64,000 nucleotides of DNA from Kalaharituber pfeilii. Taxonomy: Eukaryota > Ascomycota > Pezizomycetes > Pezizales > Pezizaceae. The notes beneath the pieces were generated by a model. The model was not told where the DNA came from and did no database searches. It saw only the letters and a list, made by a program, of their open reading frames with translations. Where the stretch lies: contig WHUZ01000042.1 in assembly GCA_015179045.1 (NCBI GenBank), forward strand, positions 310,001-374,000, read 5' to 3'. Of this stretch, positions 1-64,000 are shown piece after piece (position 1 is the first letter of the stretch; every line of letters begins with the position of its first letter). The translations under genes were made by a program, and so were the position numbers.

Positions 1-185
1 AACTGATCTTTCCACTACATTCCGCTGTTACATTGGTGAGCTCCAGCAGGCACCTCGCGCACGTGGTCCGTACCCTCGTCGTCAAGTGAGCGACCTCCCA
101 GCGCACTATAGAGAAGGGTCATTTGCCAGCAAGGCTATTTAGACACTAGCACTCGCTTCAGCAGCCACCCGCTCAATCGCGTGCA

Positions 186-2838
186 ATGGAGAGCGATTGT
201 AATACTGCGAACGGCGGTATTGTAACTACACTTCGATCATCAAAATCGATATCGGAAGCATCCGTTCATGTGCACCTCAACACCATCCTCTCCGCTGTTG
301 CTCAACCTGACTCCAATGACGTCGAGACTGAAAACTCGCAATCCAACTACCGCAGTTCATTCGACTCCACCACTCTTGCCCGCATTCAGCGTGTGTCCGC
401 GAACCGCGATATCTTTGTTCAGACCATTCCAAGCACCCCCGCGAAGCTTGGGATCTTCTCTACAGGTTGCCTGATCATAAATCGGGTCATAGGAACGGGG
501 ATTTTTGAGGCGCAAAGGGCGGTATGGATTGGTACGGAGTCGGTAGCGGGCGCGATGATGATGTGGATCATAGGGGGGATCGTGGCTATGGCGGGGATGA
601 TGGTTTATTTGGAACTGGGGCTAAGTGTGCCGAGGTATCTTGTGGGCAATGTGTACCGCGGTCGGGGGCGAAAAGAATTATGTATGCTTACTTCAAGCCC
701 CTGACTTGCAACTTGCTTTATGTTTAGCCATGATTATCACTTGTACTGACATGTATCCGGCTTTTCACAGCTCGAATTTCTCTACCAGCGCCCTAAATTA
801 CTCGCCACCTATATCTACGGTGTCATCTTCCTCTTCCTCGGCAACACCGCCGGCAATGGCATCACCCTCGCTCGTTGTATTTTGAAACTCCGCTACTATC
901 CCCATCACCTTGACATCTCCGACGTGTTCACCGGTTGGCTACTTAAATCTATCGCCCTCATCATTATCACTGTTGTATGTCTCCTACACGGCGTCTGGCG
1001 TGCAGGTGGAATATATGTCAACAATTTCTTCGCCACAATCAAAATTGGGATATTGTTATTTTTCATTCTTGCAGGACTTGCGGCATATATACGCGGGAGG
1101 GTCCGGACGGGAGAGCATCCTGGGCTAGAACTGAGGCCAGACAGGATCTTTGTGAATCAGGGACTTGTCGGGGGAGGTGGAGTGCATGGATGGGTTGCGA
1201 CGCTGCTTGATGTGTGTTTCTCGTACGCGGGCTTTGAGAATGCACATTGTGAGTAAGATTAATTCTTTTAACCAATATCCATAAATGTATTTCGATTCAT
1301 TGATATAACCATTATATGGGATTGAGTTCAGAGGCAGTAGATGACTAACCCAAGTTTTTCACGGTGTAGACGTCCTGAGTGAAATCAAAGACCCCCAGCG
1401 AACGTTCAAATGGTCAGCTCTGGTACCTTAGGCATTATCTTCGTTCTCTATACCTTGTCCGTTATTTCATTTGTGGGTGGCACCCTCTCTTCTGCCCTAC
1501 CGGTATCATGTTTAAGTAACTATGGTACTGACAATTAGTTCGTTTTGTAATTGCACCAATAGTTTGCAGTCGTTGCCGCAGATGACCTGATTAAGAATCC
1601 AAACGATGCTATGTCGGATATTTTTGCTCGGAAGGTAAGTACAGTGAATACCACATACCAACGGCTGGGAGGGTGCTGTGGGGGTAGGCTTCTGAATCGG
1701 AGCTGTGCTAATCGTGAAAAACGTTTCGAAACAGGTCTTTGGTGATAATGCATCTGCTCATAAAGCTATTCTTATTATGGTTGCAATCTCCGCTTTCGGG
1801 AATATCGTTGTGACGACGTTCATAGCATCTAAAGGTATGCCTATCCAATCTGCTCCATTTCCACGGCCTCCATTCAATCTTTGGATAAGCTGCTAATTCC
1901 TGTTGTGAAATAAAAGTTAAGCAAGAAATCGCCAAAGAAGGCATCCTGCCTTTCTCTTTCTTTTGGCGCAAAGACTATACCTCAACCTTCACCCGTCTCT
2001 TCCGCAAGGACAATATCGAACTATACCGTGATTACAACCAGCCTGTAGGGTACCCCCTGGGCAATCTCGAATCCCCCCAGGGCTCCCATCACAACCCATC
2101 CGTCTCCACAGATCCTCGATCCTACAACGTCACCGACCAAGCCCCTATGCAGCCACTCACGCCGCGTAAGTACGAGCAGTACCCCGGGATTCCGCCTGAG
2201 AAGGCTCCGGTCCCAGCACTCTTTCTTCATTGGCTCACGTCCGTAATTTTGGTCGTGGCGCCTCCAGCGCGGCAGACATATTCCCTCCTCGCCTGCTTGT
2301 ATGTGTACATGATTCATGCCTGGCTCGGGATGTTTCTTTCCGCCGGCCTGCTCTACGTCGGCTACTACAAGCAATGGGTCGCGGACCGCGAGCGCGCCCA
2401 ATACGCTCGACACAGCGCCATCAACAGTACCTCTCCACCATTACCTCCACCAACCCAGTACAACTGGCGTGCCATCGCAGGCTTCCGTCCCCCGCTGGGA
2501 CCGATCTTCCCTGTGATCCACTTTCTCTCCTCCACATCTATCGTCATAGGCGCCTGGATCCCACACAAAAATGGGCAGGTCACGACTGGGACCACGGTCA
2601 GATGGTGGCTGGCTCCAACGCTTGGCGTGGGGTTGCTTTTGTTGGGGGTAGGATACTGGGCAGCACTCACTTACATTCTGCCGGTATTTACGCACAAACG
2701 TTTGAGAGTGAGCAGGATTCCATATTAGATCGAGAGGAGTGTTTTCGGTACGAGGAAGTGAAAGTGGTGTGGTTGCCGGAGGAGGCGGAGGAGGAGGAGG
2801 AGGAGGAGGTCAGGGAGGATCCGGAACTACAGTGGTAG
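186..2838 (+). pseudogene. LAT/MUP1-like amino acid permease, frameshifted
   Basis: Family: fungal APC-superfamily L-type transporters (methionine permease MUP1-like), plasma-membrane amino acid uptake. The N-terminal exon from 186 has a hydrophilic tail of about 90 residues, then the first helix motif IINRVIGTGIFE and a second helix ending LELGLSVPRY. Later exons read EFLYQRPKLLATYIYG, ..VFTGWLLKSIALIII.., SEIKDPQRTFKW and AVVAADDLIKNPNDAMSDIFA, and the last exon (1917 on) carries the final helices. Apparent introns are 682-770, 1249-1369, 1473-1562, 1635-1734 and 1835-1916, all GT..AG. The frame breaks at about 660 (NVYR into VGGEKNY), at about 1426 (WSAL then a stop, while GTLGIIFVLYT continues one base off), and near 2700, where the acidic tail lies in another frame and ends at 2838. 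I infer a decayed gene. Sequencing error at three sites is the alternative. Confidence 0.75.
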
Positions 2839-3247
2839 GAATGAGAAGGTTACCGGAGAATACGACTTTCAAATTTATTTTTTTGTTGATTGAAGTGATA
2901 AACTTCAGTCTTTCTCCGCTGTATGGAACCCTTTTTTTTTGCATCGGGGAGGAGGCAGGGTTTGAAAACTTTGTTGGCCGAAGAATTTAGAACATAGAGG
3001 TAAACTGGGTAATGACGTCACGACAGATAGATCTATACAGCCGTACTTTGGACAGTAGTGGTGGTCATCAATTATCTACGGTAAGGTAAGTAGAGTTTGT
3101 CATTGTTTTACGTCCCCGACGGTGCCTGGCTATTGCACTTTTTCCGGGACTATACGCGGCAAGGTTTTACAAAGGAAACGGGGTTTCCCCCTCTAGAAAA
3201 ATAAAAATCAGGAACAAAGAAAGAAATAAGCTCCGCCAGCAACCCTC

Positions 3248-3781
3248 TCATCCTCCCCGTCCTCCTCTTCCCCATCGCCTATCTCTTGCCCTGGCTTCTG
3301 CCACCGTGAGTTGGCCGGGTACCCCCTGCATCCTCCATCCTGGGTCTACCACTGCTCTCTTGGCCTCCTTATCCGCCCTCGAGTTCCCAGCAATCCCCAG
3401 ATGTGCCGGGATCCAAATCATGTATCCCTCTACACCCTTATCCGCCAGCCTGTGGCTCATCCTGAGGAGCTCGTGCTCAAGCCGTGAGCGTGCTTTGAAT
3501 TGCCCATCCAGTGCCACCCGTACCACATACTGTGAGTCTGTTAGGATGTATATCTTCCCAGAGCCTGAGCTCCCATCGGCCTGCATAAGCGCCACCCGGC
3601 ATGCCTCCAGAACTGCAGCTAGTTCAGCTACGTCATTATCGTATGTGCCAGGCAATGCTACCCTGTATGCTTCATATCTGTCCGGTTCGCCTGCACCCCC
3701 ATAGTAGGTTCCCATTCGTACATTTTCCGTGTCTTGGCAACAACACTCATTGGCTATGTTCCGCCCTGAAATGTACGGCAA
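3248..3781 (-). pseudogene. LINE RNase H fragment inside the TIR element
   Basis: The translation shows an RNase H fold: ..NDVAELAAVLEACR.. (catalytic Glu), ILTDSQYVVRVAL (catalytic Asp) and WIPAHLGIAGNSRADKEAKR (His and last Asp). This is the arrangement found at the C-terminus of Tad-like LINE ORF2. The reverse transcriptase is absent and no poly(T) is seen at the low-coordinate end, so it is an old truncated piece. CGGCAAGGT occurs on both sides (about 3158 and 3777) and may be a target duplication. Confidence 0.65.
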
Positions 3782-3887
3782 GGTACGTTATCACCGTACA
3801 TTTCTGAAAAATCTACGGCACGAAATAGTCCCGTACTTTTTGGAAAACCACGTACCTTACCGTAGATTTGCCCCAAACCGCCCTCAC

Positions 3888-4175
3888 TCAACGCAACCCC
3901 ACACCGCACTGCACCGCATGGTACCAAAAGGAGGCTCTTTGCATCTGAAAAATAGCAAGAAATGCTGAATCTGGATATTCATTAATCAAATTTGATAGAA
4001 TATTTGAGTCTTGTCTTCCAGCAGAGTTTTTGCCACGGTTGAAATATCGGTTAGCTGCAATATTATCACTCCTATCTATAAGCTCCTGAAGCTCCTCTAA
4101 GTCCTCCTCTTCTTCCTCTGAACTATACTCTGAGTTAAACTCCGAGTCTAAATCATACTCCATTGCTGTCATCAA
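3888..4175 (-). pseudogene. N-terminal fragment of a Harbinger/HARBI1-type nuclease
   Basis: An acidic stretch (SEYSSEEEEEDLEELQELI) is followed by NRYFNRG..., NEYPDSAFLAIFQMQRASFWYH. This resembles the region before the DDE core of PIF/Harbinger nucleases, where an aromatic 'FRMSRxSFW' motif is usual. The reading frame ends with no DDE residues. Its position between matched TIRs supports a transposon origin. The assignment rests on motif memory only. Confidence 0.4.
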
Positions 4176-4425
4176 AACATCGATTTCAGCGTCTATTTTC
4201 TTCTATATTGATGCTTTTTGGCTTATACGAGGCATTGCAATTCTGTGATTATGTTGATATGCGGGGTAGGGGTGAATGAGACTACAATTACAGAGTGCAA
4301 GCCTTAGCTTTTTTGCGCCTTGGACCGGTCATCAATTGCCGGCCGCAAATGGCTAGACGTACAGGGATATGAAATGTACGGATGTTCCACCTTACCGTAC
4401 CGTAGATAATTGATGACCACCGCTA

Positions 4426-5517
4426 GTAACTTCTCACCCCCGGTCCATGAGCTAAACCTCATAGGGTCAAAAGTCAACTTTCCTCGTAGGGCTAAAATTC
4501 AAGTTGCCAAAAAGAAACGGATGCCGAAGGGGCGAGGAGATAAAAGGGTTTGTATTCCGCCGGAGAGTGTATGATAGATAGCAGTAGAAGTAGACAGTAG
4601 AGCTCCCGAAGCTAATCGAGTGAGCACAATAAACTCTCTTCTCTTCATAAAAAAACTTTAGAATGATCATATCCGCATGTGCCTTCCAGTCCTTGTAGTT
4701 CGCATACATCTCGGCCATGAAGTTGTATTTGGCCATCAGCTCGCGCCGTGTGAGATTCCTGTAACTCTCGTCTTCCTCCGGAGAGACGGGCTCAGTATCT
4801 GAGCTCATAGCTTTGAAATTCCGTTCGTTGGTTCCATCTCCATATTCTAGTGGTGTGCTCAACGTAGTTACGTTTCTTCAACCGGTATCTATATACGTAC
4901 ACTCTGAAGTTGCAAGTGCGCATGCTCTAGCAATGCAAGGTGAGTCATGTGAATTCTATACTTATCGAAAACGCGTCCAGTGCAATAGCATCAACCGCAG
5001 AAGACAAGTGTCGAGTTACATAAGGTGGGATGTTTGAAAGCATCAGTGACAGAAGTTTCACACACTTGACTGCATGGAACTGGATCCCGTTGACCATCGC
5101 TGCTCTCTTGGCCTCTCTGGCCCTTGTCACACTCCTCGTGGTTCTGCCCCCTCTTCCGCGCCCTCTGCCTCTCTCCCTGTCTGTCGACGTTCCTCTCCCT
5201 CTTCCCATGACTGTTGATCGTGGGCGTCGTAGGTCGGTGTGCCGTGTGGCGAGGTGGTGTGTCTGTGTTCCGTGTGGCGAGGTGATATTGTTGTGTGGCT
5301 GTGTCCGGGTCGTCGTTTCGGCCCAGTGTCCAGAGTGGTCGGGGGTGTGATGATGAGGCTGGGTGATCGGCCGGCCGCTGCAGGTCGTTGGCTGAGTCCT
5401 ATTGGTCCGATCCTCAGGGATTTTCGCCTCCTTAGGCCGGAACGTCCTATGGATCGGTGTGATCCCGTTGGTCCATGTTGGTTGTGGGTTCTGAGGAGGT
5501 GTGAGTGAGCGTTCTGG
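4426..5517. other. No confident gene; short open frame 4467-4862 (minus)
   Basis: A minus-strand frame at 4467-4862 encodes 131 residues with an acidic N-terminus and NLTRRELMAKYNFMAEMYAN..., which I do not recognise. Its C-terminal half looks random. From 5100 to 5520 the plus strand is G/T-rich with imperfect GTGTGGCGAGGTG repeats, and its reverse reads as an RG-rich frame (4945-5208). I regard that as compositional. Confidence 0.35.
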
Positions 5518-6105
5518 TCAGTGTGCTGCTGAGGTGCATTGAGGTGAATTGGGTGAGGTGGGCGCCGTAAGTTGGGTGAGGTGAGAGTCGTGGGAAAGTG
5601 CTGGAAAGGCGGCTGTTTTTCCGTCCGTCCGTCGCTGTCTGTGTCGTCCCCCGAGTTCGAGTGTCACACCCAAGGCCGAACTTTTCTTTACTATTTGATA
5701 TATACCGCTATACAGAGCATGTCTATTTACATGTCTTAAGAGGCGAGGGGATTCTGCTGGCGCTTTTCCGCTCCTTGATGCCATGTCTGGATGTCGAGAT
5801 AAGCCCTCGGTCACGTGATCGTAGTCGTGGCTCGAGGAGGTTGTGGAGGCATGTGTTTGGATGTATCGCAGAGTGGAGGACTCTGTACTGTATTGAGTAC
5901 AGCATCCTGGGCCGTGTTCTGCGGCTGGAGGCTGGATCAGGTCTAGCTGGCTAAACAAATCCTGGGCCCGGTTCAGCTCATGACAGATACCCTGAAGCTT
6001 TGATTTACCTACAGCAAGTGGCGCGAGGAATTGGATAACAGAGCGTCCATCTGCAGCATAGCTACCCGCCCCCACCCAAAGCATGGATTTTTCCTTTCCA
6101 CACAC
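5518..6105 (-). CDS. Hypothetical protein, doubtful
   Basis: An open frame of 195 codons, start near 6105. The first 60 residues (SVIQFLAPLAVGKSKLQGI.., ELNRAQDLFSQLDLIQ) look like a real amphipathic segment. The rest, rich in Ser, His and Pro, looks like read-through of low-complexity DNA. I recognise no family. It may be a gene remnant whose coding part is limited to about 5930-6105. Confidence 0.2.
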   Translation of the reverse strand: MCGKEKSMLWVGAGSYAADGRSVIQFLAPLAVGKSKLQGICHELNRAQDLFSQLDLIQPPAAEHGPGCCTQYSTESSTLRYIQTHASTTSSSHDYDHVTEGLSRHPDMASRSGKAPAESPRLLRHVNRHALYSGIYQIVKKSSALGVTLELGGRHRQRRTDGKTAAFPALSHDSHLTQLTAPTSPNSPQCTSAAH

Positions 6106-6403
6106 ACATGAGGATGCGTCGCATCTGCCAAATCTGCAAAGACAGCCTTGTGTGTCAGGCGAGTATCGAGGCTGGGTTCGCAGGAGAGTGTAGTTAGGGG
6201 ATCATGAATTCAATTCATATATAAGATGCTCCTCAACCCTTCCCCGATGGTTTCCATCAATCGACAATTCCATCAGCAAAGGATTGTATTCTTCCAGCAA
6301 TCGGCTGCCCGTAAGCTGTCCGGCCGGCTCCTATTAATCCTGTGGATTTGCAGAATCGATTATTTTGGGATAGGCTCCCATTTCACTAGACCCGATTGAC
6401 GAC

Positions 6404-8030
6404 ATGGCTCCCACTATAACTCCTCGAACCTCCCCTGCGGAGACGCAGGTGGGAATTGCTATCCCTAGCAATGAAGTCGAACCAAAGGGCGATCACGTTG
6501 TTTTGGATCTTGGGCGAGTGGAAACGATTAAGCCAAGTGGCAGGACTGGTGTAACTATCGATGATTACTTTGTAAGACTTCCATGGTCCATACTTGGAGC
6601 CTGAGCTAACTGCCAATTCAAGGCCGGTCCCTGTGATCCAACAAGACATTCAAAGCTTCCATGGTTCTTGAGGCTTCATGGGAGTATTTTACCAAAGATG
6701 ATAATCCCCCTTTGCTGCATCGGGGGGTGGTCAACGGCAATTACTTGCATTAGCAAGTATGTTCATGATTGTATGTTGTCTTGAAAGCTGGCTCTATCGG
6801 CCATAGAAATACTAACGAGGTCTAAATTAGTGAGCGTCGACTCTGTGCTCCTTATAGTATTGGGTTTCGTGGTCGGTTTGAGTTTAAGCTTTGGCAGTGC
6901 CACGGCGTATGAGCGATATGCTGAGGGGAGAAAGTTTGTACAGGTGTACTATAACTTGAGTGAATTAGGCTAATTTCGCGGTAACAGATATTGGGCACAG
7001 ATGATTTTCCATTCTCGAAATCTTGGGCGTAGCATCTGGGTCCATGTAGAGGAACGCAAGGGTGAACAGGGCAAAGAAGATGTCATCAACAAACTGTGAG
7101 TCACTGCATTCCCCGTTTCAGAACTATGTAGAGAGCATCAATTAACTTAAAATCAGTTCTGCCGTCAATCTTATTATCGCATATGCCCAAGCGGTGAAGC
7201 ATAAGCTCCGCCACGAGCCAGAATACGACTATGCCGACTTGAAGCCCTATATTGATCACCTTGATACCTACGCCAAAGATGCCCATAACGGAGATGTTCC
7301 TGCCAGGATGCACAATGATGTCGCCAAGAAAAGGTTCGACACTTGGGCTAAGTATCTCGGTGTCCCCTTCTTCCAGACAAATCCGAAACAAGCCCTCAAG
7401 CCATACGCAAAGGCAGAAAAACACCATGGAAACCTCCCACTGGAAATTTTGAACTACATCTCCAGTTATACTTATGCGATGATCGAGAATGAAACCTTGT
7501 CGGCGTCTGTCATCCAGTATCAAGCTTACAGCTGCATGACCGGTATGCTGGAATCCTTCGGAGGATGTGAAAGGGTTCTTCAGACACCGTTACCAATTGC
7601 TTACAACATTGCAATTTCTCAAATCACATGGCTTTACGTTATGGTTCTTCCATTCCAGCTTTTCCCTCGTCTGGGGTGGATTACCATTCCTGGTACCATT
7701 GTTGCCGCTTACATTATTTTGGGTATTGCTGCCATTGGTCGGGAAATTGAGAACCCCTTCGGTTTGGATGTGAACGACCTTGATATGGATGGTTATGTTA
7801 GTCAATTAGCTCACGACCTCATTATCATGACTTCACGACCTCCAATCAACCCCGTGGAAATGTTTGCCCGGGCTAAGAATATGCCTTTATACCCTTACAG
7901 CATCGATGGATGCTCATATTGGAAAGAAATGCCATTGGAGGAAATCCAAAATGCGGCTAGGGGACGAGTTGAGCGTCAACATGTTTCCATAAACATGAAG
8001 AATGCCGATCAGCAACGGGTGGAAACCTGA
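6404..8030 (+). CDS. Bestrophin-family anion channel (RFP-TM/UPF0187)
   Basis: Five exons: 6404-6571, 6623-6770, 6831-6943, 7001-7095 and 7157-8030. They join in frame into 465 codons. All introns are GT..AG and 51-61 nt, and the third exon follows an ACTAAC branch site. The protein has KLPWFLRLHGSILPKMIIPL (first helix), VDSVLLIVLGFVVGLSLSFG and ATAYERYAEGRKF, then FHSRNLGRSIWVHV. A soluble stretch with many charges follows, then ITWLYVMVLPFQLFP and GTIVAAYIILGIAAIGREIENPFG, the C-terminal landmark of fungal bestrophins (as in Aspergillus BestA). Known family role: chloride or organic-anion conductance across plasma or organelle membrane as a pentamer. ATG 6404 is chosen because it opens the frame 26 residues before conserved sequence. 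No frame damage is seen. Confidence 0.88.
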
Positions 8031-9488
8031 GGCTCCGGCAAGACGATGTTATAATCTGTGGTGGGTTGACCTTTGAAAAATAAGAGTGGAATGGAATTCC
8101 TTGTCGCATCGGCGTCTGCCTCTGCATCTCGATCGCAAGGATTTGGAGCGTGTTCTGTTTTTCGATCTGGTTTTCTGCAATCTGTTGATTTTTCTACTAT
8201 ATTGATCTTTATCTGCTTTTAATTATCTTGTAGTGTTCTCAATTCCTAGTGTTTGCAGGGCAAGAGGTGGGAATCGAGTCTGGACTATTGTGGTCATGGG
8301 ACAATGAAAATGAGGTCAAAGTTAGTCTGGTTGCACCGACCCTCCGACCGTATTCTTATGTAATACTACGATAGCCATGGAATGAATTTATGGGGCTAAT
8401 GTTGTCTGGTTGCAGGCTAATGTATACATCTTGTTAGGGTCCTGAGGGAGTACGAGTATATGTGTAAGAAGTCAATAGGACATGAAATATTGCGAGGTGA
8501 CAGTGAGATATGTAATATATCAAGGGGTCTGTTATTTCAACCAGTGGCCCGGAATAAGATCATGTAATAGAGAATATGCCGGATCACAATATAGTAACTG
8601 CATTCAGCCATATGGTGCCGGAAGTTAATAATCAACATGTTGTAACATTCCCGGCCAGCATTAGTAAGCAGCACCATATGTGTCATTTTGCTGCTTGCAA
8701 TCGGTGAGCAATCGCGCACCCTTCAGCTATGGTCACTTTACGCGGTCGCATTACACGCTCGCTTTACGTCTACAGCTGCCCACCCTCGCACCACTCATAG
8801 AAGGTTTTTCCAGAGTCTATTGCAGGTCTACGAGAAACTATACGCAAAGCTCTTTTTTCTATTATTTCAGACATCTCTATTTGGCGTTATTATAATAATT
8901 GTCTTCGTATTATGCAGGCATATAAGGATGGTCATCAATATGGTACAGAGGCCTTCAAAAATCATGTATATGTAAGTCACCGGCGGGGATCCCTTTGATG
9001 ACTAATCCATTTGTATGGGGCTTGGCATGTAACATTTGCTACATTTCCTAAGAAAGTAAAAAATTTTTGAACCTTTTCAGTTTTACAACGAATAAAGATT
9101 TTGCCATGACAATATCATAGAATGATAGAGCGTCTCAAATAGTATAGATTTTTGATATTTCTACCTTAGTTCATATCAGGTTGTGGTTGCTGATAGGTTT
9201 TGCGTTGCGTTGGTTGTGTTGCAAATTGTTGATTATTAACTTCCGGCACCATATCTCCAGTAGATAGCGGCCGCTCCCGAATTATCAACTAGCACTTGCA
9301 TCAAACAAACTCCCAAGCAGTCACACCAGCTATGTCATCTTATTCAACCCCAGTCAGGTATAGCGCCAAATCTCCGAGCCAATAATCCGTCAACGAGTCT
9401 CACATCCTAGGTAACCGATAACGCTGTAAGCCGTAAATTTTGCCTTATGCATAGGATTTATATTGTGGGGTAGCCATGTAAATGCATA
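8031..9488. other. Intergenic, no gene seen
   Basis: 3' flank of the bestrophin gene, then unique-looking DNA with only short random open frames. CGGCACCATAT occurs both near 8613 and near 9242. I see nothing else. Confidence 0.5.
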
Positions 9489-10145
9489 CAGTCAGACCTT
9501 GCCATAATGAACACACCATGCTCTCGTATTTCCATCCCCACGCAATTTAACCTTGCTATAATGAAGTTGCACCAAATAGTTTAATGAAAAAAAAATCTAG
9601 AGGAAGTCATTTTTATCTACATACAAATTGTCCTTGCTATAATGAAAAGGCTAATGAAATCCATAGAAACCCCCATGCTACTCCGTTGCCTCCTGCGCAC
9701 CAGTGATTCTTGAGCAGCCCAGAATACAGCAACTATGTCGCTAAGCACTGGAGTTTGGTTGAAACCAGATTGTGAGTGTCTGTTGTTTCCGGGTATGATG
9801 CTGGTACGATTGTCGCCGCTTGCTAGTATAACATCTTGACTGTTAGAGCCTTGGTTACGGATCTCAATCTACTATTGATTTACTTCTCATTTATATTTTT
9901 CTCCCACTATCACTGCTTCTTACATTTCTAATTTCCATTCCTACTCATCACTACCAACACCGTCCCATTCGAATAACGTGGCCATTTCCACTACACTAGT
10001 AAGTCCTTAATTAGTAGCGAAGCTCAGGAACTGATCTGCCAAGACTATATGACTAATTCGCCACAATTTTCTATACTGAAAACCTCGCTATAGTGAAAAC
10101 AAAGGGCCAAATTTTACGTGTTCATTGTAGCAAAGTGTCTAACGT
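9489..10145. mobile_element. pogo-like MITE, degraded
   Basis: It begins TA-CAGTCAGACCTTGCCATAAT, matching the end of the well-preserved element at 43481-44203. Internal copies of CTTGCTATAATGAA follow. It finishes with a decayed inverted end (GGCCAAATTTTACGTGTTC, then ATTGTAGCAAAG). No transposase frame is present. CAGT ends and a TA target are usual for Tc1/pogo-type elements. The right boundary is approximate. Confidence 0.55.
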
Positions 10146-11527
10146 TCTAGTCAACACTGGTCCGGGCCAGTCATTGACCCGGGTCCTTCGCAACAGCTGT
10201 GTTTGTACAGCATTGTATTGACACTTTTTCACTACAAAAAACTAATATCATAGAGCAGGTTTGTCGTTAAATTATTGCTGTTACCACATCACTATACTTG
10301 AAATTTTATTCAACTCTTTGAGATATTTTGTTTATTTGTAGAACTGCGAAGATCGCAGGGATGCTGACCAGAAAAAGAAAACTAGTGAGAAAGATGCCTG
10401 AGAGATCAGACAAATCTCATTGTTCAAAAGTGAGGCCAAGACTTTTAAGCCTTTCAAGTTACCTCAAAAGATCTCGCAAAATTTACTTTATATTGCCGCT
10501 ATTGTTACATTTGGCGGTATTTTAAGTCCGAATTCCAAGGAAGATAAGGTCATTTTAGTAGTGGTAGTAATGATGCACGTACAGTACATATATGTTGCTG
10601 CGGAAGCTGCACTTTGCAATGAGGGATGTGACACTGTAAGTGACCCTGTTTTCGTAAATTGGAACTAATATCAAGCTAAAGCCTGGTTCGAGAGTAGAAA
10701 GCTTGCGGTGCTATTTCAGCCGCTGGAGGCTGGGTACGATTGAGAGGCGGTGGTGAGTTGGGGGGAAAGAGGAAGGGGGAGGGGGTGCTAGTGGTGGGGG
10801 GTGATGCGATTGAGATGTTGGAAGGGGATAGTGTAGTCTAATTGGGGATAGTGGTGGAGATGCTTTTGCTAATTTTGAACTGGCCTATGCCTTGATTGAA
10901 GTACAATGCTAGCGCCATGGAGCGATACAGAATTGAGATCCCGGTTCGAGTCTTATGTTGAGCTGGGTAAGAGGATTATCCGGAATTTTAAAGGTGAAGG
11001 ATGGACTGTATGCTCCTATTCGACCAGATTAGTACGCTCTGATTCCAGCGCTGATCATTTGGGAATTAGAACTCCGAATCTAGTGAGGATCAATTCGGAG
11101 TTGCAACCGGGGCAGCTCGCTTGTAATTTGGGTTCTATTTTTCAATACTACAGCGAGTGCGAGATGCCGTGATGTCGCTACAGGAGTACGTACGGGATGC
11201 GACTGGGTGCAATCCAGCGCGAGCTGTACCCGAACGAGCTCGCGCCGAGTGACCGAGATACATGTGTATTATATACAGCAGCTTTAGAAGTCTTCGTGAT
11301 TCGCTGGCCCATAGTGCATACAGATGAATGTATGTTGCATATCTATAAAAGGATGGATAGATTCGGTAGATTTAAAGAAATACATTGGTGGTACTCAGAC
11401 CCAGGGATTTCGACTTTTTCAGATCCTATATAATAAGTGGGATTCCAGTCTCCAGGTCTGAGTACTAGTCGGTTGAAATAATGTGTTAGAAGATCTTGTC
11501 GGCCAATTCTAGGTACTCTCCAGCCTT
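10146..11527. other. Intergenic, no gene seen
   Basis: Short open frames only (for example 10328-10525 and 10906-11172), none with recognisable motifs. A GGGCCAG/CCCGGG-rich patch lies at 10160-10190. The 10740-10860 stretch is purine-rich and G-rich. Confidence 0.45.
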
Positions 11528-12190
11528 TTTTTTTTTTTCTTTTTTTCAAATCACGTAACCCCGCTTACGGCACTAAGCCATGGCAGGGTCCCTGGGCAAG
11601 CCCTCATAGCCCGGAGACAGGCTAAAAGAAAGTTCCTACGTACATGGCCTCACCGCGCCGTTGACCCCCGCTCTCCTACCTTCTACATAGAACTTGACCC
11701 CAATTCTCCTACCTTCCAGAACTTGACCCTGGAAAAGAAATTCTCTAAAATATCATACTCCTCTCCATTCTCCACCTTTCTCTTCCAATTCTTTTCCATG
11801 TCGCCCCACCTCTCAAAGCCTTCTGGACGGTTCTTCTGGTTTCTGCATCGGAAAGCGAGGTGCTCCCCGGTTTGCACCTCCCCGTGCCTGCACTTATCCG
11901 ACTCAGCCGCCCCTATCCTCTTCAACCACACCGCGCAACTCCCTCTCTCCAGGCACAAGGCAGTGAAATTGGATACTGCTATCCTATTCCACTCCATGAC
12001 CCTTCCCTTCCCGTATCCCTCTACTTCTCTCCTCTCCTTCCTCCATGCCTTAATTCTCTGGCACACCCCACTTCCGGTGACCACCTCTCTCCCCTTCTTC
12101 GCCGTCCCCTTCTTTGCCTGCTCATCTGCCTTCTCATTCCCTGTGATCCCGATGTGGGCCTTGACCCATACTCTCCAGCCTGACTTCAAG
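11528..12190 (-). mobile_element. LINE family A 3' fragment (poly-T at 11528-11547)
   Basis: On the minus strand: the C-terminal part of ORF2 (frame 11683-12189), a 3' UTR with GCCTGTCTCCGGGCTATGAG, then the family-A tail GCGGGGTTACGTGATTTG and poly(A), which appears as poly(T) at the low-coordinate end. The 5' truncation point coincides with the start of the solo LTR at 12191. No target duplication could be found. Confidence 0.75.
11683..12189 (-). pseudogene. LINE ORF2 C-terminus: end of RNase H plus zinc knuckle
   Basis: The sequence starts inside RNase H at the WVKAHIGITGNEKADEQAKK motif (His and final Asp). It runs through a linker with NFTALCLERGSCAVWLKRI into CRHGEVQTGEHLAFRC, a knuckle with the C..H..C layout of Tad-like ORF2 C-termini. 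It parallels the larger copy at 16879-17849. The first three catalytic residues are missing, so it is a non-functional fragment. Confidence 0.7.
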
Positions 12191-12501
12191 TGTTAAAAAC
12201 GGCGTAAACAGGGGTTGAGCGGCTCAAGGGACTATGGTAGGAAACACAGAAGAACACGGTAACACTGAGGCACAGGAATCACAGATCTGGCATTCGCTGA
12301 GGTTGTTGTTCTAGTTACAAAAAAAAAGGAGCGGAAGGGCCTCTCAAAAAGTCCCCTTAGCTTACTAACAAATTTCATGAAAGCGTCATATGCAAACGGG
12401 AATCCGTGTTTGTACCCATGCCGTTTGTAGTTTGCTCCATGCATACCCATTCATGCATTCCTCCGTTTCCGTTTATTCTATGCATCCATCCCTCTGTAAC
12501 A
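12191..12501. repeat. Solo LTR, 311 bp (TGTTA...TAACA)
   Basis: It begins TGTTAAAAACGGCG and ends CTCTGTAACA. The same sequence recurs in two halves at 16539-16721 and 27691-27807, on either side of the nested LINE, which gives the element borders independently. No flanking 5-bp duplication is visible because the left neighbour is a LINE end. The parental LTR retrotransposon is not in the window. Confidence 0.6.
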
Positions 12502-12559
12502 GTGTACCATGATCACGACGTGGAGTCATATGATGTATCTAATGGGTGCAGAAGCAACG

Positions 12560-12638
12560 TATCTAGTAAGATTTGGCATCGTATTAGCTGTTTCTTGTGA
12601 ATTCCACATCTTTATCTGATCGCCAGTCAATTCGGTGA
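12560..12638 (+). repeat. Dispersed repeat, left part (continues at 13931)
   Basis: About 12600-12638 joined to 13931-14075 resembles the reverse complement of 44520-44690: both share TTCGGTGAATAAA, CCGGATAAT, GCGTTTAT and GAAACACG in order. The 1.29-kb ORF1-only LINE element splits this copy. Confidence 0.45.
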
Positions 12639-12879
12639 CACCGACAACAACCACAACAGGACGAGCGTTTGGAAGCGACTTCGCAACCACAACGTTCCCC
12701 CCAGCGAAACATACATAGATCGAAAGCCCTCAGCGCGCTGAGACTTTTGGTCTCATTTACATCCTCAAATACCACGATTCACAGGTTTCCCCCCGGGGTG
12801 AAATTCTGAGGATTTCTTCAGCTTAACACCTCCGTTGCCACCCACACCCCCATACGCCAAGACCCAATAGGAAGCAGCC

Positions 12880-13770
12880 ATGGGCGAGACAACCAGGACG
12901 GTCGCCATGGGCGAGGCATTCAGGACGGTCGCGAGGGCTATCACGGCCTACTTGAAGCACGAGATGAGCGAAACCGGAAAAGGGACATTTATCTACTTCG
13001 AGTGCGGGGACGACCCAGACGACCCAGAGTGCGTATTTGGGGGTCCGAGAGAAGAAAGGCCCCAGTGGGAGTCAGGCAGCTGGGTTTGGCCAAGCGACAA
13101 ACTGGCCCCACCACCACCATCACCGCCGGCGCCACCACCTCCACCACCGCCACCGACGCCACGCACGGTCGGCAACACCACCCCTACTCGAACGAAGAAG
13201 AGGAAGGGAAAAACCCCAGCTCCCAACCAACCATATGAGATTAAGCGCCAACTCAGCGATGAGGAGGCCAGAAAGATCACGTCGTCCTCCTCGGTCGACC
13301 CCACAGCCACGGGAGCACCACCCCGCGCAGAGGAGCCTCCGAGCGCGACCCCACCTCCCCCCGCCGCCAGGAAGGGCAAAGGAAAGCTGCCGAGTCAAGA
13401 CGAAGCCTTCCAGCGCCACTTGGCAGCCACATCACGCAAAGGTCCCTCTCCCCGCCCCAAGAGCACCTCCACCTCCCCACCAACCAACCCCGATGCCACC
13501 ACCAAACTTAAAACCGGCGTCGTAGTACACGGGATCGCCCTACGGAAGGACCTAGGGAAGGTCAGACAATGGTTGGAGGCAGCGAATAAGGAATTGGGAA
13601 AGATCACCGGAATTCGCTGGTTGAGGAAGAAGACCACGCTGGTTGAGGAAGGAAAGAAAACCAGCTCGGCGGTAGTTTACTTGGAGAAGGAGACCGAGGT
13701 TGGGAGGGTGAGGCTCGGGGGACGTTGGTTAAGGTCGGACCGGTATGAATCGGAGTGGGGACGGAAGTAG
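12880..13770 (+). CDS. LINE ORF1-like protein without zinc knuckles
   Basis: 296 aa. Residues 1-70 are MGETTRTVAMGEAF.. followed by an acidic patch (DDPDDPEC). A Pro-rich low-complexity linker (about 75-100) and a basic KKRKGK stretch follow. The C-terminal 90 residues (about 205-296) hold GVVVHGIALRKDLGKVRQWL, then GIRWLRKK, SSAVVYLE and VRLGGRWLR, the RRM-like strand pattern found in Tad-type ORF1 proteins. In typical Tad ORF1 this is followed by CCHC knuckles, as in the ORF1 at 26316-27690. Here the frame stops first. Expected role: binding of element RNA, inferred. ATG 12880 gives the longest frame, with a second ATG at 12907. Confidence 0.65.
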   Translation: MGETTRTVAMGEAFRTVARAITAYLKHEMSETGKGTFIYFECGDDPDDPECVFGGPREERPQWESGSWVWPSDKLAPPPPSPPAPPPPPPPPTPRTVGNTTPTRTKKRKGKTPAPNQPYEIKRQLSDEEARKITSSSSVDPTATGAPPRAEEPPSATPPPPAARKGKGKLPSQDEAFQRHLAATSRKGPSPRPKSTSTSPPTNPDATTKLKTGVVVHGIALRKDLGKVRQWLEAANKELGKITGIRWLRKKTTLVEEGKKTSSAVVYLEKETEVGRVRLGGRWLRSDRYESEWGRK

Positions 13771-13866
13771 GACATACCGGGCATGCCACCCGCACCATGA
13801 AGGAGTTTCGCGGGCACTACCTGTAACTAGACGTTGACTTGTTTTTATTTCTGTTATAATAAAACC

Positions 13867-13930
13867 CTCGCCGTAGCCCTTAGGGCGGTATGCGAGTACT
13901 GATATAAAAAAAAAAAAAAAAAAAAAAAAA
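13867..13930 (+). promoter_or_regulatory. Family-B LINE 3' terminal hairpin and poly(A)
   Basis: CGCCGTAGCCC pairs with GGGCGGTATGCG around a TTA loop, followed by GAGTACTGATAT and poly(A). This is the best-anchored example of the family-B tail, because an ORF lies directly upstream and a target duplication directly downstream. Confidence 0.6.
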
Positions 13931-14075
13931 ATTCGGTGAATAAACTCCGGATAATCTGCGTTTATATGAAGTAAAGGGGTTCAAGTCGAAAGCTTTGTTC
14001 TGCTGATATTTTTATTCAATATTCCGATTTCACAAGTCCAAAATAGAAACACGAAGTCTGAGTACAACCGTTGTC
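13931..14075 (+). repeat. Dispersed repeat, right part
   Basis: Continuation of 12560-12638 after the inserted half-LINE. It aligns with the minus strand of 44520-44617. Confidence 0.45.
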
Positions 14076-14317
14076 AGGAAGTTCCTTCTTGCGAGGGCAT
14101 AACAGATATACGTAGTCTCATCGTAGCAGGTAACGAGCGAGCCAAAATTTGGAGCACACTAATGCTTACTTAGGAAGTCGAACGTTAGGGGCTTGGCATG
14201 AGACTAGTCGAACATTCAACCTATTTCTCGAAATCTCACAACACCGGCACGTAATACAGCTCAGTACTGTTACTACCCAGCGAACTTCTAGGCGTTATCC
14301 ACAACCTACCTTCCAAC

Positions 14318-15862
14318 ATGGACCTAGCCTCCAACATCGCTATCTCACTCCTTTCTCTTCCCATCGAAGTGCACTTTCATATTCTTTCCTACCTCCCATC
14401 TAAAGACCTAAAGGGTGTGGCATTGGTATGCAGAGCGCTCCGTACAGTAGCGGCCACTGCTTTGTTTTCCAGAGGTGTTCCGGTAAAGATCGATGTGTGG
14501 AAGCTGTTGACGGTTTGTACTGTAAAGGAAGTAAAGGCATTATTGAGTGTCGTGACCGAGTTCCCTGTGAGGTGAGTAGATGCCCTATGTTCATAAGATG
14601 GCCATATAGCAACTACAATATCCATGGATCCGATATCTTGCGCTTCTTATTGACAATTTACACTTCTTACTGACAATGTGACATACATCCTCCACTGCTA
14701 CAGGAGTCTTATCCTTAGTTTTCCCAAACGACAGGAAATAATGGAGCATTTCGCACAGGGTGACCTGCCAGAATTGGACGAACTTCTTGTAAACTTGAAT
14801 ATTCAAAGAGACATCATTGAACGAGGGCTCGACATGAAGACCAACAATAACGGAAATAGCGCAGCTTCAGTGTTGGGAAATAGAACAACAGTCACTGACA
14901 TCGAAATGTGGATCCGCTCCAGGGATGCCGAGGGGCATGCACTTCTTCGTGCTACGTACAATTTGGACCTTCGCCTAGTAACAAAGTTCGTATGGGAGCC
15001 CCGACGAACATTGGCCGCTAAGCACCTTATTCACTGTGGGGCATCTTTCCCGTCGTTGAAATCTCTCGCCATTAGGCCAGTTGGTGGTCTTCATTTCTCG
15101 CAGCAAGATTATGATGACAATTCGGGCCTGGATAACTTTGTAAAAGCTATGGCGTTGGCTTTCCCACATCTTGTTGAATTCCACTGGCACTATGAAACAT
15201 CTGGCCATGGAGGTGACTACCCTTTCGACAGTGATCTCATGTACCACTACGAGGTCGAAATCAGCTATGTCGACATCCGCTGGGATTGCTACTTCCTACG
15301 CCTCCTCGTGAAACACCTAGGCCCAAATTCCAAACTCCAAACTGTTTACTTTGGCTCCCGCAGTCACTCTCGCACGGGCAATGGGCTTTGGAAACGATGG
15401 GGCATTACCACCGAATGGATGGGTGGGAGAAAGCGGCTTCGTGTCATCAGAGCAAGCATTGTCAATAAAGCAGAAACCATGGACACTGGGAGAGACGGGA
15501 TAACTATGCAGTGCTTGTGGGATAAATGGCTCGTTATCGACACTCAGGGGAATATCGAAAAAAGTGCCTCAGAGTTTCTTAGGCTGCGCGCGAGGTCGGA
15601 TGAGTTTCGCCCAGGCTTTATGTCGGAAAAATGGAACATCCGTGGTTGGAAGAGATTTCTTCCAGATGAACAACCAGTGTTTTGGGAGTTTGAAAGTCAG
15701 GAGGATGTTAATGACGAGAAGGACATTGAGGACTACGAAGATCAGGATGAGGAGGAGGATGGGTATGAGTCTGCTGGGACTCATTGGTCTGCTGGAAGCC
15801 GCGCTTCAACCCGAAGCCTGGATCTTATCTATTACGACAAGGATTGGGATAAGGAGATGTAG
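14318..15862 (+). CDS. F-box protein
   Basis: Two exons, 14318-14571 and 14704-15862, joined through a 132-nt GT..AG intron into 470 codons. Residues 11-50 (LLSLPIEVHFHILSYLPSKD, then LKGVALVCRALRTVAATALF) form an F-box, the SKP1-binding motif that recruits substrates to SCF ubiquitin ligases. The rest lacks obvious LRR or WD repeats but has a hydrophobic pattern (SFPSLKSLAIRPVGG, AFPHLVEFHW) usual in fungal F-box proteins. A strongly acidic tail (EDVNDEKDIEDYEDQDEEED) ends the protein. The substrate is unknown. A LINE-tail micro-insertion starts 17 nt after the stop codon. Confidence 0.8.
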
Positions 15863-15879
15863 GGCCAGATTCGGATGGC

Positions 15880-15935
15880 TTTTTTTTTTTTTTTTTTTTT
15901 TTTTTTACTCCCATGCCGCCCTAGGGGCTATGGCG
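15880..15935 (-). mobile_element. Micro-insertion, family-B tail
   Basis: Minus-strand insert of 56 bp: poly(T), then CATGCCGCCCTAGGGGCTAT, then GGCG. The duplication AGATTCGGATGGC lies at 15867-15879 and 15936-15948. It sits in the presumed 3' UTR of the F-box gene. Confidence 0.85.
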
Positions 15936-15948
15936 AGATTCGGATGGC

Positions 15949-16538
15949 ATAAGTACACAGGACAGTGTGTAGGATTCAAAAGTTTATCTAGGGCCTGGGT
16001 CGTGTAGTATCGGTGACATCTTTAGCTGTACTTCTTGTGCTATATAAGGAAAGTGTACGGCCGTGCACAGCTCAATTGAGATATCTTATTGCATTGCCTT
16101 TGAGTGGACTTGTACGTTTTGAGATCTGAGGTTATGATACGCAAGCTAGCAAGTGAAAGATAATTTGAAACACATCCGCTATGATGCGATCTATTTGATT
16201 TCTTACACTTGGACATTATATTTTCATTGGCAACAGCCAACAGAGCACGGCCAACTCACCAACTCCGCAATGGTCGTAGATGCAAAAATAGAAAAAAGCG
16301 TAACCTAACAGGAAAGACAACAACTACAGTTATTATGATAATAAATGGTACGAGCTTTGAATGTACTGTACAGAACTTATGAGTCTCATTTGGTAAGTTC
16401 TGGCGCACGCTGGCGCTCTTAACTAAGGCACAGTATGCCCAACAGTAAGTCATTAAAGCGTTGGAATAGGCGTACGTACACCCAGATTCTATGCTATCTG
16501 CCACTGAGAGGCAATAAGCGTCTATTACTGGTTGCCAT
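15949..16538. other. Intergenic, no gene seen
   Basis: Unique-looking sequence between the F-box gene and the nested transposon block. Open frames are short and unconvincing. Confidence 0.45.
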
Positions 16539-16721
16539 TAAAAACGGCGTAAACAGGGGTTGAGCGGCTCAAGGGACTATGGTAGGAAACACCGAAGAAC
16601 ACGGTAACACTGAGGCACACGAATCACAGATCTGGCATGCGCTGAGGTTGTTGTTCTAGTTACAAAAAAAAGGAGCGGAAGGGCCTCTCAAAAAGTCCCC
16701 TTAGCTCACTAACAAATTTCA
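16539..16721. repeat. Split solo LTR, left half
   Basis: Nearly identical to 12193-12377 (TTAAAAACGGCG to ACAAATTTCA). The rest of the LTR is at 27691-27807. The LINE poly(T) starts immediately after it. Confidence 0.7.
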
Positions 16722-16878
16722 TTTTTTTTTTTTTTTTTTTTTTTTATTCACGTAACCCCGCATACAGGCTACCAGCCTATGGCAGGGACCCATATACCCG
16801 GGCCAGGTTTGAGACAACTAACTACGGAATCTACATACACCCTTGAGCACCCAGTGCCCTCCGCCCCCCGGTCCCCGG

Positions 16879-17849
16879 CTACCCCAGATCGAGGCAGGCA
16901 AACCAGTACTCGACCGGGTCACCTTCCACGCCTTCTTGCTTCCATCCTTTCTCCTCTAGGTCCTCCCAGGACTGCCAGGTGACATGTGCCCCATTTTTGT
17001 TCTTCCTCTGGGGCCGCTCCAGTTCTGTGCATCTGAACACCACATGCTCAGCACTCCATGCCTCACCACATGTGCATTGTACCTCCTCGCCACTGACCAT
17101 CCTCCTCCACATAGCTCCGCCTTTTCCAGTCCGCAGCCATGTGTAATTTGTGAGTGCTCTCCTGCCCCACTTCACGAATTTGCCCTTCCCAAACCCTGCA
17201 CGCCCCCTCTCCTCTTTTCTTTTTCGAACTAACTCTTGACGCAGCCCACCCTCAGTGGCCTGCCCATCATACCTCATGCCCTTGGCCCCCTCTTTGGCCA
17301 ACTCATCTGCCTTCTCATTGCCTTCTATCCCCACGTGGGCTTTGACCCATGCCAGCTTCACTGCATCCGCCTTCCTTAGCCTCCGCCGCCTCTCTGCAAT
17401 CAGCTCTATCACCCGCGCTAGGTCTGCGGTTCTTGCCTTGCCAGTTTTTCCTGCTTTCTGGACTGCACTGATAGCTGCCTGAGAGTCTGCGAGTAGTAGT
17501 ACTTTTGCACTGCCATCAACTGCTTCAAGGGCACCCCTCATTCCTGAGACCTCACCGTCCCACACAGTTGCCTTTGTGCCTACCCACCGGGACCCCTCTG
17601 ACTCACCTGCTACCACCTGCCTCCAGCACCATCCGCCACCAACACCGCCTTCCTCACTGCGGCTGCCGTCTGTAAAAATAGCCACCGAGTCACCCTTTGC
17701 CTCATTGATGGCCTTTTCCCATTTGGCTGGGGCGTCTTCCTTGCACAACTTGAGGTCAATGACCTCAATGCCTGTCTGTGGTAGGTGTACATCTCGCCCC
17801 CAGGACACTCTCTCCTCCTCATTGACCTCGAGAGTGCTGGCAATCTTTC
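16879..17849 (-). CDS. LINE-A ORF2, 3' part: RNase H and zinc knuckle
   Basis: Continues ORF2 after the Copia insertion, in the same frame once one CTTTC is removed. RNase H residues are in place: FTDGS (Asp), DGEVSGM (Glu), LLADSQAA (Asp), and WVKAHVGIEGNEKADELAKE (His, Asp). RNase H removes the RNA strand after target-primed reverse transcription. A knuckle CTCGEAWSAEHVVFRC follows, and the ORF ends 134 bp before the poly(T). No damage is seen in this part. Confidence 0.85.
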
Positions 17850-18179
17850 TGTGAAAAGGAGTACAGAGGAATAGGCTCAGAGATGTGTGTATTCAATTCT
17901 AATGATCAATCAAGAACGGGGCTTCCAGAGCCCATATATATACAAAAACTCTATAACACGAAGTTGCATACAAAACCAGTGAACAGAACAGCTAAGTATT
18001 TGGACTGCCTAATATGGAATACTCAGTCCGGAGTGTTTGGGCCATCGCGGATGTTCGGAGTGCTTAGGCCATTGCGGATGTTCGGAGTGCTTAGGCCATC
18101 GCGGATGTTCGGATGTTTTACACACTCGGACTGTTTCGCTCGGACTGTTTCGCGTGTGTTCGGCTCATGGTTTCTAACA
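17850..18179 (-). repeat. Copia 3' LTR
   Basis: 330 bp, TGTTAG..CACA on the coding strand. It carries a block of about 27 bp repeated three times (GGCCATCGCGGATGTTCGGA, with variants) at about 18040-18113, and two copies of TCGGACTGTTTCGC. Confidence 0.9.
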
Positions 18180-18309
18180 CTCCCACTCAACTGCGTGTTC
18201 CTGTTCTGATCCTGTAGCCTCCTTAAAACTCTCGATGCCTTATGCATACCTCCGTAGCAAAAACCCTATGGGAAAAAAGCTTACGTGAGAGAAAGAGTAC
18301 TACCCCAAG

Positions 18310-19143
18310 TTACCTAAATTGCTTAACTCCCATTCCTTCCATGAAGTATTCATGTTTCGTGCGTGCTAATGCTTTTGTGCAAATATCCGCTAGGTTCTCA
18401 TTGGTTTTGACATACTTGAGTGAGATTGCACCAGATTCAATGGCTTCACGGATGAAATGGTGACGGATTGCAATGTGCTTAGTCCTATCATGATGCTTAG
18501 GGTCTTTAGCTAGATCAATAGCCCCATTGTTGTCTATTCGAATAAGTTGCCCTTCATGTTGTTGATTGTTGCATCCAGTCTCCCACTTGCTCTTGATTTC
18601 ATCGAATAGCCTTCGTAGCCATATGCCTTCCTTGCAGGCCTCTGTAGCTGCCATATATTCAGCTTCGGTTGTGGAAAGAGCTCCTGTAGGCTGTTTTCTA
18701 GACTTCCAGGAGATCGCAGCACCAGCGAGGGTAAAAACATAGCCAGAGGTTGATTTGCGTGTGTCAATATCACCGGCCCAGTCAGAGTCGCTATACCCTA
18801 TAGGATGATGATAGCCTATAATCCGTTCAGTAGCTGAGCTCGAACTTGACCTTGAGCCTTGAAATAGTAGGCCATGTTGTCGGGTGTGTTGAAGATATCG
18901 AAGAACACGCTTTGCAGCTGCTAAGTGTTGAGCTGAGGGGGCAGCACTGAACTGTCCAAGTGTAGATACTGTGTAAGCTAGATCTGGCCGAGTTCCAAGC
19001 ATTGCATACATGAGCTTTCCAACAAGTGACTGGTATTGGCGTATTTCGGCTGGTGTAGGAGTAGCAGTACTATCTGTTTGTAGTCTGACATTCGAGTTGA
19101 GAGGTGGAAAGGCTCTTGCATCGATCCATGCCGAAATATACAA
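18310..19143 (-). pseudogene. Copia pol: end of RT and RNase H
   Basis: Carries YQSLVGKLMYAMLGTRPDL and LGQFSAAPSAQHLAAAKRVL (RT connection), then GYSDSDWAGDIDTRKSTSGY, ALSTTEAEYMAATEACKE and LIRIDNNGAIDLAKDP. These are the RNase H Asp, Glu and Asp sites of Ty1/Copia pol. It ends KALARTKHEYFMEGMGVKQF. It joins the RT frame only through a one-base shift near 19110, where STSQLECQT should read as STPLNSNVRLQT. Confidence 0.8.
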
Positions 19144-19924
19144 GAATACTGCTGATGTATTTAGTTTGGTGGAGCCAGATTATGCGATTTGGGCGGTCTC
19201 GAGTAATCTCAAATCCAATGAATAACTTTACTGCTCCAAGATCCTTCATGTTGTATTTGCTAGCGAGCTGCTTCTTAATTTGATCTTTGAGTGTAGGATT
19301 GAATGAAAAGATCAAGATATCGTCAACCCAGAGCAGCAGTAAAATTCCAGACATGATGTAGAGATTTGAATCCTCTGTTGAGCGCTGGAAGCCAATGGAT
19401 ATTAGATATGCATCGATGTCTGCATACCATGCTCGAGGTGCCTGTTTGAGGCCGTAGAGGGCTTTTCGGAGCTTGCAGACTTGGTTGCTGTTGGAGCTGT
19501 TGCTGAAGCCTTCGGGTAGCTCCATATACACTTCCTCATCGAGTTCAGGGTGAAGAAATGCTGTAATGACATCCATTTGATCAATATCAAGGTCATGTTC
19601 TGCAGCAATCGCCATTAGCATTCGAACAGTAGCAAACTTAGCAACTGGGGCAAAGGTTTCTTCATAGTCAACTCCTGCTCTCTGCTCATAGCCTTTAATC
19701 ACAAGGCGGGCTTTATATCTTATGCTGCCATCAGCATTCTGCTTTACTTTGTACACCCATTTGCAGCCAATCACACTCTTGCTCTCAGGTACCTGAGCTT
19801 GGTCAACAAGCTCCCATGTTTGGTTTTCTAGCAGCGAGTTAAGTTCTTCGCCCATAAGTAGCTTGCTCCCACTGAACACAGTCAGGGCTTTGCATGGCTT
19901 GCCGGTAGCTAGTCGGTTCACCAA
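19070..19924 (-). pseudogene. Copia pol: reverse transcriptase
   Basis: Motifs in order: ENQTWELV, IGCKWVYKVKQNADGSI, YKARLVIKGYEQRAGVDYEE, TFAPVAKFATVR, DIDQMDVITAFLHPELDEEV (first catalytic Asp), LYGLKQAPRAWY, and LLLLWVDDILIF (the DD pair, with WVDD in place of the usual YVDD). It makes the cDNA within the virus-like particle. It is one base out of frame with the integrase at about 19885. Confidence 0.82.
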
Positions 19925-21455
19925 TTGCCTCCTTTACTGGTCCCTGGGCTTGAAAAGCTTTTGTCATGGTATGGCCAGATCTCCACAGAGCATCTGCCAG
20001 GGCATTGAGAGCTTCAAGCCTCCCTTCGTCAGGTGTAGCTTGTAGAGTACTAGATTCTAGTGCGTGACAGCACCTAGATATCTCTTCACTTGCATCAGTA
20101 TGCACAGTGGACACGTGGATTGTGTGGTGCTTAGCCATCTGGTCGGCATTGGGGTCTTTACCAGTCATAGAACTGGTAGCTGCAGCACGCGAGCGGCGTG
20201 GGCGTTTCTCAATGATTTCTTCTCCAAGACGTAGGCGTGGTATGTCAGGCTCTGTCCGTTGAGGCATCGTGGCCGGTATCCGAGTCATAGGCAGTGTCGC
20301 ACCTGGCGTCATAGCCGGCGTCGTAGGTTCATCAGCAATCTCAGTGATTCTGTCTTCTGGCCAGATGTCAGGCATGTTAACATCCTGTAGCTCTTCTGTA
20401 CTGCAGCTGGTAGGTGCATTCAGCTGCTCAGCTGTGGTAATGCCCATTGGTTTTCTCTCGTCGAATACCACGTCAGCTACAATGTATGCCCGACGGCCTT
20501 GTGGGTCCCAAACTCGCCACTGCTTGGTTGTAGTAGGTGAATAGCCGATGAAGATGCACTGCTGTGACTTAGCTTGCATGGTACGACGCTTCTGTTTTGG
20601 GATATGTGCATAGGCGTGACATCCAAAAATGCGCAGGTGGTGCAGGGCCGGTTTCTTGCCATACCAGGCCTCATAGGGCGTTTTGTTCTCGAGAGCTCGT
20701 GTAGGTGACCTGTTCAAGATATACACAGCTGTTGCAGTAGCTTCTGCCCAGAATTCCTCATCAAGCTTAGCAGCACACCTCATAGACACTGCCATCTCCT
20801 TGATAGTCCTAATTTTTCTTTCACTGACTCCATTTTGATGCTGAGTGTAGGGTGCGCTGGGTTCATAGGAGATACCGCTGCTTGACAGAATACCTCGGAA
20901 TCTGCGGTTGTCATATTCTCCCTTGCCATTGTCACACCTGAAACGTTTGATAACTCTCCCACTTTCCTTCTCTACATGTGCTTTAAAGTCTTGAAAAGCA
21001 CTGCAGACCTCTTCAACTGTTTTGGATTCAAGGATGTATACCCATGTCATGCGTGAATAGTCATCAATGTAGAGGAGGAAGTACCTAGAGTTTCCAGGTG
21101 TGACTGGGAATGGACCAGCAGAGTCAGAGTGAATGAGTTGGAGGGGCTCAGTTGCCCTCTCAGAGGGTGTTCGATTGATTGTGACCTTCTGTTTGCCTTG
21201 CAGGCATGGAAAACAGGGACTGCCATCTTTGGATAGCTCTGCCTTTCGCAGCTCTATGCCAGTTGCAAGACCATTGGCGAGCGTCTTAACAGCAGCTGTA
21301 TTCAGGTGTCCTAGGCGGTAATGCCAGAGCTCGAGTGTACCTTTAGCCAGAACGGTGGTGGCAGGCACGGTAGCGGCAGCGGCAGGCACGGTGGTGGCAG
21401 GCACGGTGGTGGCAGCGGCAGGCACGGTGGTGGCAGGCACGGTGGTGGCAGGCAC
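19839..21455 (-). pseudogene. Copia pol: GAG-pre-integrase and integrase
   Basis: LELWHYRLGHLNTAAVKTLA and a CFPCLQGKQK zinc motif are followed by the integrase core: HSDSAGPF (Asp), RCDNGKGEYDN (Asp), and YTQHQNGVSERKIRTIKEM (Glu). C-terminal integrase motifs NKTPYEAWYGKKPALHHLRI, FGCHAY and FIGYSP follow. The frame opens in a minisatellite encoding (M)PATTVPATTVP.., where the gag-protease frame is lost. Confidence 0.82.
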
Positions 21456-21460
21456 GGTGG
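21340..21460. repeat. Minisatellite at the protease/integrase junction
   Basis: About eight imperfect units built from GGCACGGTGGTGGCA with occasional GCGGCAGC inserts. The frame changes from protease to integrase inside it. Confidence 0.8.
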
Positions 21461-22839
21461 TGGGTTTTTCGGAGGTTAATTATGTACATTCCATCTCGAC
21501 GTTTGACAGTGATGACTGGTCGGTCCTGTTCATCTGCAATCCTGCAGGTGCCTGACTTGAATAATGTGCTGTAACCTGCATCCTCTGCTTTTGCTACTGA
21601 GAAGAGGTTGCATTTGAGATCTGGAACATATAACACTGATTCAAGAGTCATGCACCGTTCATTACCCTGAATAGTCATGGTTCCTATTGCTGTAGCGAAA
21701 ATTGTGTAGTTGTCTCCCAGTAGTACCTTACGTGGCTTTGCAAGTGTCTTGTGGCTTGTGAAGTCTGACAGAGTGGAGCACATGTGGTCACTGGCTCCAG
21801 AGTCAATGTACCAGGTTCTTCGTTGACAATTGGTGAGGGTAGCTCTAGTTGCAGAGGCTTTGGCAAGATACATCCTTGTCAGGTTAGCACTCGATTTGTT
21901 GGAATCATCTGTATTGGATGCGGGGCTCAGTTTCTCTCTTTTGTTCTTGAGCTCAATTGCCTTCTTCTGTAATCTGCAATCCTCTGCTTTGTGTCCTTCT
22001 TTTGTGCAGTACCAACATACTCCTGCAATTCGCTTAGACTGGGTATCTCTCTTGTTGACTCTATATCCGCCACGGCCGCCACGTCCTGATCTGTAGCCAC
22101 GGCCACGGCCACGGCCTCCTCCACGGCTATTCGTTGCCAGTGCTCCGGCGGTAGTAGTGGTTATTGGTTCGAGCTGAGTTTCATAGTCAACAAGGGTACT
22201 GAGGACATAGTTGATAGTCTGTTCTGGAATTGGTTTCTCTGCTATTACACGACGTATGCCTGAAAATTTGGGTGAGAGATGGCGGAGGATGTGATTGACC
22301 ATTCCTCTGTCAGTAATAGGGTCATCAGTGTGGGTCAACGCATTTTGGTAACCTATGAGTCTGCTAATCCATGCAGATACTTTCTCATGTTCACCCATTT
22401 TATCGTTTCCAAAGGCCATCTGAATTGCGTTAATACCAGAGCGGTTTGCAACTGTGTCAAGTCTTTGCTTGAGGGCCTTCCACATCTCAGTAGGCTCATC
22501 TGCATTTCCAAGATAAGCTTGAGCAGATAGTGTCAGAGAGCCGAAAATAATGGAAGCAGCTTGATTAGAGCGTTTGGTAAACTTAGCTAGAGCTTCTGAG
22601 TTTGTATTGGGGCCTGAGGTGGATGGTCCGGCACTGCTTGATGCTCGTGATGCTCGGGAGGCTAAGGTAGTTTGTTCTGGGGCATGCTCAGTGCCATTGA
22701 CGATTTCCCAGAGATTGCAGGCCTTGAGAATGAACTTCATGGCCACGCTCCATTGTTGGTAGTTTGAGGTTGTAAGCATGGGAGCTTGTCCATGTTTATG
22801 GCGAAAGACATCAGCAGTGGTGGAGGTGGATCCAGACAT
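21343..22839 (-). CDS. Copia gag and protease
   Basis: ATG at 22839 (MSGSTSTTADVF..) gives about 498 residues. The gag core has NYQQWSVAMKFILKACNLWE, MWKALKQRLDTVANR, and LIGYQNALTHTDDPITDRGM with LRHLSPKF. A Gly-Arg-rich RNA-binding stretch is followed by the knuckle CWYCTKEGHKAEDC. The protease is WYIDSGASDHMCS, then VLYVPDLKCNLFSV. The frame ends in a run of HHRACHHRAC.., the minisatellite read in the wrong frame, so integrase is not reached without a shift. Confidence 0.85.
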   Translation of the reverse strand: MSGSTSTTADVFRHKHGQAPMLTTSNYQQWSVAMKFILKACNLWEIVNGTEHAPEQTTLASRASRASSSAGPSTSGPNTNSEALAKFTKRSNQAASIIFGSLTLSAQAYLGNADEPTEMWKALKQRLDTVANRSGINAIQMAFGNDKMGEHEKVSAWISRLIGYQNALTHTDDPITDRGMVNHILRHLSPKFSGIRRVIAEKPIPEQTINYVLSTLVDYETQLEPITTTTAGALATNSRGGGRGRGRGYRSGRGGRGGYRVNKRDTQSKRIAGVCWYCTKEGHKAEDCRLQKKAIELKNKREKLSPASNTDDSNKSSANLTRMYLAKASATRATLTNCQRRTWYIDSGASDHMCSTLSDFTSHKTLAKPRKVLLGDNYTIFATAIGTMTIQGNERCMTLESVLYVPDLKCNLFSVAKAEDAGYSTLFKSGTCRIADEQDRPVITVKRRDGMYIINLRKTHHRACHHRACHHRACRCHHRACHHRACRCRYRACHHRSG

Positions 22840-22869
22840 TGTAGGATGATTTGATGTTTGCAGTAGTAG

Positions 22870-22990
22870 ACGTGGAGAGCAGGTGAGCTCGAGGGATTCG
22901 AGAAGCGAGGAGCACGAGCGAGGAGTGCAAGCGAGGAATGTGAGCGAGGAGCACAAGTGAGGAGTGCGAGCAAGGGGTGCAAGTGTGTGA
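22870..22990. repeat. Short tandem repeats in Copia leader
   Basis: Imperfect units of GAGCGAGGAGCACAA(G) between the 5' LTR and the gag start. Confidence 0.6.
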
Positions 22991-23030
22991 AAAAAGTGCG
23001 ACTTAAATGCGGTGGACTATATTGCACAGT

Positions 23031-23044
23031 CCGGGCTCATAACC
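23031..23044 (-). promoter_or_regulatory. Copia primer-binding site (initiator tRNA-Met anticodon arm)
   Basis: Directly after the 5' LTR (coding strand) is GGTTATGAGCCCGG. Its complement CCGGGCTCATAACC matches the anticodon stem-loop of eukaryotic initiator tRNA-Met (GGGCTCATAACCC), not the 3' end. Drosophila copia uses such an internal 'half-tRNA' primer. Confidence 0.7.
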
Positions 23045-23374
23045 TGTGAAAAGGAGTACAGAGGAATAGGCTCAGAGATGTGTGTATTCAATTCTAATGA
23101 TCAATCAAGAACGGGGCTTCCAGAGCCCATATATATACAAAAACTCTATAACACGAAGTTGCATACAAAACCAGTGAACAGAACAGCTAAGTATTTGGAC
23201 TGCCTAATATGGAATACTCAGTCCGGAGTGTTTGGGCCATCGCGGATGTTCGGAGTGCTTAGGCCATTGCGGATGTTCGGAGTGCTTAGGCCATCGCGGA
23301 TGTTCGGATGTTTTACACACTCGGACTGTTTCGCTCGGACTGTTTCGCGTGTGTTCGGCTCATGGTTTCTAACA
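23045..23374 (-). repeat. Copia 5' LTR
   Basis: 330 bp. I see no difference from the LTR at 17850-18179. Confidence 0.9.
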
Positions 23375-26326
23375 CTTTCCAGCTACTGACTCAAATCCAT
23401 CATTTTTGTCTGTAGCATAACTCAAGCTAAAGTCTCTCCAGTCCCTCCCCCTTTCACCCTCTCTGTCTGGGTCTGGGGATACCATTCCAGTGAAGCTTTC
23501 CGGCCATAAATCTCCAACTCCTGTAGGGTCCCTCACTGATCTTAGTGCATATCTTGCTTGGCCTTGATCGAGAATCGTCGTTACACTCTCTACTCCAGCA
23601 ATGGCCTCGACCTTTACTCTCGCTGCCCCTCGGACTGCACCAGTGCATTTGCGGAGTGCTTGATACTGCAACTTCTCAAACTCCTCTCTCCACTGCTTCT
23701 GGCCTCTCCACCCAATTTCGGACCCCCAAAGGGCCACTGCCCTTACCATGCCTGTATAAGCCTTTCTCCATGAGATAGGACTCATACCCCATTGAGAGTT
23801 GCCTAGCCCAGACAGCGCGCCCATGAGTTTCCTGGCTTTCTCGATCCGGCTTTTCCAGTGGAGGTCGAAATCAAGAGTGCTATCACAAATCACCCCTAGC
23901 CACTTGCACCTCTCAACATCTGCTCTTCTCTTGGCCTTCTTACCCATGACTAGGACCTCCTCCTTTGAGGTCTCCAGTGGTAGATCGTGAGCTTCAGCAA
24001 CCTCCCTGAGTACTCCTGCAATTCTCTCCCCAATTCTCCTCATATCCTTTCCTCCTTCCCAATCCAGAATAACACAGTTCATATCATCTACAAATGAGGG
24101 CAGCTCCACTTCACAGTCTCTCACTGTTGTAGCTACCTTTGTTTCCATCTCTTCTAGAATTGGTGCCATGTATATGAGGAACACAACTGGGGATAAAGGC
24201 GAGCCCTGCGGCACACCTACATTCGATCTGCCATTGCCCCTCACCTGTCCATCCCATTCCACCTCAAACTCTCGCTCCCGGAAGAAGGTTTCTAACCAGG
24301 GTAACCATTTCTCAGCTTTAGAACCCTGTACTCGGTGCTTGACCATATCCCATCGTGTGTTCCCAAAGCCTCCCTTGACATCCTCCATAATCCACACTGC
24401 CCCACCGCCACGTGCCAGGGCTCTCTGGCTCTTCACAACTGCCCGAAATAAGGCATCAATTGCAGACCTTCCTCTCACTCCTCCAAACTGCCCATGGTGG
24501 AATAGTCCAGCTTCTTGCAAGTCGTCAGCAACCACCTTCTCCATCAGTTTTCCCACACAATTGATGAGTTGAATTGGCCTCCAGCTCTTTGCTTGCGTAA
24601 GGTCCCTGCCAGACTTCGGGATCATGATCACCTTGCTGAATTGCCAATCCTTCGGCATCCTGGCTGCAGCCAGCTCAGCAGCCAGCTCCTTTAATAACTG
24701 CCCTCCTAGGACTGTTTTATTGACCAGCTTGATGAATCTATAGCTGATGCCATCAGGCCCCGGAGCTGAACGGCTCGAGGTGCCTGCAAGTGCCTTGCAT
24801 AGCCTCTCAGTCAGCTTTTTTACATTGGAGGCCCATTCGTCTGTCAGGCTCTGCGGGCCCGAGTTCACTGGGAGGTCCAATGTTGTCAGGGAAATTGATG
24901 CCGCCTGTAAATTCGACGCCGCCAGCGAATTCGACACTACTGGTGAATTCGGCACTGCCGGCGAATTCGACACCGCTCGCGAATTCGATGCCGCTGGCGA
25001 ATTCGATACCGCCGGCAAATTTGGATTTGACATTGCCGGTGAATTTGATACTGCCAGTGAAGTTAATGCCGCTGGCGAGGTTGACACTGCTGGCGGATCC
25101 GACGTCGCCTGATATTTGAAGTTTCTCTGTACCAGGCCTCTCACCTTCTCCTCGTCTGTCCTCCATATATCACCATTGTCACCTACAAGGTCACCCATTT
25201 TTCCTCTTAACTTCCAAGGGTCCTTTGCTACTCGGATCACATCCCATGGGTCCTTAGAGCTGTGTTCCTCTGTAAACTGTTCCCAGCACTCCTTTTTCTT
25301 TCGTCTTATGATATACTTGAGGGTCTTAACCCGCTCTTTCCACCGTAGGAGTCTGGCTCTCTCCCATGCTTTGGCTCCCTGTCCCTTCCCCCCTCGGCCC
25401 TCCTTCCTCACTGCCTTCGCTGCCTCTTCTACCTCCTTATCCCACCACAACTTACTTCTTGATGATGCACGTATCTCCCTCTTCAGACTCTCTCGAAGCT
25501 TGCAGGTCTTCTCATATGCAGTCCCTCCTTCAAGGCTTCGGTACCACTCCCATTGTTCTGAAGCCTTCTTTTGCATGATTTCTTGGATCAAATCTTCTGC
25601 CTTATCCCAATCCACTCCTCTTCTTATTTCAGTTTTGCCTTGGCTGCTACTACAAGTCCCCCAGACTACTGCATGGTCTCCACATAGCCACTCTGGATCT
25701 TCGTTTTGCCATCCAAATTCCCCATACTTCCAGACCAGATCTAGAACACTCTCTCTGACCTGCCCTTCAACTTCTCTTGCCCATGTTGAAACTCCTTTCC
25801 TTGTTTCCAGAAGCCAGCCTGTGGCTTCCAAACCCTCTTTGAGTGCCCTTCCCCTTGGGTCAGGCCCTCTGTCTAGTTTGGACCATGCTGGATGGTGTGC
25901 ATTAAAGTCCCCCAGTAGTACTGTGCTAGACTGCAGGCCTCCTGGGCCTCTCAGCCTTCCCCATCTGTCCATCCAATCCTCCAAGGTCTCCAAATTCGTA
26001 TCTGGATGGATATATACTCCTCCCGCTCTGCCACCTCCTTCTACCTCACACCAGACCCACCATTTCGTCTCTTCAATCACTTTCCACTCCTGGGTCCCTT
26101 TCCTTGCATGAGCCACTACCCTCTTGCCACTTTCAACTCGGCTGATGACCTCATAAGCTGGATGCCTTGTTGTGACCCACTCTCCTCCTTTCTCTGCAAC
26201 CCATGCTTCTCCTATAAAGATCACATCTACTTTCTCTCTATTTGCCCATTCCAGAATAATATCACTATTTCTGAGAGAACCTCCAACATTCTGGAATGCC
26301 ACCTTCATCCTCTGTTCAGTAACCAT
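23375..26326 (-). CDS. LINE-A ORF2, 5' part: APE endonuclease and reverse transcriptase
   Basis: ATG at 26326 overlaps the ORF1 stop (ATGGTTACTGA), suggesting translation by reinitiation. The N-terminus is an exonuclease-endonuclease-phosphatase fold: MKVAFQNVGGSL, IFIGEAW, STVLLGDFNAHHPAWSK and SVLDLVW..CGDHAVVW, which would nick the target. A minisatellite-coded linker (SNSPAVSNSPA.., about 24895-25110) follows. The RT has SAPGPDGISYRFIKL, SWRPIQLINCVGKLMEKV, QFGGVRGRSAIDAL, EDVKGGFGNTRWD (first Asp), VGVPQGSPLSPVVF and PSFVDDMNC (FVDD). Copia interrupts it at SVAGK; joined to 16879-17849 it makes about 1305 codons without a stop. Confidence 0.88.
24895..25110. repeat. Minisatellite in LINE ORF2 linker
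   Basis: About 12 imperfect 15-18-bp units around GCGAATTCGACACCGC, kept in multiples of three so the ORF stays open. It encodes (A/V)SNSPA-type repeats between endonuclease and RT. Confidence 0.75.
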
Positions 26327-27690
26327 TACGTCGGAACCGCTTCCCTGCTGGCATATAGCTCGCCAGCTCTGGCCCTAGCCCTGGCCTCTTCAAAGAGTCT
26401 CTAGTAGATACAGTTGCACACTCCCTTCGCTGGTGCCCCATACCACCACACTGCCAGCACGTCCTACTGGCTGCTTTGACTCCCTGTTGTTTCTGACTTT
26501 GGTAGGCCCTCGGCGGCTGGTGTGTGCACTCTCTCTGCTGATGTCCCTTCCTGCCACACTGCCAGCATGTTCTTTCGAAGGCTGCTGCTGGTACTGATAC
26601 TGGTGTTGGTACTGGTACTAGTAGAGAGCTTGCATTTACTCCTCCTTTAGCGGGTGCAGACCCTCTCACTGCTAGTGGCTTGTAAACTTCTACCTTTCGG
26701 AGGTCATTTCCAAGCTTCACTCCCTGTTTAACTAGTCTTTCTGCTTCCTGTACACTGGTTACCTCAAACTTAACTGCTGTAGTTCTCATTGTTTGCCATG
26801 CGTTTGGGCCAACTCTCTCCGGCCATCTCGCTCCGAAAATGCCACTAGTAGTTATGTTTTCTGCTGCAAGGGCCTCATGCAGCTGCCTTCTATTAGAGAG
26901 CCCCTCTACAGGAACTCCCTTCGCGATTAGGGGAACTGTCCCTGATTGCTCAGCCCAAACATTCAGTAGGTCCCCTCCAAATACAGCCTCCAGCTGACAC
27001 TGTAGTATTCTTACTACTTCTGCTTCTTCCATCGCCCAGGGTGCTTCAATGATACGCCATCTCCTCTCATACCTCGAAACCATGGCATTCTCCTTGATAC
27101 CTACTACTCGGAAAAGCCTTCTCTTCTCCCCTCGTTCTAATGCTCGAAGAGCTGTATTTGCTGCTTCTAATTGTTTTTGTTTTGCTTCCTCTGTTGTACC
27201 TGCTGATACCTCCTTGTGTAGTGAAATCATCACCCACTTGCGCATCTTAGTAGTGCCAACTACCTGCCAGGAGCTACCCTCAGCTCTGGTTGTACCTGTT
27301 TCTGCATGTTCTGCAGCTACTCTGGCCTCCGAAGCCTTTGTAGCAGCTTCCTGTACCTCCTCTTCTGCTTTCTTTATCTCTGCAGCTGTGCTACTTTTCT
27401 TCTTTATATCATAGACTGCGAGCTCTTTTCTCTTAAGTTCCACATCTGCTTCATCAGCTGCAATTTTCGCAGCCTGTACTATGTCCAATCTTTGTTTTTC
27501 TCGATCTGCTGCCTCTTGGGCATCCTTTTCTGACTTCTTTCGTTGGGCTTGATCCTTTTCTTCTAGAGCTTTCGCTTTTGCTAAGGCCTTCTCAGCTGCT
27601 CTTCTTGCCTCAACCTCACGGTTCCTCTTCTTGACTTCCTCCTCCTTCCGTTTTGCTGCATCTTTTTCCTCGATGGAGGCAACTCCTAGC
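26316..27690 (-). CDS. LINE-A ORF1, 5'-truncated (Gag-like, two CCHC knuckles)
   Basis: The LINE part starts at GVASIEEKDAAKRKEEEVKK. Upstream codons of the open frame come from the LTR it landed in. A long charged coiled-coil-like region is followed by an RRM-like segment (MVSRYERRWRIIEAPW, AVKFEVTSVQEAERLVKQGV), then CWQCGRKGHQQREC and CWQCGGMGHQRREC. Such proteins coat element RNA. It ends GKRFRRNGY, overlapping ORF2 by 11 nt. The missing N-terminus makes this copy unable to supply full-length ORF1. Confidence 0.8.
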
Positions 27691-27807
27691 GAAAGCGTCA
27701 TATCCAAACGGGAATCCGTGTTTGTACCCATGCCGTTTGTAGTTTGCTCCATGCATACCCATTCATGCATTCCTCCGTTTATTCTATGCATCCATCCCTC
27801 TGTAACA
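27691..27807. repeat. Split solo LTR, right half
   Basis: Matches 12379-12501 (GAAAGCGTCATAT to CTGTAACA) apart from a 6-bp CCGTTT difference and one substitution. Confidence 0.7.
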
Positions 27808-27855
27808 CCATCCATACAGACGTTTTCCGTTCGCATGGTTATCTTCACATATGTT

Positions 27856-28349
27856 TTTTTTTTTTTTTTTTTTTTTTAATATCATTTAATCGCTTGCCGC
27901 CCTAAGGGCTATGGCGATGTTGTGCTAGTTACATACGAAAAAGTTAGATGTACATATCCCCTCCTCACCCCCCCTCCTCCCCCCCTCACTCCCCCAACAT
28001 TTCTATAAGAGTCCCTAGCCTGTCTCTCTCCCCTTCCCTCCTCTTCGGAGGGTTCCTCACATGCTCTTCACCCCCTGGCCACCTCCTCTTCCATACCCTA
28101 CACTCACCCAATAGATGGGCAGTCGTCTCCTCAGCTTCTCCACACCATCTGCATTCTGGCCCATCCCCTTCCCCAATCTTCCACCTCCACGACCTCAGCC
28201 CCTTCCCTCCCAGGAGCCCCGCTAGTCGGCTAACTTCCCTGCCTAACCTTTCTAATGGTCTGTACGCCAAGTCTAACCTGTTCCTCTCTTCCGCTCTCTC
28301 TCTCCTGAGCATATGTCTCTGCCCCGCCTCTGTAACCACCTCCGCCTTA
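27856..28349 (-). mobile_element. LINE family B 3' fragment with 16-bp target duplication
   Basis: Minus strand: ORF2 C-terminus, a 3' UTR of about 90 bp, the tail CGCCATAGCCCTTAGGGCGG and poly(A), appearing as poly(T) at 27856-27878. TATCTTCACATATGTT flanks it at 27840-27855 and 28350-28365. It is 494 bp, 5'-truncated. Confidence 0.88.
27986..28339 (-). pseudogene. LINE-B ORF2 C-terminus (zinc knuckle)
   Basis: Encodes EERNRLDLAYRPLERLG, AGLLGGKGLRSWRWKIGEG, the knuckle CRWCGEAEETTAHLLGEC, and the end RLGTLIEMLGE. Sister fragments are at 34347-34688 and 60640-60917. RT and RNase H are missing. Confidence 0.7.
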
Positions 28350-28365
28350 TATCTTCACATATGTT

Positions 28366-29236
28366 GTTATTGTACCTTTGTGGCTTGGGGCTAACCCGGC
28401 TAAGCTTGGCTTATTGCATCCTCCTGTTGTATTCTTCTCGTCTATCATTACTGATATCTAACCCGAGTCTCTTGCGATTCTTTTAATCAAAAAGTGAAAA
28501 AAAAAACGATATCTTCGTTACTTTCTTCAGTGATCAATTATCCCATGGACGCTCAATGCAACAACTTTATCGTAGCCCGGGGTGGTATATGAGTAATGAT
28601 ATTTTTCAAGATAAAAAAAAAGAGAAACAAAATTTTTGCACACTGTACATCATTGTATCGCTTCAGGCTGCGCTGGTATAGTCTGACGTCTGACCTTTGC
28701 CTTCTTTTTGGACTCCGTAAGAGAAAGCTGCCAACCCCTGGAAGCACGTGATACTGTGACAGTCTATCATACATAAATAAGCAAGTCTATAAGGCAGATA
28801 TCCAAAAGAGTCAAGAATATCAAACTTCTACTAGAATAGTATACAATGCCATGCAGACTCAAAATGACGCATGCTTTCCCACCAAAAGTGACCACCTGGG
28901 AGAGCATATATTTCAGTAACCAGGGCAGGACTTTTCAATGCCCATTTTGGAAAACTAAATCATATTCACACTTTTCTTCCTCCAGAGGAGTTACCTATGG
29001 CTCTGCAAATTTCTCCTGTCATCTGGCATACATTTTGCCGCCCATAGATTTATGCCAAGACAACATGCGGAAACATCGCGCCATAATTCCCCCCCAATAA
29101 CATTTTTTGAATGAGGTGCCATGTGCGATGAATAACGCTTTATTTATTTCCCCTGAAAATCACTTACAAAACTCTGTTGTGATTGTCACCATTGAGATAT
29201 AGGCTCTTCTGATAGGCAGTTTGGTGGGAAACGTGC
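28366..29236. other. No gene; degraded family-B tail at 28560-28630
   Basis: TCGTAGCCCGGGGTGGTATA, then TGAGTAATGATAT and an A-rich run, is a decayed family-B tail on the plus strand. A frame at 28846-29100 has no recognisable motifs. Confidence 0.45.
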
Positions 29237-29249
29237 GTGCTATGGTGGT

Positions 29250-29303
29250 TCGCCATAGCCTGATAGGCGGAAAATGAAATAAAAAAAAAAAAAAAAAAAA
29301 AAA
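29250..29303 (+). mobile_element. Micro-insertion, family-B tail
   Basis: TCGCCATAGCCTGATAGGCG, then GAAAATGAAAT and 23 A, 54 bp in all. The duplication GTGCTATGGTGGT lies at 29237-29249 and 29304-29316. Confidence 0.9.
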
Positions 29304-29316
29304 GTGCTATGGTGGT

Positions 29317-30687
29317 GTGCGTCGGTTGTGGTGAAATGCACTATGTTTCAAGTGATGGACTATATTCTCATACGATACAATATAGACTGTTAATAAGGCA
29401 AGTGAAAACTAGTAAGCAAATCATTCATCCTTGGTTTTAACATCTGCCTAGCAACTAGAATTTCAGCTACACTCCTCCTAGCTGAAATGGCTACCGCAGC
29501 CGTGAGAAAACAGAGACATGAGGAACGAGGGTGTAGTAGATGTAGGGTTTCTATGTATGTATGTGTGTAGGTGTGTGTTTCTACGGGCATGTTGTAGGTG
29601 GGTGTGGGCGGGTTTGGGTGGGTCGCGCTGTATTAGGCGGCACAAATCAGATGATAGGAGGGACTGCAAGAAAGAAAAAGAAATTGAGAAAAAAAAAGGT
29701 TGTAGACAACTTTATTGGCAACACGCCCGACTATGCGCTCTGTACAGTATGCATTTCGCGTGCAGACTAACGTGTCTCTTCTCAATCATCCGTTAGTTAG
29801 CTGCCAACCGTTGCCAACAAGCATGCATAGTATGCTTGCCCAGACCCCCATGTTGTGTCACTCCACCAACCCTGAGAAACCGTTATGATATTTCATCTAG
29901 AATAATGAAGCGATATTGATTGATTGGTTGGCTGGCCTCCCGACCGTGAGGCCCTCCATAGTACTACGATCCTAGTCTCATACTTTCCCCCCAAGTTCCC
30001 CTTCGCTCTCCACCGCTCCCTCATCACTGTTCCCTCCCGCCCCCTCCCCCTCTCCAGCTTTATCTTCAAATACTCACCATGCTGCATATACTTTTCATGC
30101 TACTATACTGCCACCACGTTTGCTATTCTTCATGATATACATGCGAATACATACTTGCTATCACGCTATACTTCATGACATGCATGCGAATACTCATCAT
30201 GCTATATTGTTAAAATGCTTCGTTCGGGGCCCAGGTCTGGCGTATAGTTAGTGTGAAGGGGAGCACGTGATTCACAAGGACGCTTTTTTTCGTGGCGATT
30301 CAATAGATAATGGTTATACATTTTTCCCTTGCTATACCGGATCTGTAAAATCCGACCCTTGGCAGAAATACAATAGGGATTGGGTAGCAAAATAATGGAA
30401 ATTGCCTAATCGGGAAGTGGATCGAAAATGACAAACTAATTTAATTATGTAAAGTCAAGTTTAGTAAGCATGTTCAACCTGAAGGTGGGGCAGCTCGTAT
30501 AAGTATTAGTGTATCCAGTATATGGTTGCGGACGTCTTTACATTTTGATCCTAAATTTCAAAACTCGATAAGAACACAACAAAAATCTCAAACTGCATGT
30601 AGATATGAATAGAATTGAGTAAGGAATCAAAAAAAGGAAAAAGAAAAGGGCTATATTAGTAAGCGAAATGAAGCGTTAGATAGTGGT
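29317..30687. other. Intergenic, no gene seen
   Basis: Only short frames. CTTGCTATACCGGAT near 30330 matches the internal repeats of the MITE at 41170 and may be a fragment of it. Confidence 0.4.
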
Positions 30688-30699
30688 GATCAAAGCTTT

Positions 30700-30760
30700 T
30701 ACATAGCCATAGCCCATAGGGCGGCATGCGATTAATGATATATAAAAAAAAAAAAAAAAA
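30700..30760 (+). mobile_element. Micro-insertion, family-B tail
   Basis: Insert of 61 bp (GCCATAGCCCATAGGGCGGC..ATTAATGATATAT-polyA). GATCAAAGCTTT is duplicated at 30688-30699 and 30761-30772. Confidence 0.9.
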
Positions 30761-30772
30761 GATCAAAGCTTT

Positions 30773-31231
30773 CGCAACCATAACAAATATTGTATGGAGG
30801 CAGCGGGGTAAGTGTCTGGCAATTCCTGTTCGGTCCGGTATTCTTAGTGCATCCAGTATAGCAAGAGGGCTTTGTATATGGGAACGGAATGCAGCAGCCT
30901 GAGAGCATCCTGTTTGGCAAGGGAAAACTGTACTACAATGCTAACGCCTCATTCGTTCCTTCTCATACGGAATACTGTAAGTAACCACAACTTAAAACTG
31001 TTCATATTGGTAGACTTCTGCGGAGAATATTGGAGTGAAGGTGATACAATGATGGTACGGTTGAACCTGCCATATTAGTGGTAATCAACGTTATGGACGC
31101 ACAATGCCCTATTCTTCAAATCATGAGTGGCATCTTGTATTTTTTAGTAACGTTCATGATTATAAGGTCCCTAACCAACTGGGGTAAGCGTAAAGGTTAT
31201 ACATTCCCTCGATATCTCAGGCATTCTTTTG
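30773..31231. other. No gene seen
   Basis: Unique-looking DNA with small unconvincing frames. Confidence 0.35.
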
Positions 31232-31302
31232 TTTCTCGGTCACGTAGCCCCGCATGTAGACTTCCAGCCTATGGCAGAGATCCATGTATCTGGGCCAGCT
31301 AA
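31232..31302 (-). repeat. Old family-A tail fragment
   Basis: CACGTAGCCCCGCATG..CAGCCTATGGCAGAGATCC is the reverse of a family-A tail. Only a short T-rich remnant and no duplication remain. Confidence 0.5.
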
Positions 31303-31649
31303 GGCATACCAACTTTGGCTGTGACCAGCTGTTCATTCAGCGAAACCTCGCGCAGCACGGGTCCAAACTAGTTCAATTAAGGCAAATTTGCTGATCACAC
31401 TGCCCCAACTACATTTACACTGCCCGCTTCAAGTACATATTACATACATATTTTATTCACAATCCATCTGTAGCTATTTGTAGCTATTCTGCACAGCTAT
31501 GAACAGAGCACTTGTTCTGCTCAATCGATCAGAGAAAATGATCTGAGCCTGCATTTCCTGCTCAGCCACTACTGCACTATCACAGTTGCCACTGCTTCAT
31601 TAACTAGCTATAGCTCCCTGCTTTTTTGATCGCGGGTTTTATTCATCCC

Positions 31650-32296
31650 TATTAACATGGTGGTTGCGGAACCTTTCCCGGCAGGCCTGTTAGCACCGCT
31701 ATGCTATAGCGGACAGTCATTGAGACAGTCTGTGCAGTGCACACAGTCCGCATAGGCAGTTTCGAGACATCACACCGGCGCTTGTCTAGGCAAGATGGTG
31801 TAAAGGTTTGTGGCTGGACGAAGCCATAGATCTATCATCTCGAGCGGGAGACATTTTGAGGGTGTAGGGAAACACGGCTCTAGAGCTAGCCCCTCTGCTG
31901 GGAGGTCGTCAGGAATATTATAGGGCTCTCATACGAGAAGGCAGTATGGATGAGTGAATAGAGTGATTAGTGAAATGTACGCTGAGGCGGATGGAAAAAG
32001 ATGTGTGTAGATGATGATCTAAGTACATGCTCTCCAAACCATGTATTTAAGCCTCCCTCACTAGCCCTAACCTTGCCCCCCTACGTGACTGATTGGCCTG
32101 ATATCGATGCTTTCACACAGTATCTCCACTTGCTCCCTCTCTAAGGTACTAGGTGCTCACCATCAGGGCCTACCCGGAGAGGATATCAACCCACATTAAC
32201 CCATAGTTAGCTACTTGTGACAAGCCTGCCTCCGGGCTTGGAGGGTCTAGACCCAGGGGCCCTGCCATGGCGAACAGCTGCAAGCGGGGTCACGTG

Positions 32297-32356
<60 letters not shown>

Positions 32357-32418
32357 CTTGTGACGATTCGGCCTGATCTTCTCATCATATCCCACAGGCG
32401 TTGTATGAGTCCTGTCAA
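31650..32418 (-). repeat. Possible LTR remnant
   Basis: On the minus strand, starting TGACAGGACTCATAC at 32416, the region carries a TATA-like TTAAATACATGG (about 32045). CCTCTGCTGGGAGGTC at about 31886 is shared with the LTR-like repeats at about 45656 and 48262. No partner LTR or internal domain is seen. Micro-insertion 32222-32351 splits it. Confidence 0.25.
32222..32351 (+). mobile_element. Micro-insertion, family-A tail, longer form
   Basis: 130 bp: AAGCCTGCCTCCGGGCTTGG, GGTCTAGACCCAGGGGCC, the family-A hairpin, and about 55 A. AGCTACTTGTGAC is duplicated at 32209-32221 and 32352-32364. Its 5' end nearly coincides with that of 48699-48797. Confidence 0.9.
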
Positions 32419-32445
32419 AAAAAAAAAAAAAAAAAACGATAGCCA

Positions 32446-32504
32446 TTCCCTGCCATAGGCTCGTAGCTTGTACGTGGTGTTAAGTGATCAGAACAAAAAA
32501 GGCT
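32446..32504 (+). mobile_element. Micro-insertion, family-A-like tail
   Basis: TTCCCTGCCATAGGCTCGTA.. with a degraded A-rich end. The short duplication GATAGCCA lies at 32438-32445 and 32505-32512. A separate A run precedes it (32417-32436). Confidence 0.6.
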
Positions 32505-32552
32505 GATAGCCACAGCAGGCGAAGAAATATGGGTCAGGCATGGACATGTATT

Positions 32553-32603
32553 GTTTTTTAATATCATTACTCGCATGCCGTCCTACGGGCTACGGCAAGA
32601 TTA
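32553..32603 (-). repeat. Family-B tail, minus strand
   Basis: TTTTTTAATATCATTACTCG, CATGCCGTCC.. is a family-B terminus with a short poly(T). No duplication was recognised. Confidence 0.6.
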
Positions 32604-32604
32604 A

Positions 32605-32746
32605 GAATGTTCTGGCCCACCGACGAACATTTTCCGGTTCGCGAACCGGCCAGCCGATTCGTGAACCGGCCGGCCCCGTGAAAAACATATGGTGTTTTTC
32701 ACGGGGCCAGCCCAGCCACGAACACCTGGCCCAGCGGCGAACATGA
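32605..32746. repeat. GC-rich palindromic module, copy 1
   Basis: Contains GTTCTGGCCCACCGACGAAC and GGTTCGCGAACCGGCC, then a 15-bp inverted repeat GGCCCCGTGAAAAAC / GTTTTTCACGGGGCC around ATATG. Modules of this kind recur at 34142-34258 and 59481-59540. Confidence 0.6.
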
Positions 32747-32789
32747 ATGTACCTCGATGTACCTATATGTAATATATATACTCGCTTAT

Positions 32790-32962
32790 TTTTTTTTTTA
32801 TATATCATTACTCGCATGCCGCCTTGCAGGCTATGGCGAGGGTTTAGATACATGAATGATAATCAACGGAAAAATAAGTAACAGATAAGGAGATAAAGTG
32901 AAAATATGACCGGTTACTCCGCCGCCCAGTCCATCACCTCCGCCAACGTTCTCTCCCCCCCC
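32790..32962 (-). mobile_element. Short LINE-B 3' fragment
   Basis: 173 bp, minus strand: end of ORF2 (..LAEVMDWAAE), 3' UTR and family-B tail. TATATACTCGCTTAT is duplicated at 32775-32789 and 32963-32977. Confidence 0.88.
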
Positions 32963-33071
32963 TATATACTCGCTTATGATTTAATGTAATAGTGATCTAT
33001 CATACAGCCAGCTAAGCAATTTCCACAGTCTCCTATCCCCCTATGCAGTCATCTATGTACAAACAATAGTA

Positions 33072-33442
33072 CTTTTTTTTTTTTTATCATTACTCGCATG
33101 TCGCAGTATGGGCTATGGCGAGGTATTTATTAAAGAAAGAAAATTAACCGTCACTAAATACATGTGGTGCTCGCAATACTCATACATGGTGCGGGTAGAA
33201 TGTACACACTGGTCAATACAGCCTATTTCCTCCGTCTGTCCGGCTCGTATTGAGTGGTCCTCAACCATTTCCCACCTAACCTAACTCTGTCTACGCCCGT
33301 CGCTGCCTCCAAGTACACCACGACCGAGCAGGTCATTTTTCCTTCTTCCAGTAGCGCGGTCTTTCGTCTCAGCCACCTTATCCCCACAGTCTTGCCTAGC
33401 CTATCATTCCCGGACTCCAACCATTTCCGGACCTTCCCTAAA
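33072..33442 (-). mobile_element. ORF1-only LINE-B fragment
   Basis: Minus strand: ORF1 C-terminal domain (LGKVRKWLESGNDRLGKTVG.. to QYEPDRRRK), a 3' UTR with CACCATGTATGAG, and the family-B tail with poly(T) at 33072-33085. As in 12639-13930, the ORF1 domain runs directly into the tail without ORF2. No clear duplication. Confidence 0.7.
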
Positions 33443-33639
33443 TATACATCACTATGTTCACTCTCATTCTCCTGGTTAGTACATTGACCAGCATTGCTTT
33501 TATTACAAGAATAAGAACATTTAACCTTTTGACATATGCATGTACAACGAAGAGAAGAACAGGTACCTAGACAAGAACATGAAATTTTGTCTTGACAAGT
33601 TTTATCATGATGAGGTTGCTTAAAGTGGGTACTTGGCAC
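33223..33639 (-). pseudogene. Chimeric frame: Cys-rich (CXC-like) segment fused to LINE ORF1 domain
   Basis: The first half reads HHDKTCQDKISCSCLGTC, CTCICQKVKCSYSCNKS, QCTN, a Cys spacing like CXC (tesmin/TSO1-type) zinc-binding domains. From about codon 66 it becomes the LINE ORF1 domain (YLGKVRKWLESGNDRLGKTV). The join is the LINE insertion point, so the fusion is accidental unless transcribed. The Cys-rich part belongs to the repeat at 33445-34258. Confidence 0.5.
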
Positions 33640-34258
33640 TTGCAGGGCTCTTATTATCTACTGTTTCTGGTAATACAACCACCAAACTTTTCATTCTTGG
33701 CATCAACGCAATCCCTGTTACTGCCACAATATAATACCAGAATGGCGGAGGATTCCGGAAATCTCTACCTATGAAGATAACACTCCAAAATTTCGCTTAG
33801 AGTAAGAAGAATACTAGAAGCATATTTAGTAATTTTCTTCTAGTGTTTCGGTTAACAATAATTTAGTTATGATTACAAATTGGTATTCTTAACTATAGCA
33901 GTCTAGAAGCGTAGTGAATTAATTAAACTGTCTGTATTATCTTCTAGTATGTGGGTAAGAAGTAGCAACTTATCACCGACAGCAACTTTCAAGTGGCAAC
34001 TTGTAGGTGGCAACTTGTCAGTGGCAATAGGGCTGTGCTAGCATACAGTAACTGGCTATCAATTAACGCTGGTAGCAGAATGTTTCTCTATACTCAATCA
34101 CTGGTAGTACGTAGAGGTACCTAGTGGTACTTGTACTAAACCAGTGTTCGTCGGTGGGCTGGCCCATTCGCGAATCAGCCAGCCCACCGACGAATTGGCC
34201 GATTCGCGAATGGGCCTGGCCGGTTCGCGAACCGCAATGTTCGTCGGTAGGCCAGAAC
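33445..34258 (-). repeat. Dispersed element with CXC-like coding remnant, copy 1
   Basis: On the minus strand it aligns piecewise with the plus strand of 59481-60060: palindromic module, then CAAGTACCAC, GAGTATAG(A/G)GAAAC, AGTTGC-rich tract, then TTGGTGGTTGTATT.. near the far end. Between 33780 and 34060 it is AT-rich and has no frame. Probably a DNA transposon or its remnant; the ends are not defined. Confidence 0.45.
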
Positions 34259-34690
34259 AAGAACATGAGAGAAATAAAAGGAAAAGGACAAGATATTTAT
34301 CCTCCCCAAAGGTTCTTCACGCTCCCGACAAAGCTCGACGCCTCACTCATTCCAGCATCTCCACCAGTGGGTCTCCTCCCCACTGCTTCCCCTTCTGAGG
34401 TTCTCTCACCGCCTCCTGGCTCCCCGGCCATCTCTGCCCCCAGACTCTGCATCCCTCCCAGATGTGTTCTGCTGTCTCCTCCCCTTCTCTGCACCAAAGA
34501 CACTCCGGACTCTCCTCCTGGCCTACTCTGAACATCCATACCCGGAGGCCCTTCCCCCCAGCCGCTGTAGTGGTCTGTAGTTCAATCCCAACCTGTCTCT
34601 TTCTTCCGTTCGCCCGGTTCTCGCCTCCATGCGCATCCCGGTATGGACATGTATCGCAAGGGTCTGATGGTATGGTCATATATAGCACAG
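34259..34690 (-). mobile_element. LINE ORF2 3' fragment
   Basis: Frame 34347-34688 carries TTAAGGKGLRVWMFRVGQEE, the knuckle CLWCREGEETAEHIWEGC and the end GGDPLVEMLE, related to the LINE-B copies. The 3' end lacks a clear hairpin tail. Confidence 0.65.
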
Positions 34691-35828
34691 CGCAAACAAC
34701 TAACTGAACGCAAAGCCATCGGATGGATTTCTAGGAGCATAGCAGTTGAATGTGCCTCCAGGAGCAGAGCCACTTAATGAGCTTCGAAGGGCCGAGCCAC
34801 CATTATGGACCTCTATATGAGGGCAATGGGGAGGTATACGTAGTGGTTGAGGAATATCTATAGATAGAACATCGTGATATCATGGCATAGGTAGACAATA
34901 GACAGAAGGCACGCAGGATTGAGTATAAGAAGGACTAGCAAGAGCTGCCCTTTCGAAAGGTTCAAGCACCAAGCATCGTCCTAAATTACGCCCTCATATT
35001 TACTACATCATCGTAGAAACCGTAACACTCTCATGTACTAGCCGCACTGCCCGCCCACACCATCATGTGGCGGCCGGGATTGTTCCAGTGCTGCGATCGC
35101 TTTCTCTATCTTGCACCCATCACCTGCACAATGCTCTATCCTGTAACGCCCCTCCTCCAGCCTTCAAGGGGGCACCCACCTCGACATCTCGCTGTTTCCA
35201 AATTTCGTACAACAGGAGGGGCAAGGCGCCTGGGGGCTTATACAGCAATGAGCGGCCGCGGCTGGCCTCTGTCATTACAGCGTGCAGAGTGCATATGTCT
35301 GGATATCTTTCAGCTTCAGTCAAGGTGTCGACCTCACCACTTCTCTCCTGCTCCCTTGGTTTGATACTGCGATGCGTCCTGGCTATTCGATATTGGGGTT
35401 TCTCTCTCTTCACCTTGCCGGCCTGACCACGGGCATATTCAGTTGCTGGAGCTTTCTGCCTCTCAGCCTTGTCAGTTACTCGGCAGTCTCCGAAAGCGCT
35501 TTGGCCTTCGCCACCGTTGGACTCCTGTGCGTGCGGCAATTCATCATGCTATCGTGTTCCACTTCTACAATCTTGACAGCCGCACCTAAACGACCAGGTT
35601 ATGCTTTATTTTTGTCCAGCACAGCATTTTTTTTTACAATGAGAGTTGTGAGTGGACCAAGCAATCAGGACTATGTCAAGCTGCATGGAGATACGAGGGT
35701 TGAGCTGAATGCACATGCGGGGAGCAGGTGTCTACATATTCCAATAGAGAACCTCGCCAAGAACAATATGGTGATCATTGCTATATAATGTACGGAGCCG
35801 CAAAATACATGTTATTTTCTCTAGAAAT
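34691..35828. other. No confident gene
   Basis: The GC-rich stretch 35050-35600 has overlapping frames on both strands (35282-35788 plus, 35120-35539 minus). None shows a motif I recognise, and their coexistence suggests composition rather than coding. The plus frame has one hydrophobic stretch (about codons 40-80). Confidence 0.3.
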
Positions 35829-35884
35829 GTTTTTTTTCAGTTTTAGGCCACATTACCCGGCATATACACTACGGCCTATGGCGG
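35829..35884 (-). repeat. Old family-A tail, minus strand
   Basis: TTTTTTTTCAG.. then ACCCGGCATATACACTACGG and CCTATGGC is a degraded family-A terminus. Confidence 0.45.
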
Positions 35885-35995
35885 AGACCAGTACACCACA
35901 GGAATTGTTTGAGCTATGTCTCAGGCGGTGAACACCGCACTGGAGGTCCATTATAAGAAATGGTCTCATAACTTGAGTGCATCTACAACTTAAAT

Positions 35996-36047
35996 CGCCA
36001 TAGCCCTTAGGGCGGCATGCGATCAATGATATAAAAAAAAAAAAAAA
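35996..36047 (+). repeat. Family-B tail without a recognised duplication
   Basis: TCGCCATAGCCCTTAGGGCG, GCATGCGATCAATGATAT and 15 A. Flanks do not match each other. Confidence 0.6.
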
Positions 36048-36768
36048 CATGCTAAAACCGTCTTTTGCAGAATTTCGTCGCCGAAAGTAATTCTAGAGAC
36101 ACTAATCAATACGGCAGGCTAAGGCGCAATACTCAGATGACTCATATCCTCTTACCAAGAGTATTCTGATTGCTTTGATGGGACTCTTCCTTAGATCGTT
36201 AGTGGTAGCTGATACAATACTTAATTTGTATGGCCACCGGAGGGCTTAGCGGGTCCGCGCCCAACGTAGCCACACTACCCTGCTACTATCCCAGATGAAG
36301 GCTGGCGAACGATTCTTCGACCAGGCTCTTCCTCTCCGCTCCAGATCCATCCTGCCTCACCACCTTCTTCTAACCATGAGAATCTCTACAGTATGTGGTA
36401 AAATAACTTACCTTTCGTAAGGGGTGCACGCGCGAACATAACTCTCACTCGCCAGTGATATCAGGGCAGATCGCCGACGACGAGCTCGATTGTTTGGTTT
36501 ATGTTTACGTATCCGTGTTGTATTCTCCTTACCTCTTTTGTTTGTAACCTCCTCATTTACCTCAGGGTGGTGTGATAAAAAATCAAAAAGCAAAAAAAGT
36601 TGATCACGACCTGACCGGTAAGTTCCGCGACCAGGCTATATCCACATATCATGGCATGTCCTGATATGAACTTCGCCGCCTGCAACACAAGGTCTAGTAT
36701 AAGTTGCTGGTGAGCTGGACCGAGTTCGTGGCGGTGATTGTTGAGGCCCTACAGGGAGGGCCGGTTTA
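36048..36768. other. No gene seen
   Basis: Short frames only. Confidence 0.4.
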
Positions 36769-36779
36769 TACATATTGTG

Positions 36780-36832
36780 AGTCCTGCCATAGCAAGTAGC
36801 GGTAAGCGGGGATACTTGATAAAAAAAAAAAA
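36780..36832 (+). mobile_element. Micro-insertion, family-A-like tail
   Basis: 53 bp: AGTCCTGCCATAGCAAGTAG, CGGTAAGCGGGGATACTTGAT and 12 A. TACATATTGTG is duplicated at 36769-36779 and 36833-36843. Confidence 0.88.
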
Positions 36833-36843
36833 TACATATTGTG

Positions 36844-37346
36844 TATCAAGCATCTCTTTCACCCACGGTGGCCGTGCTCTGTATAGTCTAGAATTATATC
36901 AATTATTCAAAAAAATGGAGCTTAACTGATACTCCATTGAGGTATCCGAGAACGAATATTATGGCCTAGATAGAAGCCATTGAGCTGATAAAGTGTAGAA
37001 TAGATAAGTAGATAGCAACATAGAACATCATTGGTTGCTTGCAGTAGGAATTCTCGCACGATGTGTAGCAGTTTGCTGCCGAAGCCACGATGTGGCAGTT
37101 TGCAGCCGCAGCAACATTGCCACCTGCGCCTCCACCCACGGAATGGTACGTCGATAGCTGGTAGCATTCTGGAAGCTTTTGTTGATGCTTCCATTTGAAC
37201 CCTCGAGTTCCTCCATGCCTACCTTCGAGAAAGATTAAATACTAGCTAGTGTGCCATCATTGTTCATCATCGAAGACAGCAAAACGAAAACAACAAGACA
37301 CATCGATTATCAATTGGCGAGCATCACACCTAGGAACTAATTCAAA
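36844..37346. other. Upstream region, no gene seen
   Basis: A minus frame at 36922-37194 has no recognisable motif. 37205-37346 is the likely 5' region of the next gene. Confidence 0.35.
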
Positions 37347-39726
37347 ATGCACCGAGGAATCAATTTCATCCTCTTTGGCCTTCTATATCTCCTCTTATTC
37401 CACTCCCATCTGATTCTTGCACTCCCTCTTTCCGTAGAATCTTCAATTGCAGCACGGCATCATGATAACAGTACACAGGGTGAACACACCGGAACCACTG
37501 GCAACGCCGAGCCCAGCTGGAAAGGCTCCCCTGCCGAGCGTGGAACCATGGATGTGATAATCTCGTGCGGCGTCACCGTCGCTCTTGCCGTCTGGTCCTC
37601 CGTCCTTCTCAACATCCAGATGACGCCCTCCGAAACGCTGAATCAGATCACCCTGATGGCACTACAAGAAGGGCTCAACAAACCCCATGGACGAACCCCC
37701 TCCTCAGGCACCTCCGACGCCGGCAGTGATACGTCCTCTGCACAGGATTCCCAGAACACGGAGCAAGCCATAAGTGCGAGGTTTCAGTCCTGGTGGTCTA
37801 AGATTGCACCTTGGTTGAAACTGCAGCTTGATCCCCGGTACCTCATCCGTTGGAAACATAAGGCCTTGTGGGCGATTCTGAATGTCCTTGTTCCGGAGCT
37901 GGCGTTGATAATTTCGCTGGATGAGTGTTGGACCTCGAAGGACTTGCTTCACGAACTGAAGCATAAAGTTAAGTGTAAAGAGATATTTAAGGATTGGAAC
38001 ATGACTATGGCGTTTTATGCAGTGACGGGGGGCTTTTATATGTATGTTTTGCCTGCAGAGGGCGTTTATCCCGCATGTACTTGCCACACGAGAACTAACG
38101 CAACTGACTGCCTTCCTTAGACATGTTAACGAGGCTGCCCAAAACCACGCACCCAGCGGACCATTAAACTTGGGGCCTCATGCTCAAGACCACGCACCCC
38201 GTGGACCGTTAAACTTGGGACCTTATGAGAGCCTGTATGAACGATGCTGCGCCATCAGCCGTATGAATGTCAAATATCTTTCCAGCATACGTACATTCAA
38301 GCAACAGCATCGGTCCGATGCCGACTTCGGAACAAAGCTTAAAGAGTTGAAGGCCGAGAAGAAACCTCGCCACGTCCTCACATCGCATGGGGTTGTATAC
38401 GTTGCTAGACTCATTGATAGACTTGAAGAGTGCAAAAAGCGCAAAAGGTTGATGTCTGGAGCCGAGAGTACTGCAGGCGGCGCAGATGAGCCCAGCTGCA
38501 CTGAAGCAGACTGCGCTGCAGCCGGTCCAAATCTCTCTAGGTGTGATGAGCATGCGAAGAAACTACGATTACAATTTCAAGATATCACCCCAGAAATCGT
38601 AGAAGACCTGAGCAAGACGGACTGGATTGGGCGACTAATATTCCTAATTCAAGCATCGTGGATGATGGTCCAGACTGTTGCTCGATGTGCAACTAAGCTT
38701 CCTATAACGCTGCTCGAGCTTCATGCGGCGTCACATGCGGCGGTTGCGGCGGTGCAGTATTTGATTTGGTGGGGGAAGCCTATAGACATGGTGGTCATGA
38801 CCCCTTTGACACTGACGGCGGAGCAGTACCAAAGGATGCTCACAGAAAAAACGGAGGAGGTTACTAACCATTCCAGGTTTGATCCTGACTATAGCCAGAT
38901 AATACAGAAGTTCGTGCCCAGCCCAGCCTCGCAGCCCTCATCCTCCGAGCAAAGCAGTGAAGCCACGGAACAAAATGGAGTTCAGACCAGCAGCGGAGAC
39001 AACGCAGCCAATACCCCTGACCAAGCCAATCCAGATAAAGCGCTCTCGAAGTTCATCAACGCAATGCGGAAGTGGTGGTCTGACCTTGTACCGGACCTGG
39101 AAAAACTATCTGGTTCTACCACTGGCGAGACCGCCAATTACTTCACATCACGCGCAACACTTGGGAAAGAGGGATATAAGCACCTCACCAGCGATGTCAG
39201 AGTAACGATCAGGGACCCTTGCAAAGGTATCACATTAGCTATTCTCACACTCATTCTCAGCTGGTATCGTTGGCCTCTTAAAGCGGTGGCCTGGTTCACC
39301 ATGGCCCTCTTCTACAGCGCCATCCATGTGGTGGCATGGAAATGGCATTTTCCGACCCATACTGAACAGGTCCTCTGGCATGTTTGCACCCTGATTACGA
39401 CGTGTAGTATGGCAGCGTTGGCAATCCTTGCTCTATTGGCCACGGTGTATTCATGCTTTCGGAAGCTATCATTCAAATGGTCAGCAGACAAAACCATCGA
39501 GAAAAACAAATTGTACTGGGCCTTCGCTGTCGTGTTCCGTTCGGACGAGATTCTCACAGTGTTCCATACAATACTCCGGATGACTGGGGTTAGCGTTGGG
39601 ATAGGCGCGGCACCGTGGCTGTTGGCACGGCTTTTTATAGCTGTGGAGTCTTTGATTAGTATTCGAAATGTTGCAAAGGGGACTTACACTACTTTGAAAT
39701 GGTCAAACTTGATTCCCCATTTGTAG
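37347..39726 (+). CDS. Secreted/multi-TM fungal protein of unknown function
   Basis: Two exons, 37347-38041 and 38121-39726. The 79-nt intron has donor GTATGT, branch ACTAAC and acceptor TTAG; the joined frame is 766 codons. Residues 1-26 are a signal peptide (FILFGLLYLLLFHSHLILAL). Then come GTMDVIISCGVTVALAVWSS and a membrane stretch ALWAILNVLVPELALIISLD. Exon 2 has DWIGRLIFLIQASWMMVQTV, ARCATKLPITLLELHAASHA and YLIWWGKPIDM, landmarks of a large fungal family without known role. Three or four C-terminal helices follow (about 39235-39700). Between them lie Ser/Gln-rich linkers (SSEQSSEATEQ). No frame damage. Confidence 0.75.
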
Positions 39727-40395
39727 GTCAAGGCAATGTTGGACTCTCTTTATTTGCGAGATGCTGTGTTGGTCAGTGGTCGGTTAGAGTACGGTTTAGA
39801 GTCGCTGAAAATAGTGGTACCAAATGTGGGGATGTTGAAGGAACAGTTTTTCATATAGGTTTCTTAATCATGGATGTATTAAGTATAGAAATGCATATAT
39901 CAGGAGCTCTGGTGTGTTCGGTCGACTAATTCGGTTTATAACTTGTTTGGGTCGCAGTTTCTTCCTTCTTCCTTGACGTCAGCTTTTCTTATAATATCCC
40001 TATTCTGTCTGTCTTTTTTTCTTTTTTCCCATGTTTCCTTAGAAGTCCTTGCTCGCCATGCCACTTGGGAGTTGAGATGTGATACGGTGGGATTTGGTCT
40101 GAGTTAAACGACCCAGTTGATTCAGTAGCGATGTTGCGATAGGAAGTGTCTAGCGAGGCGGGAAAAGATAAGGGTTTTACTTCGTATGGAGCGGAACTGT
40201 CCTGCATTGGGGTGGTAAGATGTTTAAATAGATAGAGACAACTACCAAGATAATCCCTCTGTTGCCAGCATGACTCCAGGGGTTCAGTACTCCTAGCAAC
40301 AGTAAGCGCTAAACTGCTGATCCTCAATTAGTGATTCACTACATGCATGACAACACCGGAGGACAATGTCTATAAGTAGTGAGAACGAAGGAGTA
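39727..40395. other. No gene seen
   Basis: 3' flank of the membrane protein gene. Frames are short. Confidence 0.4.
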
Positions 40396-41010
40396 CAGTG
40401 TAACCTTGCTATAACGAAAACCAAAAATTTGGCACTTCTTTTCGTTATAGCAAGGTTTCGTTATAGAATATTAGGTGGCAAGATTAGTCATGTGCTTGGC
40501 AGCTGAATTCAGAGACCCGAGTACCTCAGCTCCAGCCGAATTTATGGCAACAGATTTTAACTCCGCGATTCTTCTCCTTATAGAAATAACTGGAGTAGGA
40601 AAAAACAAGAGTACAAAATCAAGAGTATAGAGGTATCGATCAAGTAGTATGCAGATGCAAAATGAATCATATTATTGAAGCAAAATTACCTACAAAGCTA
40701 AACCTTAAGTTAGAAAAGCAGCAACTATACGAAATGAAGACTGGAGCTGCAAAAACAAAAGGAAACTCTAGATGGAGTTCAAGAGTATTTTATAAATGAA
40801 TCTGGTACAATCTAAGAACATTCATTTTTATGGAATTGGGCTAGAACTAACTGGGAGTTTTTGGTTGTACAATTGAGTAGTTCTTGATTAGTTATGTATT
40901 CTATTAGCCATTTTTTCATTTTAGTAAGAATAATTTGTATGTGGACACAAATAACTTTTGCTTAATCTAATTTTCATTTCATTATTTAGTGGATTTTCGT
41001 TATAGCAAGA
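40396..41010. mobile_element. pogo-like MITE, right end missing
   Basis: Starts TA-CAGTGTAACCTTGCTATAAC, has GTTATAGCAAGG in inverted form at 40444, and ends near TTTTCGTTATAGCAAGAGGT, lacking about the last 85 bp present in 43481-44203. No ORF. Confidence 0.55.
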
Positions 41011-41169
41011 GGTGTTTATGAGTCGAGAACATGGCAAGAGCACCTTGGATGGAAGCTGAAATTGTGCCGAATTCTAGAAACTAATATGCTTGGACCCCCG
41101 ATATCCTGGACTGCGTGCATATGTCAGGTGCCCACCGCTCTGACAGGCACGGTTCGGCACATGGTACTA

Positions 41170-41455
41170 CAGTCTACCCTTGCTATACTGGACCTCGCTA
41201 TACCGGAAACCTTTTCTCGCCATAGCCTGTTAGGCGGCATGCGAGTAACGAAATAAAAAAAAAAAAAAGAAAATATACCGGAAACCTTGCTATACCGGAT
41301 GGCCTCTAGCTGCGACATCCATTCCCCATACAAATTGCCCTTGCTATACCGGACGCCCTAACAATTTCGGACCGGAAAGAAACCTCCAGACAAGTACCCC
41401 CTGTCTCCATACAAATAATATTTGCTATACCGGATATACTAATACTAATACATCT
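41170..41455. mobile_element. Related TIR/MITE fragment, interrupted by a micro-insertion
   Basis: Starts TA-CAGTCTACCCTTGCTATACT and carries several CTTGCTATACCGGA copies. No opposite end was found. The micro-insertion at 41214-41273 splits it. Confidence 0.45.
41214..41273 (+). mobile_element. Micro-insertion, family-B tail
   Basis: 60 bp: TTCTCGCCATAGCCTGTTAG, GCGGCATGCGAGTAACGAAAT and an A-rich end. TATACCGGAAACCTT is duplicated at 41199-41213 and 41274-41288. Confidence 0.92.
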
Positions 41456-42534
41456 TAGACTACCCCATTTCACACTTGGCTGCCATCACTGCTGCCACTA
41501 CTGCTGTACTGCTTGTGCTATGTATCACCGCCGCTACCGCTACCATCACTTGCTAACAATGTTGTTCAAGTAATAAAAACTGAGCACTTTATTGCTTCTT
41601 TTTCTATGTACTATCGTTTCCGAGATCAATTGCTAGCCACTTATCACTTTGTCTCAAAATATCTAATAAAGTAGATACAGCTACTAGTCAGCCGTATATA
41701 ATAAGTTAGATACTTAGGATATCCAAGTTAAGTTAAAGTACAGTAATCTTACCAATACATCTCAAAAATGTTTACCAAATTCACTTAACTTTGGTTCTAG
41801 TCGACAATTACATAGTTGATGCTTCTCAAGCACGTTTTTCTAGATTTTGTGAACGACACGACACATATTCGATGGGTATGGGAATGAGTTGATGTTTTCA
41901 TTTATTTCCTACTTCAATAATTATTTGAATCTGAAAACAGTTAAGAAAACTATCATGGAAAAGAAAAACATCCAAATGATGCAAGGGCAGATCCCATGGG
42001 ACCCGGGACAGCAGGTGAGAGCCTTGGAAGACTATAAGAACCACACATATGTTATCTTCGATGAGTACGAATGCCCTACACAACTGTCTGTGACGTCACC
42101 AGAAAGGCCTGTGATCACCAGAACTGCCTGTGAATGCTCTGGAGGTGGTGCTCAATCCAGATGGGAAAGGTGATACCGTATCGGTTGAAGAGCTTGAAGA
42201 GTTGCAGATGAAGCCAGGGAGGCTAAGTCAGCTGTTGAGTCAAGTCATATTAGAGATGGAACAGGAGATAGAGGAGGAAAGTGATTTGGAGGAAGATAGT
42301 ATGGTAGGAATACCAGTATGGGATAGTAGGTCTCGAAAGGAGGTCAAGGAATATTTATTTCCAACAAAAGGGATTGGATGATAGCGACCCACCCGCAGGA
42401 CTATCCGAAGGAGAAAAGGTGGGCGCAGCGGAAAGAACGTAGAGGGGAGGAGCGAGGGCGAACCTTGGAAGTGACGTGGGGACGTGGTATAATGGGAAGG
42501 AAGAGCGTTGATGTGTTGAGGTGGAAGGGCCAGT
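41456..42534. other. No confident gene; possible LTR-element internal remnant
   Basis: Frames 41889-42173 and 42130-42381 (VEELEELQMKPGRLSQLLSQ.., acidic) overlap and I do not recognise them. Lying upstream of the tandem repeats and LTR-like block, they could be internal sequence of an LTR retrotransposon, but no pol domain is seen. Confidence 0.25.
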
Positions 42535-42835
42535 ATGGAAAGGCCTGGTGCATTTATTTTGTTAATTTGCTTCCGTGCTCGTTTTTTGCTGAGAGGGAGG
42601 TTCGGTATGCCGCTGAGGGCCTGGTTCATTTTATTTTGTTCGGTGTCAATTTGCTTCTGTACTCTTTTTCGCTGAGAAGGTTCGGTATGCCGCTGAAGGC
42701 CTGGTTCATTTATTTTGTTCGGTGGTAGGAGGACGTTTGTTAATTTGCTGCCATGCTCTTTTTTTTTTTTCGATTCATTTTTTTCGGTTGTAGGAGGACG
42801 TTTGTCAAGTTGCTTCCGGGCTCTTTGTCGGTTGG
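42535..42835 (+). repeat. Imperfect tandem repeats, about 75-bp units
   Basis: GGCCTGGT(G/T)CATT..TTTGTT and GCTGAGAGGG/AAGGTTCGG recur three times (42540-42720). Two copies of GGTAGGAGGACGTTTGT follow. Confidence 0.7.
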
Positions 42836-42904
42836 GTAATCATCAAGATTCCCAACTGTCAGACATGCTTGAGTTGGGAACTCAAGCAGTACTGAGGGGA
42901 GGGC

Positions 42905-43304
42905 TGTGAGAATCTTGGCGCTTGATGATGCAACGGTTGATGACGGCTTGTGGGGATGTACTCAAGAGGGAAGGGAGAACCATGACGGCCTGGATGAGAC
43001 TACCCAAGAGGGAAGGGGGGTACTGAGGGACTGGGGAGAGGAGACTACCAAAAGGGGAAAAGGGGACCAGAGGGTGACGGGTATATAAGGAGGGAGAGAA
43101 GGAGGCTTGTTCTTATCATCATCATTATCGTTGAGGGTGGTCACAGTATAACTAGGTTGTTATTTTGTCAGTCTTACAGTGTTTCATCGTCCTCTTAAGT
43201 TACAGTGAACCGGTCTTCGTCTTTTGTCTTGCTCTCTAGTCCTTTTTACCATTGTGTGTTCTTGTTCCCCTTCGTCAGAACTTTCGTCGTTGATCCCTCC
43301 CACA
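42905..43304 (+). repeat. LTR-like sequence (TGTGAGAATC...CCCACA)
   Basis: It is preceded by a purine tract (GAGGGGAGGGC) resembling a polypurine tract and holds a TATA-like GGTATATAAGGAGG at about 43078. After it comes GTACCTTGTTGGCGATGCAG, which resembles the start of internal sequence. I see no second LTR or duplication. Confidence 0.4.
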
Positions 43305-43446
43305 GTACCTTGTTGGCGATGCAGATAATGACGTGGTATCACCCTGCTGGTGGAATTACTGCTGCAATTGAACTATAATTGGTGTTTGACTATGAAATAG
43401 ACAGTTATTCCTTTAAGTTGGCTGCCTGTGGAAGAAGGGTCTCGTC

Positions 43447-43480
43447 ATTACCCATAGGGCTGTATGCGAGTAATGATATA
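43447..43480 (+). repeat. Family-B tail interrupted by a MITE
   Basis: TCATTACCCATAGGGCTGTA, TGCGAGTAATGATATA is a family-B tail. The pogo-like element inserted at its TA, and AAAAG continues at 44206. Confidence 0.6.
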
Positions 43481-44203
43481 CAGTCAGACCTTGCTATAAC
43501 GAACACGTAAAATTTGGCCCTTTCTTTGCGTTATAGCAAGGTTTTCGTTACAGAAAATTGTGACAAATTAGTCATGCAACCTTGGCAACTGAGTTCAGAC
43601 TCCTCAACAGCTATTGCAGCACATTACGTATTGACTTACTAGCATAGTAAATAACCAAATCAAGAAATATTCGAGACTATAAAATAAAGCATAAGTGAAT
43701 CTTGAACTAATAGAAATCTGTAACGACTCCCGACAAGCACTCAGTAATGAGAACAGTCAAGATGTCAACAACTACTAACAAGCAGTGAGCAGCAAGTAAA
43801 TTTGAGAAGCATCAGATTATCTATGCACGAAAGATAAGAGCTGAAACATCTAAAAGAGACCTTGAATGAGTTTCATAGGCATTTTATGAATGTCATTGTC
43901 TTAATGTATAAAATTCTTATAAACATTTAGGCTTTGCTATTCGTCACAGGCAAGGACATAAGAGTAGCTTAGTGGATCGCCAGGGGGGTATCTATAGATT
44001 TCATTTGCCAATTTTTCGTTATAGCAAGAACAATTTGTATGTAGACAGAAATAACTTCCCCTAAATTTTTTTCCGTTTCGTTATTTGGTGGGATTTCGTT
44101 ATAGCAAGGGCATAATAGGTGGAGAGGGAAATCGCCGAGGGCAGTGCGTTCGTAATAGCAGGGTTTTCGCTATAGCGGGATTCGTTATAGCAAGGTCTGA
44201 CTG
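43481..44203. mobile_element. pogo-like MITE, complete
   Basis: 723 bp with CAGTCAGACCTTGCTATAAC + GAA as a perfect 23-bp inverted repeat at the ends and a TA duplication (43479-43480, 44204-44205). Several subterminal copies of TTCGTTATAGCAAG occur. There is no transposase frame, so movement would be in trans. Confidence 0.85.
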
Positions 44204-44519
44204 TAAAAGAAAGCTCTAATCCGGTAGTCACTTCCATAAATAGATATAAAGTTGCTGCCAAGCACAGCCTAAATTTCACCATCCCATTTGGGTTTGGCTG
44301 TTGTGGATGACCACAACTCAATTCGCATACCGGCGACTTCCAGTGGACAGGGCAGTCGGGGAAAATAATACATGAAACCTGCTGCTCAGGTGATCATGAC
44401 TAGCTCCCTTCCTTTCAGGTAAATACATAGCCGAAACTCTCGGCATTATCAAGCTTCCCTGTTAGGCGTCGTCTTATACTTCCTCTAGGTCTTATTCTTT
44501 CAGGATACGGTAGTAGTAC
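44204..44519. other. No gene seen
   Basis: Flank of the MITE. No recognisable motif. Confidence 0.35.
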
Positions 44520-44690
44520 TCAGAACTACGTGTTTCAGTGCGGAACTTCCGGAATTTTTTGAAATCGAAATTTCGGTCGCAATGCGAATAAAGGTCCAAT
44601 CTCCAACAGAACAAAAGTTTTGAGTCAGACCCTTTTTTAAATAAACGCACATTATCCGGATTTTATTCACCGAAATTGCTGACCAGATGA
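44520..44690 (-). repeat. Dispersed repeat, second copy
   Basis: Reverse complement aligns with 12600-12638 plus 13931-14065. Confidence 0.45.
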
Positions 44691-45613
44691 AAAGCTGAAA
44701 AATGTAAGCTAAAGTTTGAAAGGGCTACTTATGTAATAGGCAGACAACACATGATCCTAAAGTCAAACTCCAACCAAATTTGGTATGAGAGGAGCCTACC
44801 CTAGAGGTACACTCCAGAGTAAAGGCCAAGCGCTTGAAATCTTCAAGTCGTACTCAAACCTAGCCTATGGCGTCATCCTATAACTCCCCGTCCGAATCCT
44901 GTCACTCCCGGCCATCTTGTTCATGTTGTGGCTCCATCCCCGTCTTGTCAGCTTGCATCTTGTCTGTCCCCATCCTATCAGTATACTCTTGGCACAAATG
45001 CCTCGAGAATCCAAAAGGAAGGGGTATTGGCGATGACAATTGCGTGAGGGAGATATTTTACCCCATTATTTCGGTCAAAATCTCCATTGGGCACCTGGGT
45101 CTGAGGACCCCTAATTGAACGGGGTATTTGCTACTCATTTCTGGTGTGGGTTTTAATATCTGAAGCGCGCCAATAGATTAATCTGGAAATCTTGTAATAG
45201 CCTTGTAATAAGAAGCTTCAGAAGAGCAGTATGTAATTAGCTAGTCGATGTCACACCGGGCCGAGTAGTAAGGTTAACTTTTCGACGGGGTCCTGGAAAG
45301 CCTACGTTTACCGACCACGGATTCGTGGGGCGAAGCTGACGGACTGGGGATAGCTGGGACGCCTGGAGAATAGGTTGCATTTCAAGAAAAGGTTGTGTTT
45401 GCACAAGAGTTATTCGGTAGAGTTGCGGCGCTCCTTGGCGCTGCAAAATAGACGCAAAGTTGTGGGAACAAGATGAAGGACAGCTCCGACCTCAGCTATT
45501 GTTCATGCACCTGTGAGCGAGCGTGCGGCGTGCAACTGTGCGGGCGAGCAGGGCCTGGTTTGTTGTATGCGCGAGCTGGAACCTGCCATGCGGTGCGTGC
45601 CGTTATTATCGGG
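44691..45613. other. No gene seen
   Basis: Frames such as 44867-45118 and 45473-45724 have no motif. The last 150 bp are GC-rich and may belong to the LTR-like repeat that follows. Confidence 0.35.
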
Positions 45614-46079
45614 TCAGGGGGTAGGACCGACCTTTGCTCACCAGTCGTGGGTCCTCTGCTGGGAGGTCACTGGGCAATTCGCCTCATAGGATACTTCGAG
45701 TTATACTGCGCAGTGCCGTGCTGAGTGTATGTGCAAGTGCGAATGTACAAGCAACGTGAGAACAACTGATGTATGTATGTATTAAATATGGTAGAAGGTG
45801 ATCGGTAAGAACATGGAGGCAAGCTATGTAGAGAATAGGCAAAAGTATAGGAAAACTGAAGGCAGGAATACTGAACTGAACGTTGAATAGAGGAAATAGA
45901 CGTGTAGGAAAGAACAGAATGTTGAGAATGAAGTGCTGTACAGAATCGCCACCTCTTATACTGCTGGCCGACCAAATATCCATTTCTGATCACACTTCCT
46001 CCCAGCCTTACCCTCATTCCTAGTACTCGCTTACCGTACAACCCACGTGACCTGCGACTTCCTTGAGCCCAGCGCCTGC

Positions 46080-46534
46080 TTCTTTTTTTTTTTTTTTTTT
46101 TTTTTTATTTCATTACTCGCATGCCGCCCTACGGGCTATGGCGAGGGTTTTATTTAGAATAAAAGGAAAGGAAAATTGTCTAGATACATGTAATACCCGC
46201 GGTGCTCATACGTGGTGCGGGTGAGTAGTGGGCCAGTCTGTTCATCTCCCTACTTCCGTCCTCTGTCCCATTCATACTGGTCCACTCGCAGCCATCGTCC
46301 TCCAAGCCTCACTCTTCCAACCTCGGTAGTGTTTTCCAGGTAGACTACCGCTGAACTTGTCTTCTTTCCCTCGTTGACCAACGTGTCCTTTTTTCTCAGC
46401 CAACGAATGCCGGTTGTCTTGCCTAATTCTTGGTTAGCTGCCTCCAGCCACCTCCGGACCTTCCCTAAGTCCTTTCTCAGGGCTATTCCATGTACAACGA
46501 TGCCGGTTTTTGTTGTGGTGCTGGCATCGGGGTT
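46080..46534 (-). mobile_element. ORF1-only LINE-B fragment with target duplication
   Basis: 455 bp, minus strand: ORF1 C-terminal domain, a 3' UTR of about 110 bp, family-B hairpin, and poly(T) at 46082-46106. GCCCAGCGCCTGC lies at 46067-46079 and 46535-46547. No ORF2 sequence between the ORF1 domain and the tail. Confidence 0.88.
46250..46534 (-). pseudogene. LINE ORF1 C-terminal domain
   Basis: TGIVVHGIALRKDLGKVRRW, GIRWLRKKD, SSAVVYLENT and VRLGGRWLRVDQYEWDRGRK, near-identical in plan to the C-terminus at 13500-13770 and with the same stop position. The open frame extends upstream into the host repeat by chance. Confidence 0.7.
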
Positions 46535-47058
46535 GCCCAGCGCCTGCGCGGCTATAGCAGTTAGGCGCCGCCGCCTACCACACCGCCCTGTACAGATGGG
46601 ATGCATATGAGTGACATAGGGGAAGGAAAGACAAAGGAAGGCAGCCAGGTGGGTAGGGCTGGGGATGATGCAATGGAGACTGATTAAGAACGCGAAATTT
46701 TACAAGGTGCTGGTACTAAGCTGCCGGCACCATATGTCCTTTCACCCACAATACGGCCATGTCCATCCCCCTCGTGAGGCTCTGTCCTCCCAGGCCTTCA
46801 TGGTGAGGGCGGGCCGCCCCCAGGGTGTCGGGCGGCCTTCGGCGATAGAATGAGCTTCTGAATGGCCACTCTAGAGTCCGTAACTAGGAGTATCTCCTTG
46901 TCCCTGTCCTCCAGGATTTCGCCATTGCCACCAGCTCTGCGTCGTTCACAGTAGATTTGGTGCCTAGGTGGAATGAGGTGGTCTTGCCGTTCCACAGTCC
47001 CACCACCGTTTTCCGGCCATCCTGCTCCCATCCGTGTACACTGCTTTCCAACCTTAGT

Positions 47059-47118
47059 ACCTCGCCATAGCCCATAGGGCGGCATGCGAGTAATGATATT
47101 AAAAAAAAAAAAAAAAAA
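47059..47118 (+). mobile_element. Micro-insertion, family-B tail
   Basis: 60 bp: ACCTCGCCATAGCCCATAGG.. GCGAGTAATGATATT and 18 A. TTCCAACCTTAGT is duplicated at 47046-47058 and 47119-47131. Confidence 0.92.
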
Positions 47119-47347
47119 TTCCAACCTTAGTCTAGCTCCTCTTCAATTCTGCTCTCCCATTCGTGTCTCTCTACTTGGGCATCTACAGTGCGCACTGCGG
47201 AGTACTGCCAGCGGCGGGCATCCCTCCAGTCTAAGGAGCCCCTAAGGTAGCATGCTTCCTCCTCCTCCTTGAGTGGCACTTCCTCTCCGAATCTCAGTGA
47301 CCTGGCCTTGACTCGTGTCTTTTCACCTTCTATCCCGGGGTGTGGGT

Positions 47348-47622
47348 GACCTGTTACGATTCCCTGCCATAGGCTGGTAGCCTGTATGCGGGGTTACGTG
47401 AATAAAAAAAAAAAAAAAAAAAAAAAGACCTGTTACGACCCCCGAAGGGAGACGAGAAGGACAAAGACACGCTGAAGGAATTGCTGGACTGGGCGGGACC
47501 ATAAACCATACACACATTTCCGCTTTCATGTTATTAAACTTTTCTCTTTCTAAATATCTCCTATGTACGTAACCTCGCCATAGCCGATAGGGCGGCAAGC
47601 GAGTAATGATATTAAAAAAAAA
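47348..47622 (+). mobile_element. LINE-B 3' fragment on plus strand
   Basis: After removing the nested micro-insertion it reads ..PPKGDEKDKDTLKELLDWAGP-stop, a 3' UTR of about 100 bp, and the tail TCGCCATAGCCGATAGGGCG with A9. Duplication not found. Confidence 0.65.
47360..47426 (+). mobile_element. Micro-insertion, family-A tail
   Basis: 67 bp: TTCCCTGCCATAGGCTGGTA, GCCTGTATGCGGGGTTACG, TGAAT and 22 A. GACCTGTTACGA is duplicated at 47348-47359 and 47427-47438. Confidence 0.92.
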
Positions 47623-47834
47623 TCGCCTTTGACCACATCTCTCCGAGTTCCCCATGGGGCCCCCAATGATAGTCCTGGCTACCGTGTATTGCCATTTCTC
47701 TAGCTCCCTCAACTTCTGTTCCGGTGGTGCTCCCCTCTCATAGTCGCTCCAGGCCCATCCTCCCCAGGTGGCAATGGTTCTGGCTATGCTCATGTACAGC
47801 TGCCTTCTTTTCGCGGGGCCCAAGAGGTCCTAGT

Positions 47835-47935
47835 CTAACCTGACCCGGGTATATGGGTCCCTGCCATAGGCGTGTAGCCTGTATGCGGGGTTACGTGCCC
47901 CCCCCCCCCCCAAAAAAAAAAAAAAAAAAAAAAAA
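47835..47935 (+). mobile_element. Micro-insertion, family-A tail with poly(C)-poly(A)
   Basis: 101 bp: 17 bp of 3' UTR-like sequence, the family-A hairpin, ACGTG, then 14 C followed by about 24 A. AAGAGGTCCTAGT is duplicated at 47822-47834 and 47936-47948. Confidence 0.9.
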
Positions 47936-48097
47936 AAGAGGTCCTAGTTTTGATGCTACCGTCCAGGCAGCCCTTCCCAGGTTCAGCCGCTTTCGGAAAT
48001 GTGAGCTGAACTTCAGTTCCTCCAGTCTACCTGTAAGCCTGCCATCGAGTGGCTACATCTGGTTCTCTGTAGGGTGGTATGAGCGGGTCAGGGGGTA

Positions 48098-48222
48098 TTT
48101 TTTTTTTTTTTTTTTTTTTTTTTTATATCATTGATCGCAGGGCGCCCTAAGGGCTATGGCGATTGTGTAGCTACATAAATAAAAGAAAGTTAAAAAACAT
48201 CACGACAGAAGCGTCTCGCCAA
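48098..48222 (-). mobile_element. Micro-insertion, LINE-B tail plus short 3' UTR
   Basis: 125 bp, minus strand: about 70 bp of 3' UTR, a hairpin reading on the plus strand as GCGCCCTAAGGGCTATGGCG, and poly(T). GGGTCAGGGGGTA is duplicated at 48085-48097 and 48223-48235. Confidence 0.9.
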
Positions 48223-48698
48223 GGGTCAGGGGGTACGGCCGACCATTGCTCACCAGCCGTGGGTCCTCTGCTGGGAGGTCACTGGGCAATTCGCCTCAAA
48301 GGGATATTTTGGTTGTACTGCTTGGTGCTGGATTGAGTGTATCTGCAAGTGCGAATGTATAAGCAAGGCAAGAACAACTGATGATTGTACGTATTAAATA
48401 TAGTAGAAGATGCTCAGTAAGAACATAAAGGCAAGCTACGTAAAGAATAAGTGAAAGTAAAGGAGACCTGAAGACAGGAAGGTCTAAACCATAGAATAGA
48501 AGAACTAGATGTGTAGGGAGGAACTGGATTGCTGAGAACAAAGAGCTGTACAGGATCACCGCCTCTTATACCGCTGGCTGACCAAATATCCATTTCTAAT
48601 CACACTTCCTTCCAGCCTTACCCTCATTCCCAGTATTCACTTACTGTACAACCCTCGTGACCTGCGACTTCCTTGAGCCCAGCGCCATCAGGCTATAG

Positions 48699-48797
48699 CC
48701 AAGCCTGCCTCCGGGCTTTGAGGGTCTAGACCCAGGGGCCCTGCCATGGCGAACAGCTACAAGCGGGGTCACGTGAAATAAAAAAAAAAAAAAAAAA
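48699..48797 (+). mobile_element. Micro-insertion, family-A tail, longer form
   Basis: 99 bp beginning CCAAGCCTGCCTCCGGGCTT, then the same 3' UTR and hairpin as 32222-32351, with about 19 A. ATCAGGCTATAG is duplicated at 48687-48698 and 48798-48809. Confidence 0.9.
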
Positions 48798-48974
48798 ATC
48801 AGGCTATAGCAGTTAGGCGCCGCCGCCTACCACAGTGGCAACAAATTTTTCACTCAAGTATGCAAGGCATTTATTCGGAATTGGGACCGGTAGCCCGGGC
48901 CAGCCAGCACAAATATAGATTGCCCGGGCCAGTCATGGGCCAGTCATGTGTGGCCCGCTAAGATGGCTGGCCCC

Positions 48975-49616
48975 CTTTTATTTTTTTTTTATTTTTTTTT
49001 TTTTTCACATAACCCGCTTGCAGCTGTTCGCCATGGCAGGGTCCCTGGACCGAGGTCCTTATGGCCCGGAGACAGGCACCTAAAAACAAACAACAACTCA
49101 CTATATACACCGACATTCAAAAGGGAATAGAGGAAATAAAACCCATGAGACAACCCGCTATGCCGTCAAGTCCATTTCCTCCACCTCCCTCCCCTTCCCC
49201 TTTCTGTCCACCTTTGAATTTCTATCCCAGTCATACAGGCACGAATCGTACCACTTGCCTGACAACCTTACCTTCGCTGGTGTTTGGCTATCCGATTCCA
49301 TCTCCCCCTCCAGGTAGATGACAACCGAGCTAGCCTTCTTTCCCTCCCTCCTCTCTTTCTTCACCAACCATCTTGCCGCAACAATCTTTCCCATCCATGG
49401 GTTCGCATTCTCCATCCAATCTCTTACTTTCCCGAGTTTCTTTGTCACCGCAATTCCATGTACTACGATCGCACGACCGGATTGCGGGAGTGTCCTTTCC
49501 TTTGGGATTGGCTTCGGAGATGGTGCTGGAGATGGTTTCTTGGACATTTTCTGCTTGGGGGGACTGGTACTCTGTCCCCCTTTCACTTTTTTGAACTGGA
49601 AAGCAGTGGACTTTGT
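48975..49616 (-). mobile_element. ORF1-only LINE-A fragment with target duplication
   Basis: 642 bp, minus strand: ORF1 domain, short 3' UTR with GCCTGTCTCCGGGCC, the family-A tail (GCCATGGCGAACAGCTGCAA, GCGGGTTATGTG), and an A-rich end. ATGGCTGGCCCC lies at 48963-48974 and 49617-49628. It is the family-A counterpart of the family-B half-LINEs. Confidence 0.88.
49158..49616 (-). pseudogene. LINE-A ORF1 C-terminal domain
   Basis: Basic linker (PPKQKMSKKPSPAPSPKP), then RAIVVHGIAVTKKLGKVRDW, ARWLVKKERREGKK, SSVVIYLEGE, VRLSGKWYDSCLYDWDR and a polar tail EVEEMDLTA-stop. No zinc knuckles follow. Divergent from the family-B versions but the same fold plan. Confidence 0.65.
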
Positions 49617-49628
49617 ATGGCTGGCCCC

Positions 49629-49818
49629 TAACATCTCTACGTCCATTAGTCTTGATACTTCTAGATCCAGGGACCCTGCCATGGCCACGTGCTACAAGCG
49701 GGGTTATGTGATTTAAAAAAAAAAAAAAAAAAAAAATAGATACCCTGCCATAGCGAATAGCGACAAGCAGGGTTACGTGATAGTAAAAGTAAAAAAAGAA
49801 GAGGTACCTCTAGACATT
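49629..49818 (+). repeat. Two stacked family-A tails
   Basis: GGGACCCTGCCATGGCCACG..GGTTATGTGATTT-A22 (about 49670-49737) and TACCCTGCCATAGCGAATAG..GGTTACGTGATAG with an A-rich end (49740-49805). An imperfect match TACTTCTAGA / TACCTCTAGA flanks the pair. Confidence 0.55.
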
Positions 49819-49830
49819 TCTAAAGTCATG

Positions 49831-49884
49831 AATCGCCATAGCCCATAGGGCGGCATGCGATTAATGAAAGAAAAAAAAAAAAAA
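49831..49884 (+). mobile_element. Micro-insertion, family-B tail
   Basis: 54 bp: AATCGCCATAGCCCATAGGG, CGGCATGCGATTAATGAAAG and 14 A. TCTAAAGTCATG is duplicated at 49819-49830 and 49885-49896. Confidence 0.92.
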
Positions 49885-50026
49885 TCTAAAGTCATGTGTG
49901 TATCACGTTGCATACACGTGACTTGCATTTTCCATTCCTTATTGGAAATATCTACATTCTCTTTTACTCGAGATCTCAATTATAAATAGGTCTCGAACTT
50001 CCTCCTGTACGTAGGATGAACTTCGA

Positions 50027-51232
50027 TTAATTGACTTTTGTCCTTCCTCTAACTCTCAAGCTCGCTTTACTCAAATTTGCCTCCATCAGCCGGGCCTCTC
50101 GCAAACGGACCTGATGTAGATCTGCATTTTGAGATTGCCTCTGATCGAGAAATCCAAAGCTCAAATCTGCGCCAGGAATACGTATGCCTTGCAAGTCATG
50201 TCGTGGAAGCTTCATTTTCGAAATTGCATTCGCCACTGCTGTGGTAAGATGTGCGTCATCTTTGGATCTTTCGACAGATGCAAGCAACTGTTCTTGTAAA
50301 TCGAGATCAACCTCCACCTGTTCCACTATGAAGTCAAAATTCCGGGGCCATCGACAATATTGAACTCATTAATGAGTGCATTGCTTGTAGGTGTTCGGTG
50401 CCGATGTGATACATGTTGCTAGAGGGAAAAGGCGACAAAATAATCACGAAGTGACTTGTGCAGGAAACGGTAGGATTGCTGCTGTCGAATCACTATTAAA
50501 CTGAGGCGTGAAAGTACTGTTCTCTCCTCAGAGGCTAGAAATGGTCGCCAGTTGGCATTCAAGGGTGCAGTGGAATTAATGTAATTATATTTTGCCTCGA
50601 GAACCTGGTGTCGATAGAGAGCGACTGCAAACCGTTGGCAATAGACCATGCAATGATCGACGAATGTCTCACACATAGTTCGTCAAATTCGCGGCGCTGT
50701 GCCACTGGCAGTTGGATTTCATATAAGGGTGCCTGTGCTTGATGCAGCCAATGGTCAATCAATTGCTTGTACAAGCTCAAACGCTTGCTAGGTCCATTTC
50801 TAGGTGTTGGCTCGTGTTGGCTCTATGGCATGAGACTAGGCTCTACTGTCATTCACCATTCGTAGAAGGAAGGGATTGCTAATCAAATCCCGCAACTCCG
50901 GCTGTGAAAGTAGTTCTTGGTAGTCCTCGAGAATATCCTTTTGGCTTCGCATTCAGATATCTCGATTGAGATGTATCTCTCAATATAGAGGAATACTGTG
51001 GTTGCTTGATCTGATTTTCTTCCTATGTTCTCCAGAGTTTGCGAGCAAGGAAATGGTTAAATGTTGACTTTCCAGAGCCAGCGGCACCTTGTATCAAACA
51101 GATCTTCAGCCTGCCCCATGCTGTGAGGTTACCTAAATGAATGCAGCCGGCTTTCATACAATTCCAACCTGATACTAATGTCAGACTCATCTGAACTCCA
51201 CTGCCGCCGCCACTTTCAACCCCGACTGTCAA
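50027..51232 (-). pseudogene. NACHT NTPase with pentapeptide-like tail (NLR-like), broken
   Basis: Minus-strand pieces in order: CLIQGAAGSGKSTFNHFLAR (Walker A, about 51060-51120), LYKQLIDHWLHQAQ and RREFDELCVRHSSIIAWSIA (50640-50780), then SYRFLHKSLRDYFVAFSL (50419-50490), the usual C-terminal edge of fungal NACHT modules. Last comes a run of A(D/N)L-type repeats (IPGADLSFGFL, QNADLHQVRLREARLMEANL) at 50045-50200. Fungal STAND proteins of this layout act in self/non-self recognition. The Walker B/sensor region (50780-51020) is mostly gone and frames change several times, so it is a relic. Confidence 0.6.
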
Positions 51233-51439
51233 CTTTCAATGGTCTGCGGACCACTTCGAATTAGTTCTGTTTGATGTTGCCCAATACCGGCACATCGTCT
51301 CGCACCGACCCGGCGCTGTGAGCGACGGGCATTATACCGACTTGCTCGCGCAGTCAGTGTCACGCAACTCAATTGCCCCATTCTCCTCCGCTTTAACTCC
51401 ATTCTCATTTCTTCCTCCTTAACCACTTGCACCAGATGA

Positions 51440-51600
51440 GCCAGACTTCAAACCATGCTCCTTGCCCGGGTATCTAGTCCGCTCTCTCATTCCCCTCAAT
51501 TCCGATCTGTCCCTTGACACACCACATACCATGTCCATTGACTGTTTCTCCCGACTTGCTCCAGTCGTGTGCTCTAACCACCATATTGCCCTGCCATGGC
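51440..51600 (-). pseudogene. Small LINE RNase H fragment
   Basis: MWCVKGQIGIEGNERAD is the last RNase H motif (His and Asp). The family-A tail at 51590 cuts into it. Confidence 0.5.
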
Positions 51601-51690
51601 GAACGGCTGCAAGCGGGGTTACGCGAAAAAAAAAAAAAAAAAAGATATTTCCCTGCCATGGGCTCGAAGCCTGGTTACGTTAGCTCCCCA
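51588..51690 (+). repeat. Two adjoining family-A tails
   Basis: CCCTGCCATGGCGAACGGCT, GCAAGCGGGGTTACGCG-A19 (51590-51643) precedes TTCCCTGCCATGGGCTCGAA.. (51649-51682), with ATATT on both sides. This looks like a tail inserted beside an older one. Confidence 0.6.
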
Positions 51691-52186
51691 TCCCCAAAGA
51701 AAACAAAAACAAACACCAATTTACTGTATAAGAGGATGCAATTTCAAACTGGTTCGACTGCAAGCCTTCTAGCCAAGCCCAAGCTGGCAAAGTGGGCAAA
51801 GATACTTGGGTATGTTTGGTACAGCGATAGGAGCTGGCTTTGCGATGTTTCAGGAAGCGGTTTAACTGTGTTCTACATATTGCATAACCGGGATATTGTG
51901 CAATCCCGGATAAGTGAAAATAAGACTACTACAAATTACTGAGTGGTTCAATTACATCAGAAATTTAGGTACAATCTCAATTATACATGGGAGAGTAGTT
52001 TTGGCACCTCAGTTTGCATCCATCAGAGGATGATGTACTGAGATATACCTAACTAGGCGATAGGGAACTTCTGCTTATAAAATTAGACAGACTAGCTAGA
52101 TTGCTGTTATACTTAATTATGCATCACCATATGCCCATAATTATCTATACCAGGTTTAGTACTAATATAAGCATTAGGGGTTGTCG
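51691..52186. other. No gene seen
   Basis: Short frames, no motif. Confidence 0.4.
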
Positions 52187-52781
52187 ACGAACAACTGGGA
52201 ATGGCTACCAGAAAGTACCACTACTAACTGAGGCGCTTTTAGTGCCTTGGCCCCTTCGTTCATTGGTCTGTTGGCTGGTAGTCTCCGGTACCAACGTAAC
52301 GCCTGTTACCAGTCAAATTTGACTGGTAGTGGGCTCTTCTGGTAAGTAGTGCTCAGTTAGTAGCCTACTTTGCTGCATTCACCCGCATTTATTTCGTACC
52401 ATATGCATCACCCGCGTATTCACACCCCGATCACGTCAACATTGAGATGCATCTACAAGCACAAATAATGCATACATATCCTCTTTATGGGTTCATCACG
52501 CGTCAATTAAGAATTATAAGCATCATAATAGCTCTTACATTGCTTCGCTTCTGAGCTCTTGTTGTATTACAGCTCTTTGACTTAGACGGGACATGTTGCA
52601 AAGGTGTAAAGTTGATACGCGTAAGTCTTGTTGTGTAGAGGCATATTTGTGGTAATTCATAGTACTTACTAATAAATTTCACAAGGGTAAAAGGGGTGCC
52701 TCACGACACCTGCCTAGTTTGGCTGGCGTATTTTCTCTGGTACCTTCTGGTAGCCATTCCCAGTTGTTCGTCGACAACCCC
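52187..52781. mobile_element. 595-bp MITE with long inverted ends
   Basis: GGGGTTGTCGACGAACAACT + GGGAATGGCTACCAGAA is repeated inverted at the right end (37 bp with no mismatch seen). TA lies outside both ends (52185-52186, 52782-52783). No ORF. Superfamily uncertain. Confidence 0.85.
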
Positions 52782-53039
52782 TATTGTAGCAGAAGTACTA
52801 ATTGAAAATTTTTAGAAATTATACCAATTCAGCAGTATTCGAAGCAGGCAGGCAGGCTATGTTACGGGTTCACCGCAACCGTAGGGCGGGCGGTGGGTGG
52901 ATGCACGAAATGCGCATATCATAAATGAGTGCTATATGAGCTACGCAGAGCACTAGTGAGCATCGCTAGTCAAGTGTCTTTTTGACCTGGCGGACGGTAA
53001 CTCTGCGTTTACCAGATCCGTTACAGGCTAATGGAGGAT
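52782..53039. other. No gene seen
   Basis: Transition from the MITE into the AT-rich block. Confidence 0.35.
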
Positions 53040-53935
53040 ACAAGAGGCTTAAATATAAGTAAAGAGGGCTTTTATAGCTAAAGCATATAGTAAAGAATTA
53101 TTTTTAGTAGTTCTAGAGCTCTATATAATAACTAGAAGTATATAAAATAGTATACTAATATCTATATTTAGTAAGATATAATAAAGTATATAGTTTGATA
53201 TACTAGACATATAAGATTCTATAATAAAGCAAATTAACTACTATAAACGGGCTTGTAAATATTCGTTTAACTAAGAATCTTATTGATTTATAAACTAATT
53301 AATCTATTAATAAATAGATTAATTTCTGAATAAACTAGTCTAATTATAAATATTTAATTTAGTTAAAAATATAAATATATCTAAAGAAACCTATATATAT
53401 TTATATAACTTAAATTTTTTTTTTATATATTATTAATTACTTGCTACTTTAAGAACTAAAGTTATAATAAGTTATTATAGCTATTTAAGAGATAACAATA
53501 ATATTATATATATTAAGATTATTACTTTTCTTTTGTTCTCTATTTAATTAGTATAATTTTTAGTATAGATTTTATATTAATTATAAGTACTTATTAGTTA
53601 AACTTATTAGTTTTTTAGTATTAGTTATATTTTATTAAAAAAAAAAAAAAAAAACTAAGTTAGTAAAGTAAGTTAGTATTAGGTTAAGTAGAAAACTTAT
53701 ATTAAAAAACTAACTTAGTTTAACTTAGACTAATACAAATACTATAGTATTACTTTTATAATAATACTTTAAATATATAACTTGTTTATATATATATTTA
53801 TAATAAAAAGAAGTTCTAAGTATAGTTCATAGAGTAGTATGCAAGTAATAATATAGGAAAAAAAAAAAAATAAATAAAAATAAAAATAAAAATAAAAGAA
53901 CAAATGTTCTAATATATCGGTAAAAGCTAGATAAT
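53040..53935. repeat. Very AT-rich block (RIP-like)
   Basis: Almost no C or G, with TA, TTA and TAT dominating on both strands and many A-runs. Family-B tail traces survive (ATAGAGTAGTATGCAAGTAA, then TAATATAGG and A-rich at about 53838-53898). This fits C-to-T decay of old transposons by repeat-induced point mutation, or simple drift. Confidence 0.55.
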
Positions 53936-53945
53936 TATACTAGAA

Positions 53946-54360
53946 TAATATCTTCTATTATAGTACTGAGTTATATCCCTCTTGGCGTCTACCTAACCCT
54001 TGCCAAAAACGACCTTGGCAACAACTAACTATCTTCTTATTATAGTACTAAGTTACATCCCTCTTGGCGTCTACCTAACCCCTGCCAAAAAATGACCTTG
54101 GCAACAACTAACCATCTATCTATTATCTATTATCTATTATAGTACTAAGTTACATCCCTCTTGGCGTCCACCTAACCCCTGCCAAAAACGACCTTGGCAA
54201 CAACTAACCATATCAACGTACTGAGTTACATAACCCTTAGCGTCCACCTAACCCTTGAAAAAAAAAAGACCTTGGCGTCTACCTAACCAAAAGACCTTGG
54301 CGTCTACCTAACCCCTGAAAAAAAAAAAGACCTTGGCAACAACCAACCATAATACTGAAT
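53946..54360 (+). repeat. Tandem array of ~95-bp units before the Helitron gene
   Basis: Four units of TTATAGTACT(A/G)AGTTACA, TCCCTCTTGGCGTCTACCTA, ACCC(C/T)TGCCAAAAACGACC, TTGGCAACAACTAACCAT. Shorter derivatives with A-runs follow at 54230-54360. Unit starts are near 53951, 54031, 54131 and 54214. Confidence 0.8.
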
Positions 54361-54440
54361 AAAATATCCATACCCTTAAATAAACAACCCCTGGTTTTTT
54401 TACCCTACATATTTCTACCAAATAAAATACCGATTTAATT

Positions 54441-57400
54441 ATGGAAACATTACATTGTACCCGTTGCAAGCGAATAAGACCGATTCAGGATTTTGCACGA
54501 GCTCGAAATGGAACTTTACGAAAGACTTGCGAGTCATGCTTAGTATGTTTTTATGCTAACGGAGATATATTATATATTAAAACTAATGCAATATAGACTC
54601 GGCTACGGCATAGAAGAACTAGATTAAATACAAGAGTTGAGGCAGTAACAGCAAATAATCAACCAATATTACCTCTTGCCTTTATATCCTCTATACGACA
54701 ATGGTGTGATCTAGATTTAGGTCAAATGAATCAAGAATGTTCATTTTGCAAAGCATTACACTGGAAGGATGAGCGTATACATGGATCAAGTATAGTTACA
54801 CCTCGATTTATGGGATGCTGCAAGCAAGGAGATATACATTTAGAGCCCTTGCAACCCTTACCACCCTATCTTCATACCTTATTTCATGGAACGGATCAAA
54901 GAGCTAAAGATTTCCGTCATAATATCCGCAAATATAATACTGCACTTGCTTTTACTTCTATTAAATGTACACCTGATACCCGTTTACCTGTTATATTACG
55001 TGGAATTCAATGCTTTCAGATTCATGGCGAGTTATTTCATATGCAAGGCCCTTTATACCCTGCAGAAGATTCAGCTGCACAATATGCACAATTATATTTC
55101 TATGATCCTGAATATGCAGTACAAATTCAAGAGCAACGCCATGTTATGTTGCAAGCAGAAGTGTTACGGCAGTTGTTGGAGATAATTCGCAATGTAAATC
55201 CATTTTTTGATATATATTTGACTGCAAAAGAACGTTTAGATCTTATGCAAGATCAAAATGAGGAGGCAAGGATTATTTTAAATCCACGAATGCAGTTGAT
55301 CATAGAACATGGGTCAGATAAGCGGCGGGAGAATTTACCAACTAGCAGAGAAATTGCGGTCATTATTCCATATGAGTATGAAGCTGCAGGATACCGTGAT
55401 ATAGTGTTAGCGCACCGTAACATACTTGGTGCACATGGATTTACTACAATTAATCCAAACCATGCTGCATATATGCCATTACATTATGTTTTATTATTTC
55501 CACATGGAGAATTAGGTTAGTACTCCTCTTCAAATAATATTTTGTAGTTAATACTAAAGATTTAGGTTGGCATTGGGCATTACAGCTTGAGAATAGAGCA
55601 GGAAATCGAAGTCGCCTCCGTTTACCACAAAGAGCCTATTATCGCTATCGTTTACACTTTCGAAATACTGAGCCTGAGACTTTATTTCGAGCGCAACGAT
55701 TATTTCAGCAATATATTGTTGATGCATGGGCAGTATGCGATCAAAATAAACTGTTATGGCTCCGTAATAATCAGAGAGCAATTCGAGCAGATGTGTATAA
55801 TGGCTTAACGGATGCTTTAGGGAGGCAAGATATGGATACAAGGATGTTAGGGCATCGTATTATTCTACCAAGTAGTTTTACTGGTGGGGATCGTTATATG
55901 CAACAGTTGTTCCAAGATTCGATGGCTATTGTTCGTCATTTCGGTCGTCCTACACTTTTTATTACCTTTACAGCTAATCCGAAGTGGAAAGAGATTACAC
56001 AAGAGCTATTACCTACACAAACTGCTATAGACCGTCCAGACTTGGTTGCAAGAGTTTTTCATCTAAAGCAACAACAGTTACTGTCTGAAATCAAGCATCA
56101 ACATATTTTTGGACGTTGTATTGGTTGGGTATGGACAATTGAATATCAAAAACGGGGATTACCACATATGCATCTCTTAGTTTTTCTACATAAGGAAGAT
56201 CATTTCATATCTGCAGATCAGATTAATGAAATAATTTCGGCAGAGATTCCCACAAAAGATACACCTACCAATACGGAACTTTGGAATATAGTTACATTAA
56301 CTATGATCCATGGACCATGTGGAATACATAATCCTAATGCTCCTTGCATGACTGCAAAGTATGAAAACGGTCCGAAAACATGCTCCAAAAAATATCCACG
56401 TTCATTTCAGAAGGAAACAGTTATTCGTGAAGATGGATACCCTTTATATAGGCGACAAAATAATGGTACAACTTTTTCAGTACCATTATCAGGTGAACAA
56501 CGGGTTACAATTGATAATCAATGGATTGTACCATATAATCCATATTTATCTTGGCGCTATAAGGCACATATTAATGTGGAAGTATGTGCTACAGTCAAAG
56601 CAGTTAAGTACATCCATAAGTATATCTATAAAGGGTCAGACCGAACAACATTACAGCTCGATACGGAAGATGACGAAATTAAACGATACCTGCAAGGACG
56701 TTATATTGGCCCAACGGAAGCGATATGGCGCCTTTTCGAGTACGATATGCATGAAGAATCCCCACCGGTCATACATTTAGCAATACACCTCCCTGGTGAG
56801 CAACCAGTATACTTTGCGGAGAATGCAACAGCAGAAACCTTGGCAAACCAATTAAGTACTAGCTGTACAACATTAATGGGCTATTTTCAAGCTAATCAAG
56901 ATATGCCAAATGCCCGACAATACCTTTATCAGGAGTTTCCATCACATTTTGTATGGAATCAACCTTCACGGAAATGGACACCACGACAACGAGGCATTGC
57001 AATTGGCCGTATCTATCACTGCAATCCTTTTATGGGTGAAAAGTACTATTTACGCCTATTATTAACTGTTGTGCGAGGTGCAAAAAGCTTTGAGGAATTA
57101 CGCACTGTCCGTAATATTCAATATCCAACCTTTCGAGAGGCCTGTCAGGCATTAGGACTTCTGGAGGATGATAATGAATGGGTGGAATGTTTTACAGAGG
57201 CGTCTTTATTTGGAAACGGAGGATCGTTACGTACATTATTTGCAACAGCTCTTCTTTATGGGAATGTTACAGATCCAAAAGCTCTATGGGACCGTTTTTG
57301 CAACCATATCTGTGATGATTTGATGCTTTTTCTAAGTGAAAACTCGCATCTACTTCCACCAGATCTACAAGACTCTTTTCACTTAGATTATGGTCTATAT

Positions 57401-58945
57401 CTGATCAATCAGATGTTGCTACAGCAAGGACACTGTTTAACAAATTTCCAAATACCACTTCCGGTTCTGTAATGGAATACATTCAGTGCAAATTCCATAC
57501 TTGCAGATGAATTACAGTATAATACAGAGCAAGAGGCAACATTATATGAGCAACGGTATGAAATGCTAAATTCTGACCAGAAACATGCATTTGATACAAT
57601 TATATATGCAATAGAGAATGGTTTTCCTGCCCATTTTTTCTTACAGGGACCTGCAGGGACCGGAAAAACATTTCTCTATAATGTACTATGCAACTACCTC
57701 CGTTCTAAGGGTAAAATAGTACTTTGCGTGGCTTCATCTGGAATTGCAGCTCAATTACTTCCTGGCGGACCTACTTCACATTCCCGTTTCAAAATTCCGT
57801 TATTGTTAAACGAGTTTTCAACATGCTCCATCAAGCGCGATTCTCCTTTAGCAGCATTATTGAGAGAAACAAGCCTTATTATTTGGGATGAGGTACCTAT
57901 GCAGAATAAACGCTGCTTTGAAGCAGTTTCTCGAACACTTAATGATATTTGTGGTACTTCTGATAATGCTTTATTCGGAAATATTCCAATTATTACTGGT
58001 GGGGATTTTGCGCAAATTTTACCAGTGGTTCCGAAGGGTAATAGGGCTGCAATTGTTAATGCATGTCTTCAACGTTCCGTTTTATGGCCGCATTTTCAAC
58101 AACTCTTCTTAACTAAGAATATGCGAGTCCGTGAAGGTACAAATAATGCAGAATTCAGTTCTTGGTTAGGTCAACTATCCTATAGTCCTGAATTACGAGG
58201 TCACATTTCATTACCTTCATATATTGAGGCTGAACGGTCAATTTCGGAGTTTTGCAACCATGTATTTCCGAAAAACCTTTTGGACAGTGCACCTTTAGAC
58301 CTTAACACCTTCAATGGACGAGCAATCTTGACTTTACGGAATGATACAGTCACCGAATTTAATGAACTTCTTATTCAACATATACCAGGTGATATGCGGA
58401 CCTACTTTGCAGTTGACAACATTGATCAAAGTGAAACGGACATCGATACATATCCTGCAGAATATTTACAGACGTTAAATCTAGCTGGATTACCTCCATC
58501 CCAACTAAATCTCAAAGTTGGTGCACCAATAATTCTATTACGGAATCTAGATCCTAAGCAGGGCCTATGTAACGGAACTCGCATGACTATTACTCAACTC
58601 GGACATCGTTGTATCGAAGCGCAAATCCTTAACGGTGACTTTACAGGTCAGCGTCGCCTATTACCTCGCATCAAACTCTCAACAACAGAAGGAGAACTTC
58701 CACTTATACTGATGCGAAAGCAATTTCCTATCCGTTTATGTTTTGCAATGACAGTTAATAAGGCGCAAGGGCAGTCATTAGATGTTGTTGGAGTAGATTT
58801 ACGTATGCCTGCATTTACACATGGCCAGTTTTATGTTGCAATGTCTCGCATTACAGATGTAAATAATTTGATGGTTTTATGGTCTGAAAACGGACCCATG
58901 GTTACAGAAAATATTGTATATCCTGAGGTATTACTACAACCATAG
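54441..58945 (+). CDS. Helitron Rep/helicase (HUH endonuclease and Pif1-like), one premature stop
   Basis: Exons 54441-54542, 54597-55515 and 55566 on, through introns 54543-54596 and 55516-55565 (GT..AG). The N-terminus has a CTRCKRIRPIQDFA..CESCL zinc pair, then CSFCK..GCCKQGDI. Rep: FITFTANPKW, KRGLPHMHLLVFLH (HUH) and VKYIHKYIYKG (catalytic tyrosines). Helicase: FFLQGPAGTGKTFL (Walker A), LIIWDEVPM (Walker B), ITGGDFAQILPV, AMTVNKAQGQSLDVVG and FYVAMSRITDVNNL. A single TAA at 57470-57472 (PVL-stop-WNTFS) divides Rep from helicase in the same frame; CAA to TAA would explain it. Otherwise about 1,440 codons read through. The family transposes by a rolling-circle mechanism. Confidence 0.9.
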
Positions 58946-59053
58946 CTAAATAAATAATGTAATACCCCTTTAACAGCAACTTTACAGCATAGATATAGAG
59001 CGTCACTGCAACGGCCTGTAACATGCGATCAAGCCTCGCAGAACCCACACCAC

Positions 59054-59083
59054 CCTCGCGGTCGCGAGGTGGCTACATGCTAG
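59054..59083 (+). promoter_or_regulatory. Helitron 3' terminus: hairpin and CTAG
   Basis: CCTCGCG-GT-CGCGAGG (59054-59069) is followed after 10 nt by CTAG (59080-59083) and a T. This is the Helitron rule: a short hairpin, CTRR end, insertion between A and T. Confidence 0.75.
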
Positions 59084-59480
59084 TAGATAAGTACAGCTTA
59101 AGAGAGTCACCTGATTGTAACGTCAACTATCAGGATATTGCGTATTTTCCGGATGCTACAACAAAAAAATTCCGATGTGTGCAAAATAGCCCTCAAGTGG
59201 GCTCGAAGTGAAGCCAGAGCATGGCAGAACAGAGTGAAACCAGAAGAAGAATGAGTTTTTGCAAGTGACCTGTACATCTGGCACTATCTTCCCCATATTC
59301 ATTAGGCCAACCTTTAGTATGAGGAGTGACCTATGTAGTGTATACCAAATCCTACACCGGGCACAGTCTGAGCTGCCAATTGTCAATAATCCTGCCTGAG
59401 ATCTTATTCATCTTGATGTATACTCTGTTACTCATGCTGATGGACTATAGCGAGTGTGGTGGTGTCACGGGGTCTCCATG
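59084..59480. other. No gene seen
   Basis: Right flank of the Helitron. The minus frame 59156-59386 has no motif. Confidence 0.4.
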
Positions 59481-60060
59481 ACTATTCTGGCCCACCGACG
59501 AACATTGCGGTTCGCGAACCGGCCAGCCCACTCGGGAACACTGTTTTAGCACAAGTACCACCAGGTATTTCTATGTACACCAGCGATGAGTATAGGGAAA
59601 CGTTCCGCTACTGCAGAAAATTGATAAACCAGTTACTGTCCGCTACCACAGCCTCATTGTACTGACAAGCTGCTACTTGCAAGTTGCTGCCGGTGGTCAG
59701 TCGCCAATAGCGCTGGAAATTGCTACCCCGACCTACATAACAGGAGATAATGTGGATAATGTAATGAACTTGCTGCACTCCTAGGGCTTTAAGGGCTAAG
59801 GATACAGTTTTATAAGCGTAAGTAGATTTTTTAACACAGTAACTCTAGGAAATTTATCAGATTTGCGGCGCATGTTCTTCTTGCTCTGAGCAAAGTTTTG
59901 GAGTTGTACCTTTCTAGACAGAGATTTCCAGAATCCCCCACCATTTCTGGTGCTATTCAATATTCCTGTTTTGGAGGTGACGGGGGATTGTCTTGATGCC
60001 AAGCATGGAAATTTTGGTGGTTGTATTGCCGTATAGGGTAATCAACATTAGTATCCTTGC
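59481..60060 (+). repeat. Dispersed element, copy 2, with GC-rich palindromic module
   Basis: Starts TTCTGGCCCACCGACGAACA, then GCGGTTCGCGAACCGGCC and GGGAACACTG (59531-59540). It then runs parallel to the minus strand of 33445-34258. The minus frame 59796-60002 (FWKSLSRKVQLQNFAQSKKN) has a counterpart in copy 1 and may be a fossil of the element's protein. Confidence 0.45.
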
Positions 60061-60309
60061 AAATGCCAAGCATAACGTGTCTACCTCACATCTTGTTTTA
60101 CGATAAAAATCAACAACTTCAAGCAATTGCCATATTGTGAGTTCTGATCCAATTGAGATGGTTCTTTCAGAATTGAAAAGCTGGAACGAAATAGCTCCAG
60201 ATTGTCCTATCTTTATTAAGTTTAGCTATGTGCATCATAATTAATTAGTGATGCAAAGTAAGGTAAAAACGTCTGCCGCATTTTTTAAAAGAATTAGGTT
60301 TGATCACCT

Positions 60310-60372
60310 TTTTTTTTTTTTTTTTTGTGATTACATAAGCCCACATACAGGCTACGAGCCTATGTCAGGGAT
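60310..60372 (-). mobile_element. Micro-insertion, family-A tail
   Basis: 63 bp, minus strand: CCCTGACATAGGCTCGTAGC, CTGTATGTGGGCTTATGTAA and poly(A). TTTGATCACCT is duplicated at 60299-60309 and 60373-60383. Confidence 0.9.
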
Positions 60373-60383
60373 TTTGATCACCT

Positions 60384-60595
60384 ATAAGCTGAGAATTCTC
60401 AAAAAAATTGAATGGTCGTTGAAGCAGTGAATACTCAGGATATAGGCCTTTCATTTGACCCTGTTGTTCGTAGAATTAGCTGAGAATGCATTGAGTAGTG
60501 GCAAAATCCGCAGCCACTTTTGCCATAGATATACCACTCAGATGTGACCACTGATAACTCAGTTAATTCCAACGAAATCAATAGGCTGATAATCT
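60384..60595. other. No gene seen
   Basis: Short stretch between the micro-insertion and the LINE-B fragment. Confidence 0.35.
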
Positions 60596-60639
60596 GGTGG
60601 ATAGCGAGACTGCAGAGCTTTCTTTTGAGTCTATGATTC

Positions 60640-60917
60640 GTGAGTTTAGCCCAGGAAAGGAACAGACTGGGCATGCACTACAGACGGATGCGGAGACTGG
60701 GGAGCTTCGTGTGCGCCCTGGCAGGCCTTCTGGGAGGGAAAGGCCTGATGTCCTGGAGGCACAAAGTGGGCAAGGCAGACAGTCCGGAATGCAGAAGGTG
60801 TGGAGAGGAAAAAGGAGACGGCGACACACCCGGAACCGATGCCGAGGAAGTGGCCAGGAGGGTTGGAAGCGATACACAGGCCCCCTGGTGGAATTGATGA
60901 GGTGGATAGAGAGATAA
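60640..60917 (+). pseudogene. LINE-B ORF2 C-terminus
   Basis: ERNRLGMHYRRMRRLGSFVC, AGLLGGKGLMSWRHKVGKAD and ECRRCGEEKGD parallel 27986-28339. The frame shifts, and the true end GPLVELMRWIER lies in the neighbouring frame (stop 60917). The knuckle's second half is damaged. Confidence 0.6.
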
Positions 60918-61029
60918 CTTCCACTTGGGTTTGGGCTTTCACATCCTCTTTTATTTATCTGTTTTACTTCAGTTATGTTATTTTCTTATTATCTCGTTTG
61001 TAGTTAATCTCGTCATAGTCCATAGAGCG

Positions 61030-61081
61030 TCCTGCCATGGCGAACAGCTGCATGCGGGGTCACGTGAAATAATAAAAAAAA
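61030..61081 (+). mobile_element. Micro-insertion, family-A tail inside a family-B tail
   Basis: 52 bp: TCCTGCCATGGCGAACAGCT, GCATGCGGGGTCACGTGAAA, TAATA and A-run. ATAGTCCATAGAGCG is duplicated at 61015-61029 and 61082-61096. Confidence 0.92.
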
Positions 61082-61459
61082 ATAGTCCATAGAGCGGTAT
61101 CAGTGTTCCCAATTGGCCGGTCCAGAACAATGTGAAATAATATAGCTATTTACATTACATGAGAGAATAATAGGTGGTGAAAAAAATATATGCAGTATCT
61201 GAAAGAATAATGGGGGAAATAAATACAACTGAAAAGAATGAAAGGTGGTGAGAAAACACGCGTTCGCGCGATATGTGCCTCAATCTGAAAGAATAATAAG
61301 CGGTGAAATAAATGCATGCGATATGTGACCTCAATAATAGGTGGGAGAAATAAATACACGCGAAAAAGAATAATAGGTGGTGTAATGAACAAACTCGTAC
61401 CTTACCACAGTGGATATTTGTCAGGGTTTAAAATATTAAAAAAATAAGCCTAAATGGTC

Positions 61460-61496
61460 GCCCTGCCATGGCGAAAGCTGCATGCGGGGTCACGTG

Positions 61497-61524
<28 letters not shown>
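61460..61524 (+). mobile_element. Micro-insertion, family-A tail
   Basis: 65 bp: GCCCTGCCATGGCGAAAGCT, GCATGCGGGGTCACGTG and about 28 A. AAGCCTAAATGGTC is duplicated at 61446-61459 and 61525-61538. Confidence 0.92.
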
Positions 61525-61527
<3 letters not shown>

Positions 61528-61633
61528 CCTAAATGGTCTGGACCGCCTGAAGTGTAGTCTCATACCAAGCCCCTAGGGCACTGACTGAAATTTGGCCTAA
61601 CATATCTGTATTTATAAACAATGTAATATACGT

Positions 61634-61685
61634 CTGCCATGCCGAACAGCTGCAGGCGGGGTTATGTGAAATAAAAAAAAAAAAA
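61634..61685 (+). mobile_element. Micro-insertion, family-A tail
   Basis: 52 bp: CTGCCATGCCGAACAGCTGC, AGGCGGGGTTATGTGAAAT and 13 A. TAATATACGT is duplicated at 61624-61633 and 61686-61695. Confidence 0.9.
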
Positions 61686-62215
61686 TAATATACGTATTTA
61701 TTTACTGATTTGAGTAATTTCCATTGTGGTATAGCCAACACGAGGTCATCTTGCAACTGTGCTTAACATGCAAAGTTGCCATGATAACCTTTGGTCAATG
61801 TCACAGAGTATAAGTACTGTAGGTGCGAAATTGAGAAAGTGGAATTGAGCAGATATTGACTGCGAAAAGTGGAAGGAGAATATAGTGTACCCTGCTATGG
61901 CAGAATGTGTGTTAGAGTCGGAAGGTGCCCGCCTCTACATAGATGATCAGAACGAGAACACAAAATACAGAAGACAGAACACAGTTAAAACAGATCTAGA
62001 CCATAGTGAACTGAACTCTCTGATGAAATAACTCCCTCAGCAGACAGGCTCAAACTGGTGTTGCTATTAGTATTTGCATGAGCTGGTCTGCCTGAAAGGT
62101 CCCCGAGGCGGTTTCTGGCCTGCCAAGCCAGGCCACCGATCAGGCCAGGCAGGCGGCCTGATCGGCGGTCTGGCCAGTTGGGAACACTGGGCGGTATGCA
62201 AGTAATGATAATTTT

Positions 62216-62936
62216 TTTTTTAAAAAAAAAATTAATTCTTATGTTTACTGTTACTGTCTGCTTGCCACTGCCACTTGCTAGAAAGCATGCTTGTCAAGTT
62301 CTTGTTCTACCCATCGCTGTAATGTATTTTACCAACAAGTTGCATGTCCACATAAATGTCATATTGTTCCATGTGCATAGGTATATTATTTCACGTGTTC
62401 TTCTGGGCTGGCCTGAGGGCCTCGAGATTTAGGACTCATAAGGTGGATGGGTAAGGATGCTGGTGGTGTGCAATGGAGGAGGAAACAACAATGCACGTCT
62501 GGGTGCAAGGTATGGAAGAGAAGGTGGCCAGGGGGCGGTAATTAATAAAATAAATAAATAATAAGTCGTCGCATGTCCCTGGTTTTCGCTTGATATGAGT
62601 CACTTGCACTTATTCGGGTAGTATCTTAAACATCTTAGGCTTTAGATGAATTCTTTCCTTCTCTAATGGAGCCTCTAACCCCGTCCACCAGGGCAAGTCC
62701 TGATGAGGATACGTTCCCGTCACATTATACGGCTGAATTACGTAAGGTTCCACTGAAGCATAGAGACTATTCCATTGTTACTTCTTTACGTACATGAGGA
62801 CGAACAAGATAACTATCTCAAGGGCAAGGACACAAAGATTAGGAAAATAAGAAGCGATGTACTGGAGTGTTGGGAGCCAGACTGCCAGTGTCTTCGTTTC
62901 AATTATTTGATAAGCTTGAGATCCAGCCCAATCTCA
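62216..62936. other. Intergenic, no gene seen
   Basis: Short frames only. 62640-62936 is the likely 3' flank of the Hsp70-like gene. Confidence 0.4.
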
Positions 62937-64000
62937 TTATCCCAATTCTTGAATATATCCCCATCCTGGATGTGCATTCGGAGCGTTCCGTGGATAGAAG
63001 AATACCTCAACGTCGTCCTCGGGATCGGTGCCTCTAGTGGATGGTGCTTCATGGTCCCATAGCTTTTTGTCATTACCACATGCCTTTCCCCCGACCAGAG
63101 ATGTGAAGGTCAACTCTGCCGACTCTAATTTCACACGAATGGAGGCAGGAATGTCCCAAAAATCAAGACCTATCACGGCTCGCCTCTTATTGAAGCACCT
63201 TCGTGGGGCTTCATTGAGGTCGGTCTTGTATGTGAGGAGTTTGCGCACACCTGACGGAGAGTGAGCTTGTGGTATAAGACGATCGTCTGGTAATACATAC
63301 TTGGATGTTCCTTATCCATGGGGGCCGTGTCTTCCGCACTAACATAGATTTCTTCGTCAAAAATTAGATGCTCTCTTTGCACCTCCTCGATAATTGGACA
63401 GCGGCGGTGGAAGTCGACAGAGATGCCGACACCTTGGCGCATGTTCTCTCCCTTTTGGCCGGTCAGCTGCTGGAAACAGGAAGTAAGTCGTGGTTTACGC
63501 ACCTTTCGAATGAACCACTCCATACGATCTCTACACATCGGAATCCCAAAAAAGGGGTCCATGACTAGCTTGTTGGCCGGGTGGAAACCGAAACGGAACG
63601 CCTCTGCTACACTAATACCGTAGCTGTACCGAGCTTTGCGGCTGTTCACAATGCCCCTCCAGGAGGTCTCGCCGGAAAGATGCATCTGGACACCGTGGTT
63701 GACAGCGCCAATAACGATGGCGAGGGCTCTGGTGAATGGTCACCAGTCAGTCATATTCATGTCATGAATTCGAAGTTGCCGTGTTGCATTAGTTGTATAA
63801 ATCAATCGTAGAGGTCATGCTTACGGGGCCAAAGGCCTGATTAATTTGATTTCTGTGCCGTCCTTGTTACGTACGTTGGCCTTAAGCCAATTTGCCAGAT
63901 ACGTTGAAGAACCGAATCCTCCGACCAAGATGATTCCCTTGACATAACTATCAGTCCACAAAGCCACACTCACGACATAGGAAGCCCACGAACGTACATT
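62937..64000 (-). CDS. Hsp70-like ATPase, 3' part (runs off the window)
   Basis: Minus-strand exons: 64000-63825, 63728-63301 and 63250-62937. Introns are 63729-63824 (96 nt) and 63251-63300 (50 nt, GTATGT..CAG), and the frame is kept across both. The first visible exon has VKGIILVGGFGSSTYLANWL, the ATP-binding phosphate/adenosine loop of the actin/Hsp70 fold. Then ALAIVIGAVNHGV, RKARYSYGISV and the DKEHPSVRKLL junction. It ends ..RAVIGLDFWDIPASIRVKLE, LTFTSLVGGK and GWGYIQELG-stop. The gene resembles the large fungal set of divergent Hsp70-like proteins lacking the peptide-binding half, function unknown. The N-terminal part is outside the window. Confidence 0.78.

Follow-up and report, generated by a model that had tools for sequence, protein, structure and literature searches.

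In the accessible text of PMC2718515, incomplete copying, template decay and early second-strand synthesis are listed as possible causes of 5' truncation in LINEs. For R2, a 43-nt tag matched the 248-nt 3'UTR as a template for reverse transcription (PMC10499050). The sections of PMC11331408 available to us tie unstable templates to truncated insertions, and their authors posit that insertion is limited by decay of the template from its 5' end, a decay that stable folds withstand. According to the available part of PMC3968743, resistance to Xrn1 depended on special folds, and in the assay the plain stem-loop at the 3' terminus of dengue virus did not resist.

Here, a 64-kb stretch of Kalaharituber pfeilii DNA (the window) and samples from the genome were analysed. 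LINE families of this desert truffle have repeatedly inserted their last 40-odd letters, a small hairpin plus an A-run, very often cut at the hairpin foot. No description of tail-only LINE insertions was found among the titles and opening lines of abstracts listed by searches of an open-access library, and this hairpin-foot-quantised, tail-only insertion is a variant of LINE truncation not described in the literature searched.

Results

Micro-inserts in the window

A preliminary description had listed seventeen micro-inserts with duplications, thirteen of them under 70 bp including the A-run, as little more than hairpin and poly(A). Sixteen were re-derived from the sequence by script with starts agreeing to within one base, duplications of 10-15 bp, scores of 10 to 14.5 and lengths, A-run included, of 52-131 bases (Table 1). 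The seventeenth, at 32446, escaped the script on account of its short A-run; it was read by eye and is graded weak, since its duplication is an 8-bp match only and four unexplained bases precede the downstream copy. With this insert counted, thirteen are indeed under 70 bp. Most consist of hairpin and poly(A) alone, but four of the seventeen are longer. Among the sixteen scripted inserts, 12 start within a few bases of the terminal hairpin base, two (32222 and 48699/48700) at the foot of another hairpin that lies upstream (hairpin A), and the remaining two 24 bases (47835) and about 60 bases (48098) upstream of the terminal hairpin. A start almost identical to that of the insert at 47835 recurs in a sampled locus, L204.

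Table 1 Parts of the F2 LINE and tail inserts in the window
Feature	Position	Strand	Details
F2 LINE 3' hairpin and poly(A)	16722..16783	-	Source type of F2 micro-inserts
F2 LINE RNase H part	16879..17892	-	PF00075
F2 LINE ORF2, endonuclease and reverse transcriptase	23369..26374	-	PF14529, PF03372, PF00078
F2 LINE ORF1 (zinc knuckle)	26316..27875	-	PF00098
F1 micro-insert	15880..15935	-	56 bases; starts at hairpin base; duplication GCCATCCGAATCT; script-recovered
F1 micro-insert, degenerate hairpin	29250..29303	+	54 bases; duplication GTGCTATGGTGGT; script-recovered
F1 micro-insert	30700..30760	+	61 bases; duplication GATCAAAGCTTT; script-recovered
F2' insert	32222..32352	+	131 bases, A56 tail; starts at base of upstream hairpin A (AAGCC...GGGCTT); duplication AGCTACTTGTGAC
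F2-like micro-insert	32446..32500	+	About 55 bases; 8-bp duplication GATAGCCA; read by eye, weakest listed
F2/F2'-like micro-insert	36780..36832	+	53 bases; duplication ATACATATTGTG; script-recovered
F1 micro-insert	41214..41268	+	55 bases; duplication TATACCGGAAACCTT; script-recovered
F1 micro-insert	47059..47118	+	60 bases; duplication TTCCAACCTTAGT; script-recovered
F2 micro-insert	47360..47426	+	67 bases; duplication GACCTGTTACGA; script-recovered
F2 insert	47835..47937	+	Starts 24 bases upstream of hairpin; tail C14 then A26; duplication AAGAGGTCCTAGT
F1 insert	48098..48222	-	125 bases; starts about 60 bases upstream of hairpin; duplication TACCCCCTGACCC
F2' insert	48700..48798	+	99 bases; starts at hairpin A base plus one extra base; duplication ATCAGGCTATAGC
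F1 micro-insert	49831..49884	+	54 bases; duplication TCTAAAGTCATG; script-recovered
F2 micro-insert	60309..60372	-	64 bases; duplication AGGTGATCAAA; script-recovered
F2' micro-insert	61030..61082	+	53 bases; duplication ATAGTCCATAGAGCG; script-recovered
F2' micro-insert	61460..61526	+	67 bases; duplication AAGCCTAAATGGTC; script-recovered
F2' micro-insert	61634..61685	+	52 bases; duplication TAATATACGT; script-recovered

Tail families and their parent LINEs

Two tail families had been proposed; at least three were found (F1, F2 and F2'). The proposed LINE origin was borne out by the F2 LINE in the window, by F2' tails that follow RNase H coding sequence and by a target preference similar to that of longer copies; the tails belong to LINEs, clearly in F2 and F2' and less surely in F1. 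The RNase H part of the F2 LINE is split from ORF2 by frames at about 18310-23016 that are Copia-like by eye, and the PF03372 match in ORF2 (24.0 bits) lies slightly below the cut-off of 24.5. A search with ORF2 returned only 7 matches, all distant. The domain order and the CCHC ORF1 resemble those of Tad-like fungal LINEs, a possible placement being the Tad1 clade. In F2', three loci of the CTAC type (L164, L165 and L233) have F2-related RNase H or ORF2 pieces upstream of the tail; the CTGC type was not seen joined to a LINE. F1 has the weakest LINE link, because the RNase H fragment at its one such locus (L231) has only 32% identity (E 1e-5). None of the tails was found with a strict tail pattern at 30 reverse-transcriptase loci (L009-L038), which therefore gave no help in linking F1 to a reverse transcriptase.

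The preliminary description had also noted the absence of an internal promoter. This stands for the pol III B box, which was not found in five typed tail units at up to one mismatch, but an exact A-box-like match was present in one of these units, that of F1. The pair of A and B boxes that forms the internal pol III promoter of SINEs was found in none of the five units. In the window, the Rfam search gave no match at the gathering score and the tRNA gene search found none.

Genome samples and controls

The genome sample comprised 180 perfect-hairpin copies, 60 from each family, taken in listed order rather than by random draw: the first 60 of 1277 for F1, the first 60 of 154 for F2, and the first 20 of 53 plus the first 40 of 343 for F2'. 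Because the sampling patterns were perfect-match hairpins, copies cut inside the hairpin could not enter the main sample. Genome-wide, F2' has 468 perfect hairpins, 77 with the upstream hairpin and 25 with LINE sequence upstream; F2' copies are mostly tail, with a tail-only share of very roughly 95% by these counts, the 468 and 25 having been obtained with patterns of different length.

The 69 base-class inserts among the 180 copies carry duplications of 9-17 bp (mode 13). Sampled inserts end in a poly(A) tail at the 3' side, with no detectable A-run in two of the first 40 F2 copies. A pyrimidine precedes the duplication in 60/69 base-class and 21/24 longer inserts; the absence of A at this position is partly an effect of duplication calling, whereas the scarcity of G is not. 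The endonuclease preference of the micro-inserts is like that of the longer copies. In 1169 swapped-flank trials, which used genome-sample flanks and settings nearly those of the window script, scores of at least 8.5 were reached in 1.0% and of at least 10 in 0.26%; base-class calls were reached in only 0.4%, which rules out chance duplications as the source of the signal. For 12 F1, 9 F2 and 5 F2' copies there was no called duplication and no shared upstream sequence either. Four F2' copies were counted as sharing upstream sequence, of which L213 and L221 sit at places on the LINE-joined list and L144 and L155 do not. Two doubtful duplication calls, L100 (-114) and L151 (-428), were retained in the counts.

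Positions of the insert 5' ends

The sharp stop at the hairpin base recurred in the genome samples of all three families; the length distribution within these samples peaked there in F1, F2 and F2'. Base-class 5' ends made up 16/60 copies in F1, 8/60 in F2 and 45/60 in F2' (CTGC type, 13/20; CTAC type, 32/40). Specifically, 16 of the 32 called duplications in F1 fell inside a single 12-base bin within a span of 442 (3e-17 under uniformity), and another 16/60 copies were spread broadly from -21 to -391. The modal F1 start was -2 (8/16 base-class inserts), where the predicted probability of a paired terminal base rises from 0.06 at -3 to 0.81. The closing pair at -2 was standard in 14/16 base-class copies and in all 44 others (C-G 22, A-T 21, T-A 1). 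F1 inserts truncated elsewhere showed no excess at stem bases (0.54, n=15, vs 0.49 in shifted controls, n=124), so truncation at RNA structures does not apply generally.

In F2', the 5' ends fall into two discrete classes, both at the base of a hairpin. At the terminal hairpin, 21/45 inserts start at -1, the first paired base, and 11 more are compatible with it; at hairpin A, 4/60 sampled copies start with called duplications. Among the best 12 matches to a 75-mer, eight had strong duplications at the hairpin A base, L161 was assigned by eye and three shared further upstream sequence; these three carry the CTAC tail, as do the commonest micro-inserts. A hairpin-blind scan gave the same two length classes, with 19/38 starts at the base of the terminal hairpin and another 10 at that of hairpin A, the counts being sorted by hand and loci L159-L170 having been chosen by the 75-mer; up to three copies were cut inside the hairpin. 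Among 51 F2' inserts with a called duplication, none started at the small hairpin in the middle, whose 5' base is predicted at -17/-16. Twelve F2' inserts extend past -1, and their extra bases differ from the parent in nine (seven T and two C at -2; the duplication of L181, counted among the nine, is imprecise) and match it in three, as expected by chance. By our own reading, the F1 inserts L070, L092 and L096 have one to three parent-like bases further upstream.

Discussion

The micro-inserts of F1, F2 and F2' each carry their family's own tail, with duplications, poly(A) and a target preference like that of the longer copies. The explanation we favour, with roughly even confidence, is that they arose by target-primed copying of short RNAs derived from LINEs, each RNA starting at the 3' hairpin foot. 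Such a template, proposed here from genome sequence, would consist of the hairpin followed by poly(A), with some ten bases of linker between them. A nuclease, either a 5'-to-3' exonuclease or a single-strand endonuclease, would trim LINE RNA from the 5' side until blocked by the hairpin, probably bound by the LINE protein. The leftover RNA would keep the two features required by the reverse transcriptase, the hairpin and poly(A), and would therefore be inserted, with the enzyme running off the template 5' end and sometimes adding one or two untemplated bases.

The preliminary description had left open abortive copying, short processed RNAs or a tail retroposon in its own right. In the abortive reading, the enzyme sits on a long LINE RNA anchored at the 3' hairpin and often drops off once the hairpin is copied, by analogy with abortive initiation by RNA polymerase; we regard this as possible, though the less probable account. 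It would account for a stop precisely on the far side of the recognition hairpin in each of three families, and for the presence in F1 and F2 of tails together with long copies of the same tail type; the available text of PMC4176376 describes a zebrafish LINE protein region that binds the matching 3' stem-loop. The parent-like bases at three F1 and three F2' extended junctions also suit it, and a pause is possible in F2' because the middle hairpin (predicted -4.9 kcal/mol) lies directly upstream of the stop. However, it does not predict the second discrete F2' end at the hairpin A base, and a structural pause should halt the enzyme at the hairpin's 3' side, in line with the Magnaporthe template-switch proposal set out in the accessible part of PMC2104539. 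The untemplated bases at 9/12 extended F2' junctions suit run-off better. Moreover, the F1 upstream RNA is predicted to be unstructured (mean folding energy -1.65, n=44, vs -6.36 kcal/mol for flanks, n=69), as is the RNA above hairpin A (0.0 kcal/mol for one parent sequence), and on these models upstream RNA is not a plausible block at either place. The evidence leans to short RNA templates because F2' has 5' ends on the 5' side of two separate hairpins, upstream RNA appears unstructured in F1 and above hairpin A, and F2' extra bases are mostly unlike the parent. Against trimmed templates count the lack of a stem-base excess among F1 inserts truncated elsewhere, the absence of ends at the F2' middle hairpin and the parent-like extensions in three F1 and 3/12 F2' inserts. 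Trimming alone does not explain the many F2' tails against few in F2 (8/60), and the tails look like plain hairpins, which counts against resistance of the Xrn1 type.

An independent tiny retroposon, a promoterless SINE-like parasite whose own locus transcribes a tail RNA of about 37 or 75 bases for LINE proteins to copy in trans, is improbable. It would suit the excess of F2' terminal hairpins over LINE-joined copies (by patterns differing in length), the two discrete F2' forms, the A-box-like match in F1 and the CTGC type, for which no join to a LINE was seen. One source lineage is insufficient, however, because the micro-inserts of each family bear different tails, which are found on longer copies too, both F1 stem types included, and the three F2' copies that extend further upstream share the CTAC tail of the commonest micro-inserts; the promoter, Rfam and tRNA searches also speak against it. 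A single tail lineage for all micro-inserts is ruled out, as several families make tails. Least probable is random 5' truncation of the ordinary kind, in which case biased sampling or chance duplications would have created the excess at the hairpin base. The broad F1 spread agrees with it, but the peak stands far above both a uniform model and swapped flanks, and the hairpin-blind scan again found the two hairpin bases. Smooth truncation as the whole story is refuted in these samples by the peaks.

Under the favoured explanation, these data suggest that RNA scraps left after trimming may serve the copying machinery as templates. A bolder proposal, which we hold a little less firmly, is that LINE decay leftovers of hairpin and poly(A) are the smallest natural retroposon template, that the main genomic product of F2' has become its own tail, about 37 or 75 bases long, and that hairpin feet set the insert lengths. 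Since many ends are quantised at RNA structures, the cause of 5' truncation becomes testable, and the models can be separated by end position, untemplated bases and the two-hairpin F2' family. The micro-inserts are also natural examples of a tag of about 40 bases sufficing for insertion, for which the R2 precedent used an engineered tag (PMC10499050).

Comparison with known systems

The inserts resemble 5'-truncated copies of stringent-type LINEs in their poly(A), 9-17-bp duplications, 3' hairpin and truncation from the 5' side, and the F2 LINE has ORF1, endonuclease, reverse transcriptase and RNase H; unlike those copies, their lengths are quantised, many ends are hairpin bases and one family is mostly tail-only. 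With R1 and R2 of insects they share, as far as the available texts go, untemplated bases on run-off and truncated insertions tied to unstable templates (PMC2718515, PMC10499050, PMC11331408), and a 43-nt structured tag was enough for target-primed copying in vitro. However, R2 is site-specific with another endonuclease, and its tag was man-made, whereas the tag-size inserts here are natural. SINEs whose 3' ends resemble those of LINEs, such as Mg-SINE with MGL in the accessible text of PMC2104539, are likewise short, non-autonomous copies with a LINE 3' end, but the tails here have no B box found and no upstream body and measure about 37-80 bases before poly(A). The Magnaporthe MINE chimeras, attributed to template switching in the same text, also involve a fungal LINE reverse transcriptase and breakpoints near predicted hairpins; there, a proposed pause before the hairpin joins two RNAs, whereas here an end beyond the hairpin joins target DNA. 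Flavivirus sfRNA, a remnant of decay that 3' structure protects, offers an analogy only, in that the proposed tail RNA would likewise be a 3' fragment left by blocked 5'-to-3' decay.

Micro-inserts in the window

The preliminary description listed 17 micro-inserts (tail-only LINE copies flanked by target duplications), and 16 of these were re-derived by script at the same starts, with duplications of 10-15 bp. The remaining insert, at 32446, was not recovered by script, and its reading by eye is weak. The claim that most inserts stop close to the hairpin base held: 12 of the 16 scripted inserts begin at the terminal hairpin. Four start further upstream: 32222 and 48700 begin at a second, upstream hairpin, and the 5′ ends of 47835 and 48098 lie 24 and ~60 bases upstream, respectively. 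The F2 insert at 47835-47937 has an odd, mixed homopolymer tail (C x14, then A x26).

A hairpin-blind scan took in the window and the longer loci, where 95 distinct runs of ≥10 A were searched for a strong duplication up to 200 bases upstream. One was found at 38 A-runs, 33 of them with the hairpin. Sorted by hand, 19 began at the base of the terminal hairpin, 10 at hairpin A, the upstream F2′ hairpin (a count inflated by loci L159-L170, which were picked by a 75-mer), one at the F2 -24 position, three further up, three inside a hairpin (one a doubtful call) and two in tandem repeats.

Tail families and parent LINEs

The F1 core CGCCATAGCCCNTAGGGCGGCATGCGA had 1277 perfect copies genome-wide (78.03 Mb, 360 contigs), the reversed control pattern none, and the F2 tail 154. 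The F2′ pattern CCCTGCCATGGCGAACAGCT[A/G]CAAGCGGGG gave 343 + 53 matches with two longer patterns (CTAC and CTGC types, respectively) and 468 with a shorter one. F2 is the tail of a minus-strand window LINE encoding a zinc-knuckle ORF1, endonuclease, reverse transcriptase and RNase H. Three loci (L164, L165 and L233, the last two overlapping) carry, upstream of their F2′ tails, pieces of RNase H or ORF2 with 42-65% identity to their F2 counterparts, and L170 has ~80 bases in common with the same upstream sequence. An autonomous F1 parent is only partly shown: upstream of F1 tails, L231 holds a fragment of RNase H (32% identity) and L232, by eye, one resembling ORF1. ORF1-like fragments directly joined to F1 tails (see table) are possibly a non-autonomous, ORF1-only derivative. 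The 103-base insert in locus L007 has a further tail type, with hairpin A form AGCCTGTCTCCGGGCTT and middle hairpin GGGC-TT-GCCC, where an apparent paired change sets it apart from F2′.

Coordinates of additional features
Feature	Position	Remark
Bestrophin gene, two copies	window 7146-8030; G000:C317:504773-505645	last exon 91% alike, protein level
ORF1-like fragment then F1 tail, no reverse transcriptase between	window 12871-13770, tail near 13870	by eye; without Pfam match
ORF1-like fragment then F1 tail, no reverse transcriptase between	L232:5864-6343, tail near 6449	by eye
Copia-type LTR-like frames (integrase, reverse transcriptase, RNase H)	window 18310-23016	by eye
Frames resembling Helitron replicase and PIF1-like helicase	window 54597-58945	by eye

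The Copia-like frames sit within the F2 LINE, splitting its RNase H part from ORF2. G+C is only 31% at 52001-54000, and an apparent F1 tail near 53858 (by eye) carries C-to-T and G-to-A substitutions of the kind expected from repeat-induced point mutation. A public bestrophin-like protein of Kalaharituber pfeilii (desert truffle) showed 91% identity to the window gene over 290 residues; against contig C317, which belongs to the same genome as the window, its last exon was 100% identical and the remaining pieces, read without introns, 88-95%. The host is thus very probably K. pfeilii, and the window copy a diverged duplicate within one genome.

Length distribution and exactness of 5′ ends

Among the first listed perfect-hairpin matches, F1 (n=60) comprised 16 copies ending at the terminal hairpin foot (base class), 16 whose duplication lies elsewhere (-21 to -391), 16 that share LINE-like sequence upstream and 12 with none of these; the corresponding F2 counts (n=60) were 8, 2, 41 and 9. 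For F2′, base, hairpin A, elsewhere, shared upstream and none numbered 13, 1, 1, 2 and 3 (CTGC, n=20) and 32, 3, 1, 2 and 2 (CTAC, n=40). Therefore, F1 combines a sharp peak with ordinary truncation, F2 copies form two peaks (tail or long) and F2′ consists mostly of tails. Whole-genome F2′ counts agree: the terminal hairpin is perfect in 468 copies, hairpin A is perfect and followed by part of the middle in 77, and LINE sequence directly precedes hairpin A in 25, 16 places being common to the latter two lists (manual comparison). Because the patterns are unequal in length, ratios are approximate, with ~390 terminal-hairpin-only copies by subtraction; whole-genome copy numbers of several hundred are extrapolated from pattern counts and samples.

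The F1 stem reaches -2, the modal start (8/16 base-class copies), where the terminal base becomes paired in the predicted fold. The -2/+28 pair was C-G in 22, A-T in 21 and T-A in one of 44 non-base-class copies, and A-T in 10, C-G in four and unpaired in two of the 16 base-class copies. In F2′, G at -1 is the first paired base, and 21 of 45 base-class inserts start there; 11 are compatible with -1 because the duplication has the same bases, 12 extend further (nine differing from the parent sequence) and one has another base. By eye, the CCTC loop of hairpin A has a potential partner in the GAGG that comes after it (e.g., 32222-32250), and their pairing would give an H-type pseudoknot at the second F2′ 5′ end.

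Origin of the inserts

The inserts show duplications, poly(A), a similar target preference, family-specific tails and ends at the hairpin 5′ foot. Judged from sequence, trimmed RNA templates have roughly an even chance of being their source, and the template RNA's own 5′ end would then lie at the hairpin foot; an independent tail RNA is improbable. Reverse transcriptase, moving 3′ to 5′ on RNA, reaches the hairpin's 3′ side first, and therefore a structural pause should leave the linker only. The 5′-foot ends point to something that acts from the 5′ direction, or to an enzyme that loses its hairpin anchor once the hairpin is copied; drop-off of the enzyme after the hairpin is a possible but less likely explanation than trimming. 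In favour of a trimmed template, F2′ has another discrete end at hairpin A, the RNA upstream of both F1 and hairpin A is unstructured, and untemplated bases occur at insert junctions. Against such a template stand longer F1 inserts, in which the same preference for hairpin-foot ends was looked for and was absent, the F2′ middle hairpin (0 ends among 51 called duplications) and dengue, where, in the passage cited, Xrn1 was not stopped by a plain stem-loop at the 3′ end (PMC3968743).

No description of quantised tail-only LINE insertions was found in the open-access literature searched. In the passages cited here, R2 truncation was suggested to arise when copying is incomplete, the template decays or second-strand synthesis begins early, and run-off adds untemplated bases (PMC2718515); a 43-nt R2 tag was used as well as the full 3′UTR (PMC10499050). 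Template protection by stable 5′ folds has been posited, and unstable templates are accompanied by more truncated insertions (PMC11331408). A zebrafish LINE protein binds a stem-loop (PMC4176376), and in Magnaporthe chimeras predicted hairpins precede switch sites (PMC2104539).
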